From: Chloroflexota bacterium
GTDB taxonomy: Bacteria > Chloroflexota > Anaerolineae > Anaerolineales > Villigracilaceae
Direction of reading: 5' to 3'
Assembly: GCA_016235445.1 (NCBI GenBank)
Contig: JACRLB010000026.1
Coordinates: forward strand, 1-47,822
Length of the DNA: 47,822 nucleotides
Below, one piece after another: positions 1 through 47,822 of this stretch; positions within the stretch are counted from its first letter, which is position 1; every line of letters begins with the position of its first letter. The translations under genes and the position numbers were made by a program. A model generated the notes under the pieces. That model did no database searches. It was not told where the DNA came from and saw nothing but the letters and a program-made list of their open reading frames with translations.

Positions 1-74
1 AGGCGTTTCTCGGCTAATTTTTGCATCACTTCCAACCGACTGATTTCTTTTGTGCTCATATTCAACGTCTCCAT
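1..74 (-). CDS. transposase, N-terminal start only (partial, runs off the window)
   Basis: Leftward reading frame starting at the ATG at 74-72, preceded by a GGAGGA ribosome site. It encodes MSTKEISRLEVMQKLAEKR after a five-residue lead. This short helix, 'MS.KE..RLEV..K...', is how ISNCY/IS481-like integrase-type transposases usually begin, just ahead of their helix-turn-helix. Only 24 codons are visible, so the family is an inference. The gene lies immediately inside a pair of terminal repeats (93-132), which supports a transposase at the end of an insertion sequence. Confidence 0.55.
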   Translation of the reverse strand, partial: METLNMSTKEISRLEVMQKLAEKR

Positions 75-92
75 TTCGCGTCCTCCGAAGGG

Positions 93-132
93 GACATTTT
101 AACTTTGGCGAAAAGTGACATTTCTACTTTGG
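93..132. repeat. paired terminal repeats of the left insertion sequence
   Basis: Two direct copies of a 16-bp unit, GACATTTTAACTTTGG at 93-108 and GACATTTCTACTTTGG at 117-132, match at 14 of 16 positions and start 24 bp apart. Multiple subterminal direct repeats are typical transposase-binding sites at the ends of IS21- and ISNCY-type elements. The element therefore probably ends close to 132-135, and the defence operon lies just outside it. Confidence 0.55.
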
Positions 133-257
133 GCTAACATCCCTATATACTAAAATATCTTCATTGTCATTGTATAATTATTGTCTCGAAGTGCAAGCCT
201 TCTGCAAGCAGTTTCCTGGCAAATTGACAATATAATTAATTACTTTAAGGATCAAAG

Positions 258-1946
258 GTGGCAAAAATATACCCAGAACACTTACCAGAAAGTGTGATAA
301 GTGACCCTAAGAGACAGGCTGAAAGAAAGGTTTTCGAAACACTCTCAAAATTGGGCTCACCTTTTGTCGTTTTTTATAGTGTTGCCTGGCAAGCACGGAA
401 AGATGGTTATGCCCGTGATGGAGAAGCGGATTTTGTTATTGCTCATCCTGATTATGGCGTGTTGGTTCTTGAAGTAAAGGGCGGTGGCGTCGCGTATGAT
501 GCGACTACTGGACAATGGACAACTACTGACCGATACGGCGAATCTTTTGTCATTGACCCTGTGGAACAGGCGAAAAAGAGCCATTACATTTTGTTGGATA
601 AATTCAAAGACTTACCAGAGTGGGATAGCAATCGTTTTCTGACAATCGGACATGTCGTATGTTTCCCTGATGTGGTTGTAGACAATAAGCCGTTGCGATT
701 AGATTTATCGCGCGACATCGTGATTGACCACAATGGCTTGGAAAAAATCGAAGAAAAGATTCAGCGCATATTTGAACATTATGCCGAGAAGACCAGGCGA
801 GCACCTCTGGGCAGGGATCGTCTGGCAATTGTCGAGTCTTTGTTAGCACGGTCTTTCAAGATGACCACTCCTCTGGGTGTGGAGTTGGATAGGGAAGATA
901 AAAAGCTGATTGATCTGACCGAAAGGCAATTCATATTGCTCAATTTCCTTGCTTCGCGTCGTAGGGCTTTGATCGCTGGATGCGCAGGTTCGGGAAAAAC
1001 CATGCTGGCTGTCGAAAAAGCGCACCAACTTCACGAACAGGGATTCAATGTTCTTCTTACTTGTTTTAATGCAGCGCTGGCAGATGACCTGGCTCAGAGA
1101 TTGCCAGAAATAAGCGTTTTACATTTTCATGGATTGTGCAAGGAATTGGCTGGGCAAGCAGGCTTTGCCATTCAGTCTGCAAAAAGCGAACAGGAATACA
1201 ACGAGGTTGTGCTTCCTGATATGCTGATGAAAGCCGTGGACGAGACGGGACCGATGTTCGATGCCATTATTGTGGATGAAGGTCAGGACTTCAAGGAAAC
1301 TTACTGGATTGCGCTTGCCAGCTTATTGAAAGAGAAGGAAGGCATTTTCTATGTTTTCTATGATGACAATCAAAATCTATACGGCGGCACTTCATCATTA
1401 AAAGGTATTGTTGATGAAGAGCCGTTTTTACTGCCTGAGAATTGCCGAAATACAAAATCAATCCATAAAGTGGTAAATGCTTTTTACAGTGGGCGCTCTC
1501 GAATTACTTGTAATGGTCCGCAAGGCAGGACGCCTGAACTACATACTTATCGAGACTCGGCAGAAATGGTCAAGGGCATACAGAGTGTTCTGAATAAACT
1601 AATCAATGAAGAACACGTGCCAATAGAGGATGTTGTGATTTTGACTCCGCATGCACAAGAGCGAAGTATGCTGAAAGCAGGATCAAAACTCGGCAATTTT
1701 AGCCTGACCTCCAACCCACCCCAGCGCAGGAATGAAATTCAAGCAACAACCATCCACCGCTTCAAGGGTTTGGAGCGTAAGGTGGTTATTCTCGCGGAAA
1801 TAGACAGCAAATTCATGTACAATCCAGAGATACTTATGTATGTGGGAAGTTCCCGTGCTCGAACGCACTTATTGTTTTTTGTTGACCAGAACGCGCCAGC
1901 CGAAATAAAATCTCAGATCGAAACCGCTTGCAAGCCAATCCGATAA
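258..1946 (+). CDS. NERD-domain nuclease-like / UvrD-type helicase fusion
   Basis: A 562-residue protein starting at GTG 258 with AAGGA upstream. The N-terminal third is a NERD (nuclease-related) domain: D58 and E72-V-K74 form a PD-(D/E)XK-like core, with Glu residues in the preceding helix. A superfamily 1 helicase follows, with Walker A GCAGSGKT near residues 241-248, motif II DEGQDF near 340 (usually DEAQD) and UvrD C-terminal motifs (TIHRFKGLE and VGSSRART). It probably unwinds and possibly cuts DNA. It is the first gene of a six-gene + strand operon; its 3' end is 17 bp from the start of the ATPase gene. NERD helicases are recurrent partners in defence islands. Domain assignment is strong; nuclease activity is inference. 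Confidence 0.85.
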   Translation: MAKIYPEHLPESVISDPKRQAERKVFETLSKLGSPFVVFYSVAWQARKDGYARDGEADFVIAHPDYGVLVLEVKGGGVAYDATTGQWTTTDRYGESFVIDPVEQAKKSHYILLDKFKDLPEWDSNRFLTIGHVVCFPDVVVDNKPLRLDLSRDIVIDHNGLEKIEEKIQRIFEHYAEKTRRAPLGRDRLAIVESLLARSFKMTTPLGVELDREDKKLIDLTERQFILLNFLASRRRALIAGCAGSGKTMLAVEKAHQLHEQGFNVLLTCFNAALADDLAQRLPEISVLHFHGLCKELAGQAGFAIQSAKSEQEYNEVVLPDMLMKAVDETGPMFDAIIVDEGQDFKETYWIALASLLKEKEGIFYVFYDDNQNLYGGTSSLKGIVDEEPFLLPENCRNTKSIHKVVNAFYSGRSRITCNGPQGRTPELHTYRDSAEMVKGIQSVLNKLINEEHVPIEDVVILTPHAQERSMLKAGSKLGNFSLTSNPPQRRNEIQATTIHRFKGLERKVVILAEIDSKFMYNPEILMYVGSSRARTHLLFFVDQNAPAEIKSQIETACKPIR

Positions 1947-1963
1947 ACTCAGGAAACAGACTT

Positions 1964-4900
1964 ATGAAGTATCGAGACTTAATTCAGTTCGAGCCAGTCG
2001 TTGATGTGATCCAACTTCGCCAGGCGGATGAGAAAAAACGTGCCGAGAAGTTGGTTTCGACTTATGTGATTTCCGACCGCATGACGGATGTGATTTTGCA
2101 CCGCATTCTGCCCAGCCTGAGCATTGGCGGCGAAAAACCAGGCGATGGGCTGTTCATTGTCGGCAACTATGGGACGGGTAAATCTCACTTGATGTCCATC
2201 GTTACAGCGATTGCCGAGCACAAGGATTTATTGAAGTACGTGACTCATCCAGCAGTGGTGGAGGGATTAAAGCCCATAGCAGGGAAATACAAGGTTGTGC
2301 GTCAGGAAACAGGGGCTACTGAGAAAAACCTGCGTGATATTGTTCTCGAAGACTTGGAGAAACACCTAAAAGAAATAGGCGTGAAATATCACTTTCCATC
2401 TATGAAAGAGGCTGCAAGTAATAAAGATTTAATTGTTGAAATGATGGGAATATTCCAGAAGATTTATCCTGGCTATGGTTTACTAGTGGCAATGGATGAA
2501 TTGCTGGATTATCTGCGTGGAAGGAAAGATACTGAGTTAGCCCTGGACTTGAATTTCCTGCGGGAAATTGGCGAAGCTTGCGAGATCACTCCGTTTCGAT
2601 TTATAGCAGGCATTCAAGAATCCTTGTTTGACAGCCCACGCTTCCAATTTGCGGCAGATTCGATTCGACGTGTGAAAGCGCGGTTTGAACAAGTGCGCAT
2701 CGTCCGTGAAGATATGGCATATGTGGTCTCGCGCAGATTACTTGGCAAGAACGATCAACAGCGAAAACAGATTCGTAAACACCTTGAAAAATTCACAAAA
2801 TTATATGCCGAAATGGCAGAGCACATTGATGAATATGTGGAACTTTTCCCTATTCATCCTGCTTATTTGGAAGTGTTTGAACAAGTTACTGTTGTAGAAA
2901 AGCGCGCACTGCTGAAGGCTATCAGCAAGCAAATGGAGAGTTTGCTTGACCAAGATGTACCTGCTAATGAGACAGGACTATTTTCGTTTGATTCTTATTG
3001 GGAAATCTTGAATGATGATCCATCCTATCGCTCCGTGCCAGAGATTCGAGATGTGCAGGATAAGGCACGAGTGCTTAGTGAGCGTGTTCGGACTGCGCCG
3101 AATGTCAAAGATTATCGACCTGCTGCAAACAAAATCATCGCGGCGCTCGCTGTTCATCGTTTGACATTGAATGATATTTACGCGCCTGTTGGTTTGACGC
3201 CTGCGGAGTTACGTGATCGTTTGTGTATCTACCTACCTATCCCCGAAGCGGATGCTGACTTTCTTCTAACATCGGTTGAAGCTGTATTGCAGGAAGTCTC
3301 CCGCGCGGTGAATGGACAGTTCATCTCGCATAACGCGGAGAACGATCAGTATTATCTTGACCTGAAAAAAGATATTGACTTCGATGCGTTGATTGATCAG
3401 CGTGCCTCATCATTGGATGATACACAACTGGATCGCTATTTCTTCGATATGCTGGCGCGCGGATTGGAATTGACCGATAGCGCTTACGTGCCAGGCTTCC
3501 GCATTTGGGAGCGTGAACTGGCATGGACTGGACAGGGCATGACCCGCAAAGGATATGTCTTTTTGGGTGCGCCGAACGAACGCTCGACCGCACAGCCTGA
3601 GCGCGATTTCTATATTCACTTCCTTGCGCCATTTTCAACTGCCAAGACCAAATTGGACAAGAAGCCAGATGAAGTGTACTTCTCGCTTGGACAGAAAGAT
3701 GATGATTTCGAGCAGACGATGAAGCGTTATGCTGGAGCGCGTGAGATGAGTTCTATATCATCGGGGAGCAATAAAGAACAGTACGAGCGTAAGGCAGACA
3801 CATTTGTCCGAAAGCTGAACACCTGGCTGCGCGAGAACATGACGCGGACAATCGTCATTCGCTTTAGGGGCGAAGAGATGACCGTGCCAGAAGCATTGTC
3901 GAAACATCGCCTGTCCATTCGTGACCTTTCTTTACGCGAACAGGTTTTCAAACTTGCTTCGGCGTTTTTGAGCGAGCAATTTGAAAAGAAGTATCCGCTT
4001 TATCCGAAATTTAGCGGGATTGACTTCACCTTTGAGACATTGACCCAAGCCGTGGATGGCACGTTGCGCGCAATTGCGGGAAGTTCCGCCACCAAGCCTG
4101 CGCAGGTTGTGTTGGAAGGATTGGGACTCGCTCATATGGAAAACGGCGAGTTGACCTTCACCACCGAAGACAGCACGTATGCAAAGCATGTCTTGAAATC
4201 TTTGTTTGCGTTGGATGCTGGAAAAGTTTTGAACCGCAAGGATTTGATTGGCGGACCGAACAACGCGGAAGTGGATCTCAAATTTGGACTGGAGCCTGAA
4301 TGGATGATGGTGGTTTTGCTCTCGTTGGTGAGACAAGGCGAGATGACGCTGAATCTGCCTGGGATCAGAATCGATTCGACCAATCTGGATGAGGCGGCGC
4401 GGATGGGCGTGGATACGCTGGTGAAGTTCACAGCGGTCAGCCGCCCGAAGCCAATCCCCGAACAATCTCTGCGGGTGTTGTTTGCCAGCCTTGACCTGCC
4501 CGAAAATTTGGTGACCGATTCCAAGAAACTGGAACTGGCTCCTATTCAGTTGGAAGCGTCTGTCAGCGCGGAGTTGAATCAGGTTGTGCGCTTGTTGGAA
4601 AACCTGCGCGAAGGTCCACGCTATTGGCGTGATTCACTGTATTCGGCGGCGATGTTGCAGGAATTGCGCAGTGAGTTGACCGAGTACAAGAATTTTCTCA
4701 CTTCGTTGCAGGCGCTGAATACGCCTGGCAAGTTGCGCAACTTCTCCACGGGGCAAGGTGAGGTGCGTCAGGTGATGCGGACGCGGAAAGTGGTGGGCGA
4801 GATCAAAGCCTTGTATGAGTTGATCCAAGCCGTGCAGCCGCAGTTGGATTACATCTATCAGGCGGAAGTAACTTTGCCGCTGGATGACGCGTGGCAGAAG

Positions 4901-5668
4901 TCGATTGAAAAAACGCGCGCGGAACACTTGAAACTGTTAGCCACACCTGCCGAGCGGACAAAGCCCGCCACGATCTCACGCCTGAAAGGCGGACTCTCCA
5001 ATTTGCAGGACGCCTACGTGAAGCGCTATGCGGAACTGCACGCCTTTGCGCGGTTGGACTCGTCGCTCGACGCGCAGAAAAAGCGCGTTTCGGCAGACCC
5101 GAAATGGGTCCAGTTGCGAGCGCTGAGCGGACTCGACTTTTTGCAGGGAAATGATCTGCGCAAGTTGGAATCCCAGATGGGCGAAGTCCGCTCGTGTCCC
5201 AATCTGAATCCGAAAGATATGCAATTCACGACCGTTTGTCCCGCTTGTGGATATATGCCGCGCACGCAGGGCGTTGAAAAATCGGCGGGGCAGCAATTGC
5301 GTGAAGCGACCGAAGTTTTGGACGGTTTGCATAAGCAATGGATCAATGCGTTGATCGCCAGTTTGAAGAGTGAGAGTTCACAGAAGAACTTGAAGATGTT
5401 GGGCACGAAGGAACGCGAGCAGGTGAATGAGTTCCTGCAAAAGAAGCAACTACCCGAAAAGATCACAGACCGCTTTATTTCGGCGTTGAAGGATACTTTG
5501 CAGGGACTGGAGATCGTCGAGTTTGAGGGCAGCGACTTTTTGCTGGCGCTCACCCGCCCTGGAATGCCCTGCACGCCCGAAGAACTGAGCGCGCGGTATC
5601 AAAAATTCCTTGCCGAACACATGCAAGGCAAAGACCCAGCCAAAGTCCGAATCCGTATTGATTGGTAA
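1964..5668 (+). CDS. large P-loop ATPase resembling DUF6079 / BrxC-PglY
   Basis: A 1234-residue protein. I choose ATG 1964 (MKYRDLIQFEP) because AGGAAAC precedes it; the frame is open back to 1928 but that part overlaps the helicase gene. Walker A GNYGTGKS lies at residues 68-75 and a Walker B-like GLLVAMDELLDYL around 173-185. A helical middle follows, then a Cys cluster near residues 1078-1095 (C...CPACG) that looks like a zinc ribbon. Size, an N-terminal ATPase starting 'M.YRDLI.FEPV..VIQL' and the methyltransferase neighbour fit DUF6079 proteins, relatives of the BrxC/PglY ATPases of BREX and Pgl. It is the likely energy-using core of the system. No PglZ-like partner is seen. Confidence 0.75.
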   Translation: MKYRDLIQFEPVVDVIQLRQADEKKRAEKLVSTYVISDRMTDVILHRILPSLSIGGEKPGDGLFIVGNYGTGKSHLMSIVTAIAEHKDLLKYVTHPAVVEGLKPIAGKYKVVRQETGATEKNLRDIVLEDLEKHLKEIGVKYHFPSMKEAASNKDLIVEMMGIFQKIYPGYGLLVAMDELLDYLRGRKDTELALDLNFLREIGEACEITPFRFIAGIQESLFDSPRFQFAADSIRRVKARFEQVRIVREDMAYVVSRRLLGKNDQQRKQIRKHLEKFTKLYAEMAEHIDEYVELFPIHPAYLEVFEQVTVVEKRALLKAISKQMESLLDQDVPANETGLFSFDSYWEILNDDPSYRSVPEIRDVQDKARVLSERVRTAPNVKDYRPAANKIIAALAVHRLTLNDIYAPVGLTPAELRDRLCIYLPIPEADADFLLTSVEAVLQEVSRAVNGQFISHNAENDQYYLDLKKDIDFDALIDQRASSLDDTQLDRYFFDMLARGLELTDSAYVPGFRIWERELAWTGQGMTRKGYVFLGAPNERSTAQPERDFYIHFLAPFSTAKTKLDKKPDEVYFSLGQKDDDFEQTMKRYAGAREMSSISSGSNKEQYERKADTFVRKLNTWLRENMTRTIVIRFRGEEMTVPEALSKHRLSIRDLSLREQVFKLASAFLSEQFEKKYPLYPKFSGIDFTFETLTQAVDGTLRAIAGSSATKPAQVVLEGLGLAHMENGELTFTTEDSTYAKHVLKSLFALDAGKVLNRKDLIGGPNNAEVDLKFGLEPEWMMVVLLSLVRQGEMTLNLPGIRIDSTNLDEAARMGVDTLVKFTAVSRPKPIPEQSLRVLFASLDLPENLVTDSKKLELAPIQLEASVSAELNQVVRLLENLREGPRYWRDSLYSAAMLQELRSELTEYKNFLTSLQALNTPGKLRNFSTGQGEVRQVMRTRKVVGEIKALYELIQAVQPQLDYIYQAEVTLPLDDAWQKSIEKTRAEHLKLLATPAERTKPATISRLKGGLSNLQDAYVKRYAELHAFARLDSSLDAQKKRVSADPKWVQLRALSGLDFLQGNDLRKLESQMGEVRSCPNLNPKDMQFTTVCPACGYMPRTQGVEKSAGQQLREATEVLDGLHKQWINALIASLKSESSQKNLKMLGTKEREQVNEFLQKKQLPEKITDRFISALKDTLQGLEIVEFEGSDFLLALTRPGMPCTPEELSARYQKFLAEHMQGKDPAKVRIRIDW

Positions 5669-5674
5669 ACAAAC

Positions 5675-8479
5675 ATGCCGAGAAAAAAGCAGAACGACGC
5701 CGAACAACCCGAATTGATCGCGGAAGAAGCCGCGGAGTATATCGTCTCGCCTGATGAAGAAGCGCTGCGCGAAGAATATCGCAGGCGGCTGGCGGAGATG
5801 TTGAAAGACCCCGAGTTTCGCAAGATCGAGGGATTTCCCATCGGTGAAGATGAAGCGATTCTCGCGCTTTCTGACCCGCCTTACTATACGGCTTGCCCCA
5901 ACCCGTTCTTGAATGAAATCGTGGAAAAATGGCGCAGTGAACGCGCGGCATTGCGTGATGAATTAGGCTTGCCCAGCGATGAACCTGCGGGGAGCAAATA
6001 CATCGTCCGCGAAAATATGCCGACCAAAAATTATCACCGTGAACCTTTTGCGGCGGATGTTTCGGAAGGCAAGAACGACCCGATCTATAACGCGCATTCG
6101 TATCACACCAAAGTTCCGCATAAAGCCATTATGCGCTACATTCTGCATTACACCGGCCCTGGCGATGTGGTTATGGATGGATTCTGTGGCACAGGCATGA
6201 TGGGGATTGCCGCTCAACTGTGTGGTGATAAAAAAACTGTAGAAAGTCTCGGCTATATAGTGAAGGATGGCATAGTCTACGATCAAAATAGCAAGCCCAT
6301 TTCCCGAATTGGCACACGTAAAGCAACACTTATTGATCTTTCCCCTGCTGCAACATTTATTGCTTATAACTACAATGCTCCTGTTGAATCTCGGGCATTC
6401 GAACGTGAAGCCAAACATATTATCAAGAAAACTACAGATGAGCATGGTTGGATGTATGAAACCAACCATGAAGACCAAAAGACCATAGGAAAAATAAATT
6501 TCACGATTTGGTCTGACGTGTTTATTTGTCCTACTTGTGGACATGAAATGGTTTTTTGGGATGTTGCTGTTAATAAAGAAACGGGGGAAGTTTTAGACGT
6601 GTGGAATTGTACTGGATGTTCCTCTTTACTTTCTAAACGCCGCGGAAAAAATATAGGTGCTCAAATAGTGGAAAGGGCACAAGAAACTTATTTTGATAGA
6701 GTAATTGGGAAGCCCGCAAAGCGTGCAAAGCAAGTGCCCGTTCTATTGAATTACTCGGTAGGTAATACTCGTTTTGAAAGGAAACCCGATCAAAATGACA
6801 TTATTTCTATTCAGAAAATAAATGAACTGGATTGTCCTTACTGGTGTCCAGTTACAAGAATTGATCGTGATATTGATCTTTGGTACGAGCGTGACTATAG
6901 AACTTTAGGGATTTATACAATTGATGCTTTTTATACAAAGCGCAACTTATGGTTACTAGCCTCTCTTTGGGGTAAATGCGCAGATATAGCCGATCGCCGC
7001 TTGGCAAATTTCTTGCGTTTTACATTAACTGGAATGCAAGTCAACTTAAGCCGCATGAATCGTTGGCGTGCAAATGTTTCTTTTCCTTACAACCCATTGA
7101 GCGGCACGCTTTATGTAGCAGGTTTGCAATCTGAAGCAAATGTTTTTACTGGTATTGCCAATAAAGCAAAAAGATTGGTGAAGATAGTTGCACCCTTGAA
7201 ATTAAGCCAGAATAATACAGTGATAACAACTCGTTCTCTGTCTAGTAACACAGCCATATTGTCCAAAAATTCAATAGACTACATTTTCACTGACCCTCCT
7301 TTTGGTAGCAATATCATTTACTCAGACTTAAGCATGATTTGGGAGTCGTGGCTAAATTTATCAACAAACGCAGCAAAAGAAGCAGTCATTCATCGGAGAA
7401 AAAAGAAAGACGCAACAACGCTTGATGGTTATCGTAACATTATGGCAAATGGTTTTGTCGAAATGTTCCAAGCACTAAAGCCTGGAAGATGGATGACCGT
7501 CGAGTTTCATAATTCTCAAAATTCTGTCTGGAATGCGATCCAAGAGGCTATTATGCAGGCTGGGTTCGTTGTAGCAGATGTGCGTACCCTAGATAAACAA
7601 CAAGGGACTTTCAAACAAGTTACAACCTCTACTGCTGTCAAGCAAGATTTGATTATTTCTGCTTACAAGCCAACAGATGAATTTGAAAAACGCTTTATCT
7701 CTGAAGCAGGAACAGAGCAGGGTGCTTGGGATTTTATGAGGCAACATCTGGAACAACTACCGTTGCCAAACATCAAAGACGGTGCATTAGAAACTTTACA
7801 GGAGCGCCTTCCTTATTTACTTTATGATCGCATGGTGGCGTTTCATATCCAGCGTGGCTTAACCGTTCCGCTTTCATCGCCTGAGTTTTATCAAGGTTTG
7901 AGTCAACGGTTTTTGGAACGTGAAGGCATGGTCTTTACCGCCGCACAAGCCGCCGCCTATGATAAGTTACGTCTGCAAGCCGAACGCGTCGAGCAGTTGG
8001 CGTTGTTTGTCACGGATGAAAGTTCCGCCCGTCAATGGCTGCGTCAGGAATTGGAGCATGAGCCGAAAACATACGGCGATCTCCAGCCGAAATTTGTCCA
8101 ACAGTTACACCAGTCCAAGTATGAAGACCTGCCCGAACTCAAGGTCATTTTGGAACAAGCCTTCTTGCAAGATGAAAAAGGACATTGGTATGTCCCAGAC
8201 CCAGAGCGCGCCGCAGACCTTGAAAAATTACGTCAAAACGCATTATTGCGCGAGTTCAACGAATATCGTAAAGGCAAAGGTCGCCTGAAAGTCTTCCGCA
8301 GTGAAGCCGTCCGCGCAGGTTTTAGCAACGCCTGGCGTGAGCGTGAGTACGATGTCATTGTCGAGATCGCCGAGCGTATGCCCGAGTCTGTGCTACAGGA
8401 AGATCAACAGTTGCTGATGTACTATCACAACGCTGGGCTGCGTCAGTCCAGTGAGCCGAGACAAGAAAAACTACTCTAA
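5675..8479 (+). CDS. DNA methyltransferase of the defence operon (amino-methylating type)
   Basis: A 934-residue protein, ATG 5675, six bases after the ATPase stop. A DPPYYTACPNPF segment lies at residues 67-78, the SAM-binding motif I DGFCGTGM near 168-175, a Cys4 zinc ribbon (CPTC...CTGC) near 288-318, and a second catalytic-type motif FTDPPFGSN near 540. Motif I before DPPF, with about 370 residues between, suggests an alpha-like order with the target-recognition region between them. It should methylate adenine N6 or cytosine N4, marking self DNA for the system. Base composition shifts sharply inside the gene: single lines at 5941 and 8281 are 57% and 60% GC, but lines at 6541 and 7201 are 37% and 35%. 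This suggests exchange of the central specificity region. Confidence 0.85.
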   Translation: MPRKKQNDAEQPELIAEEAAEYIVSPDEEALREEYRRRLAEMLKDPEFRKIEGFPIGEDEAILALSDPPYYTACPNPFLNEIVEKWRSERAALRDELGLPSDEPAGSKYIVRENMPTKNYHREPFAADVSEGKNDPIYNAHSYHTKVPHKAIMRYILHYTGPGDVVMDGFCGTGMMGIAAQLCGDKKTVESLGYIVKDGIVYDQNSKPISRIGTRKATLIDLSPAATFIAYNYNAPVESRAFEREAKHIIKKTTDEHGWMYETNHEDQKTIGKINFTIWSDVFICPTCGHEMVFWDVAVNKETGEVLDVWNCTGCSSLLSKRRGKNIGAQIVERAQETYFDRVIGKPAKRAKQVPVLLNYSVGNTRFERKPDQNDIISIQKINELDCPYWCPVTRIDRDIDLWYERDYRTLGIYTIDAFYTKRNLWLLASLWGKCADIADRRLANFLRFTLTGMQVNLSRMNRWRANVSFPYNPLSGTLYVAGLQSEANVFTGIANKAKRLVKIVAPLKLSQNNTVITTRSLSSNTAILSKNSIDYIFTDPPFGSNIIYSDLSMIWESWLNLSTNAAKEAVIHRRKKKDATTLDGYRNIMANGFVEMFQALKPGRWMTVEFHNSQNSVWNAIQEAIMQAGFVVADVRTLDKQQGTFKQVTTSTAVKQDLIISAYKPTDEFEKRFISEAGTEQGAWDFMRQHLEQLPLPNIKDGALETLQERLPYLLYDRMVAFHIQRGLTVPLSSPEFYQGLSQRFLEREGMVFTAAQAAAYDKLRLQAERVEQLALFVTDESSARQWLRQELEHEPKTYGDLQPKFVQQLHQSKYEDLPELKVILEQAFLQDEKGHWYVPDPERAADLEKLRQNALLREFNEYRKGKGRLKVFRSEAVRAGFSNAWREREYDVIVEIAERMPESVLQEDQQLLMYYHNAGLRQSSEPRQEKLL

Positions 8480-8497
8480 TCAATAGGGCGGAAAATT

Positions 8498-11400
8498 ATG
8501 TCACGAACACTCAAACAATGGGAAGCATATTTAGTCGGGGCAATGCCACGTATTCAGTTGTTGAGTGAGCTTGGGCTCAATTACGAGGATATGTTGGAGA
8601 TCGCAAATCTCATCAAAGGTGAGAATGCCAAACGCTCCAGTCTTCGTCAAACCACTACATATTTAGTTGGTAATTTTCCATGCACTTTTGTCGCTTTTTT
8701 AGCGGCATTTGCAGCCCAAAACACTGAACGTGAATTTTGGGACGCGCTTGGAAGACTGCTAGATGTCAGCGGCAGCGACCTAAACAATGCAAATTGGCGA
8801 AAACCATTTATTGAAATTCTGAAAAACAATAAAAAGCCAACCTTTGAAAATGTCGGTCATTTATACGTAGGCAATATGCGCATTCACGGCGGGATCCCTT
8901 CCTACTCTTTGAGGGACTTTTTCGCGAACATGCTCATGCCTACAATTGAAAAATCCGAATACATTGAGTTGAAAGGCAAAGAATTACTGGATGCGTTGTT
9001 GAGGCGTTCGGTAGTTCAATTATTTACCGACTCTACCATCCGCAATTTTTTTGAATTCAGCGGCGATATTGGCTTGGAGTTTTTAGAGTCAAGCCGTCGT
9101 GTTGCGCTTGCGTATCGTTCCAAAAGACAAATTCTTCCAGACCATGCTCTCCCCGAATATGTCGTTCAAAAACTGGTCAGTTTTCTTGAATATCAGGAAG
9201 ATGAAGTGCATGGACTTCGGCGTCCACGAATCAAGTTCGATGCTGATGGGGAAGGTCTCCTCCTGGAATTGCCAGAAGAACCGTTGAGCGGCTCAGATGT
9301 GCGAGGGAATCAAGTCCGCTGGCAGGTAAGTCAAAATCAAAAACAGTTGAAAGAACTGCGCGCGCGGATTATCCGCAGCGGCAGAGATATTCATACAGAA
9401 CAGCAAATAATTCCGCTTGGTTATATGATCGAGCCGTTTCAAGTCACATTCAGCGTTCCCAAACAGGATGGCGAATTCAACCTGCTCCGCGAATGGACGT
9501 TTGAACTCCGCTCGCAGGACGCTCCTGATCTGTTGGCGTTCCGCACAGAAGATGCAAGTCTCCTGCGCTGGTCACAAGCGCTTCCTGCTCAGAATTTTTT
9601 ACTAGTTCACCCCAAAGATATTTCTCTTGAATTTGAAGGCGACGCGCGCCTCATTTACACGCCCGATATTTACGCAGAAGGCTGGCATAACTGGAAGGCG
9701 GAGCATCGCTCGTTCGAAGGCGCTTTTTCCCTGTCTTTGGTTAAGAACGGCGAAACGCTCGCAGTCATTCCAATTCAAAAGCAACTGGAATTACCTCGCC
9801 TTACTGGAAATCTTTTCACACCCAATCTTGATTCTAAACCGCTATATGTTGGCAATCCACCCGCGTTGCGAATTCCTCTTCGCCCAGGCACGACAGTTGA
9901 GAATGAACTAAAACGCTGGCATGTTGAGATCAATTCCGCATGGGAAGCAGAGCCGCATTGTCGCCAGAGTTTCAAGTTAATTGAAAAGCCTGAAGCCATC
10001 ACAGAAGACGAATCTGCAATCGAATTAAATCTTACGGCCATATTAGGCAGCGAACCCAAAGGGACTTATACATTACACGTGCGCGGTCCCTTGGAAACCG
10101 ACGTCGAAATCCCCTTTCGTGTATGGCCTTCATTACATATAAAGGATTTACCCGAATTTATCCTGCCTCCAGAAGATAAAAATGTGACCTTGCATTTTGC
10201 CGTACCCGTTCACGCTTCTCTGGAGACACAAGCGAGTGTCACAGGCGTCAATGTGACGGGACAATATGGGCAATACACTGTGGAGTTGGATGAAACCGCT
10301 TCGCGCCTTGACCTAAATTTGGTCTGGTCTCTGGAGACTTCGGCAATCCATGTGCCATTTTCTCTCCCCGTTCCACGCATTGAATGGCGTTTCGTATTGG
10401 GTGAAGAAGACAAATTCGAATGGTCAAATCGTCCGATCCGCAAACCTGTGGACGCCTTCCTGCAATCCAATCAAACCGCGGCGCTGCTTGTTCGTATGCC
10501 AGGAATTGAAAAGCACACCAGACAAATGATTGTGCGCTTAATTGATCCCGAAAAGCCAAAAGATTTTTTGCAGGAATTTCCAGTGCAACCCAGTGTTTTG
10601 GGAAGCGATCATGTCCGCTTTGCGCTCAGCGCAAAAGATACAATCCGCCAGCACACAGATATATCTGTTTTTGAATTTCAATTGTTGATTCCAAACGCGG
10701 AAGGTCTTTACCAGTCCGTTACCCTGCTCTCTCTTACGCGCGACATAGATGTATCGAATGTCCATATTAAGGAAACAGATGAAGGCTTATTCCTGTTGTG
10801 GGATGAATCTTCCCCACTGCGAAATCGGCGCGTGTTCATTCGCTCCATCTGGAAGCCCTGGGCAGATGCCTGGAATATCAAAATCCCTGATGATGCGCGG
10901 GGGAAATTCGACTTGCTTGCCGCAGGATATGGCTTACCGCCATCTTGGTATGAAATCCATTTTTATGTTGCGCCATCCTGGGAAAAGGATATTACTTCCG
11001 CACCTGAGCATTCAACCTTTGTGGTGAAGATGATCTCGCCTGAAGAACAAATTGCATGGTTGGAAGGAAATCTTGAAAAGCGCCCCGAAAATTCTTTTGT
11101 CAATCACTTTGAACGCGCCTGCGTTTATGTCAACACATTAGATGTGAGTAGATGTAAACAGGAAGTTCAGTTTTGCTATACTCACATTGAACAGGCAAAA
11201 CCGAGAGACCTATTTGCGTTCCACGAATGGCTTGAAAAACACGAACCAACTACTAGACGCGCAGTCCGAATGAAGATGTACAATCTTGAACAACTTCGGC
11301 GGTTGTTTTCCATGCACAAACCTGGAAGTGAATTCCGTCAAAAGTACCAAAGTTATATTCCTGAAACGAATATCAAGCCTGAAAGCGCTATTTTACTGGT

Positions 11401-12298
11401 TGAAAATGAAAACGACCCACCTATTGTTTTTCATGCCCTGCGCGAATTGGCAAAGAAAAGAGATCATCGTTTTCTGGATGTGATTGCAAAAATGCTAGAG
11501 GCTGGACGCCTGTCAGATGCAGATGCCATAGAATTACTCAGGCTGGAAGAAGAACATTTTGTCTCAGCATTGAACTCCAGCCAACCTGTCGGAATTAATT
11601 TACGATTATTGTCTGGCTTGTTGCGCGATAAAGATAAATTACTTGATACGCTTTCCAACGAGAAAATATTCGGCCTCGCAAAAGCAGAGCTGGATACACA
11701 GTCAATCAAGAAATATCTCGGTATTTTGATTGAGCGCGAGGATAAGCATGGCTTGGAATACATTATGGAACTTTTTCAAAACGGGCGTTTGCTCGGCGAA
11801 GAAGTGACTGAATTGTTATGTAGAAATCCCAAATTCTCGACCCGTGTTCTATCGCATGCGCCGCAGACACATGCGAATTCAATTCAATTATCCGAAATAG
11901 CGCTAAGATTCTCATTTGAAACGGGACATGTGTCGAAAGATATGTTTGTTAAAACGCCAGCAGGCTGGGGGAGAATTTATCTGATAGTAGATGCGGCTGG
12001 ATCTGAAGTGAAAATTGCTTCAAAAGACGATGTGCATATCAAGTACCATGTCGTCCTGTATGAGAACACGGAACATCAGTTAAAAGCGATTATTGATGTT
12101 AAAGATGAAAGTTTTAAAATGCTTAATGCAGGCAATTATTTCCAATGTGGAAGTTGTACTTTTATATCCTACGATCAAAAGATTATAGTAAGCCAACATA
12201 CAAAAGAGAAACATTCTGGCGTAAGCCCTTCGTTCAAGCCAGTTTCATCCCGAATGGCTGTTCGCGGTGAATTGCAATTCAGCAAATCAAACCCTTAA
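8498..12298 (+). CDS. large defence-operon protein of unknown family with C-terminal C2H2 finger
   Basis: A 1266-residue protein I cannot place in a named family. Start ATG 8498, 18 bases after the methyltransferase. The first ~250 residues look helical; about residues 260-800 are rich in alternating hydrophobic strands with short polar turns, which suggests stacked beta-sandwich domains; from ~840 it is again helical and charged. Near residues 1217-1240 it carries C-x2-C-x13-H-x4-H preceded by YFQ (FQCGSC...QHTKEKH), the layout of a classical C2H2 zinc finger, rare in bacteria. No nuclease, ATPase or PglZ motif is visible. Position between methyltransferase and helicase suggests a structural or DNA-recognition subunit; that is inference. 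Confidence 0.7.
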   Translation: MSRTLKQWEAYLVGAMPRIQLLSELGLNYEDMLEIANLIKGENAKRSSLRQTTTYLVGNFPCTFVAFLAAFAAQNTEREFWDALGRLLDVSGSDLNNANWRKPFIEILKNNKKPTFENVGHLYVGNMRIHGGIPSYSLRDFFANMLMPTIEKSEYIELKGKELLDALLRRSVVQLFTDSTIRNFFEFSGDIGLEFLESSRRVALAYRSKRQILPDHALPEYVVQKLVSFLEYQEDEVHGLRRPRIKFDADGEGLLLELPEEPLSGSDVRGNQVRWQVSQNQKQLKELRARIIRSGRDIHTEQQIIPLGYMIEPFQVTFSVPKQDGEFNLLREWTFELRSQDAPDLLAFRTEDASLLRWSQALPAQNFLLVHPKDISLEFEGDARLIYTPDIYAEGWHNWKAEHRSFEGAFSLSLVKNGETLAVIPIQKQLELPRLTGNLFTPNLDSKPLYVGNPPALRIPLRPGTTVENELKRWHVEINSAWEAEPHCRQSFKLIEKPEAITEDESAIELNLTAILGSEPKGTYTLHVRGPLETDVEIPFRVWPSLHIKDLPEFILPPEDKNVTLHFAVPVHASLETQASVTGVNVTGQYGQYTVELDETASRLDLNLVWSLETSAIHVPFSLPVPRIEWRFVLGEEDKFEWSNRPIRKPVDAFLQSNQTAALLVRMPGIEKHTRQMIVRLIDPEKPKDFLQEFPVQPSVLGSDHVRFALSAKDTIRQHTDISVFEFQLLIPNAEGLYQSVTLLSLTRDIDVSNVHIKETDEGLFLLWDESSPLRNRRVFIRSIWKPWADAWNIKIPDDARGKFDLLAAGYGLPPSWYEIHFYVAPSWEKDITSAPEHSTFVVKMISPEEQIAWLEGNLEKRPENSFVNHFERACVYVNTLDVSRCKQEVQFCYTHIEQAKPRDLFAFHEWLEKHEPTTRRAVRMKMYNLEQLRRLFSMHKPGSEFRQKYQSYIPETNIKPESAILLVENENDPPIVFHALRELAKKRDHRFLDVIAKMLEAGRLSDADAIELLRLEEEHFVSALNSSQPVGINLRLLSGLLRDKDKLLDTLSNEKIFGLAKAELDTQSIKKYLGILIEREDKHGLEYIMELFQNGRLLGEEVTELLCRNPKFSTRVLSHAPQTHANSIQLSEIALRFSFETGHVSKDMFVKTPAGWGRIYLIVDAAGSEVKIASKDDVHIKYHVVLYENTEHQLKAIIDVKDESFKMLNAGNYFQCGSCTFISYDQKIIVSQHTKEKHSGVSPSFKPVSSRMAVRGELQFSKSNP

Positions 12299-12313
12299 AA
12301 ATAAGAGGATCCT

Positions 12314-15300
12314 ATGGCAATCCACCCGCTTGATACCACCAATCATATCCGCCAAACCTATCTACGCTATTTAAAAACGATCAAGCCATTTCAAGATGAA
12401 GGTTTTCGTAAAGCCTTCGCAGATGCTATTGACGTACCAAATTTATTGGTAAAAGGTCCGTTAGTTGAGATTGCTTTACCATACAGAAAAGGTAAAAGCA
12501 TTAAGGGTTTGGTGGAAGAAGGTGTCCTATCGCCAAAATTCGCCGAATTAAATTCACCTGATCTACCTTATGATCGTCCGCTTTATTCCCACCAAGTTAA
12601 GGCAATCAGAAAGGCTGTTGCGGGCAGGAATTTAGTTGTCGCAACAGGTACTGGCTCTGGAAAAACAGAGACCTTCCTAGTTCCCATTTTGAATTACCTT
12701 TTCAGGGAAGAGGAAGCGGGAACGTTGAGCCAACCTGGTGTCCGTGCCATGTTGCTCTATCCAATGAACGCGCTAGCGAACGATCAAATGAAACGTTTGC
12801 GCCGGCTTTTGGAAAACTATAAAAAAATCACCTTCGGTCGCTATATCGGAGAAACAGATACTTCTGGTGATAGAGAAAAAGCACTAAAGTCTTTCAAGGA
12901 TATTTACCCGCAGGAAAAGACTTTAGATAATGAGTTATTTACCCGCAAGGAAATGCAGGAAAACCCGCCTCACATACTATTGACCAACTATGCCATGTTG
13001 GAATATTTGCTTTTGCGTCCAGCAGATTCATCGTTGTTTGATGGTCCTACAGGGAAATCCTGGCATTTTATCGCGCTTGATGAAGCACATGTCTACGATG
13101 GAGCCAATGCCACTGAAATGGCAATGCTTCTACGTCGCGTTGTTGATCGTGTTGTTGGCGCTCAACTGGGTAAGTTGCAAGTCATTGCCACCAGTGCGAC
13201 TCTTGGGGGCGGCAGGAAGGATTTTCCAGAGGTTATACAATTTGCCATTAATCTTTTCAACAAGGATTTTGCCTGGGTGGATGATGATCCCAACTTGCAG
13301 GATATTGTGGAAGCAGATCGTGTACCAATTGAGAATCTTGGCGAAATCTGGGGCGCAGGAAATCCTGCTCTCTATGCAGAATTGGCAGAGCTGGTAGAAA
13401 AACGTCCGTCCGACAACACAGCGGTCATTGGCTATCTCGCCAAATTTGATGCGTTGTTTCAAAAGCATAAAATACCCGCTCCTCTTCAAAGCGCTAATGA
13501 TGAAGCAAAAAAAGAAATATCTGCCGCATTACAGCGTTATCTTTATGAAATCCTGCGTGGCGACAAGAATGTTCATGCAGTATTAAATTCCCTCAAAGAA
13601 AAGAACGCCCGTCAACTGGAAGATATTGCAAGGGATGTATTCCCCAATGCCTCTGACGCCCCCGAGGCGTTGATTAACCTCGTCACCTTATCTGTCTTTG
13701 CACGCGCAGATTTGGAGAGTATGCCGCTTCTGCCCGCCCGTTATCATGTCTTTGCCCGCGCGCTGGAAGGCGCTTTTGTCTGCTTGAATGAAGACGCTCA
13801 CAAAGATCTTCCTGCCGAAAAACGCGAACGGTTGTTCCTGCACAGACAAAAATATTGTCCTCACTGCAAAAGCCGTGTTTTTGAATTAGCAACCTGTACT
13901 CGTTGCGGCACTGCCTATTTGATCGGAGAGGAAAAGCCCGGTAGTGAGATGGAAAGCGATAAAGATGGTTTTGTGCCAATCCAGAGCGCAAATTATTTGC
14001 TCCAAAATAGCGCAATTTACAGCACGGCGGTGGCAAAGAAAACGCACTACTACACAGTTATTTCCAAGTTTTCTGAAATAGATGAAGATGAGATTATCGC
14101 GGATCAAGACGCCACTCCTGACGATCTAAATGAGAATTTACAGCCTAACGAACTTCAATTATGCTGTTCGTGTGGACAAATCCAACCTCATGGTAAGCGT
14201 ATTTGTGATTGCAAAGACTCGCTTATAAAAATAAATGAGGTGGAACTGGGTCGAAAACAAACCTTGCACCGATGCATTAGTTGCTCTACAAGATCCAGCG
14301 GTGGAGTCGTTTATCGCTTCCTTACAGGACAGGATGCCCCGGTCAGTGTTCTAGCGGATGCTTTATATCAGCATATCCCTGCCTCAAAAGCAAAAGACAA
14401 AGATGATCTACCTGGTCATGGTCGAAAGATGTTGAACTTTACGGACAGCCGGCAAAACGCCGCCTTCTTTGCGCCCTACCTTGAACGCGCCCATGAGCGA
14501 AATCTGCGCCGCAGGTTAATCATGATTGCTCTCAAAAAAGACCCAGAAGCAAATAAGGGGCAACTCCGTTTGCATACGGTTATGGAGCGTTTGAGATATC
14601 GGATTGATCAGGAAAATGTATATCCATCAAACGAAACCTTTAATGATAAAGAACATCGCGCTGCAGTGTGGATGATGCAGGAATTTTCTCCTTTGGATCG
14701 CCGAATTAGCCTGGAAGGACTCGGCTTGCTGCGATTTGAACCTGATATCCCTGAAAGCTGGGATATGCCTGATTTCCTTCAATCAGGCCCGTGGAACTTT
14801 GATCGTGAACAAGCCTTCCGCCTAATCGTGAATTTACTGAATACATTGCGATATCAAGGCGCTATTACTTATTTGTTAAACGAAAAAACGGATTTACTTC
14901 ATGACTCCAAAGACAAAGGGTCCCCTTTTGCGCCGCGAGAAAAAGAATATTATGTTAGAGGAGCTGACAGCGTAGCAAAGAAAGGAATTTTTAGTTGGAC
15001 GCCCGCGGCTCATGCCAATGCACGCCTCAATTACTTGAAACGGATTCTTGCTGAAAAAAAGTATCCAGAATTAAATGCCAATGACGTCGCCAAAGATTTA
15101 CTAGCTGAAATTTGGAAATACTTAACTTCACCATCTAGCCCTTGGCGTAGCTGCTTTGAGAGTAGAGACATACCAGGGATAGGAACTGTCCAACAACTAT
15201 CGCATAAAGTATGGAAGGTTGTTCCAACGAATGATGATTATTCTGGTTGGAAGATTTGCGATAAATGCCAGAATATTACATTTGGAGATGTTGAAAAAGT

Positions 15301-17320
15301 TTGCGCTACTTATGGCTGCTCAGGTCATCTTGAACAATTAACAGAGAAATCTATTGGATTTAAAGATAATTTGTATCGTGATGAATATGTAAACAGCGAC
15401 CCCAATAACCAGCCTACCGTTCTCCTTGCAAATGAACACACTGCACAATGGACTTCGCGCGAAGCAGCAAATGTCCAGAACCAATTTATTCAAGGCAATG
15501 TGAATGTTTTGAGCTGCTCCACCACCTTTGAATTAGGTGTTGACGTTGGTGACTTGCAAGCAGTTGTCATGCGGAATATGCCCCCCACGACTGCGAATTA
15601 CATACAACGAGCAGGGCGTGCAGGTCGTCGCACAGATTCTGCGGCATACGTGTTGACTTTTGCTCAAAGACGCTCTCACGATCTAAATTATTTTACTCAG
15701 CCCGAAAGTATGGTTTCGGGAAAAATTAAACCCCCGATAGCGGTTCTTTCAAATGAAAAAATTGTTCGTAGGCACCTCCATTCTATAGTCTTTTCCGCAT
15801 TTTTCCGCTGGGTATTTGAGAATTACGGACGAAAATTCGATAATGTTGGAGATTTCCTACTGGATGAAAACGGTGAGAAAGGGATTGACCTACTTAATAA
15901 ATTCCTGGAACAAAGACCGATAGAACTTCAGGAAGCTCTTGTTAGGGTTATTCCAGGCGGGCTAGTGGATAATCTCGGAGCAAAAGACTGGACCTGGATA
16001 AACGAGTTAACAGCGCCAACTGGCGCTAAGCCAAAGTCTCTTGATTTGGCAGCACAAGATTTTTTGAGTGAAGTCAATAAGTTGATCGAACTGAGTGACG
16101 AAGCTCAGTCTAAAAAAGATAAAAAAGGGCTATTGGAAGCTGTCAGGCTACTAGACATTGTTAAGCAAATCAAAGAGAGAAAATTGCTTGGCTTCCTTGG
16201 AGCAAGAAATGTTCTCCCTAAATACGGCTTTCCCACAGATGTTGTTGAATTAAAAACAAATCATCTTACGACTAAAGAGGCTTCAAAAGTTCAACTGGAG
16301 CGCGATTTACGAATGGCGATATCTGAGTTTGCACCTGGAAGTGAAGTTGTTGCCGCAAAAAGAATCTGGCGTAGTCGTGGAGTTCGATTGCTGCCTAACA
16401 AGGTTTGGGAAGAAATCCATTATGCAGTTTGTAAACAATGTAAGAGATTTCATTGGGGATATGCCGAAACGGATGTGCCTCCAATATGCGCGTCCTGTGG
16501 GGAAACGCTTTCTGGAAACACTGAAATGAAAGGAAAGTTTATTGTCCCAGAACAAGGATTTGTAGCAGCGAGCGAAACTGAAACTCCAGGTGAAACTGCT
16601 CCTCAAAGAACATATGCTAGTCAAGTATATTTTACCGAGTATAGATCTTCGAAAGATGATCAAGATGAAGAAAAAGAATTAATTATTGACGAGAAATTAA
16701 CCTCTTCAAACCTCACTGTATTTACCGGTCATTCCAATCATGGTTGGCTTGCCTTGGTTAATAATGGTTTCGGTCGCGGCTTTAGGATTTGTAATTGGTG
16801 CGGCTGGGCAGAACCAGTTCCATTAACGTCTGGAATAAAAGATACGAATAAACATAATAATCCTTTGACAGGAAAGCCTTGTAATGGAGGCGCCAAACCA
16901 TATCACTTGGGGCATAGATTTATGACTGATGTGCTTGAAATCAGCCTTGATGGAAAAGAAAAATTCTTATATCGGCGTTCTTCGATGATGTCTTTGATGT
17001 ATGCTTTACTAGACGGCGCTAGCGACGCTTTGGGAATTCGTCGTGACGATGTGGATGGTACTCTCTTCTATAAGGATTTTCGCAAGCCGCCTCACCTGAT
17101 CCTTTACGACACAGTCCCTGGAGGCGCTGGCCATGTGGAACGGATTAATAACAAATTATTCCAGGTAGCAGAGTCTGCACTGAAAAAGGTTTCCAATTGC
17201 GAATGTGGCGAGGATACAAGTTGTTATAATTGCCTTCGTAACTACCGGAATCAGTTCTATCACGACGATTTACAGCGCGGTATGGCGATTAAATTACTGG
17301 AAGTGATGTTGAATAAATAG
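12314..17320 (+). CDS. giant DEAH-box helicase with C-terminal DUF1998 (DruE/DrmA-DrmB/MrfA-like)
   Basis: A 1668-residue superfamily 2 helicase, ATG 12314 after AGAGGATCCT. Walker A GTGSGKT is near residues 111-117, DEAH at about 254-257, and helicase C-terminal motifs near 1070-1105 (FELGVDVGDL and QRAGRAGRR). At least four Cys clusters occur: CPHC...CTRCG, CCSCG...CDCKD, CDKC...CATYGC and CKQC...CASCG. The C-terminus has VPGGAGH followed by CECGEDTSCYNCLRNYRNQ, the Cys4 signature of DUF1998 as in MrfA and DISARM DrmB. Length and the helicase-DUF1998 arrangement also resemble Druantia DruE. It probably translocates on DNA as the motor of the system. GC falls in the 3' half. The stop is immediately followed by the next start. 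Confidence 0.85.
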   Translation: MAIHPLDTTNHIRQTYLRYLKTIKPFQDEGFRKAFADAIDVPNLLVKGPLVEIALPYRKGKSIKGLVEEGVLSPKFAELNSPDLPYDRPLYSHQVKAIRKAVAGRNLVVATGTGSGKTETFLVPILNYLFREEEAGTLSQPGVRAMLLYPMNALANDQMKRLRRLLENYKKITFGRYIGETDTSGDREKALKSFKDIYPQEKTLDNELFTRKEMQENPPHILLTNYAMLEYLLLRPADSSLFDGPTGKSWHFIALDEAHVYDGANATEMAMLLRRVVDRVVGAQLGKLQVIATSATLGGGRKDFPEVIQFAINLFNKDFAWVDDDPNLQDIVEADRVPIENLGEIWGAGNPALYAELAELVEKRPSDNTAVIGYLAKFDALFQKHKIPAPLQSANDEAKKEISAALQRYLYEILRGDKNVHAVLNSLKEKNARQLEDIARDVFPNASDAPEALINLVTLSVFARADLESMPLLPARYHVFARALEGAFVCLNEDAHKDLPAEKRERLFLHRQKYCPHCKSRVFELATCTRCGTAYLIGEEKPGSEMESDKDGFVPIQSANYLLQNSAIYSTAVAKKTHYYTVISKFSEIDEDEIIADQDATPDDLNENLQPNELQLCCSCGQIQPHGKRICDCKDSLIKINEVELGRKQTLHRCISCSTRSSGGVVYRFLTGQDAPVSVLADALYQHIPASKAKDKDDLPGHGRKMLNFTDSRQNAAFFAPYLERAHERNLRRRLIMIALKKDPEANKGQLRLHTVMERLRYRIDQENVYPSNETFNDKEHRAAVWMMQEFSPLDRRISLEGLGLLRFEPDIPESWDMPDFLQSGPWNFDREQAFRLIVNLLNTLRYQGAITYLLNEKTDLLHDSKDKGSPFAPREKEYYVRGADSVAKKGIFSWTPAAHANARLNYLKRILAEKKYPELNANDVAKDLLAEIWKYLTSPSSPWRSCFESRDIPGIGTVQQLSHKVWKVVPTNDDYSGWKICDKCQNITFGDVEKVCATYGCSGHLEQLTEKSIGFKDNLYRDEYVNSDPNNQPTVLLANEHTAQWTSREAANVQNQFIQGNVNVLSCSTTFELGVDVGDLQAVVMRNMPPTTANYIQRAGRAGRRTDSAAYVLTFAQRRSHDLNYFTQPESMVSGKIKPPIAVLSNEKIVRRHLHSIVFSAFFRWVFENYGRKFDNVGDFLLDENGEKGIDLLNKFLEQRPIELQEALVRVIPGGLVDNLGAKDWTWINELTAPTGAKPKSLDLAAQDFLSEVNKLIELSDEAQSKKDKKGLLEAVRLLDIVKQIKERKLLGFLGARNVLPKYGFPTDVVELKTNHLTTKEASKVQLERDLRMAISEFAPGSEVVAAKRIWRSRGVRLLPNKVWEEIHYAVCKQCKRFHWGYAETDVPPICASCGETLSGNTEMKGKFIVPEQGFVAASETETPGETAPQRTYASQVYFTEYRSSKDDQDEEKELIIDEKLTSSNLTVFTGHSNHGWLALVNNGFGRGFRICNWCGWAEPVPLTSGIKDTNKHNNPLTGKPCNGGAKPYHLGHRFMTDVLEISLDGKEKFLYRRSSMMSLMYALLDGASDALGIRRDDVDGTLFYKDFRKPPHLILYDTVPGGAGHVERINNKLFQVAESALKKVSNCECGEDTSCYNCLRNYRNQFYHDDLQRGMAIKLLEVMLNK

Positions 17321-18040
17321 ATGTTCACATATCTTGTAGGTTTTGATCGGTTCATCGCCCTTGATTGGGCGAATTACGCGCTGGAGTTGTCTTTGCATTC
17401 TGAGAACAAAGATTCCTCAGTCTCTCAACTGAAATCATGGTTATCCTCGCGAGTTTCTGGAAACGATGCTATTCGTAAAACATCAAACGTTCTTGGAAGA
17501 TTGTGGTTTGATGCAAATGAAGAAAAGGGTTACTTTAGAACAGAAGCTCATCACATAAACCAAGTTGCCAAGAAGTCCGATAATGTCATATTCCATTGGG
17601 GAATGGCAATATTAACCTTTCCTTTTTTTCACGAAGCTTGTTTTCAGGTCGGGCGTTTGCATTCACTACAAACATCTTTTACGCGCCAAGAAATTCATGT
17701 TCGAATGGCAGAAAAATATAGCAACCAAGGAACTGTTCCAAGATCAATAGATCGAATATTACAAAGTCTTGTAGATTGGAAATTACTCGAAAAAGTTTCT
17801 GCTAGAAATTTAAGCAGTCAACATCACAAGACCGCCGATGATCGTGTAAAAAGGTGGCTACTAGAATTAATGGTGTATTCTACTCAGCAAAAGAGAATAC
17901 CTCTTAATAGCTTTTATAAACTACCTGAGCTATTTGCCTTTGAATTCAACGGTGATGTTGCCCATATAGCGAACTCATCAAAGAAAGTAAAGATTGAAAG
18001 GGACGGCGGAAATATGGAGTATATAAGCTGGCGTTATTAA
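17321..18040 (+). CDS. small winged-helix-like protein, last gene of the defence operon
   Basis: A 239-residue protein whose ATG 17321 follows the helicase stop codon with no gap, so it is probably translated by coupling. No named family is recognised. Residues ~125-170 (FTRQEIHVRMAEKY...PRSIDRILQSLVDW) read as a helix-turn-helix followed by a wing, as in winged-helix DNA-binding domains. The N-terminal part, SWLSSRVSGNDAIRKTSNVL, is helical and could be an adaptor. BREX and other defence operons often carry a small helical or wHTH protein (BrxA/BrxR type), but I see no specific match. A role as DNA-binding accessory or regulator is inferred from position only. Confidence 0.65.
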   Translation: MFTYLVGFDRFIALDWANYALELSLHSENKDSSVSQLKSWLSSRVSGNDAIRKTSNVLGRLWFDANEEKGYFRTEAHHINQVAKKSDNVIFHWGMAILTFPFFHEACFQVGRLHSLQTSFTRQEIHVRMAEKYSNQGTVPRSIDRILQSLVDWKLLEKVSARNLSSQHHKTADDRVKRWLLELMVYSTQQKRIPLNSFYKLPELFAFEFNGDVAHIANSSKKVKIERDGGNMEYISWRY

Positions 18041-18158
18041 ATTCGAGTGCTTGATTTAAAAAAGCCTTTGATTCTAACCAATCAGGGGAGTTGGGGTAAA
18101 TATCTGAATTCGGATCTGAGATCATCACCGACTGGCAAGCCAGGTAAGGATAATTCTT

Positions 18159-18896
18159 ATGGAAAATCAATTGCATAAAATCGCCCATGCGTTACAAGAA
18201 ACTCTGGAAGCCAGTCTTCGAGCAAGCAATAATGCCCATGTTCATTCTGTGTCAAAAGGCGATGCTACGGAAGAGAATTGGCTCAAATTGCTTCAAAGCC
18301 ATTTGCCCAGACGTTACGAAGCATCGAAGGCTTTTGTCATGGATTCAATGGGAGGCATAAGCGACCAAATAGATATAGTAGTCTATGACAGACAATATAC
18401 ACCTGTCTTATATAATCAGGATCGTCAGCCTTTTATTCCTGCTGAAAGCGTCTATGCAGTCTTTGAGGTAAAACCGAGCCTCAATCGTGAATATGTTATT
18501 TACGCTGGTGAAAAGGTCGCTTCCGTTCGGAAATTACTACGAACAAGCGCACAAATCACTCATGCAGGAGGAAAATTTGAACCACGGTCATTATTCCCAA
18601 TCTTGGGCGGTATTTTAACTTATGACAGTGAGTGGAAGCCTGGTCTTGGCGATTCCCTTTTGCGCACGCTTGATGAACTTGCTGTTAACCAAAAATTAGA
18701 CATAGGCTGCACCATCACAGAAGGCGCGTTTGAGGTCGAGTACCTTGGTAAAAAAACGCTATTGGCGAAAAGTGATGCCTCTGTCTCACTTGTAAATTTC
18801 TTTTTTCGGTTGCTTGCCAAACTTCAAAATTTAGGGACAGTTTCCGCGATTGATTACAAACAATATATTAACGCGATTGGAGGCAACATTCCTTAG
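18159..18896 (+). CDS. DUF6602-type protein, PD-(D/E)XK nuclease-like
   Basis: A 245-residue protein, ATG 18159 after AAGGATAATTCTT. The core GGISDQIDIVVYD ... YAVFEVKPSL supplies D72 and E103-x-K105, with E38/E39 in a preceding helix (ATEENWLKLL). This is the strand-turn-strand arrangement of a PD-(D/E)XK nuclease and agrees with DUF6602 proteins. It could cut DNA as an effector. It is 118 bp behind the defence operon on the same strand, and its last four bases overlap the 3' end of the convergent E2-like gene. It could therefore belong to the operon, serve as effector for the CD-NTase system, or be independent; the sequence does not decide. Confidence 0.65.
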   Translation: MENQLHKIAHALQETLEASLRASNNAHVHSVSKGDATEENWLKLLQSHLPRRYEASKAFVMDSMGGISDQIDIVVYDRQYTPVLYNQDRQPFIPAESVYAVFEVKPSLNREYVIYAGEKVASVRKLLRTSAQITHAGGKFEPRSLFPILGGILTYDSEWKPGLGDSLLRTLDELAVNQKLDIGCTITEGAFEVEYLGKKTLLAKSDASVSLVNFFFRLLAKLQNLGTVSAIDYKQYINAIGGNIP

Positions 18897-19306
18897 ACTG
18901 GCGACTTGTCAACGCTATGTGGTGCTTCCTCGCCAATCCATTCGCCTGTTGCCCGCCAGAACTCGTAACAAAACAACCATTCCGCTGTCCAGACAACGAG
19001 AGTGGATGCTAAAATATTTACCCCACGCCAAGGATAATCTTGTGGATGATATAAACACAGAGATCCATCAGGATAAAGATGCTTGGCGTTAGGATGTAAT
19101 TTAGGCGAAATCACCTCGACTTTTGGAGCAGTATATTCCTGATAACTTACCTTGATTAAGTATTCTGGCGATTGCGTTGTCGGCTTTAATTTCCCAAGCC
19201 AATAATTCCCTTTCTTGAAAAATTGAAAGTGCGGGAATGACACCTGCATTAATTGTTTCTGAACAACTAAAGAAACATGATGGCTGTTTCTAGGAATTGA
19301 CATCAT
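18893..19306 (-). CDS. prokaryotic E2-like (ubiquitin-conjugating fold) protein, CBASS Cap2-short type
   Basis: A 137-residue protein. Its ATG at 19306 overlaps the CD-NTase stop codon (ATGATG), so the two are coupled. The key segment is HLYPDGSLCLYHPQDYPW, with putative catalytic C84 and H76, followed by WTAEWLFCYEFWRATGEW and EAPH. This motif set is typical of bacterial E2-like proteins beside CD-NTases in short type II CBASS, where the E2 forms a thioester and conjugates the C-terminus of its CD-NTase to raise activity. No E1-adenylyltransferase or JAB peptidase is present, consistent with the short form. It converges on the DUF6602 gene with a 4-bp overlap. Confidence 0.75.
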   Translation of the reverse strand: MMSIPRNSHHVSLVVQKQLMQVSFPHFQFFKKGNYWLGKLKPTTQSPEYLIKVSYQEYTAPKVEVISPKLHPNAKHLYPDGSLCLYHPQDYPWRGVNILASTLVVWTAEWLFCYEFWRATGEWIGEEAPHSVDKSPV

Positions 19307-20394
19307 CTTCCAAAATAGCGGTGTTTAGGCGATTCCCAGGCTTTTTCCGACGCTGGCTTCTGTCCAGAAACATTTCCTGTCTTTGATACAAAGATGGATC
19401 CTCTAGCCAGGATAGATTTCAGGGCTTCATCCACGGTTGTTGGGAAGTATTCTTCGCCTCCATCCTCATTGAAAACATTCTGCCAAAGTTCAATTGCTTT
19501 TTCCTCATCTTCCGTTTCTAATGCCCTTGTTGCCCAATTTTTCGATTCCTCAATCCGACGCATGAAGGTCTCAAACTCAGCCCTTGTCCAGGATTTGGCT
19601 ACGTTATTACCTAACATTGGATCTTTGATAAGCGGCACAGCGCCATCCTTTTTAAATACGCCAATGTAGTCCTCGTAAACAGAAACAAGAAGACTATTGA
19701 ACAGTTCTCCATAGGACGAGTCTTCGATCTTAAGTTTTTTCGCATCGGCATGTTTATACACCATACATTCGAGCCAGTAACTTTTCGGTCTGCGATATTT
19801 CATTTGGACATCACGCCAATGTTTGAACATCTTATTTAATGGCACTATTTTCCCTTGCTGGTCTTGATTAAGGTTACTTAGCACTTGGCGGTAGCCAAGT
19901 GGATTGGATGACACCCATTTTGACAAATCTCTGTCAGGAACATCCAAAGGCATTGGAGAGTCACCTTCATAAATGGATGGAACAATATCCATATCAAATT
20001 CTTTTTCGTCAATAGTGACGTGAACTAATACGGATCTACGTTGCCGTTTTAAACTGAGTTCTGCATCTACTTTCCCATTCTCGTCTCCGAGAGCTTTTGG
20101 CAAACCATCCAGTGCATTCACTAATAGGTTAATCGTGGCTTTTGCACTATCATCTTTTTCTTTGTATTTTGGATCAACAAATAAGAGAATATCAACATCT
20201 TTAATTTGCTTTATGGCAGTATCACGAGCATACGAACCAGATAGTCGCGTATGAGGATCGACCGTGATAATTTTGTCGCACTCCTTCAGGAAATCCCGAA
20301 CTTTCGCTGGCAGCTCGACTGCCAATGATGTCCGATCTTCTTTGGGTTGAATCCTTGTGAGCAAAGTCAGAAAGTAATCTCGCAGGCTGTTCAT
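19303..20394 (-). CDS. CD-NTase (cGAS/DncV-like nucleotidyltransferase), CBASS signal synthase
   Basis: A 363-residue protein, ATG 20394 with GAGAGAG upstream. The nucleotidyltransferase signature is complete: G53-S54 in LSGSYARDTA, D67 and D69 in KDVDILLFVD, and a third acidic residue D136 in EFDMDIVPS. Such enzymes make cyclic or linear oligonucleotide second messengers on phage infection. The C-terminus ends HRYFGR, so the last glycine is penultimate, which matters if the E2-like partner conjugates the tail. It is third in a - strand group of DUF2188 protein, 107-aa protein, CD-NTase and E2-like protein. No standard CBASS effector (SAVED nuclease, patatin, TIR, NucC or membrane protein) is in this operon. 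Confidence 0.85.
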   Translation of the reverse strand: MNSLRDYFLTLLTRIQPKEDRTSLAVELPAKVRDFLKECDKIITVDPHTRLSGSYARDTAIKQIKDVDILLFVDPKYKEKDDSAKATINLLVNALDGLPKALGDENGKVDAELSLKRQRRSVLVHVTIDEKEFDMDIVPSIYEGDSPMPLDVPDRDLSKWVSSNPLGYRQVLSNLNQDQQGKIVPLNKMFKHWRDVQMKYRRPKSYWLECMVYKHADAKKLKIEDSSYGELFNSLLVSVYEDYIGVFKKDGAVPLIKDPMLGNNVAKSWTRAEFETFMRRIEESKNWATRALETEDEEKAIELWQNVFNEDGGEEYFPTTVDEALKSILARGSIFVSKTGNVSGQKPASEKAWESPKHRYFGR

Positions 20395-20403
20395 TTTCTC
20401 TCT

Positions 20404-20727
20404 CTAAAGCCCCAATTGTTTCTTTGCCCACTCCGCCCCTGCTTTCTCCATCATTTCCTGCCAGTTGGCAAATTTTGTTGTTTTGGCAATATGGACATCC
20501 CATTCTTGGTCTGGTATGGCTTTGAAATCTTCTTCCGAATCGACTTTGAAACCACCTGCCTCAATCAGTTCTTCCAAAGTGGAAAAGTTTGTGTATTTTT
20601 GCATGAAATATGAATTGAACAATTCGGAAAAGGGAACCTCATGTTCTCCGTGAAGCACTTCAGCTTTTCTTTCCAAATCTTCAAACTTTTGTTGAAACTC
20701 TTTAAGACCTGTAATTTTAAACGTCAT
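20404..20727 (-). CDS. conserved 107-aa protein of unknown function upstream of the CD-NTase
   Basis: A 107-residue acidic protein starting ATG 20727 with AGGAGG seven bases upstream, that ribosome site overlapping the DUF2188 stop codon. The sequence begins MTFKITGLKEFQQKFEDLE, then contains ELFNSYFMQKYTNFSTLEEL and ends EWAKKQLGL. Similar small proteins occur in plasmids, prophages and defence islands without an assigned role; the first 20 residues vaguely resemble the start of HK97 gp10-like proteins but the rest does not. It is nine bases ahead of the CD-NTase. It might be an accessory or a regulator of the CBASS-like set. Confidence 0.6.
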   Translation of the reverse strand: MTFKITGLKEFQQKFEDLERKAEVLHGEHEVPFSELFNSYFMQKYTNFSTLEELIEAGGFKVDSEEDFKAIPDQEWDVHIAKTTKFANWQEMMEKAGAEWAKKQLGL

Positions 20728-20736
20728 TTGAGCCTC

Positions 20737-20973
20737 CTAATGCTCTTTGTCTTGAGGGGGATTGGGGTCGTTGCCATATGAATCATGGCTTTGGATTGTT
20801 CCGTCCTTGCGTTGAGTAATAACATTTACTTTGTTGTTTTTCCCAACCTGACGTCCTTTTTCCTCAGCCTCGGCTTTTGTAGGTGTTACAACAATGCTTC
20901 GTTGAGCCTTTTCTCGCTTGACAGCCCATCCACCCTTGTGTGGAACGATCCAGATATTGCCTTTCTTAGCCAT
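20737..20973 (-). CDS. DUF2188-like small protein
   Basis: A 78-residue protein. I choose ATG 20973 (MAKKGNIWIVPHKGGWAV) because AAGGAAAGGC precedes it, although the frame is open back to 21099. The pattern IWIVPHKGGWAVKREK..RSIVVTPTKAEAEEKGR is typical of DUF2188, a short beta-alpha fold found in mobile elements and defence contexts. It is the first gene of the CD-NTase operon and is followed directly by the 107-aa gene through a TAGGAGG stop/ribosome-site overlap. A large inverted repeat lies 47-88 bp upstream of the start. Function is unknown. Confidence 0.6.
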   Translation of the reverse strand: MAKKGNIWIVPHKGGWAVKREKAQRSIVVTPTKAEAEEKGRQVGKNNKVNVITQRKDGTIQSHDSYGNDPNPPQDKEH

Positions 20974-21019
20974 TATGCCTTTCCTTGCTCGTAAAGCCAA
21001 TTTAGAACAAATGTTGCCG

Positions 21020-21061
21020 CCACATATACTGGTCAAATCGATTGTTGACCCATATATATGG
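21020..21061. promoter_or_regulatory. 42-bp inverted repeat upstream of the CD-NTase operon, candidate operator
   Basis: Left arm CCACATATACTGGTCAA (21020-21036) and right arm TTGACCCATATATATGG (21045-21061) are inverted copies matching at 14 of 17 positions around an 8-bp spacer. The right arm itself contains the 12-bp palindrome CCATATATATGG. Long arms with AT-rich centres are typical of binding sites for dimeric or tetrameric regulators, and the arms contain promoter-like TTGACC and TATAT stretches. No regulator gene is adjacent. Confidence 0.5.
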
Positions 21062-21142
21062 CTCTTTGATTGTTTATAGCACGCATGTTCAGAAACCACA
21101 AGGGGCTCTTATCTTAAAAGATTGTCCTCCCAAGAATCAAAA

Positions 21143-21173
21143 AAGCCCCTGATTTTCAACTAATCAGGGGCTT
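21143..21173 (-). terminator. rho-independent terminator of the - strand mobile-element operon
   Basis: A perfect 12-bp stem, AAGCCCCTGATT (21143-21154) with AATCAGGGGCTT (21162-21173) and a 7-nt loop. Read on the - strand it is followed by TTTTTTG, a classical terminator tail. It lies just after the DUF6011-like gene and separates the element from the CBASS-like operon. Confidence 0.85.
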
Positions 21174-21178
21174 GCTGT

Positions 21179-21607
21179 CTATATAAACCTGAACCTTATC
21201 AAGTATTGTTGCAGCCTTTCATGTGAAATCACCCTTCCGCTGTAGCCCTCCCGCCATGAGCCATCTTCCAAAGGGATGTACACCAGCGGCTTTCTCGCTG
21301 GCAACACCAATCCGCATTGGAATGGCAATCGGGTCTCAAACAATCGTCGGCGTTCCTCCCTGCGTCTGTGAAACAACTCTCTCTTGCTCAGCTGTTTCTT
21401 TGGCAATTCACCCGCGAAAATGAGGGCTTGCACTTGGTCTGGAGTCTTGTCAGAATAAGCCGCACGAGAAATCGGTTTGCTCTGAACACGAATACTTCTC
21501 CCAGAGGTGGATTTAATCCCCGAACACTTGGGACCCATCCCGATTGCAATGCTCAGGGAGGATTTCAACCGCCGACCGCATTTCTTGCATTTTGGTTGTT
21601 TTTCCAT
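21179..21607 (-). CDS. small zinc-finger protein, DUF6011-like
   Basis: A 142-residue protein. The ATG at 21607 is chosen since GGAGG lies five bases upstream; an overlapping ATG at 21610 is too close to it. The N-terminal MEKQPKCKKCGRRLKSSLSI continues with AIGMGPKCSG, the CxxCxRxL...S...GxGPxC zinc-binding module of DUF6011. The rest is basic, with RRREERRR, and ends with VYIPLEDGSWREGYSGRVI. It probably binds nucleic acid. It is the last gene of the - strand block, after a hairpin that follows the methylase-helicase gene. Confidence 0.6.
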   Translation of the reverse strand: MEKQPKCKKCGRRLKSSLSIAIGMGPKCSGIKSTSGRSIRVQSKPISRAAYSDKTPDQVQALIFAGELPKKQLSKRELFHRRREERRRLFETRLPFQCGLVLPARKPLVYIPLEDGSWREGYSGRVISHERLQQYLIRFRFI

Positions 21608-21630
21608 CATAACCTCCATCAAAGGATAGC

Positions 21631-21657
21631 GCAGTCCGGGCTGCACACCCGGACTGC
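21631..21657 (-). repeat. intercistronic hairpin
   Basis: A perfect 10-bp stem GCAGTCCGGG (21631-21640) with CCCGGACTGC (21648-21657) and a 7-nt loop, placed between the methylase-helicase stop and the GGAGG site of the next gene. No strong T-run follows, so an mRNA-protecting or translation-insulating role is as likely as termination. Confidence 0.7.
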
Positions 21658-21663
21658 TGTCGT

Positions 21664-24600
21664 TTAGAAAAGCGATACTTGATTTTGCGTTGCCTGTTTG
21701 GAACGGGGTCTGCCTACCGATTTCCCCGCGACGCCTCTTTGTGTCATCCAGTCAGACCAGGAAACTGTCTTGGGCATTTCCGGGACAGGCAACGGCGCAC
21801 TTGGAGCCGTTGGACATCCCATTGGAGAATTCGAGACAACCACTTCATCGGCAAACAGCGATTGTAGGTCTGGAAGATCAGCTGAATCCAATGCTTCACG
21901 CGCCAACTTCATAAGGATGTCTCCTTCCTCCTCAGGTACAATGGCGCCGCCCACATTATCACCATACAACAACTGGGCTGCTTTCATTTTCGCACCGATG
22001 AGCGCCAAGGCTCGCGACTCCATTGTGTCGTTGTAGACCGAGAAGATTGCCTTGACCGGTTTCGTCTGCCCCAAGCGCCAAACCCGCCTGAGGCTTTGCC
22101 AAAGCACATAGAGCGAGTATTCAATCTCAAGAAACACAACTGACGAGAAGGCGATCAGATCCAACCCGGTTGCCACGAGTTTGGGATTCACCACCAGAGC
22201 ATCCAACCCGATGACACGCCTCGCGATCCATTCCTCACGTTTTCGTGGATTGACGCCGCTTGACAGAACCTCGGCGCGCACCCCGCCATCCCGCAAGATT
22301 TTCAAGATACGATCCTGAATGTCCCGCGTTCCCGTCTGGCGCAGGTAGATCAACACCTTGCGTCCCTGCTGGCGTTCAGCACGACAGAAATCCACAAGCC
22401 AGGACTCTTTGGGCATGGTTTCGTCATCGACCACAGCCGGCAGTTCCATCAATTCCTTTCGTCGAATTACTTCTCCTTTCTGATTAACTTCATCCACCTC
22501 CACCACTTCATTTCGGAAGGCGGAATTTGGGCGTGCCAAAGTCCATTGCAACCAGGTGGAAAGATAGCGTCTGTTCTTGATCGCCAGGTCACGCAACTTC
22601 TTTGCCATCGAACGATATTGCCCACCCTGCTCATCCGTCATCGTGAGTGTCACTACCTCTTCTGCGTAATGAGGCAGAGCGAGACCTAGATCTTTCAGGG
22701 ACAGGAATACAGTTGTATCGAGCAGGCGGTTTACAATGGCGGGCGAAATCCCGGGTTGCTCCTTTGCCTGATTCTGGTATCGCCGATTTCCAGTGAAACC
22801 ATCCTCATCCCCATCTTCCGTGGCGCGCTTGCTCTTGCGGGTCATCTCCAACACACCATACAATCTTGCCCAGCGTTTTTCATCGTTGAAGGCAAAGTCT
22901 TTTCGCACACTGGCATTCAGGCGATGGAGCAGCCAAAAGATGGATGTGCTTCGACCGCCAAAGAAGGTTCCGGTCAAGGTCAGGGTGTATTTGGTTGAGG
23001 CAACCAGTTGATGAAAAGCGATCCCCCGATCCGATGCCTTGGCTGCAAGTTCGTGGCACTCATCTGCGATCAGCAGCTTGAATGCGCCTCTGGCTTGTTT
23101 CGCAATATATTCGGCGATTGCCCAGCGGCGTCCAGTGAACTGGAACAACGGAGTGCCGCAAATCCGTTTTCCCCAAACCGGCTTCCTGTTTTCATCTTGT
23201 ACAAGCCTGCCTTTATCATCGAGTTCATATCCGCTGATTTCAGCCTCACAAAATCGGCGTTTGTCACCAAGGTCATCCAGACTGGTTGCCACCTTGGTAA
23301 AACCACCTGGTAGATTGATCTGAATTGGCGAGCCGCATGTTGGGCATGTCAGGGCTTCAAACACCCGCCCATCTTCATCATCCACAAACCTTTTACGCAT
23401 CACGGCATGTTCCCAACCTGCGCCATATTTTGCGGAGGTATGGGCAATCACGGCAACTGCCCTTTGCCCCAGTTCGCCTGCTTCATAAAGTTTTAGGAAC
23501 CTGCTCACATCATTTACATCGCCTGGATCATCTACATTGCGACCAATCCGCTTCAATTCCATAGCTCTTGCACCTGGGATGGTCTCTTCGATTTCCCTGA
23601 TCCATTTGGGCACAAGATGAGGTGGACATACCACAATGGCAGGATAGGCATTCAGAAGTTCCATGACCGCTGAACCCACTGAGCTTTTCCCTACGCCCAT
23701 TTCGCCTTGCACATTTCCAACGCCGTGTTTCTTTATCGCCCTGGCAACACCGGCTGCGATATGACGTTGTGTTGGCAGTAATCCTGGTTTCTCCTGCCCA
23801 GGCAATGGCTTACGATTTGTTCCAAGCGTATCAAGGATCGCAGTTTCCTCTGATGTCGGATCGAAGTTGTACAACGGTCGATATGTGGACAGGATGTGTG
23901 CTCCAATCTGATCTCCATACTTGTGCATGAACTTGGAGAGCGGATCAACGGTATCAATGATCTCGATCCCGCTTTGGCGCAAGATGGCAACCGTGGACAC
24001 GAAGCGGTCACGGAAGATTTCGGAAGTCACATTCCCTTTCTTGTCCGTGTTTTCCTCGACCTTCTCCGTGACTTTCACGACCCGACCTTTTACCAGCATG
24101 GGTTTGCCGTCTTCATCCATCAGTCGTAGCGTTCCCATCATGCCGGATGCCATCAACATCGCGATGTGACCCTTCTTTAAGGGCATGACCGGTTGCTTCA
24201 ACTCACCCAAGCCGCGCGAAGGATTGAGCAGGTCCAGCCATTCCTTTGAAGAATGCAATCCACGTTTTTGTGTCGCATCCACAATCTCTTCCGGCTGCCA
24301 GTCCAGGCGGGAGAAGCGGATGGGTTGCCCTCCCGATCCCTTGTCGATGGCAGGAAGTAATTCATACAACGGTTCTTCCGCTTCCACCAACATGGGCGGT
24401 TCCACATCTGCCCATGCTTGCACCTGATGGACTTCTTCATGGGATGGGATCTTGTACTTCACCCGCTTGGTCGCCAGCACGACGACTTGGTTGAATCCCG
24501 TTTCAGGATAGCGGTAGATGCGGATGTTTTCGTAATACCCAGCCAGATGAGACGCCACATCCAGATCATGTAGAAGCTGATGCGGGACGATGTAGATCAA

Positions 24601-24984
24601 TACACCACCGCGCATCAATTTGGGTGTGGTGGATTTCAGGAACTCCAACTCCAGGCGCTTTTGATCACCCAGACGATCATGGCTATAGGGTGGGTTGAGA
24701 AACAACAGCGTTATCGACTCACTGGTCAGATGACAGGAACCCCAGGGTGTATTGAACAGGCGGTCCATTTTTTCAGCAGCGAGTGCGGCACGAGCTGGGG
24801 AAAGTTCTGCACCCCAGCTCTGGCAGTTCAATGCTTTTGCCAGGATGGAAGCAGCAGTGCCTTCACCGGCGCAGGGATCGAGTAATCTTCCAGTATCGGC
24901 AGGTTGGAAATAGGTTTTGAGTAATTGGGCTACAGTCATTGACGTCTGGTAATAGCCCATCTTCTCCAAAGCGGGAGGACGCAT
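21664..24984 (-). CDS. DNA methylase-SNF2/DEAD helicase fusion (DUF6094-like N-terminus)
   Basis: An 1106-residue protein starting at ATG 24984 (MRPPALEKMGYYQTS), preceded by AAAGGAGA; the frame is open to 25029, but that stretch is a hairpin. SAM-binding motif I DPCAGEG is at residues 36-42 and catalytic NPPY at 97-100, an adenine-methylase signature as in DUF6094. A helicase follows: Walker A GEMGVGKSS near 425-433, DECH near 641, a CPTC/C..C zinc-ribbon insertion between them, and the terminal SLRRVWRLGQT motif near 966. A protein that both methylates and remodels DNA would suit protection of an incoming mobile element from host restriction; that role is inferred from context. Such fusions occur in conjugative elements. 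Confidence 0.8.
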   Translation of the reverse strand: MRPPALEKMGYYQTSMTVAQLLKTYFQPADTGRLLDPCAGEGTAASILAKALNCQSWGAELSPARAALAAEKMDRLFNTPWGSCHLTSESITLLFLNPPYSHDRLGDQKRLELEFLKSTTPKLMRGGVLIYIVPHQLLHDLDVASHLAGYYENIRIYRYPETGFNQVVVLATKRVKYKIPSHEEVHQVQAWADVEPPMLVEAEEPLYELLPAIDKGSGGQPIRFSRLDWQPEEIVDATQKRGLHSSKEWLDLLNPSRGLGELKQPVMPLKKGHIAMLMASGMMGTLRLMDEDGKPMLVKGRVVKVTEKVEENTDKKGNVTSEIFRDRFVSTVAILRQSGIEIIDTVDPLSKFMHKYGDQIGAHILSTYRPLYNFDPTSEETAILDTLGTNRKPLPGQEKPGLLPTQRHIAAGVARAIKKHGVGNVQGEMGVGKSSVGSAVMELLNAYPAIVVCPPHLVPKWIREIEETIPGARAMELKRIGRNVDDPGDVNDVSRFLKLYEAGELGQRAVAVIAHTSAKYGAGWEHAVMRKRFVDDEDGRVFEALTCPTCGSPIQINLPGGFTKVATSLDDLGDKRRFCEAEISGYELDDKGRLVQDENRKPVWGKRICGTPLFQFTGRRWAIAEYIAKQARGAFKLLIADECHELAAKASDRGIAFHQLVASTKYTLTLTGTFFGGRSTSIFWLLHRLNASVRKDFAFNDEKRWARLYGVLEMTRKSKRATEDGDEDGFTGNRRYQNQAKEQPGISPAIVNRLLDTTVFLSLKDLGLALPHYAEEVVTLTMTDEQGGQYRSMAKKLRDLAIKNRRYLSTWLQWTLARPNSAFRNEVVEVDEVNQKGEVIRRKELMELPAVVDDETMPKESWLVDFCRAERQQGRKVLIYLRQTGTRDIQDRILKILRDGGVRAEVLSSGVNPRKREEWIARRVIGLDALVVNPKLVATGLDLIAFSSVVFLEIEYSLYVLWQSLRRVWRLGQTKPVKAIFSVYNDTMESRALALIGAKMKAAQLLYGDNVGGAIVPEEEGDILMKLAREALDSADLPDLQSLFADEVVVSNSPMGCPTAPSAPLPVPEMPKTVSWSDWMTQRGVAGKSVGRPRSKQATQNQVSLF

Positions 24985-25008
24985 ATCAAATCTCCTTTTG
25001 AAAATAAA

Positions 25009-25036
25009 ATCCCCCACACCAAATGGCATGGGGGAT
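25009..25036 (-). terminator. hairpin with T-rich tail ahead of the methylase-helicase gene
   Basis: Stem ATCCCCCA (25009-25016) with TGGGGGAT (25029-25036). On the - strand it is followed by TTTATTTTC, a terminator-like tail, and then directly by the AAAGGAGA ribosome site of the next gene. With about 25 bases to the start codon there is little room for a separate promoter, so it may act as an attenuator. Confidence 0.65.
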
Positions 25037-25055
25037 CAAGTTGAATTTTGTTTAC

Positions 25056-25445
25056 TTACTTAACTTTACAGAACAACCGCCCGGCGATGTTCACAAAGCC
25101 GAGCGGTTCATTCTTTTCCAGGTCAACGAACTCCGGCAATCCGCGAGACCAGTCCGACTCTGAATGACGGAACTGGATCACCAGCGTGCGATGTTCCTTG
25201 CGGAGATCGGTCCACAACTGCCAGACCTCTCCACGTCCATCACAGATGGTGAATTCGAAGCGCTGGAGGGCTGCTTCTGCCATAACTTGTTTCTTTGTCT
25301 TCACTGGAATTTTCACATCCACGAACTTCAGCAGATGCTGCCAGTCGGCTTTGCGCATTTGCGCCAGCCAGTATGCCAGGGGATCGTTCGAATTCAAGGC
25401 TTTGTTCATATCGAAGATCTCCTCTGCGGGAATGGAACGTAACAT
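25056..25445 (-). CDS. conserved mobile-element protein of unknown function, 129 aa
   Basis: A 129-residue soluble protein, ATG 25445, with AGGAGG six bases upstream that overlaps the stop of the preceding gene (TAGGAGG). No family is recognised. The first half is helical (NDPLAYWLAQMRKADWQHLLKFV); the second half is beta-rich (RFEFTICDGRGEVWQLWTDL) with several aromatic residues. It is cotranscribed with the 358-aa gene upstream and followed by a terminator-like hairpin. Confidence 0.6.
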   Translation of the reverse strand: MLRSIPAEEIFDMNKALNSNDPLAYWLAQMRKADWQHLLKFVDVKIPVKTKKQVMAEAALQRFEFTICDGRGEVWQLWTDLRKEHRTLVIQFRHSESDWSRGLPEFVDLEKNEPLGFVNIAGRLFCKVK

Positions 25446-25455
25446 GGGTTGCCTC

Positions 25456-26532
25456 CTATACCTTCAAAACTTCCTGCTCCAGCAGGTTCTGCACCAGGTC
25501 CTGCCAGGGTTTGGACAGATCGAGCCTGACTCCGCCACGGCAATCCCCGCCCGTAACAAGCCGCTGGATGTATTCCGCATCCAGCGCATACTCCCAGAGC
25601 GTCTTTGCCCACGCGTCCGGGATGGGAAAGGCAAGCGTCTCTTGCAGGCGTTTCAAAGTCAGCGCCTGCAATTGCGCTTCAACATCTCTGCCTTCAAAGA
25701 CCAGGGCATAAGCGGCATCGTCCTTTGCCTCCCACTTGCCAGGCAGCGCCTTGCGGCAGACGATCCCGGCGTGCAGGACATTGAACTCTGGCAATGGCTG
25801 TGTCAGCATCTTTACTTCGCCATCAGCCAGAACAGAAGTGCCGCGCATGGAGCAACTGCCCTTGCCGCGGATCAGTGACGCCCAGAGACTCTCCACGCTG
25901 GTTTTGTGGGCGGCGATGCCGACATACACCAACGTATGCTGGTAGGGTCTGTCTTGAAGCACCGCAAAGCCGGTGACATCGGCACGGGTGTGGGCATTGG
26001 TCAGGGCGGGGATACGTCCCTCCGGATAAAGATGTCGAACAGGCGACGCATCCTCCACTGGTTCAACCCTATAGACATACACGCCGGCATTGACCCGCAC
26101 CAATTCCTGGTTGATGTCCCGCAGGAGTTCGTGTGCATTCAATCCCACGTTGATGGCGGTGAAGGTGATCTCGATCTCCTCCACCTGAATGCGGACCGTG
26201 CGTGCGTTCATGTCCACAGTCGCACTTGCTGGCAGCCATTCCTTGATATTCTTCAAAACAGGCGGCAGTTCTGTGCCAGGCAATGGTGTGAACCACAACG
26301 CACCATGAAACGGGACATTGGGAACAGACTCGAATTTCCCATACGGCGCGGTATACCGATCCCTGCCCTGAAACTCGACATCGGGCAGGTCGTTCAATGC
26401 TGGCAGCCAGAATTGTTCATAGGAGGACACGAGGATCTTGCCATTCGCGGCTGCCTCCTTTTGAGCAATCCTCAATTCTTCAATGCGTTCCTTGATGTAT
26501 TCGTCTTCATACGGTTCAGTCCATGCAAACAT
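25456..26532 (-). CDS. mobile-element protein of unknown function, 358 aa
   Basis: A 358-residue protein, ATG 26532, overlapping the stop of the preceding gene by one base (TAATG). It begins MFAWTEPYEDEYIKERIEEL, has a charged helix at residues ~10-35, and then alternating strands with PFHGALWFTPLPGTELP near 100. No catalytic motif, membrane segment or Cys cluster stands out. The strict coding overlap with neighbours and the GC-rich composition match the rest of the - strand block. I do not recognise a family. Confidence 0.6.
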   Translation of the reverse strand: MFAWTEPYEDEYIKERIEELRIAQKEAAANGKILVSSYEQFWLPALNDLPDVEFQGRDRYTAPYGKFESVPNVPFHGALWFTPLPGTELPPVLKNIKEWLPASATVDMNARTVRIQVEEIEITFTAINVGLNAHELLRDINQELVRVNAGVYVYRVEPVEDASPVRHLYPEGRIPALTNAHTRADVTGFAVLQDRPYQHTLVYVGIAAHKTSVESLWASLIRGKGSCSMRGTSVLADGEVKMLTQPLPEFNVLHAGIVCRKALPGKWEAKDDAAYALVFEGRDVEAQLQALTLKRLQETLAFPIPDAWAKTLWEYALDAEYIQRLVTGGDCRGGVRLDLSKPWQDLVQNLLEQEVLKV

Positions 26533-26795
26533 TATTCCTCCGGAGTAGTGATGGTGAGATGGAAATCCAGCAGCCCGAAGACCTCCCCTTCCTCGGGGTC
26601 GTCACCGGCTGTGACCGTGGGCTGGTATTCGGTGAGATACCGCCAGTCCAGGATGTGACTGTCATCCGAGCAGATGCCGCTCTCAGACAGCAGTGCAGAC
26701 ATTTCATCGGCGACGGAGTCGGGGTCGTCATCGGCGGCGACTGCGATCTGGATGGTCAGGATGCGAACCGGCTGATTGGGTTTTACGGCGTGCAT
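26532..26795 (-). CDS. small acidic protein, 87 aa
   Basis: An 87-residue acidic protein. ATG 26795 lies 13 bases inside the end of the preceding gene, and its own stop overlaps the next start. The pattern VRILTIQIAVAADDDPDSVADEMSALL followed by ILDWRYL and LLDFHLTI suggests one beta-alpha-beta-beta fold like other small element-borne proteins. No function can be assigned. Confidence 0.55.
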   Translation of the reverse strand: MHAVKPNQPVRILTIQIAVAADDDPDSVADEMSALLSESGICSDDSHILDWRYLTEYQPTVTAGDDPEEGEVFGLLDFHLTITTPEE

Positions 26796-27349
26796 GTTTC
26801 CTCACTTTCCTCCACATGGATGCAGTCCTCCTCGCGGATGACCGACAGCCTCGGCTCGACTTCCTCCGAGTGGCGCGGCTCACAGCCGATCAGGATCGGC
26901 ACGTTCGGCGTTTCATCCGCCAGCGATTTGGCGAGCGCGAGCGCCTTCGGCAGATTGCCGTGAATGTGGTCCGGGAATAACCCGACCTGATGGGCGATTA
27001 GGTTACCCTTGCGCCAGACCTTGAAGACACCTTGTACGTCCGGATAACGATCTTCGGGCAGGCGCTTCCAGTCTAGGTGATATTCCTGCAGGGCGACCTC
27101 CAGCGTGATCCAGGTGATGCCCAGTTCAGGGTCATGCCCTTCAAAGAGATCCTTCAGAACTTCAATGGCATCCTCCTTAGTGATGGGTTTGCCTATGTTC
27201 AGGGCAGATTCCAGCAGGTCGTCCACCTGCCAGAGAGGGGCGATCTTGTCCTGCCAGTAGCGGTGTAGAATGCGCAGCACGTCCTCGTTTGGAACGTGCA
27301 GTTCGGTTGAAATGGCGTCAGCCATTTCTTCAATGACATGGTCGTTCAT
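26783..27349 (-). CDS. mobile-element protein of unknown function, 188 aa
   Basis: A 188-residue protein, ATG 27349. The N-terminal half is helical with acidic stretches (DALSTELHVPNEDVLRILH-like region, then EDAIEVLKDLFEGHDPELG), and the C-terminal half contains VPILIGCEPRHSEEVEPRLSVI. It ends with two close Cys/Glu-rich turns. It sits in a run of short overlapping genes, 11 bases after the 105-aa gene. No known domain is recognised. Confidence 0.55.
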   Translation of the reverse strand: MNDHVIEEMADAISTELHVPNEDVLRILHRYWQDKIAPLWQVDDLLESALNIGKPITKEDAIEVLKDLFEGHDPELGITWITLEVALQEYHLDWKRLPEDRYPDVQGVFKVWRKGNLIAHQVGLFPDHIHGNLPKALALAKSLADETPNVPILIGCEPRHSEEVEPRLSVIREEDCIHVEESEETCTP

Positions 27350-27360
27350 GGTTTATTCCT

Positions 27361-27678
27361 TTACAGGTGTAAATGGGAATAGGTCATGCCATCATCACCA
27401 AGTAGCGAGTAATGAATGGCATAAGCTTTTCGGATGTAGCGGCGTGCGCCGCGTTCGAAGCGGAAGAGGGGTTCGTTTTCGTACAGATACTTCCTGGGTG
27501 TGCGGCGAAAGATCGTCCAGCCGATGGCATCCGGCGCACCAGGTTGACTGCGTTCGATCTGGACGTGTACACCGCTCCGCAACAAGGACAGGGTCTGCTC
27601 CAGAGTCAGCGGAAGCGCTGCCTCCGGCAGAGTTGCCTTGAAGGGCAGGATGACCAGGTCCGGTTTGGTCGGCATCAT
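27361..27678 (-). CDS. small protein of unknown function, 105 aa
   Basis: A 105-residue basic protein. Its ATG at 27678 overlaps the end of the preceding reading frame by four bases (ATGA type). It contains LPLTLEQTLSLLRSGVHVQI and RYIRKAYAIHYSLLGDDG. The compact mixed alpha/beta pattern gives no family. The overlap shows cotranslation with the interrupted upstream gene. Confidence 0.5.
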   Translation of the reverse strand: MMPTKPDLVILPFKATLPEAALPLTLEQTLSLLRSGVHVQIERSQPGAPDAIGWTIFRRTPRKYLYENEPLFRFERGARRYIRKAYAIHYSLLGDDGMTYSHLHL

Positions 27679-28208
27679 GGCGTTCCATCCCTTTGCTCAT
27701 TAAGCCATCGTTTCAATTCCTGCCTTTCCTTCTCGATCTGATGGATGAGATCCTCACGCACCTGCTTCTCATCCCAGCCAGAGCGATGTGCCTGATCCAG
27801 TTCCTTCAGGAAGGTGCTTATGTCGCGCTTTTCCTCAGGGACAGGATCAAAGGTGGGATCGGTGGTCGCCTCCACGGAGACAAACTCATGCCAGGGATGA
27901 TCGTCCTCGCTCACGACATCGAAGAAGCGTTCCTCGACCTGCACCTGCCGGGCGATGAAGAACAATCCATCGGAGAGAAGGGAACGTATTTGTGTATACT
28001 GTGCGCGGTTACAAACTGCGGTTTTCTGTTGCCCGTTTCGCGGGGATAAATCCCCTGCTCAGTACATGCAAGTCCGCTAAAGCGGACTGAGACCAGTCGG
28101 CTTCAGCCGACTTCAACGTACTGAGGCAGGGCTTGGGAGGATGACTTCGCCATGCTGCTTGTAATTGCTGGCATCGCGGTACATGTAGACAAAGCGGATG
28201 TTAGTCAT
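27675..28208 (-). pseudogene. small conserved gene split by a palindromic repeat insertion
   Basis: Two pieces belong to one gene. The 5' piece starts at ATG 28208, overlapping the upstream stop, and reads MTNIRFVYMYRDASNYKQHG then EVIL before leaving coding sense and stopping at 28115-28113. The 3' piece, open from 27675 to beyond 27965, reads RAQYTQIRSLLSDGLFFIAR and then a DDHPWHEF segment. Together they give a typical small element-borne protein beginning 'IRF.Y.YRD..NYK' with a later 'FFIARQ...DDHPWHEF'. The ~120 bp between them contain the nested palindrome at 28053-28131. The distal piece may still be made from TTG 27965. Reconstruction is mine from the sequence. Confidence 0.6.
28053..28131. 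repeat. nested palindromic (REP/MITE-like) element forming a three-way junction
   Basis: Outer arms CCCTGCTCAGTAC (28053-28065) and GTACTGAGGCAGGG (28118-28131) pair with one bulge. Inside are two perfect 8-bp hairpins, AGTCCGCT-AA-AGCGGACT (28071-28088) and AGTCGGCT-TC-AGCCGACT (28095-28112). The whole can fold as a cloverleaf-like three-way junction. It sits inside a disrupted gene, so it is an insertion rather than a native intergenic signal. Confidence 0.75.
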
Positions 28209-28599
28209 CGGACACCCTGCCTCCCTCCGCCCAGCCTTGTGCCTTGATATTGCGCGCCCACATGCTCAGGAAGGAGGAGACCTGCTTGTGGAAGCGGGTG
28301 TCGATGAAGGTCTTGCCGTCCCGTTCGATGAACTTCGAGTGATACCCGAAGAAGGCTTGGGTGATGCCGGTCGGCACCCATGAGGGATAATGCAATTCCA
28401 CATCCGGGTCGGCGATCAGGTCGCTGTTCTGCTCGAAGTAGTGCGCGACGCTGATCATCTCGCCGTGTCGTTCGATCACCAGCGGTTGATAACCTTTCTT
28501 CTCAAAACGCACATGGAAGGAGTCTTTGTTCTGGAAATCCTCCAACAGGTTGTGAGACCTCAACAGATGTTCGATGGTTTCTTGAAAGAGTGTGGTCAT
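28201..28599 (-). CDS. DUF6908-like protein
   Basis: A 132-residue protein. ATG 28599 (MTTLFQETIEHLLRSHNLLE) is chosen because GGAGAAACC precedes it; the open frame to 28647 crosses a hairpin. It shows 'Y.PLVIERHGE...VAHYFEQNSDLIADPDVEL' and 'GRTFIDTRFHKQ'-like segments, a pattern known from DUF6908 proteins of conjugative elements. Its function is unknown. It overlaps the next (split) gene by eight bases. Confidence 0.6.
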   Translation of the reverse strand: MTTLFQETIEHLLRSHNLLEDFQNKDSFHVRFEKKGYQPLVIERHGEMISVAHYFEQNSDLIADPDVELHYPSWVPTGITQAFFGYHSKFIERDGKTFIDTRFHKQVSSFLSMWARNIKAQGWAEGGRVSDD

Positions 28600-28620
28600 T
28601 TTGGTTTCTCCATGAAAAGA

Positions 28621-28647
28621 TTGGAGGGCGACGTGGTCGCCCTCCAA
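28621..28647 (-). repeat. intercistronic hairpin
   Basis: A perfect 12-bp stem TTGGAGGGCGAC (28621-28632) with GTCGCCCTCCAA (28636-28647) and loop GTG, between the 37-aa ORF stop and the DUF6908-like start. One of a series of stop-hairpin-ribosome site junctions on this strand. Confidence 0.7.
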
Positions 28648-28659
28648 AAGGTATTTGAT

Positions 28660-28773
28660 CTATTCGTCCCAGCCGCTGATGCTGTCTTCGTATGCGGCTT
28701 CCAGCCAACCATCATCACCAAGACGGGAGGCATTCTCGTACTGTTCAACAAGTGGACCTTCATCGGGCTCAAT
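28660..28773 (-). CDS. possible 37-aa acidic protein with ATT start
   Basis: After the TAG stop of the 213-aa gene (28785-28783) the same frame continues with IEPDEGPLVEQYENASRLGD and DGWLEAAYEDSISGWDE before a TAG at 28662-28660. This acidic sequence looks coding. There is no ATG in frame, but TAGGAGG overlaps the upstream stop and sits five bases before an ATT codon (28773-28771), exactly where other junctions here place ATG. It may be a real gene using ATT, a gene with a mutated start, or an extension of the upstream protein cut off by an amber stop. Confidence 0.4.
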   Translation of the reverse strand: MEPDEGPLVEQYENASRLGDDGWLEAAYEDSISGWDE

Positions 28774-28782
28774 TTCCGCCTC

Positions 28783-29424
28783 CTAGTATTCGTGATCAGG
28801 ACGCAGGATGACATCGGCCGGGAAATCCCCTGCCTTCCAAATCTCCAGGGTACGCGCGACTTCATAACCAGGCTTGCAGAATTCCTGTGGGTCGAGTTCC
28901 GGTGAAACGATCACCACGTATTCATCGGAATCGGAGGTGTAGTGTGCCAACATGTACGGTCCGATCTCGGAGAGCGCAGCTTGTTTGTATTCAAAAGGCG
29001 GTAATGGCACACCGGCTTCGCCAAACAGCCAGGTGATCTTTTCCTTGAGCCACTCGATGTCGGCATCGCGATTGAAGATCGTGCGGCGCTGGAAATCACG
29101 GGGGATGTCGGTCAGGTTGCAGAACTCATCCGGTTTCTGCTCTGCCAGGGCATATGCGGAGGTTTCGATCTCCAGTCCGACAATGATGTCTTCCTCCCAT
29201 TTCCAATGCACACTGCCGACATACTCACAGGGCTTGGAAAACGCGCCGGGATTCATCACGATGCCATCCCAGCCTTTGGGATGGTCTTTGGGTGTACACC
29301 ACACCTGAAAGCCACCGCTACCCGCTTCGAAGATCGCGGCAGCATGGGGATTGGTGGCGATGTCGAGTTTGCGCGCCAGGTCAAGTACGGGTTTCATTTT
29401 TTGATGTTCAGAATGGTGGGACAT
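28783..29424 (-). CDS. mobile-element protein of unknown function, 213 aa
   Basis: A 213-residue acidic protein, ATG 29424, after a CAAGGAGCAAATC ribosome site. It contains GSGGFQVWCTPKDHPKGWDG, a central helical region (AYALAEQKPDEFCNLTDIPR) and a C-terminal YVVIVSPELDPQEFCKPGYE segment. No family is recognised. The frame continues past its TAG stop into the acidic 37-codon ORF, so the true protein may once have been longer. Confidence 0.6.
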   Translation of the reverse strand: MSHHSEHQKMKPVLDLARKLDIATNPHAAAIFEAGSGGFQVWCTPKDHPKGWDGIVMNPGAFSKPCEYVGSVHWKWEEDIIVGLEIETSAYALAEQKPDEFCNLTDIPRDFQRRTIFNRDADIEWLKEKITWLFGEAGVPLPPFEYKQAALSEIGPYMLAHYTSDSDEYVVIVSPELDPQEFCKPGYEVARTLEIWKAGDFPADVILRPDHEY

Positions 29425-29453
29425 GATTTGCTCCTTGTAGTTGTGATTTGGAT

Positions 29454-30146
29454 CTATCCGCCGCGCGGACCATCGTATTCGTATTGATGATGAAATTCCT
29501 CGATCCCCTCAGACCAGCGGGCATGTCCGCTGAAGCCGATACCGCCTTCAAAGTATTTAAACTCGAAGGTGTGATCGGGGAACATCGAAGCAAGTTTTTC
29601 GATTACGGGGATGGGTGGACTCCAGGCGGTATCGAATTCCAGGAAAGCCTGGATGGGTTCGGCATCTGGCAGGGGACTGCCGCACTGCTGGCAGGTCAGG
29701 ATGACCATCGTTTCAGTCTTATGAACCGTCTGGCAGTAGGCGCACTTGGATGTCTTGCGGAGAGGCTTGGAGGAGTCGGCGCGTGTAGTGAGATGAACAT
29801 GACATGCGTTCCACTTCGTCGCCCAGTTCTCGCAGGTCCATTCATAGCCGCCTGAGTTGAAGCCATCCTTGATCCACGGCGTGCCGGGTTCCACACCATA
29901 TTCCGCGCCGAGCGCTTCGAGTTTTTGTTTGCGTTCCGGGTCATCGTTTGCGATTGCGTTCAGTTTTTCCCGATACTCTTCCGCACGTTTATCCATATCG
30001 CGATACATCTGCGGATAGGGGATGATCGTGTTGAAGTCCAGGATGCGGACATCTTCATCCTCCCCGGATTGGGAACGGATGGTTTCGAGCACCTTGTTTA
30101 CATCGGGACCGATGATGGTCAGTTCGTTTTCATTCCAATTAGGCAT
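29454..30146 (-). CDS. YubB/DUF1281-like protein with zinc-ribbon insertion
   Basis: A 230-residue protein, ATG 30146 with AAGGAGCAATCCC upstream. It begins MPNWNENELTIIGPDVNKVL, the hallmark opening 'MPNWC.N.L.I.GP' of DUF1281/YubB ferredoxin-like proteins found on conjugative plasmids. The typical Cys at position 5 is Asn here. WIKDGFNSGGYEWTCENWAT and ending AWSPPIPVIEKLA...GFSGHARW also match the family. A CAYC...CQQCG zinc-ribbon is inserted around residues 135-158. The molecular role of the family is unknown. It overlaps the 131-aa ORF by 28 bases. Confidence 0.75.
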   Translation of the reverse strand: MPNWNENELTIIGPDVNKVLETIRSQSGEDEDVRILDFNTIIPYPQMYRDMDKRAEEYREKLNAIANDDPERKQKLEALGAEYGVEPGTPWIKDGFNSGGYEWTCENWATKWNACHVHLTTRADSSKPLRKTSKCAYCQTVHKTETMVILTCQQCGSPLPDAEPIQAFLEFDTAWSPPIPVIEKLASMFPDHTFEFKYFEGGIGFSGHARWSEGIEEFHHQYEYDGPRGG

Positions 30147-30514
30147 GGGATTGCTCCTTGTGTTTGAAATAGTTCCTGCCGGTTTTCAACCGGCAGGGTG
30201 TATAGTGGTGAATATTCAGCCTGGTCATGCACATCGCATTCCAACGCAATGGAGAGTTCCTCAGTCGTCATGTTTTCCTCGACGATGAGCTGTTCCATGC
30301 GCGGGTCGGCGCGTGCCAGGCGTTCGGCATCGGCGGCTGTGCGGATTTCTGGATTTTTTCTTCCATAGCGTGCGAAGTAACCTGCCCCGACTTTGCTTTT
30401 GAAGGGTCCGATCACAGCCTTGTACAAATGTCCGTGAGTCTGTTTTGTGGGTGGCATGGCAGAGTGAAACAGGATCAGATCATCCTCTTCACGCTTGCCG
30501 AGATAGAATGGCAT
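30119..30514 (-). CDS. small protein of unknown function, possibly with a read-through tail
   Basis: A 131-residue protein, ATG 30514 with GGAGGGAAC upstream overlapping the previous stop. It reads MPFYLGKREEDDLILFHSAM, then YKAVIGPFKSKVGAGYFARYG, and probably properly ends near LECDVHDQAEYSPLY. Beyond that the frame runs through a perfect hairpin (30175-30197), through the downstream ribosome site, and 28 bases into the next gene. At sibling junctions a stop precedes the hairpin, so the native stop may have been lost. No family is recognised. Confidence 0.55.
   Translation of the reverse strand: MPFYLGKREEDDLILFHSAMPPTKQTHGHLYKAVIGPFKSKVGAGYFARYGRKNPEIRTAADAERLARADPRMEQLIVEENMTTEELSIALECDVHDQAEYSPLYTLPVENRQELFQTQGAIPCLIGMKTN
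30175..30197 (-). repeat. intercistronic hairpin read through by the upstream frame
   Basis: A perfect 10-bp stem CCTGCCGGTT (30175-30184) with AACCGGCAGG (30188-30197), loop TTC. It lies 28 bases ahead of the YubB-like start, the same place as hairpins at other junctions, but inside the 3' end of the 131-aa frame. Confidence 0.65.
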
Positions 30515-30522
30515 GTTCCCTC

Positions 30523-30891
30523 CTAAAAATCCTGGATCAGTCCCAGCAGGATCAGTTGCTCCTTTTCCTCGACGTGCAGGCGCAGGCTGGTCTCGATGAA
30601 ACGGCCGCTGATCTTGTCGTCGCGCAGGAAGTCGAACGTGAAGGAGAAGGACGGACGCTGATCCAGCACCAGATGGTGATGCGCCATCCAGAGTGCATCA
30701 TAGAGTTGCTGGTCGTGGTCATCCTCGTGAATGGGCATCAAGGCATCGCTCAACGATTGGCTGATCTCCACCTTTTTGGTGAAACCCAGACAGGGCGTTG
30801 CCCAGCCTGCGTTCAACCAGGTGGTGTTTTTGAAGATACTTTTTACAGCGGGTGCAACAGCAAAGGTGAGATTGAGAGTCAGTTGTTTCAT
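30523..30891 (-). CDS. small protein of unknown function, 122 aa
   Basis: A 122-residue protein. ATG 30891 (MKQLTLNLTFAVAPAVKSIF) follows TAGGAGGCGGG, where the TAG is the RadC stop, so start and coupling are clear although the frame is open further. The central LYDALWMAHHHLVLDQRPSF and FSFTFDFLRDDKISGRFIET alternate strands and helices. No named family is recognised. The next gene is joined to it by another TAGGAGG junction. Confidence 0.6.
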   Translation of the reverse strand: MKQLTLNLTFAVAPAVKSIFKNTTWLNAGWATPCLGFTKKVEISQSLSDALMPIHEDDHDQQLYDALWMAHHHLVLDQRPSFSFTFDFLRDDKISGRFIETSLRLHVEEKEQLILLGLIQDF

Positions 30892-30899
30892 CCCGCCTC

Positions 30900-31616
30900 C
30901 TAGTTGAAGCCCAACCCGCGTTCCTTGAGGCTGACCCATTTGCCCTGCCCGATCACGAGATGATCCAGCAGGTCGATGTCAAGCAATTTGCCGGCCTGCA
31001 CGATGGCGCGTGTCACCGCCACATCATCCGGCGAAGGCGTGGGGTCACCCGAGGGGTGGTTATGAATCAAAATCAAGGCGGAGGCGTGGCGGCTGATTGC
31101 GGCTTGAAAGATCTCGCCCACCCGCACCTGGGAGGAATTAACCGAACCTTGATACACCTCCACGATCTCCAGTACGCGGTTGCGCCGGTCCAACAGGATC
31201 GTTCTCAAATGTTCCTTTTCGAGCAGTGACATTTCAGCCTGAACCAAAGCGGCGGCATCGGCTGGTGAGTTGATCGCCGTGCGTTCATCGCCCGGCATAC
31301 TCAAACGCAACCCCAGATTGAGCGCCGCCTTGATGCGGATGGCGGTTGCCTGATTGATGCCTTTTACTTTGGCGAGTTCGGAGGGATGCGCCTGATACAA
31401 GCGGCGAATATCACCATCGAAACGCGCCAGCAGGGACTGCGAGAGTTCGATCTGTTTCTGCCCGCCGATCACCGCTGCCATGAGTTCGGTGATGTTGCAG
31501 GCATTTGCATTTTGAGTAATGCGGTATGCGGGTTGTTCGCGCAGGGGCATGGTTTTGAGGATGGGTTGTTCATAGGTGGACGGGGATTGGAGCAACAGGG
31601 AATTGTTGTCGTTCAT
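30900..31616 (-). CDS. radC: RadC-family JAB/MPN-domain protein
   Basis: A 238-residue protein, ATG 31616 with AAGGAGTCCC upstream. A helix-hairpin-helix lies near residues 75-95 (KVKGINQATAIRIKAALNL), and the JAMM metal-binding motif is ILIHNHPSGDPTPSPDD near 180-195. The order and length match RadC proteins, which are common on integrated and conjugative elements. Despite the name, a role in recombinational repair is not firmly established. An N-terminal tail of ~35 residues precedes the conserved part. It lies between the clamp gene and a small coupled gene. Confidence 0.9.
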   Translation of the reverse strand: MNDNNSLLLQSPSTYEQPILKTMPLREQPAYRITQNANACNITELMAAVIGGQKQIELSQSLLARFDGDIRRLYQAHPSELAKVKGINQATAIRIKAALNLGLRLSMPGDERTAINSPADAAALVQAEMSLLEKEHLRTILLDRRNRVLEIVEVYQGSVNSSQVRVGEIFQAAISRHASALILIHNHPSGDPTPSPDDVAVTRAIVQAGKLLDIDLLDHLVIGQGKWVSLKERGLGFN

Positions 31617-31634
31617 GGGACTCCTTGGGAAATG

Positions 31635-31671
31635 AAAGACGGCATGGGGCCAATGACTCCATGCCGTCTTT
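31635..31671 (-). repeat. intercistronic hairpin between clamp and radC genes
   Basis: A perfect 13-bp stem AAAGACGGCATGG (31635-31647) with CCATGCCGTCTTT (31659-31671), 11-nt loop. It lies between the clamp stop and the radC ribosome site, leaving only 18 bases to the start codon. Confidence 0.75.
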
Positions 31672-31689
31672 GTGAATATGGTTTACTGG

Positions 31690-32859
31690 TTATGCCATTG
31701 CCATTTCGGGCAGAGAGATGGCGATGGCTTCATCCTCCGGGAAGGGATCCTTGCTGCCCTCCACCATCATCGGCATGATGACCGCTGTGAAACTCCCGGC
31801 CTCGATCAGGATCGGCTTTGTGTTATTCGTGATGCGCATGACCAGTTCGCCCTTGCAGGCTTCCGCCGCGCGTTTCAGGAAAGCAGCAGATAACCAGGCT
31901 TGGGCATTCTCACCGCTGGCAGTCCCTTCCAGAATGTTGCGACCTTGTCCGGTTTCGGTTTCCGCTGACGCGATCTTTGCAACGCCGTTCACGGCTTTGA
32001 GGAAGGTACTTTGCGTGCCCATCGCATTCACCATGCGGATGGATTGCATCAGACTGGATTGCTGGATTTGAAGGATGGCAACCGCGTTCTGCCGCGCTTC
32101 ATCGATCAGGGTCTTGATCTGTGCCGATGGGAAATTGCCGTCCGCCGTGACGGTTGCCAGAGTCAGGTTTTTGGAGTCATCAGGGTTGGTGATCTGAAAG
32201 ATGTAACGGTTCTCACCTGCTGTCCCCATGCGCACGGTGTCCCGGTCCTCGACCAGTGTGGACAGCAGTCGTGCGCTGCTCAACGGGAGCGATACGGAGG
32301 TTGGTTCAGCGGGACCCTCGATGCTTTCCATCACGAGCCCGGCAGAATATCCATCAGCGGTCTGTGCCATCACCGTGTCGGAATTGAGGATCAGGTGAAC
32401 GACCTGCAGGACTGCGCGTGAATCATCCGTGGAGGCGAAGGGCAGGGCGCGCATCAAACTGCGGAAGATGGTTCCAGAGAACGTGGCAACCGTTTGAATG
32501 CTTTCCTCGCCGATCACCGGCAGAGGTTCATCCACAATGCGCAGGCTAGTACGGTTGGAGGTTCCCTGTTGAATGACCAGCGCGGTCCCATCCACATGCA
32601 GTCGGATCTGCCCAGCCATGGTCTCCACCACCGCTTTCAAGGTGGCGGCATCCACACAGACGGAAAGGTCTTCACTGCAATCCACATTCACGGTGGAACG
32701 CGCGGCGGTCTCGCCGTTGAAGCAGGACAGGTGCAGGATGCCGTCCGTATGGACATCCAGGCGAACAAGGGAAAAGGCTGCCATCAGGGTGCTTTTCGTA
32801 CTGGCTCGTGTGACGGCATTCAATGCCGAGTGAAGCAGATCTTGTTGAAGGGTGATCAT
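31690..32859 (-). CDS. dnaN: DNA polymerase III beta subunit-like sliding clamp
   Basis: A 389-residue protein, ATG 32859 with AAAAGGAGAATCC upstream, overlapping the previous stop by four bases. MITLQQDLLHSALNAVTRAS followed by TLMAAFSLVRLDV and later 'SRLLSTLVEDRDTVRM' is the three-domain beta-clamp pattern. It ends 'TAVIMPMM' before a 20-residue extension; canonical clamps end in a 'MPMR(L)' motif, so the arginine is absent and a tail is added. A second clamp carried by a mobile element would recruit polymerase to element DNA. It is grouped with SSB and a primase, supporting an element-encoded replication module. Confidence 0.88.
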   Translation of the reverse strand: MITLQQDLLHSALNAVTRASTKSTLMAAFSLVRLDVHTDGILHLSCFNGETAARSTVNVDCSEDLSVCVDAATLKAVVETMAGQIRLHVDGTALVIQQGTSNRTSLRIVDEPLPVIGEESIQTVATFSGTIFRSLMRALPFASTDDSRAVLQVVHLILNSDTVMAQTADGYSAGLVMESIEGPAEPTSVSLPLSSARLLSTLVEDRDTVRMGTAGENRYIFQITNPDDSKNLTLATVTADGNFPSAQIKTLIDEARQNAVAILQIQQSSLMQSIRMVNAMGTQSTFLKAVNGVAKIASAETETGQGRNILEGTASGENAQAWLSAAFLKRAAEACKGELVMRITNNTKPILIEAGSFTAVIMPMMVEGSKDPFPEDEAIAISLPEMAMA

Positions 32860-33026
32860 GAGTTGGATTCTCCTTTTTGTTGTTCCAGATACTCCTGCAG
32901 GATCAGGACATCCAGATAAATATGGTTCGTGCGCTCCTCAGGCGAGGCGCTTTCAAAGTGGGATCGTTCGTCCTGCGCGAGATAGTCCAGGACTCTTTGT
33001 AGCGAACGGATTTGTTCAGCGTTCAT
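32856..33026 (-). CDS. small acidic protein between ssb and dnaN, 56 aa
   Basis: A 56-residue acidic helical protein. ATG 33026 (MNAEQIRSLQRVLDYLAQDE) follows GGAGATCACTCA; the longer frame to 33107 would run through a hairpin. It contains SHFESASPEERTNHIYLDVL and probably forms two or three helices. Its stop overlaps the dnaN start. A replication-accessory role is only suggested by position. Confidence 0.6.
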   Translation of the reverse strand: MNAEQIRSLQRVLDYLAQDERSHFESASPEERTNHIYLDVLILQEYLEQQKGESNS

Positions 33027-33042
33027 TGAGTGATCTCCAAAA

Positions 33043-33074
33043 ACGAGCGGCAGTCCATCAGGACTGCCGCTCGT
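33043..33074 (-). terminator. hairpin with T-run after ssb
   Basis: A perfect 14-bp stem ACGAGCGGCAGTCC (33043-33056) with GGACTGCCGCTCGT (33061-33074), loop ATCA. On the - strand TTTTT follows and then GGAGATC, the ribosome site of the next gene. Terminator-like, but the next start is only 17 bases away. Confidence 0.7.
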
Positions 33075-33084
33075 GATGTAGGGG

Positions 33085-33495
33085 CTAATACGGAATGTCA
33101 TCCTCAACCGGATCGGCCTGGGCGATGGAAGGTTCGTTGTTCTTGCTGTCCAGAAAATGGATCTCCAATACTTTGAGTTCGTAATCCGCCGCAGCTGTGC
33201 CGTCCTGACGAACCCAGATGCGCGGGCGACCTGTGGCTTTATCCGGCGTCAGCCTGCCTTCGATCAACACCTTGCTGCCCTTTTTCAGGTACTGGTTGCA
33301 GACCTCGCCCAACTTGCCCCAGGCGGTGCAGCGGAACCAGGTGGTAACCTTGACCGTCTCGCCCTTCTCATTGTTGTACTGGTCATTGGTGGCGACATTG
33401 AAGGTCGTCACGGCTTTGCCTGCCGGGGTATAGCGCATTTCCGGTTCACCACCGAGGTGACCGACAAAAGTTAATTTGTTGTATTGTTTGGACAT
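33085..33495 (-). CDS. ssb: single-stranded DNA-binding protein
   Basis: A 136-residue protein, ATG 33495 after CAAGGAGACTCTG. The OB-fold pattern is clear: MSKQYNKLTFVGHLGGEPEM, TTFNVATNDQY, TTWFRCTAWGKLGEVCNQYL, KGSKVLIEGRL. The C-terminal tail is acidic (DPVEDDIPY), ending in the usual short acidic tip, here with PY instead of PF. It would coat single-stranded DNA during element replication or transfer. It stands upstream of the clamp gene. Confidence 0.93.
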   Translation of the reverse strand: MSKQYNKLTFVGHLGGEPEMRYTPAGKAVTTFNVATNDQYNNEKGETVKVTTWFRCTAWGKLGEVCNQYLKKGSKVLIEGRLTPDKATGRPRIWVRQDGTAAADYELKVLEIHFLDSKNNEPSIAQADPVEDDIPY

Positions 33496-33522
33496 CAGAG
33501 TCTCCTTGTTTTGGGTTTGAAA

Positions 33523-33663
33523 TTACTTGCAGATCTCGCGGAGGCGTTTATCCGTATCGTATTGACCGGAACGGATGTAGAGGGTCATGCTGATGATGAA
33601 CCAGACCGCCCAGATCAGGAACAGGGTGGCGATGATGGAAGCGAAGATGATGAGAGTAGACAT
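33523..33663 (-). CDS. 46-aa single-pass membrane protein
   Basis: A 46-residue protein starting ATG 33663 after CAAGGAGAAAACAAA. Residues 3-28 (LIIFASIIATLFLIWAVWFI) form one strong membrane helix, followed by a charged cytosolic or external tail (SGQYDTDKRLREICK). It is preceded by a 15-bp hairpin. A long frame reaching back into the primase is an artefact of the primase lesion. Function unknown. Confidence 0.55.
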   Translation of the reverse strand: MSTLIIFASIIATLFLIWAVWFIISMTLYIRSGQYDTDKRLREICK

Positions 33664-33687
33664 TTTGTTTTCTCCTTGAAAAATGAA

Positions 33688-33720
33688 AATCGGGGAGCGA
33701 TGAAACATCGCTCCCCGATT
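33688..33720 (-). terminator. strong hairpin after the primase
   Basis: A perfect 15-bp stem AATCGGGGAGCGATG (33688-33702) with CATCGCTCCCCGATT (33706-33720), loop AAA. On the - strand it is followed by TTTCATTTTTC and then the ribosome site of the 46-aa gene. Confidence 0.75.
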
Positions 33721-33743
33721 CAGGGAATGGGTTGGATTTGAAT

Positions 33744-34629
33744 TTATAGAATCGACGGCCACCATCCACTCAGGATGGCTTCGTCCGGATCGAGCTCGTC
33801 GGGAGGTCGCAGGGTGCGCACTTTCGCGCCACCGTGTCGGATGGATGCCGACACACTTTGCGCCCATTCGACGCCGGCTTTGTCCGGGTCGCGCAACAGC
33901 AGGTACTCGTACTGCGGATGTTCGCGCAACCACTGGTGCATTTTTGCGCTCGGACTGGCGCCGTTGGTGTAGACCGCGACCGTGTCGGCTTCGCGTCCCA
34001 GTTGATGAATCTTCTGGGCGGTGATGAGCATGTCGAATGCGTGTGCCTTTGGGCAATTGTTCCTCCGGAATGTAGCGCACGTTCATCACTGCCGGGTGTG
34101 TCGGCGGGTCGGCATACACCACACCGCCCGCCCACAGCCAGATGCCATCACGCCGCACCATCATGGATTGTCGTGCCGCATCGATGATTTCACGATGGAC
34201 TTGTGGAGCGGGAATGCCATAGCCAAGTCCATAGACCAGTGCGGTATAAGGTGTCACACCGCGTCCTGCCAGATAATTCCAGGCAGGCGAACGTTGGACG
34301 ATGGAACGCGCTTCCGACACAGCTTCATCAAGCAGTTGCACCTGTGTCGGTGGTCGTTTGGGGCGTGTCGGTGTAGTCGCCGATACACTTGGCTTCCAAT
34401 CCTGACCCAGCTTTTTTTGTAATGACTTCAATGAACCGCCACTGGCGCCACAGCGCAAGCACTTCCAGTAGCCGTTGACAAGATTGACGCCGAAGTTGGG
34501 CTGACCACCCTCTCCCTCCCGACTCGCGTCGTTATGGAAGGGACACCAGAAGATGGCCCAATTGCGATGATCCTCCACACGAACCGCCGTTCCCAAAATT
34601 TCTTCGGCGGCGGATAAGATGTTTTCCAT
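33744..34629 (-). pseudogene. CHC2/TOPRIM primase, disrupted by an internal deletion and frameshift
   Basis: The 5' part (ATG 34629) encodes a CHC2 zinc finger (CPFHND...CLRCGASGG, residues 29-62) and a region reading SPAWNYLAGRGVTPYTALVY up to RYIPEEQLPKG at about 34045. From ~34040 the coding sense moves to another frame, which gives AFDMLITAQKIHQLGREADT and the TOPRIM-like end YEYLLLRDPDKAGVEWAQS, stopping at 33744. The strand with the catalytic Glu (normally '.EG..D.L') and the sequence before it are missing, so a deletion plus frameshift is more likely than a simple indel. The original protein would prime element DNA synthesis alongside the SSB and clamp. Confidence 0.75.
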
Positions 34630-34659
34630 GTGCTTTTCTGCGACCTCCTTTTCGTATGG

Positions 34660-34767
34660 CTATCTGCCGATACAGCGTGCGATGGCAACCATGATGGCCG
34701 ACAGCCAGTGATGGGGCTGGCTGGCGGCAATGGCGACCAGGATGAGAAGCATTGCGAAAGTTCTCAT
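34660..34767 (-). CDS. 35-aa hydrophobic peptide gene
   Basis: ATG 34767 follows AAGGAGATAGATC. The product begins MRTFAMLLILVAIAASQPHH, continues with a second hydrophobic stretch (WLSAIMVAIARCIG) and ends at the TAG at 34662-34660. It could be a small membrane protein or a hairpin of two short helices. It lies just before the primase start. The good ribosome site and spacing support it; nothing supports a function. Confidence 0.45.
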   Translation of the reverse strand: MRTFAMLLILVAIAASQPHHWLSAIMVAIARCIGR

Positions 34768-34848
34768 GATCTATCTCCTTGTTTGGATGGATTAAATAGT
34801 CCCAGGGAGAAGGCATGATCACGCATCCGCGCAGTCCAGTGTGTCGGC

Positions 34849-35079
34849 TCATTCCACCTCCACGCTTGCCCAGCTGGGCGCGGTGGTATACACGGCTGCA
34901 TCTTCGCGCAGCAGTGTAACGTCGGCGGTGTACAGGTAGTCCCCTTGCTGTCGTCCGGCGGAGGCGGCGACATTGATCGCCTTGCCGTTCACGATCACCA
35001 TGCGTTCGTTGGCTTTGAGTGGAAAGGGCGCGTAAATCTTGACGGTTTTTACGGTTGTGATATGATCGGGCTTGTACAT
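34849..35079 (-). CDS. first gene of the - strand element block, 76-aa protein
   Basis: A 76-residue protein, ATG 35079 after GAGGTGTAACA. The sequence MYKPDHITTVKTVKIYAPFP, then KANERMVIVNGKAINVAASA, is strand-rich and may form a small beta-barrel. It is the most upstream gene visible on the - strand run, close to a hairpin (35091-35120) and the divergent non-coding region. No family is recognised. Confidence 0.55.
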   Translation of the reverse strand: MYKPDHITTVKTVKIYAPFPLKANERMVIVNGKAINVAASAGRQQGDYLYTADVTLLREDAAVYTTAPSWASVEVE

Positions 35080-35581
35080 TGTTACACCTCGAAACCGTCC
35101 AGTTGCACCTGGGCGGTTTCACTTTTTTATCTGCAGGGCCTCTCACCCCGGCAAGTCCTCACTGTGGAAAACGAAAACGGGAGTTGGCATGGGAAGTCCA
35201 TGCACAACGCCCGTTTGGCCTGTGTGGGGATATGTAGTTATTGGATCGAATTCAGATTGCCTCCTGTGTGGGTTTCAAGGAAATATTTTTTCACCGACAC
35301 ACCCATGAAAATCATGAAGTGTGTCGGTTCCGACGTTGGGCTTGTTTGGGATGCTTGAACCGTTCTGTGTGGTTCCCATTTCCCAAACGTTCGAGATTTC
35401 TTTCAGTGAGTTCATGCAAATTTCCAAACAAGCCTGTTTCTTACATGGGGAAGTGGATGATACGGATGAATTGACTTGGTGATGGTGATTATGGTTTCCT
35501 TTCGTTGAGTTGAAGTTGGGAATTAGGTAGAACAGCAGAAGCCCGGCGATTTGCCAGGCTTCTTGAAGAGAGGGATGGATT
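35080..35581. other. divergent non-coding region with several hairpins
   Basis: About 500 bp between the - strand element block and the + strand genes. I see no convincing gene. It contains four inverted repeats: 35091-35120 (GAAACCGTCCAG with CTGGGCGGTTTC), 35175-35216 (arms around AAACGGG and CCCGTTT, imperfect), 35293-35328 (ACCGACACA with TGTGTCGGT, imperfect inside) and 35537-35563 (AGAAGCCCGGC with GCCAGGCTTCT, one mismatch). A + strand T-run (ACTTTTTTA) follows the first. It must hold promoters for both directions and is the best place for a replication or transfer origin. Confidence 0.5.
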
Positions 35582-35797
35582 GTGGAAAATAGGAACAGTG
35601 CGGATTATATGGAGTTTGAGAAAACTGTCAAAGTACGTAGGCGGCAGATATTCCCCTTGGATATCCTTATGCGACCTGAAAACACGCCCCTATTCCCTAC
35701 GGGCGAACTTGCGTTTGAGAACTGGAAATTGTGAACATTGGATGCCATCGGATTTATCGAATATGCCAATTTCGAGAATTACACTGCGGGGAAATAG
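35582..35797 (+). pseudogene. small ORF interrupted by an in-frame TGA
   Basis: GTG 35582, preceded by GAGAGGGATG after a hairpin, opens a frame reading FEKTVKVRRRQIFPLDILM then LFPTGELAFENWKL, stopping at the TGA at 35732-35734. The same frame continues TLDAIGFIEYANFENYTAGK to a TAG at 35795. The two halves read as one acidic/aromatic protein of about 71 residues, so the TGA may be a mutated TGG. No family is recognised. It may be a decayed gene at the head of the + strand block. Confidence 0.4.
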
Positions 35798-35867
35798 TGG
35801 CGAAACGCTTCTCATACCCCTTTACTGCCTTTCGTATCATCGTGCAAAAAAACGAAAAGGATACGAG

Positions 35868-36812
35868 ATGGATACCAAACAAAAATGGAAAAAACAAGTT
35901 GTAAAGATCGCGCTTTCGGTTTTGGCACTGGCTGTATTGTTCGCGGGACTTAACTTTCAGCAGTTGTATTCCGCCTGGACAGTCGGGAGCGAAACCCAGC
36001 GGCTTGCGAAGCTGGCGGGAGATGCACTGGATGATTTTGAAAATCCTGCGCCACTCACAGAGGATTTTGAAGATGGACTTTCCACAGCATTTTGGGATTT
36101 CACGATCATCAACGGCGCCGGGCAGGTCTCCAATGAAACCGCCTGGCACGCAGCGGAAATGGTGATCGATTATCAACTCATCCTTCGGCATATGCAGGAT
36201 CCGAAGTTTGAGACCGAAAGCCCGAAATGGCAGGAACCTTCCAGCGGGCAATACAACAATGTCACGTTGATTGGCGGCAGCGGGTTTCAACCCACTCCTT
36301 CGAGCGATGTGGTTGTGGAGTTCAAAAGCCGGGTGGATGAGAATTTTTATGGAACGGCAGGTGTCATTCTACAGCCGGTCGGAACACTTCAGGCAGATGG
36401 AATGTTTGCCCTGCCATTCGATATGTTCGGTTTCTCTGTTATCGGCAACGAGTCCGCAGTCAATGGGATCAATGGTCCGATTTGTTATCTGGCATTGAAT
36501 TGGATTCCCGCCGAAGTCGAAGCCTTGGACGTGAACCCGGAACTGTGGCACACCTACCAAATCCGTCTGCATCAAGTCAACAGAATCGAATGGATGGGAA
36601 CCGTGTCGGTGGACGGGTCGGAACTGTGTCGGATGCCGATGCCGGCGTTTGGACCGGTGGAGATCCAGGTCTGGAGCGATAATTATCTGGTGAGCACCCA
36701 GCCGCAACGATGGTGGCAGATCGCACCGATCCTTGAGTTGGGTTTCCAGGATGGTGGGAACAAGGAGTTTCATCTGGATGACATTCGTATCTTTGAGGAA
36801 GTTCAGGAATAA
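35868..36812 (+). CDS. membrane-anchored extracellular beta-sandwich-like protein
   Basis: A 314-residue protein. ATG 35868 (MDTKQKWKKQVVKIALSVLA) is chosen because AAAAGGATACGAG precedes it and a positively charged end leads into a membrane helix (residues 12-31, ALSVLALAVLFAGL). After the anchor, LTEDFEDGLSTAFWDFTIIN and later VVVEFKSRVDENFYGTAGVI and HTYQIRLHQVNRIEW resemble concanavalin/laminin-G-like sugar-binding folds of the DUF1080 or GH16-related type. It could be a surface or secreted protein used in adhesion. A strong terminator follows, so it forms its own unit. Confidence 0.65.
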   Translation: MDTKQKWKKQVVKIALSVLALAVLFAGLNFQQLYSAWTVGSETQRLAKLAGDALDDFENPAPLTEDFEDGLSTAFWDFTIINGAGQVSNETAWHAAEMVIDYQLILRHMQDPKFETESPKWQEPSSGQYNNVTLIGGSGFQPTPSSDVVVEFKSRVDENFYGTAGVILQPVGTLQADGMFALPFDMFGFSVIGNESAVNGINGPICYLALNWIPAEVEALDVNPELWHTYQIRLHQVNRIEWMGTVSVDGSELCRMPMPAFGPVEIQVWSDNYLVSTQPQRWWQIAPILELGFQDGGNKEFHLDDIRIFEEVQE

Positions 36813-36822
36813 GCACACAATG

Positions 36823-36857
36823 AAAACTACGCCCGGTCGTGAACCGGGCGTAGTTTT
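36823..36857 (+). terminator. rho-independent terminator after the membrane-anchored protein
   Basis: A perfect 15-bp stem AAAACTACGCCCGGT (36823-36837) with ACCGGGCGTAGTTTT (36843-36857), 5-nt loop, T-run TTTTTT. It is A-rich on the other side, so it could work in both directions. Confidence 0.85.
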
Positions 36858-36918
36858 TTGAAAACGGTAAGCGACACTTACAACCCACCTTGTCCTCCTG
36901 AAAAGTATAGTCACGCCC

Positions 36919-37488
36919 ATGAGTGAGTCGTACCAGTCCAAACAGGAACGCCGGCAACGGTTGTTGGAGTCACTGCCCGAGGGACTTCGTCCGCACGTCT
37001 CCGTCCGCAACATCGAAGCCGTGGTAGCGCTTTCAACACAGGCACAGACTCGTTTGCTGGAAGCCGTTCAAGCCGGGCTCAAACGATTGCCGCGTGCCAT
37101 TGAACAATTACGCGCCGACCCGCAGACTTCTGTTGCAGACCTGCTCGCTCCTCCTGCACAACCTGAAACCGAACTGCCTGCACAGAGCGACTCTTCACCC
37201 ATTGGACAGGCAGTGGCGGATCTGATCCAGGAGTGCTTTCCGGATATGCCGCGCGTGTCGGCGGAGGCGCTGGCGAATGCGGATGTCATGCAGGTCGTGC
37301 GGTCCGTTGCAGAGACCCATCAGCAGGTATTCAAATCCAATCACATCAAAACGGATTTCGTCATGCTGACTATGTATGGATTGGTACGCCAAACACTGGA
37401 ACGGCTTGAAGAGATGATTGAAGAAACCCCTGCCCTACGGCAGGCTTTTGAAAAAAACAACGAATGGAGAAAAGAAGAAACATGTTGA
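36919..37488 (+). CDS. helical protein of unknown function heading the Tad-like operon
   Basis: A 189-residue protein, ATG 36919. It is mostly helical: SYQSKQERRQRLLESLPEGL, then VRNIEAVVALSTQAQTRLLE, a proline-rich linker (LLAPPAQPETELPAQ) near residues 75-90, and a C-terminal helical half ending in a charged tail. No known domain is recognised. It ends seven bases inside the CpaB-like gene, so the two are translationally coupled. A scaffold or regulatory role in the pilus/secretion system is inferred from position. Confidence 0.6.
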   Translation: MSESYQSKQERRQRLLESLPEGLRPHVSVRNIEAVVALSTQAQTRLLEAVQAGLKRLPRAIEQLRADPQTSVADLLAPPAQPETELPAQSDSSPIGQAVADLIQECFPDMPRVSAEALANADVMQVVRSVAETHQQVFKSNHIKTDFVMLTMYGLVRQTLERLEEMIEETPALRQAFEKNNEWRKEETC

Positions 37489-38387
37489 AACGTATTGCCT
37501 CAACCGGCGTGAACCTAGTGGTGCTGGGGGTATCGGTTGGAATCTTTCTGGTGGCGTTCATTGCCCTCAATGCCCTCGGTGCAGCACAGAAGCCGCCCAC
37601 CATTTCTGTGTTGTCCGCCGCACGTGACTTGAACATCGGCGATGTCATTACGGCAAATGACATGGCGGTCAAGACCGTCTTTCAGGATGACAACGCCAGT
37701 CTGTATATCCCCGGTGAGGAAGTGACCGGTGTGGTCGGCGGTGTGGTGGCGCAACCCATCTTCAATGGGCAGCCCATCTTTCGTTCGGCGATTTTGGCGC
37801 AGGCGGCGGAAGGCACCAGACTCTCGGCTGTGCTCGCGAAATTCCCCGGTCATAGTTTGTTCCCCCTGCCGTTGGATGCGATGAACCTGGTATCGCCCGA
37901 CGCAGAAGCCTTCCTGCCTGGCGACCTGATCGGCGTGACGGTCGTGATCAGCACCCGACCACAACAGATGAGCACACCCACTCCGATGCCGGAACTCGTG
38001 ATCGATCCTGGGTATGTGGAACCGACCGCTCAACCCTCGCCGCTTGAACTGGAACAGGCAGATGCCATCAACCGTTCCTTTCCACCGCTTGCCAAGGATT
38101 TGTTCCCGATGGGTGTGCGTGTGATTGCGGTACAGGGGCTGCCTCAACAAACAGAGTCATCTGAAGACAGTGGCTCATTCAACCTGGATACTCAGCCGAA
38201 GATGTTGATCCTGCTTGTCCCTAATCAAAGCCGCGAAGTGTTGTCGCTGGCCTTGCAGCAGGGAGATCGTTTGGTGGTCTCGCTCATGGCACGCGGTGAT
38301 GAAGCACCCTCTGCCGGCTTTACCTATTGGGACTTCGAAGACTTGTTCAAGCAGGACCGTGAAGAAGTCTTGGAAGGAGGGCAGTAA
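37482..38387 (+). CDS. CpaB/RcpC-like SAF-domain protein
   Basis: A 301-residue protein, ATG 37482. One membrane helix at residues 12-33 (LVVLGVSVGIFLVAFIALNA), then a SAF domain: ISVLSAARDLNIGDVITAND and later GGVVAQPIFNGQPIFRSAIL. A second domain and a linker rich in Pro/Thr near residue 165-185 follow, before a final beta-rich segment (MLILLVPNQSREVLSLALQQ). This is the arrangement of CpaB/RcpC, a periplasmic component of Tad/Flp pilus systems. It overlaps its upstream neighbour by seven bases and the next gene by one (TAATG). Confidence 0.8.
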   Translation: MLKRIASTGVNLVVLGVSVGIFLVAFIALNALGAAQKPPTISVLSAARDLNIGDVITANDMAVKTVFQDDNASLYIPGEEVTGVVGGVVAQPIFNGQPIFRSAILAQAAEGTRLSAVLAKFPGHSLFPLPLDAMNLVSPDAEAFLPGDLIGVTVVISTRPQQMSTPTPMPELVIDPGYVEPTAQPSPLELEQADAINRSFPPLAKDLFPMGVRVIAVQGLPQQTESSEDSGSFNLDTQPKMLILLVPNQSREVLSLALQQGDRLVVSLMARGDEAPSAGFTYWDFEDLFKQDREEVLEGGQ

Positions 38388-39748
38388 TGCAGGTATTGTT
38401 ATTGGGTGCGGGAACCGTGACTTCCCGCCTGAATATGCAACTCGCGGAACAGGGTCATTCGGTCATTGCCCAGATCGCAGCCTTTACTCCGCAGCACATC
38501 GATCTGTTTGATTTCCGCGCTCTAGTTGTTGTGTCACCAGAGTCGTCGGTCTCCCCGGAGAGTCTGGTCAAGGCGGCGGAGCGTGGCAAGCTGATTTTCG
38601 TGATTGCCGGCGTCGGCGATGGCATGGCATCCTGGGCGAATGGCGTCGGCGTTCCTTCCATTGCCTATCCACCCTCGGATGTTGACATCAATAAATTGTA
38701 TGAAGAGATGCGCCGTGCTGACGCCGGCAATCTGGCGGCGGATGATCAGTATCGCAGAGCGGTGCTTGGCAGTGATATGTCGGCACGCATTCAATCCGGC
38801 ATGGCAGTTCGCAAGATCGCGATCACATCGCCCAAAGGTGGAACGGGCAAGACCACCGTGGCGGTTAATTTGGCGGTGGCTCTTGCCTTGTCAGGTATCA
38901 CAACATACTTGGTGGATGCCGATGGCAATGCCGGCGCGTTGCAGTATCACATGCGCATGGAACGAGTGAACACGACCATGATCGGTTTGTTGCGGCGTGA
39001 GATCGCCAAAGCCAACAAAGGCGTGATGAGTGATGTCGCATCGGGAGCAGCGTATCTGAATGCCTTTACGCCGTTGGAAAATTTACCGACCTTGAGAGTC
39101 CTGCCGGGTCTCATCACTGATGATCTTGGAGATGAAGTCCTGCAACAGGAAGGTAAAGTTGCAGAGGTCATTCATGGGTTATATGAGGCAGGTGTCGCCG
39201 CCGGTGGTGTGGTCATCATGGATGTCGGCATCAATCCGGCACATGTCGTTCATCGTGCCGCCTTGAAAGCCGCAGAAGGCATTGCGATTGTGATCAAGCC
39301 GGAGATCCCGGATCTCGCGGAAACTCGTCGTTGGATCGCGAGGATGATCAATTCATTGGCAAGTGTGGTTGGCAAGAGCAGTGCGCATGAATTTATTGGC
39401 AGTCGTGTCAAGCTTTGCTACAACCAGGTTGTGGGCGATGGTTTCAAGGCGGCACACAAGATGTTGCAACAGGCGCTGAGTGAAGACAAGATCGACCTGG
39501 CACTGATCCCTAATGGCATCATCCCCATCGTGGATCCGCGTCTGGCTGCACAGGCTGTGAACTCGGATCGTCGCGAGGATATCCTGATCTGGCGTTACAA
39601 GAAGGAGAAGTTGGAGGAACTCGGACCGTTTGCGGATTCATTACTTGGCTTCGCCTCCCACTTTGTGCCGGCTGTGCGTGAAGGTGCTTCCCGGATTGGA
39701 TTGCTTCCCAGTCCGAACAAAAAGCGCGGCTGGTTCGGGAAGGGCTAA
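38387..39748 (+). CDS. CpaE/MinD-like ATPase with N-terminal pseudoreceiver-like domain
   Basis: A 453-residue protein starting ATG 38387. The first ~130 residues (MQVLLLGAGTVTSRLNMQLA, VVSPESSVSPESLVKAAERG) look like a Rossmann or receiver-like fold. The deviant Walker A SPKGGTGKTT lies near residues 148-157, followed by TYLVDADGNAGALQYH (Walker A') and VIMDVGINPAH (Walker B). This is the CpaE/TadZ layout, which places Tad secretion machinery in the cell. The last residues are basic (PNKKRGWFGKG). It is followed three bases later by the CpaF-like gene. Confidence 0.82.
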   Translation: MQVLLLGAGTVTSRLNMQLAEQGHSVIAQIAAFTPQHIDLFDFRALVVVSPESSVSPESLVKAAERGKLIFVIAGVGDGMASWANGVGVPSIAYPPSDVDINKLYEEMRRADAGNLAADDQYRRAVLGSDMSARIQSGMAVRKIAITSPKGGTGKTTVAVNLAVALALSGITTYLVDADGNAGALQYHMRMERVNTTMIGLLRREIAKANKGVMSDVASGAAYLNAFTPLENLPTLRVLPGLITDDLGDEVLQQEGKVAEVIHGLYEAGVAAGGVVIMDVGINPAHVVHRAALKAAEGIAIVIKPEIPDLAETRRWIARMINSLASVVGKSSAHEFIGSRVKLCYNQVVGDGFKAAHKMLQQALSEDKIDLALIPNGIIPIVDPRLAAQAVNSDRREDILIWRYKKEKLEELGPFADSLLGFASHFVPAVREGASRIGLLPSPNKKRGWFGKG

Positions 39749-39751
39749 GCC

Positions 39752-41200
39752 ATGTTTGACATTACCGGCAAAACCCTGAAGCCTGTTTCGGAAGCGCGTT
39801 CCTCGGATGAGATGGAACGCTGGTGGAATATTCTTGCTGAGGAGGGACGTGCAAAGAAAGCGATTGAGTCTTTACAAAAAAGCATGACCTCCACCGAGAT
39901 CGAAGACCTGGCTCGTCAGGTCTTTGAAGAGGTCAGTTCAAGCGCGGTAGACGCAGGAGTCTCACTACCCAAGGAATACATCCTGCGTTTGATCGGTGAA
40001 CTCTCCGGCATGGGACCGTTGCTGGAACTCATCGCCCGTTCGGACATTGAAGACATCGCCATCAACCTGGGACATATTTATGTGTACACGACCACAAACG
40101 GTTGGGAACATGCCGGAGCTGCACCGGATGGGATTGGCGATGCACTCAGAGTCATGATCGACCGTGCCGGGCAACGCGCGCCGACTCCTGATTATCCGAT
40201 TGCCGATGCGATGTTGCAGGTCATGGTCCCGTTGGTGGATGGAACCGTGCGAAGAAAGGGCGTGCGTATCAATTACGTTATGCCTCCTGCTTCACCCTAT
40301 GGCGATACGATCACGTTGCGTATCTCGAATTACCGAACAGCATCTGACCTCACACATGGCAGCCTGGCTTTACTTTGCCAGAACAGACTCCCACCTGTCC
40401 CGCGTCCCAAATTCGATCCAAAGGATTTTCCACGCGGCAATGGCATCCTCACACCGGAAGCTGCCAATTACTTGTTGAGCGTCATGGTGCATGGTGGCAC
40501 ACTGGTCATCGCCGGTACAACCGGTTCAGGCAAGACCTTTGTGGGACAGCGAATTCTTCAAGAGATGTTGGACTACTACCCGCGTGGCGCGATCCGTTTG
40601 TTCATTGTGGAAGACAGCAATGAGATCGTCCTGAACGGCTGGAATGGCGATGGGAAAGCAGACACGGGCAACATCATTTACACCGTAACCCGTCCAGAAA
40701 TTCGTGGTGGACCACCACCGGTCACCATGTATGACCTGATCCGTTCGGCGTTGCGTTCCCGTCCTCATGGAGTGGTGATTGGCGAAGCGCGCGGCGCGGA
40801 AGCCTGGGAACTCATTCGTGCGGCAGCCACGGGTCATGGACACAGTGCCTTCACCATCCATGCCACCAGCGCCGAGCATGTCTGGCCGCGTTTCCTGCAG
40901 GTGGTGCAGGCGCATCCCGATGCGGCGCGCATGTCGGAGATCCAGATCGCACAGTCTTTTGCCGAGGCGATCACGGCGGCAGTGCATATCGAACGCAATC
41001 CGCAACATGGTCAGATCGTGCGTGAGATCGTGGAGGTCTCCACCATTGTGGAGCGCACCGCCGCACGTCCTTCGTTTTCGCCGTTGTTCAAGTATGAAGC
41101 CGGCAAGGGGTTGATGCCAACAGGCAACCGTCCCATGCGACCGGGCTTTCGTGCCAATGACTTGAACATCCCTGAGTCCATTTTCAAGGCAGGGTTGTAA
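39752..41200 (+). CDS. CpaF/TadA-type secretion ATPase (VirB11-like)
   Basis: A 482-residue protein, ATG 39752. The N-terminal helical domain is followed by Walker A AGTTGSGKT near residues 254-262, Asp box (LFIVEDSNEI), Walker B around VVIGEARGAEAWELI and the His box TGHGHSAFTIHATSAEH. These are the four hallmark motifs of type II/IV secretion ATPases, and the length is right for CpaF/TadA, which power Tad pilus extrusion. The stop overlaps the next start by one base. No TadB/TadC inner-membrane partners follow in this window. Confidence 0.88.
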   Translation: MFDITGKTLKPVSEARSSDEMERWWNILAEEGRAKKAIESLQKSMTSTEIEDLARQVFEEVSSSAVDAGVSLPKEYILRLIGELSGMGPLLELIARSDIEDIAINLGHIYVYTTTNGWEHAGAAPDGIGDALRVMIDRAGQRAPTPDYPIADAMLQVMVPLVDGTVRRKGVRINYVMPPASPYGDTITLRISNYRTASDLTHGSLALLCQNRLPPVPRPKFDPKDFPRGNGILTPEAANYLLSVMVHGGTLVIAGTTGSGKTFVGQRILQEMLDYYPRGAIRLFIVEDSNEIVLNGWNGDGKADTGNIIYTVTRPEIRGGPPPVTMYDLIRSALRSRPHGVVIGEARGAEAWELIRAAATGHGHSAFTIHATSAEHVWPRFLQVVQAHPDAARMSEIQIAQSFAEAITAAVHIERNPQHGQIVREIVEVSTIVERTAARPSFSPLFKYEAGKGLMPTGNRPMRPGFRANDLNIPESIFKAGL

Positions 41201-41727
41201 TGGCAGAGCAAACCATTGGTTCGACGAGAACCTTTGTATTGGCAAAGGGCTTTATACAGGTCGGCAATCACTCGGCTTTGATGGGTGAAGATGATACCAA
41301 GCGATTATTTGCTGAAGTGTATGCCGACCCGGATCGCCCCGATGTGCGACTGCAGGAGGCATACAAGGCGATCCTGTCTTCCATGCAACCGGGTTGGACA
41401 TTGCGCCTTCTACAATTGTTCTGGCCCGATCCTGAACCGAGGTTGGAGTTCCAGAAACAGGCAAGTCAATGGAAGCGACCTGAAGTGGAAGGCTTGGATA
41501 TATTGCATCAGGGACTGATCTTGGCAGTACAGGAGTATCCACTCCCTTTTGTGCGGCGGACAGTATTGGAATTTGTATTACCCGGCGAGGAAGGCATTGC
41601 CTGGTGGGAAGGACTCGTGGGATTATGTGCCGGCTTTGGGTTGCGGATTCGGTATCTGGATCAAAATGCGATTGAAGGATTGACCCGCTGGGTGCTCAAT
41701 CCTTCAATCGCATACCAGAATGTTTGA
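41200..41727 (+). CDS. last gene of the Tad-like block, 175-aa protein of unknown function
   Basis: A 175-residue protein, ATG 41200 (TAATG overlap with the CpaF-like gene). It contains LSSMQPGWTLRLLQLFWPDP and later WWEGLVGLCAGFGLRIRYLD. No membrane segment or known motif is evident. The phrase 'GWTLRLLQ.FWPDP' recalls the N-terminal part of some conjugation ATPase-associated proteins, but I cannot confirm this. A 17-bp perfect inverted repeat occupies its last codons, and recognisable element genes end here. Confidence 0.55.
   Translation: MAEQTIGSTRTFVLAKGFIQVGNHSALMGEDDTKRLFAEVYADPDRPDVRLQEAYKAILSSMQPGWTLRLLQLFWPDPEPRLEFQKQASQWKRPEVEGLDILHQGLILAVQEYPLPFVRRTVLEFVLPGEEGIAWWEGLVGLCAGFGLRIRYLDQNAIEGLTRWVLNPSIAYQNV
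41667..41712. repeat. 17-bp perfect inverted repeat at the end of the Tad-like block
   Basis: TGCGATTGAAGGATTGA (41667-41683) and TCAATCCTTCAATCGCA (41696-41712) are exact inverted copies around a 12-nt loop. It lies inside the final 20 codons of the 175-aa gene, followed by TGTTTGATTT. It may be a terminator that overlaps the coding end or a recombination scar. Confidence 0.7.
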
Positions 41728-41891
41728 TTTGAATATGAGTGAACAGAAATATATTAAGGAAAAAAATCACGTTTACTCAAAGATAATTAATTTAGCATAT
41801 CCGAAAGATGCTTGAAACAGCGTTATGCATACTCATCCATAATGCTGCGCATGTGTTTTGGAATCTTAAACATTCCAAATATCGCAAAGGG

Positions 41892-43246
41892 TTTGTCCAA
41901 AAATAACTTGAACAATTCGAAATATGATAATCTTGTCTTGAAAAAGGAAAATCAGGACAAGCAGAATGAAGAAGGAAACCAAGCGAAAAATTCATAGATG
42001 CACTTGTAAAAGTTGCGCAAAACATCCGTAGGAAAAACTGCTCAACAACATCAGGCAATCAATCGCGTGCTCTTGGACTTGAACGAGAAAAACAGAAGAC
42101 GTTTTGTTGGCGTCCTGGCAAATGAACAAGGTCGAGGCGGCACATCACAATTAGCCGAGATAACAGGATTAAGCCGAACAACGATTGTTCGAGGTCGTAA
42201 AGAGATTGAACATTCGAACAAGAAACTACCGTCAGGAATTCGTCGTGCGGGAGCAGGACGTGTTTTGGTCGAAAAAAACAACCAGGAATTTTGAATTCAC
42301 TCGATACCTTGTTGAAAGATGCAACTGCTGGCGATCCAATTACAGGCTTGAAATGGACAAGAAAAACTTGCCGCAAACTTGCTAATGAGTTGAAGCGAAA
42401 AGATTTCCAAGTTGAACATAGTACGATCCCGCGTTTGGCGCGGCTTTTAGGATATACCTTGCGAGGCAATCGCAAGCGTCTCAGCCGCAAGCAGGATGAC
42501 CGTCGGGATCAGCAAATGCGCTATATTGAAAAGCAGAGAAAGCGATTTGCACGCAAAAAACAGCCTGAAATTAGCGTAGACGGCAAGAAAAAAGAGAAAA
42601 TCGGACAATTTCGGAATGCAGGACGCACGTTACGCAAAGAGCCTTTGGATGTTTTGGCAACCGACTTTCTAACGGACGCAATTGGCAAAGCCTCTTTATA
42701 CGGCATCTATGATATCCAACAGAATAAAGGTTTCATGGAAGTGGGTGTGTCACACGAAACCGCCGAGTTTGCTTCTATCGCTATTCGGCACTGGTTATTG
42801 GAAATCGGAAGTGTTCATTACAAGAAATGTTCTTGCCTGCTTATTCAAGCCGATTCAGGTGGAGCCAATGCCTGTGATAGTTGGCTGTGGAAAGTTGAAC
42901 TTCAAAAGTTAGCGGACGAGTTTCAACTTGCTATTACGGTAACGCATTATCCGCCTGGCGCATCAAAATGGAATTTGATTGAACATCGCATGTTCAGCGT
43001 CATCAGTCAAAACTGGGCTGGGCAGCCTTTGGTCAGTTTTGAAACAGTGTTAAAGTTCATTCGAACAAGTAAGACCTCAACAGGTTTTCATTGTTTGGCG
43101 TATTTCAACAGAAAGCACTACCAAACTAAGCGCAAGGTTGCGCCAGAAGAAAAAACAAATGTTAATTTACATCCACACAAATTGTTTCCTGAATGGAACT
43201 ACACCATTCGACCAAATCTGAATTGACCAACTTATTTTTGGACAAA
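41892..43246 (+). mobile_element. ISAzo13-like insertion sequence
   Basis: The ends are inverted repeats: TTTGTCCAAAAATAACTTG (from 41892) against TTTGTCCAAAAATAAGTTG (read inward from 43246), with further matches over 24 bp (21 of 24). Between them is a transposase in two overlapping frames. Length is 1355 bp. No clear target duplication is seen. The 164 bp between the Tad-like block and the left end hold no gene. The right end lies within the last codons of the spermidine synthase-like gene. Confidence 0.8.
42013..43226 (+). CDS. ISAzo13-family transposase, two frames joined by -1 frameshifting
   Basis: The first frame (42013-42294) gives the N-terminal part, with a helix-turn-helix (SQLAEITGLSRTTIVRGRKE) and RRAGAGR. 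The second frame (open to 43226) gives the catalytic part: VDGKKKEKIG, LIQADSGGANA and WNLIEHRMFSV hold the DDE residues, as in DDE transposases of the ISAzo13 (Rhodopirellula-type) family. In the overlap, AAAAAAC at 42273-42279 is in register A AAA AAC, a classic -1 slippery heptamer. Slipping there yields VEKN-QPGILNSLDTLL, which restores the expected 'GGGR...L..L...TAGDP..GL.WT' continuity. Independent start of the second frame at TTG 42291 is the alternative. Confidence 0.8.
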
Positions 43247-44056
43247 GACAAAGCCGTCTAAAGCTTTCAAATCGCTGCTTAACGTATTAGAAATTGTTAA
43301 ATCAAAATCCTCTATAACAATACGTTTTTCTATTTCTTTCTTACTTGCAGCTACAAATGTCCAGCCGTCTATATTGGCATATGAAATTGAATACGGAAAT
43401 ACACCTCGGATATTTTTTGCTAATTTTGCGTGTCCTGGTAGACTAAATATTAAAGATGAACCCGATTGAATAACAAAAAGTCCATCAGGATTTAAAATCT
43501 TCATACATTTTCCTAAATATTCACTTGAATATAATCTGTCGGAAGGACCAGACTCTACAGGGCTGGTTAAATCTGAAATGATGATATCCCAACTGGATTG
43601 TGTTTTATCAAGAAACTCTACAGCATCTTCAATAATCAATTCCACCCTTGGATCATCAAATGCCCCTTGATGCATTTCCGGTAAATGCTTTCGACACTCC
43701 GCAACTAGCTCTCCATCAATATCTACCATTGTCACTTTTTCAATGGTTTTCCATTTGAGGATTTCTCGAATGGTTGCACCTTCCCCACCCCCCAATACTA
43801 GTACGGAACGAGGGGTTTTATGGAGAACGCACGCTGGATGAACAAGGGATTCGTGATAATAAAATTCGTTATTTACAGATGATTGCCATTCGCCATCAAG
43901 AAACAATGATTTTCCGTAATCACGGCACTCTACGATCCAAACATCTTGATATTTTGTTTTTTTATGTACATAAATCTCATCTACGGAGAGAAGCAAGCGT
44001 TGAGATGGAAGGGAAGAAATATCCACCCATGTTAATGGAGCATTTCCTGAAGCCAT
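43232..44056 (-). CDS. speE: spermidine synthase-like polyamine aminopropyltransferase
   Basis: A 274-residue protein, ATG 44056. It shows YQDVWIVECRDYGKSLFLDG, the SAM-type motif VLVLGGGEGATIREIL near residue 85-100, VTMVDIDGELVAECRKHLP and DIIISDLTSP, the order expected of aminopropyltransferases (decarboxylated SAM plus putrescine to spermidine). The final codons FVQK and the stop TAA at 43234-43232 lie within the right inverted repeat of the ISAzo13-like element, so the native C-terminus was replaced. The composition is AT-rich compared with the Tad-like block. A related thermospermine or orphan synthase role cannot be excluded. Confidence 0.82.
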   Translation of the reverse strand: MASGNAPLTWVDISSLPSQRLLLSVDEIYVHKKTKYQDVWIVECRDYGKSLFLDGEWQSSVNNEFYYHESLVHPACVLHKTPRSVLVLGGGEGATIREILKWKTIEKVTMVDIDGELVAECRKHLPEMHQGAFDDPRVELIIEDAVEFLDKTQSSWDIIISDLTSPVESGPSDRLYSSEYLGKCMKILNPDGLFVIQSGSSLIFSLPGHAKLAKNIRGVFPYSISYANIDGWTFVAASKKEIEKRIVIEDFDLTISNTLSSDLKALDGFVFVQK

Positions 44057-44078
44057 AAGTATTCTCCTAGTAACTCAT

Positions 44079-45290
44079 TTATATATCATCATTCCACAAT
44101 TGACCATTTTCCTTAAGAGATGAGACCCAGCTAGATGCTAATTCCCTCATATCATCTGTCAATAGATTTAGTGCATCAAAATATGATGTGGGGATGTTGT
44201 TAATATCTACGTTACCATCTAATAAAGTGCCGGGATATGGTGTGTAGACAGAAACTCTGACAAAATCTACTTTTGCAGCCTCGTTTAAGTGAATCGTAGA
44301 TTTTAGGTGTTCTAAATTCTCGCCGGGAATTCCAATCATGTTGAATGACCACGTTTGAAGTCCAGCAGCTTTTGCAATGCCAAAGGACTTTATAATTTGC
44401 TCGTCTGTGAGATTCCTATTTAATATTTCTTTTCTTATTTTCTCACTTCCACTCTCCACACCGATTCCAATTGCGGCACAACCACTTTTTGCTAGTATGT
44501 CACAAATTTCCTTAGATATCGCTTCTGGGCGACTATTACAATAAAAAGGCAACCCTATTTCATCTCGATAACGTCCAAGATATTCTTTTACCCACTTAGG
44601 GTTTTTTAGAAAAGTATCATCATCAAAATATATCTCAGCTGGCTTTGCAAATTCGACGAGGGAGCTTGTCTCGCTTATTGCCTTCTCGACACTCTTCCAC
44701 CTAACTTGTCCACCTATGCCTCCACGTCTACTCAAGCAATATGTGCATCCGTAGGGACATCCCCGAGAAAACATCACACTTGGATATGTCAAAATATCAC
44801 TTCGCTCAAACAAATCGATCCTTGGCAAGGGTAAAGCATCTAAATTTTCTACAACTGCCGGCTCTAGCGGTGTTGTTTTGTTTTTTGTTATCCAGGAGGG
44901 TTGGTCATATATTAATCCTCTCTCGTATGCATAAAGTGCTTCCGGTAGCACACCTTCCCCTTCGCCATAACAAGCTGCATCGAAACTCGAATGATAAAAA
45001 CTATGTGGTGCTGCATTAATATGACTGCCCCCAACCCATACTTTAATTTCTCTCGACTCCTTAAGTGCTTTACACAAATTTTCGGCAATCCTATATTGAT
45101 TACTCATGATTGACATTAATACGACATCAGGGTTGTCGGCAAGAATATCCGATGCGTTTTTATTAATATCACTATCTCTTATCGTGACCACTTTGACATC
45201 GTGATCAATTAAGGATGCTGCCAAGGATGCGATAGCGTGTGAATACGAGGGCATAACTCCATTCAAGAAATGAATAAAGGAAACTTTCAT
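44079..45290 (-). CDS. B12-binding-domain radical SAM protein
   Basis: A 403-residue protein, ATG 45290 with GAGGTAAAAAT upstream. Residues 1-120 form a cobalamin-binding Rossmann-like domain, without an evident DxHxxG ligand. The radical SAM cluster is C178-x3-C182-x2-C185 in FSRGCPYGCTYC. Later IGIGVESGSEKIRKEILNR and SFNMIGIPGENLEHLKSTI are standard radical SAM (Elp3/MiaB-like fold) landmarks. Such proteins methylate or rearrange small molecules or RNA; the substrate is unknown. It is 22 bp upstream of the spermidine synthase-like gene and may be cotranscribed with it. Confidence 0.85.
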   Translation of the reverse strand: MKVSFIHFLNGVMPSYSHAIASLAASLIDHDVKVVTIRDSDINKNASDILADNPDVVLMSIMSNQYRIAENLCKALKESREIKVWVGGSHINAAPHSFYHSSFDAACYGEGEGVLPEALYAYERGLIYDQPSWITKNKTTPLEPAVVENLDALPLPRIDLFERSDILTYPSVMFSRGCPYGCTYCLSRRGGIGGQVRWKSVEKAISETSSLVEFAKPAEIYFDDDTFLKNPKWVKEYLGRYRDEIGLPFYCNSRPEAISKEICDILAKSGCAAIGIGVESGSEKIRKEILNRNLTDEQIIKSFGIAKAAGLQTWSFNMIGIPGENLEHLKSTIHLNEAAKVDFVRVSVYTPYPGTLLDGNVDINNIPTSYFDALNLLTDDMRELASSWVSSLKENGQLWNDDI

Positions 45291-45294
45291 ATTT

Positions 45295-45552
45295 TTACCT
45301 CGTTATACATAAGCGGTTGATAATTTTATTTTTTTGGTCTAGTTGAGAATTTGGAAGGTCGCGAATTTGGTAGAGCACATTGACAACTTCATCTGCGATC
45401 GTTCCTACTTCTCTATTTGATCCTGAAAACAGGATGCGCTGATTTTGTTCTTCTTCGTTTTTTCTATAAAACCAAGAAACAAAGGGAACGTCATTGAGCG
45501 TACCTTTGATAAGAGACTGTTTCTTAACTCTTTTTTGGGACACGGACAGCAC
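45295..45552 (-). pseudogene. 5'-truncated ORF whose start lies in a MITE
   Basis: An 85-codon frame from GTG 45552 ends four bases before the radical SAM start, so its 3' end sits naturally in the operon. Its first ~13 residues (LSVSQKRVKKQSL) are encoded by the left end of the MITE at 45513-45652. The rest, NDVPFVSWFYRKNEEEQNQR then FSGSNREVGTIADEVVNVLY, looks like the C-terminal remainder of a longer protein whose 5' part was removed or displaced. Family not recognised. Confidence 0.5.
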
Positions 45553-45652
45553 AGAGTAGACTGAAGTTCACGGAAGAAACCATAAAAAGCCTCTCTTTTC
45601 CGTGAATTCCGTGTACAAAAAAGAAGAGCGATAAGACTTAAGAAACACTCTC
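45513..45652. mobile_element. 140-bp MITE with ends related to the nearby IS5-family element
   Basis: The right end ACTTAAGAAACACTCTC (45636-45652) is identical to the 17-bp end of the IS at 46649-47507; the left end GAGACTGTTTCTTAACT (45513-45529) matches 15 of 17. The interior has inverted repeats (ACACGGA with TCCGTGT, TTCACGGAA with TTCCGTGAA), so the transcript can fold back, and it holds no transposase. Flanks show no exact TNA duplication. It supplies the last codons of the GNAT gene and the first codons of the truncated ORF. Confidence 0.75.
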
Positions 45653-46261
45653 GAATTCCTCCTCAACCTCCTCTTCTTTTTTTCTTGCTGGGGTGAACAT
45701 CTGATGTTGCCAATGTGGCTGTCCGCATATCGATTGGATGGTTGATAAATCGTGGTGGCTAACAGATCGGAGTAATGCTATTGAACGGGATTTTTTGTTT
45801 TCAGGAATTCTGTATATTTTTTTCATCAACCACGGATCTGAACTTAATGGACGGAAACCAAAGGAAGGATAAAATTTGGTTCTCAAGCCTTCGTTGTCAG
45901 TAGCGAGAAGCACACCATTTACTCCCAGTGATTTAGAAAAATCGCATGCTATCTTAGTTCCAATTTTTCCATATCCCATACCGCGAAAATCTTCTTTAAT
46001 AAACACGTGAAACAAGTATGAATAGGATTTCCAGCCTGCTAATAATTCAGAATCGGGCAAGCTTAGCCAAACAAATCCGATGGTTCCATCTTTTTCAGAC
46101 AAGCCAATGATTATCATTGTAGCGTTTGGAGAGATCGTTTGTTTATGTAAGCATGAAATTGCATGGCTAAGCCAAGGTTCTGGTTTGTGAGAAATATCCT
46201 CCGCAATTTGCTCCTTTAATGAGCCGAGCAAAGGGCACCGAAAAATACTCCACCTAATCAT
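45638..46261 (-). CDS. GNAT-family N-acetyltransferase
   Basis: A 207-residue protein. ATG 46261 (MIRWSIFRCPLLGS) is preferred over 46273 because GGAGACAAGC precedes it. The acetyl-CoA binding motif A is YLFHVFIKEDFRGMGYGKIG followed by TKIACDF, with LATDNEGLRTKFYPSFGFRP as motif B. It probably transfers an acetyl group to an amine of a small molecule or protein. The last residues (FESVS) and the stop codon are encoded by the end of the MITE, so the native tail is altered. The neighbouring spermidine synthase makes a polyamine substrate conceivable, but this is speculation. Confidence 0.75.
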   Translation of the reverse strand: MIRWSIFRCPLLGSLKEQIAEDISHKPEPWLSHAISCLHKQTISPNATMIIIGLSEKDGTIGFVWLSLPDSELLAGWKSYSYLFHVFIKEDFRGMGYGKIGTKIACDFSKSLGVNGVLLATDNEGLRTKFYPSFGFRPLSSDPWLMKKIYRIPENKKSRSIALLRSVSHHDLSTIQSICGQPHWQHQMFTPARKKEEEVEEEFESVS

Positions 46262-46293
46262 GCTTGTCTCCAATAAATATATTGCCTAATGTT

Positions 46294-46452
46294 TTATAGC
46301 CAAGATATTCCCATTGCATCATTCAAAGCGAGAATACGACTGTGAATTTTTGGGTTCTTAAATCCCACACCGTCGATATAGAACTCTTTCAAATTGATGA
46401 GATTCAATTTGTTTGGACCTTGGTTTCTGTAAATTCCAAGGCGAATGAAAAT
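46294..46452 (-). pseudogene. C-terminal gene fragment without a start
   Basis: A ~52-codon open stretch with no usable start codon reads GPNKLNLINLKEFYIDGVGF then KNPKIHSRILALNDAMGISW before TAA. It looks like the carboxyl end of a lost protein lying between the SGNH remnant and the GNAT gene. The identity is unknown. Confidence 0.35.
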
Positions 46453-46648
46453 TCAATGTTGCAAATTTAGTCAATATGTCTATTTTATTGTGATAACGAT
46501 TTGACTATTTCGCTTGCAATTATCTTATGCCCATATATATTGGGATGCACACCATCTTCGTAAAACAACCTGTTTTTTTTCTTATTCACCTTAAATGCGT
46601 CGTAAACATCTGCAAGGAATAATTTTCTATCAGATGCAATGTCCCTTA

Positions 46649-47507
46649 GAGAGTGTTTCTTAAGTCAATTGGTAGCCAATTTAAGCATACGGCGAATGCT
46701 GGCGATATAAACGACTGACTCGCTAGATGAAACAGTGTGTTCAAAATCACGCGAGAGCCGCCGATAACGACCCAGCCAACCAAAGGTTCGCTCGACAATC
46801 CAGCGGTGTGGCAAAAGTTCAAATCCTTTCGCCTTATCTGATCTACGTACAATGTCCAATTTCCAACCAAAATGTTTACGGACTTCTTCCACAATATAAG
46901 CATAAGCGGCATCTGCCCAGATCAGTTTCAAACGGCAGTGTCCATTATAAATACTGCGCTTGATTTTATCGAACAATTTCTGCAAGGTTTGGAAGCCGCC
47001 TTTTCCATCTTGAATGCTGGCACTATGGACAAGCACTATCAAAAGTAAGCCCAAAGTCTCGACCACAATGTGGCGTTTGCGCCCTGGCGTCTGTTTATGG
47101 ACATCTACACCGCGTTCTTCGCCGCCTTCTGACGTTTTCACGCTCTGACTATCTATAATCGCAGCGCTCGGCTCTGCTTTACGACCTGCTTTTACACGCA
47201 CTTTCATTACCAGCGCTCCATTGATGCGCTCCCACAGACCTTGCTTCTTCCAGCGTCGAAAGTAACCGTACACGGTTTGCCAAGGCGCGAAGTCTTTTGG
47301 CAACATGCGCCACTGGCAACCTGTGCGGACTACATATAATATCGCATTGATAATTTGCCACATTTCCCATTTGCGCGGGCGTCCCATGTGGGTGCTCGGA
47401 AAGAAGTTCTCGATTAGCTGCCATTCGGTATACTTGAGGTCGGTCGGGTAGGTTTGCGCGAATTTAGTCATTCTCCAAGCTTACCCGACTACTTAAGAAA
47501 CACTCTC
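46649..47507 (-). mobile_element. IS5-family insertion sequence (859 bp) with TTA target duplication
   Basis: Terminal inverted repeats are 17/17 identical: GAGAGTGTTTCTTAAGT (46649-46665) and ACTTAAGAAACACTCTC (47491-47507). TTA flanks both sides (46646-46648 and 47508-47510), the TNA-type duplication of the IS5 group. One intact transposase gene fills the element. The clean duplication and perfect ends indicate a recent insertion. Confidence 0.92.
46665..47471 (-). CDS. IS5-family transposase
   Basis: A 268-residue DDE transposase, ATG 47471. It begins LKYTEWQLIENFFPSTHMGR, with the N-terminal WRMLPKDFAPWQTVYGYFRR block, first Asp in AIIDSQSVK, second in IWADAAYAY, and the final ERTFGWLGRYRRLSRDFE (YREK-type signature with the catalytic Glu). 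Length and motifs fit one-ORF IS5-group enzymes (ISL2/IS427-like). The stop lies in the left inverted repeat. The gene looks intact and probably active. Confidence 0.93.
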   Translation of the reverse strand: MTKFAQTYPTDLKYTEWQLIENFFPSTHMGRPRKWEMWQIINAILYVVRTGCQWRMLPKDFAPWQTVYGYFRRWKKQGLWERINGALVMKVRVKAGRKAEPSAAIIDSQSVKTSEGGEERGVDVHKQTPGRKRHIVVETLGLLLIVLVHSASIQDGKGGFQTLQKLFDKIKRSIYNGHCRLKLIWADAAYAYIVEEVRKHFGWKLDIVRRSDKAKGFELLPHRWIVERTFGWLGRYRRLSRDFEHTVSSSESVVYIASIRRMLKLATN

Positions 47508-47690
47508 TTACTGCTTGGACATATTTTTCGTACTCGGCAGGTATCCAATACCAATAATCATCTAGATAATTCCCTGATCTAATTTCTTCAAACATCAAAG
47601 GAGGAGGCGTAATCAATAAAAACTTTTTCTTTCCCCCAACAGCTAATCTGTCCACCAGCATTTCGTAACTCTCTTTGAAGACTAATTGCG

Positions 47691-47771
47691 AACCGACAGT
47701 ACATCGTATAAGATTTAACCGACAGATCATCGTATAGATTCGTACCTTAACAACCGACAGTACATCGTATA
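47691..47771. repeat. three copies of a 20-bp repeat, probable end of another mobile element
   Basis: AACCGACAGTACATCGTATA at 47691-47710 and 47752-47771 are identical, and AACCGACAGATCATCGTATA at 47717-47736 differs at two positions. Start-to-start spacing is 26 and 35 bp. The block begins exactly where the SGNH coding sense is cut. Repeated subterminal sites of this kind occur at IS21-like and other IS ends. The rest to 47822 shows no gene. Confidence 0.6.
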
Positions 47772-47822
47772 CATTTTGGCGATTGAAATGATCAATGTTG
47801 CTATATAGTCTTGCAGTAACCG

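What the first reader, a model, noticed from the sequence alone, without database searches (positions are those of the whole stretch)
258..18040. Six-gene operon combining BREX-, DISARM- and Druantia-like parts without matching any of them
In one direction, with gaps of 0-18 bp, lie a NERD-UvrD helicase, a DUF6079/BrxC-PglY-like ATPase, a DNA methyltransferase, a 1266-aa unknown, a 1668-aa helicase-DUF1998 protein and a small wHTH-like protein. BREX would need PglZ and DISARM would need separate DrmA/DrmB with a PLD nuclease; neither is seen. The methyltransferase plus two helicases imply self/non-self discrimination with DNA translocation. It could be a known but rarely described variant.
Basis: partly seen in the sequence, partly recalled or inferred. 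Interest (0 to 1): 0.8.

Follow-up and report, generated by a model that had tools for sequence, protein, structure and literature searches.

The report
BREX-Druantia hybrid defence operon without PglZ
Some Chloroflexota bacteria carry a six-gene set, kept in the same order in seven genomes, that appears to join the self-marking half of one anti-phage system (BREX) to the attack half of another (Druantia), without the protein thought to define BREX.

Summary
The exact order recurs in seven genomes, the window's included, of seven genera in two families (two copies nearly identical). NERD-helicase lies upstream in 12 of 12 readable loci whose BrxC is at least 48% identical, but in 0 of 11 fetched loci at 42% or less. 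PF08665 finds no PglZ in any of the seven genomes; BrxF is absent from all seven operons. X sits beside the helicase in 72 of 80 loci from many phyla. Its N-terminal domain is distantly related to DruH and keeps W and GG positions that E. coli DruH needs. In G657, X-DruE stands beside PglZ and BrxA, which suggests insertion, then loss of PglZ and BrxF. PglXI varies most in its middle third, as expected if its DNA target changes. I read it as a BREX-derived restriction-modification system with Druantia-type restriction parts. None of my literature searches found it described. Function is untested.

The parts
258..1946 (+). NERD nuclease - UvrD-like helicase (562 aa, GTG start)
   Evidence: Pfam NERD 44.5 bits and UvrD-type domains; PADLOC RTasNERD-Hel 7.5e-92. 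GExDF at 55 and EVKGG at 72, conserved in 7 of 7 sequences aligned (window included); Walker A GCAGSGKT at 241.
1964..5668 (+). BrxC AAA+ ATPase (DUF6079); likely ATG start at 1964 (ORF listed from TTG 1928)
   Evidence: DUF6079 1263 bits, BrxC 1410.8 bits; Walker A GNYGTGKS.
5675..8479 (+). PglXI/BrxXI adenine-N6-type DNA methyltransferase (934 aa)
   Evidence: PglXI 1177 bits; DGFCGTG at 168, DPPF at 540, CxxC at 285 and 312; against G660, 50-aa blocks at 301-600 are 28-50% identical, 201-300 62-64%, the rest 72-100%.
8498..12298 (+). X: DruH-like protein (1266 aa). Residues 1-240 helical, 240-845 tandem beta-sandwich domains, then TPR-like helical repeat and a C-terminal CxxC...H...H zinc-finger-like motif
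   Evidence: No family hit; relatives adjacent to the helicase in 72 of 80 loci; HHalign to DruH E 5e-6 and 1.9e-7, controls no better than 0.049; two models, mean pLDDT 88.9 each.
12314..17320 (+). DruE-like YprA-family SF2 helicase with MZB (DUF1998) domain (1668 aa), no C-terminal nuclease domain recognised
   Evidence: DruE1 709.6 bits; DEAD, Helicase_C, MZB; GTGSGKT at 112, DEAH at 256, QRAGRAGR at 1098.
17321..18040 (+). BrxA, DNA-binding BREX component (239 aa)
   Evidence: PADLOC BrxA 1.3e-43; 26-50% identical in the six other operons.

Best explanation
A type-3-BREX-derived restriction-modification system whose restriction half was exchanged. BrxC, PglXI and BrxA are the retained marking module: BrxC assembles on DNA, PglXI methylates a sequence chosen by its internal target-recognition region, and BrxA contributes DNA contact. 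The DruH-like protein X senses infection (probably a phage protein or an abnormal DNA complex) through its fast-evolving beta-sandwich array and links to the complex through its C-terminal repeat and zinc finger. The DruE-like helicase then loads on unmarked or ssDNA-containing phage replication intermediates and translocates, and the NERD domain of the UvrD-type helicase cuts, doing the job of PglZ. Shown here: gene content, order, conservation, clustering of the set in trees, no PglZ found with PF08665 and no BrxF found, domain folds as models, the X-DruH relation of one domain, and where PglXI varies. Inferred: anti-phage function, methylation, the sensing role of X, the nuclease role of NERD, and any physical coupling of the two halves.
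For: Same six-gene order in 7 genomes: G000, G608, G850, G906, G785, G660 (same contig and coordinates as G859) and G662 (as G944). In 400 genomes of the order, 13 BrxC places are at least 48% identical; 7 are the complete set, 6 are not; NERD-helicase lies upstream in 12 of the 12 whose upstream side is present. Of 15 places at 42% or less I read 11: 0 of 11 have NERD-helicase, X or DruE and 11 of 11 have BrxF; 8 of these 11 show at least 1.5 kb upstream of BrxF and 6 reach past PglXI, so the test is full only there. PglXI of the four operons in the tree forms one clade (SH-aLRT 99) next to type-3 PglXI; BrxC of four operons plus G657 and G345 forms one clade (99/100). PglZ 0 of 7 genomes; BrxF 0 of 4 genomes tested and, with PglZ, 0 of 7 operons even at E 1e-3 on short ORFs. 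G657 has X-DruE-PglZ-BrxA on one contig and NERDhel-BrxF-BrxC-PglXI on another. PglXI variation concentrated in residues 301-600. Near-identity of the whole block between G608 and G850. NERD motif conserved.
Against: No functional data at all. In type 1 BREX, PglX needs BrxB and PglZ to methylate (PMC13326643 and PMC9122589, passages seen), so a BREX without both might not methylate by that route. X-DruE also lives alone in close relatives (L064, L066, L122 inside the same helicase clade), so the halves may work separately. On the helicase tree the BREX-linked label needs 5 changes and 46 of 500 shuffles do as well. G868 has NERDhel-BrxC-PglXI but no X in the last 1.5 kb of its contig; other genes follow. 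X-DruE with BREX genes also occurs outside that clade (G633), so joining happened more than once or was shuffled. PglXI of G345 does not group with the six-gene PglXI although its BrxC groups with theirs. G657 has a second type-3-like contig (C99: BrxF-BrxC-PglXI start), so which contig joins X-DruE-PglZ-BrxA is open. The variable stretch of PglXI extends past the DPPF motif, so it is not only an insert. Homology of X to DruH covers about 110 residues.
Confidence: 0.6

Rival explanations
1. Two independent defence systems, a reduced type-3 BREX and a Druantia-III-like pair, interleaved in one defence island and inherited together without working together.
For: X-DruE-type pairs stand without BREX genes in most of the 80 loci and in three members of the same helicase clade. 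Defence genes cluster; a CBASS-like set lies next door.
Against: X-DruE sits inside the BREX gene order (between PglXI and BrxA) in all 7 operons with almost no spacer, and PglZ and BrxF are missing from those same operons, as if replaced.
Confidence: 0.17
2. An ordinary type-3 BREX: PglZ is present but unrecognised (very divergent, or X itself), so nothing has been replaced.
For: PF08665 detects some type-3 PglZ weakly (G961 1.4e-6, G870 7.3e-5), so a more divergent copy could be missed. X is large and unannotated; PglZ of type 1 also ends in an Ig-like domain (PMC12839542, section 18 read).
Against: The X model 1-845 is helical plus beta-sandwich with no alpha/beta phosphatase-like core visible in its secondary structure; G657 has X and PglZ side by side; X pairs with DruE in dozens of loci without BREX genes.
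Confidence: 0.08
3. Reverse logic, as proposed for Pgl (type-2 BREX): PglXI marks incoming or progeny phage DNA and DruE with NERD-helicase attacks marked DNA.
For: The genes alone do not tell which DNA is methylated; Pgl is the precedent (PMC12839542, passage seen).
Against: Strong variation in the middle of PglXI fits host-site marking at least as well; the same paper sees type-3 methyltransferases as marking self.
Confidence: 0.08
4. The set is not anti-phage but serves DNA repair or mobile-element maintenance; the YprA family includes the helicase MrfA.
For: YprA-family helicases include MrfA (PMC12458937, section 7 read; its role in repair is recalled).
Against: The recognised component families are from defence systems; X, BrxA and the middle of PglXI evolve fast.
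Confidence: 0.05

Closest known systems
Type-3 BREX (BrxF, BrxC, BrxXI/PglXI, BrxHII, PglZ, BrxA)
   Same: BrxC of DUF6079 type, PglXI with an internal 4-Cys motif, BrxA, and the order BrxC-PglXI-...-BrxA.
   Different: No PglZ, BrxF or BrxHII found; X and DruE-like helicase stand between PglXI and BrxA, and a NERD-UvrD helicase stands first.
Druantia type III (DruH-DruE) and the 'Druantia type III-like' branch of YprA helicases
   Same: DruE-like helicase immediately preceded by a large protein with a DruH-related N-terminal domain and Ig-like domains; helicase without a recognised C-terminal nuclease, as in most of the III-like branch (PMC12458937, section 8 read).
   Different: No PADLOC DruH model matches X or the relatives tested; the pair is embedded with a BREX methylation module.
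BREX-related (BR) types 1 and 2 (DUF499 ATPase, methyltransferase, helicase-nuclease)
   Same: Works like them on paper: BrxC-like ATPase, type-3-like methyltransferase and a helicase with a restriction-type nuclease instead of PglZ.
   Different: ATPase is DUF6079, not DUF499 (1263 against 14.7 bits); helicase is YprA/DruE-like, not Swi2/Snf2; the NERD nuclease is on a separate UvrD helicase; X and BrxA are extra.
ARMADA and TALON (YprA-centred systems)
   Same: YprA helicase with a BREX-type methyltransferase (ARMADA), or with a NERD nuclease in Chloroflexota (TALON).
   Different: No BrxHII-like helicase (ARMADA); TALON is described with TPR-cold-shock and TBP genes and an inactive RNase H at the helicase's C terminus, which are not recognised here (PMC12458937 sections 7 and 8 and passages; TALON sequences were not in hand).

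Membership tests
BREX type 3 | BrxC ATPase (DUF6079) | tested here: met
   1410.8 bits BrxC, 1263 bits DUF6079
BREX type 3 | PglXI/BrxXI methyltransferase with TRD insert and 4-Cys motif, no DUF1156 domain | tested here: met
   1177 bits PglXI, no DUF1156 Pfam hit, CxxC at 285 and 312, variable middle; the exact insert limits were not determined
BREX type 3 | BrxA | tested here: met
   1.3e-43
BREX (all types) | PglZ, called the defining component of all BREX | tested here: not met
   PF08665: 0 of 7 six-gene genomes; it does hit G657, G633, G749, G870, G812, G961. A very divergent copy is not excluded
BREX type 3 | BrxF (iSTAND) | tested here: not met
   0 of 4 genomes, 0 of 7 operons
BREX type 3 | BrxHII Swi2/Snf2 helicase | tested here: not met
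   The operon's SF2 helicase scores 709.6 for DruE1 against 82.6 for the best BrxHI/BrxHII model; 77% of type-3 systems carry BrxHII (PMC12839542, section 25, part 1 of 2 read), so this feature is not universal
Druantia type III | DruE YprA-family helicase | tested here: met
   DruE1 709.6, DruE3 648.1 bits
Druantia type III | DruH next to DruE | tested here: inconclusive
   No PADLOC DruH hit (6 and 7 relatives), but HHalign 5e-6/1.9e-7 over about 110 N-terminal residues and the right position
DISARM | separate DrmA and DrmB, PLD nuclease DrmC | tested here: not met
   Best DrmA 51.7 bits, far under DruE; helicase and MZB in one gene and no PLD domain in the six proteins
BREX-related (BR) systems | DUF499 ATPase | tested here: not met
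   DUF499 14.7 bits, cut-off 23
ARMADA | BrxHII-like helicase beside YprA helicase and PglX-like methyltransferase | tested here: not met
   No second SF2 helicase among the six proteins
TALON | NERD nuclease, TPR-CSD and TBP genes, YprA helicase with RNase H-like C terminus | tested here: inconclusive
   NERD present; no CSD or TBP hit in the six genes; TALON proteins were not available for comparison

The most novel reading that the evidence does not exclude
A BREX lineage that discarded PglZ and BrxB/BrxF, which in type 1 BREX are needed even for host methylation, and handed both licensing of the methyltransferase and restriction to a Druantia-type sensor-helicase pair plus a NERD nuclease-helicase. 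BREX marking and Druantia attack would then be interchangeable modules that plug into the same BrxC-BrxA scaffold.
Probability: 0.4. Interest if true: 0.85.

Novelty: new variant of a known kind. Interest (0 to 1): 0.72.

Why it matters
PglZ is described as a defining component of all BREX, conserved in nearly all BREX and related systems apart from BR types 1 and 2 (PMC12839542, sections 18 and 40 read). A conserved DUF6079-BrxC/PglXI set without a recognisable PglZ, with a relative in which X-DruE and PglZ stand together, turns two open questions into experiments: what BrxC and the methyltransferase need PglZ and BrxF for, and whether DruH-DruE restriction can be steered by DNA methylation. 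It also points to a large, fast-evolving DruH-like family next to DruE-like helicases in many phyla.

Tried and rejected
X as PglZ: rejected (no alpha/beta phosphatase-like core in the model; X and PglZ coexist in G657). X as a known PADLOC, Pfam or NCBIfam family: no hit. X on plasmids or in viral contigs, with the window's own X as query: none. Independent against single origin: the helicase tree (FastTree; alignment by FFT-NS-2) puts 5 of the 6 BREX-linked X-DruE pairs included in one 8-member clade (local support 100), but the label needs 5 changes; the BrxC tree does not resolve the six-gene operons against G657 and G345.

Control with PglXI: of 50 matched places in 36 of 396 genomes I fetched 20 regions, leaving out those of the window, G608 and G657 among others. 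X or DruE-like was found in 0 of 20; BrxF-BrxC-PglXI-PglZ-BrxA was complete in 6 (L160, L162, L163, L165, L171, L175); the others are cut by contig ends or arranged otherwise (for example L164, L167, L169, L176); L170 has NERDhel-BrxF-BrxC-PglXI and L169 a weak NERD-helicase match.

Rows dropped: the helicase tree omitted L014, L112 and L135 (under 1300 aa) and duplicates L010, L012, L047. The X alignment for HHalign kept 87 sequences: the window plus those over 900 aa and 200 bits. Alignment A4 used 44 sequences, the window and 43 of the 63 refs listed. Of 15 BrxC places at 42% identity or less, G860, G973, G843 and G1025 were not fetched. In one search, NERD-helicase rows of 60 bits or less were not printed. 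L159, whose DruH is cut short, was fetched but not used.

One search was this report in a wrong format.
Full report
THE OPERON. The window is contig 10 of a 4.13-Mb, 98% complete genome and starts at the contig's first base. Six ORFs of 562, 1246, 934, 1266, 1668 and 239 aa lie on the + strand from 258 to 18040. PADLOC and Pfam name them NERD-UvrD helicase, BrxC (DUF6079), PglXI, no hit, DruE-like helicase with MZB/DUF1998, and BrxA. The BrxC start is probably ATG 1964, 17 bp after gene 1.

CONSERVATION OF THE SET. A first search with gene 4 (X) in 301 genomes of the phylum matched 7 including our own; in the six others X lies just upstream of the helicase. A class-wide profile search matched X in 27 of 396 genomes, some only in the N-terminal part. 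One of these, G608 in another genus of the same family, has the same six genes in the same order. A scan of species genomes with the helicase alignment kept the best 80 of 572 loci; two of them, L065 and L110, show BrxC-PglXI-X-DruE-BrxA, and the NERD-helicase lies directly upstream of both.

CONTROL WITH BrxC. I then searched BrxC in 400 genomes of the order: 25 have a match, in 28 places. Identities split cleanly. Thirteen places are 48% or more. Seven are the complete six-gene set: G000, G608, G850, G906, G785, G859 (same contig and coordinates as G660) and G944 (as G662). Five are cut by contig ends: G749, G1001 (two contigs), G870 and G770; the last two keep BrxF. G868 shows NERDhel-BrxC-PglXI with no X in the last 1.5 kb of the contig. 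NERD-helicase is upstream in 12 of 12 where the upstream side is present. Of fifteen places at 42% or less I fetched eleven: 0 of 11 show NERD-helicase, X or DruE, and 11 of 11 show BrxF. The test is not complete for all: 8 of the 11 have at least 1.5 kb upstream of BrxF, and 6 reach past PglXI; L196 and L197 run on to PglXI, PglZ and BrxA as in type-3 BREX, L194 and L199 reach PglZ with further genes between, L195 and L202 carry two PglXI-like genes. The seven sets span seven genera in two families. G608 and G850 share about 20 kb, with the whole operon and most of a reverse transcriptase gene, at 99.98-100% DNA identity between flanks of about 89-95%, so the set has moved recently as a block, and these two count as one sequence.

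WHAT IS MISSING. PF08665 (PglZ) finds nothing in any of the seven genomes, while it finds PglZ in G657, G633, G749, G870, G812 and G961. BrxF is not found in four of four six-gene genomes tested, and neither BrxF nor PglZ in the seven operons down to ORFs of 40 aa at E 1e-3. PF08665 scores for some type-3 PglZ are low (1.4e-6, 7.3e-5), so a very divergent copy is not excluded.

RELATED ARRANGEMENTS. G657 has X (cut)-DruE-PglZ-BrxA on contig C233 and NERDhel-BrxF-BrxC-PglXI to the end of contig C251. That these are one operon is inferred, and a second type-3-like contig of the same genome (C99: BrxF-BrxC and the start of PglXI) makes the join uncertain; X-DruE beside PglZ and BrxA is certain. 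G870, G770 and G345 have NERDhel-BrxF-BrxC. G633 has BrxF-BrxC-X-DruE-PglXI, a different arrangement outside the helicase clade. Pieces of BREX genes lie upstream of X in L070 (BrxC), L108 (PglXI and PglZ) and perhaps L050 (25 positions of PglXI). In trees, PglXI of four six-gene operons forms one clade (SH-aLRT 99) next to type-3 PglXI, and BrxC of four operons groups with G657 and G345 (99/100), unresolved inside; PglXI of G345 groups elsewhere. The simplest history is a type-3 BREX that gained NERD-helicase, then X-DruE, then lost BrxF and PglZ; the order of steps is inferred and some mixing of genes is likely.

WHAT X IS. An iterated profile finds X in 77 of the 80 helicase loci, ending within 150 bp of the helicase match in 72, in Chloroflexota, Actinomycetota, Bacillota, archaea and others by record title. 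PADLOC's DruH models do not match X or 13 relatives tested. HHalign of the X family (87 sequences) with six DruH gives E 5e-6 in one direction and 1.9e-7 in the other, over about 110 N-terminal residues; 40 column-shuffled controls reach 0.51 at best and five other families 0.049 at best. The aligned region holds W81 and H-G-G-I-P (130-134) of X; in 44 sequences W81, F116, H130 and P134 are invariant and G132 and I133 at least 90%. The E. coli DruH of L156 carries the expected letter at all 14 positions named in the preprint, among them W88 and G136/G137, whose substitutions abolished defence (PMC13192584, passages seen); W88 and the GG pair are the ones that X shares in the alignment, the other positions were not assessed one by one and the R78/R79 pair is not evident in X. 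The AlphaFold2 model of X 1-845 (mean pLDDT 88.9) is helical to 240 and then beta-sandwich domains, resembling the described DruH layout with three Ig-like domains (same passages). The C-terminal part is a helical repeat followed by a CxxC...H...H motif. M. smegmatis DruH (PMC13316683, section 7 read, other passages seen) was not compared.

SIGNS OF FUNCTION. Between the window and G660, BrxC is 92% identical, NERD-helicase 81%, DruE 73%, PglXI 70%, X 64%, BrxA 50%. In PglXI the loss is concentrated in residues 301-600 (50-aa blocks at 28-50%), with 62-64% at 201-300 and 72-100% elsewhere; motif I is at 168, the 4-Cys motif at 285-315 and DPPF at 540, so the variable stretch covers most of the region between the motifs and runs somewhat past DPPF (one pair of sequences). 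That resembles replacement of a target-recognition region and argues that the enzyme is under selection for changing DNA specificity. The NERD motif GExDF...EVKGG is kept in 7 of 7 aligned sequences. A NERD-helicase also lies within about 0.75 kb of the DruE-like helicase without BREX genes in view in 7 of the 80 loci (L067, L077, L090, L095, L120, L123, L131; with positions); in L090 it is split over frames, and L077 and L123 lack an upstream X in view. So it may belong to the X-DruE module as much as to BREX.

MECHANISM. My reading is in Best explanation. The published facts that make it interesting are that PglX of type 1 BREX needs BrxB, BrxC and PglZ (in some systems BrxA) to methylate, and that BrxB, BrxC and PglZ form a core complex (PMC13326643, passages seen; PMC9122589, passages seen). 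Here BrxC and BrxA remain, while BrxF and PglZ are not found. Either type-3 PglXI can do without them or X/DruE stand in. Neither is shown.

NOVELTY. Full-text searches for DUF6079+BREX, BREX/Druantia/DISARM/hybrid/helicase/PglZ, TALON/ARMADA/BRIGADE/YprA, DruE+PglXI, BREX/Druantia/PglX/chimeric, DruH+sigma factor and PglXI/NERD/helicase/Chloroflexi list no description of this set, judged by titles and abstract starts except for the papers opened. The BREX survey PMC12839542 (sections 14, 18, 29, 33, 40 read; first parts of 25 and 35; passages elsewhere) does not contain the words Druantia, YprA, DUF1998 or UvrD, and the YprA preprint PMC12458937 (abstract, sections 7 and 8 read, passages elsewhere) contains neither BrxC nor DUF6079. 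Supplementary tables could not be read, and most subscription papers are outside the library, so an unlabelled mention there is possible. I rate it a new variant: the parts belong to or resemble known families, while the combination does not pass the tests of any family that I could test in full.

Noticed in passing
L010:8365-12396, L011:7363-11433, L012:8396-12430 (part of it in L013:10886-16033): X/DruH-like proteins next to DruE-like helicases carry a complete sigma-70 factor (regions 1.2, 2, 3 and 4, three proteins scanned) at the C terminus, a possible link from phage sensing to transcription. PADLOC labels it MzaA in all four.
   Followed up: partly
window 18159-20394: A CBASS-like set: NucC nuclease on + (3.2e-92), convergent with an E2-like protein (18893-19306) and a SMODS cyclase (19303-20394) on -.
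   Followed up: partly
window 20737-21099: A 120-aa protein matching the PADLOC candidate family PDC-S16 (2.9e-25).
   Followed up: no
window 21664-47471: Genes suggestive of a mobile or pilus-bearing element: DUF6094 methyltransferase-helicase, a CHC2 zinc-finger match just under its cut-off, SAF, CbiA/ParA and T2SSE proteins, and an IS4/IS5-type transposase.
   Followed up: no
L150:3973-5829: A reverse transcriptase gene (2e-52 to RT) about 260 bp upstream of the NERD-helicase on the same strand in G608; PADLOC calls this helicase family RT-associated. Most of it lies in the block shared with G850, where about 1.3 kb of extra DNA interrupts the match near its start.
   Followed up: partly
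L180:754-9456: A 2901-aa ORF with the X core at residues 1676-2493, next to a 1964-aa DruE-like helicase; the 1,675 residues before it are of unknown nature.
   Followed up: no
L050:11915-12052, L070:4984-5529, L108:240-1699: Apparent remnants of BREX genes (PglXI; BrxC; PglXI and PglZ) upstream of X-DruE pairs.
   Followed up: partly
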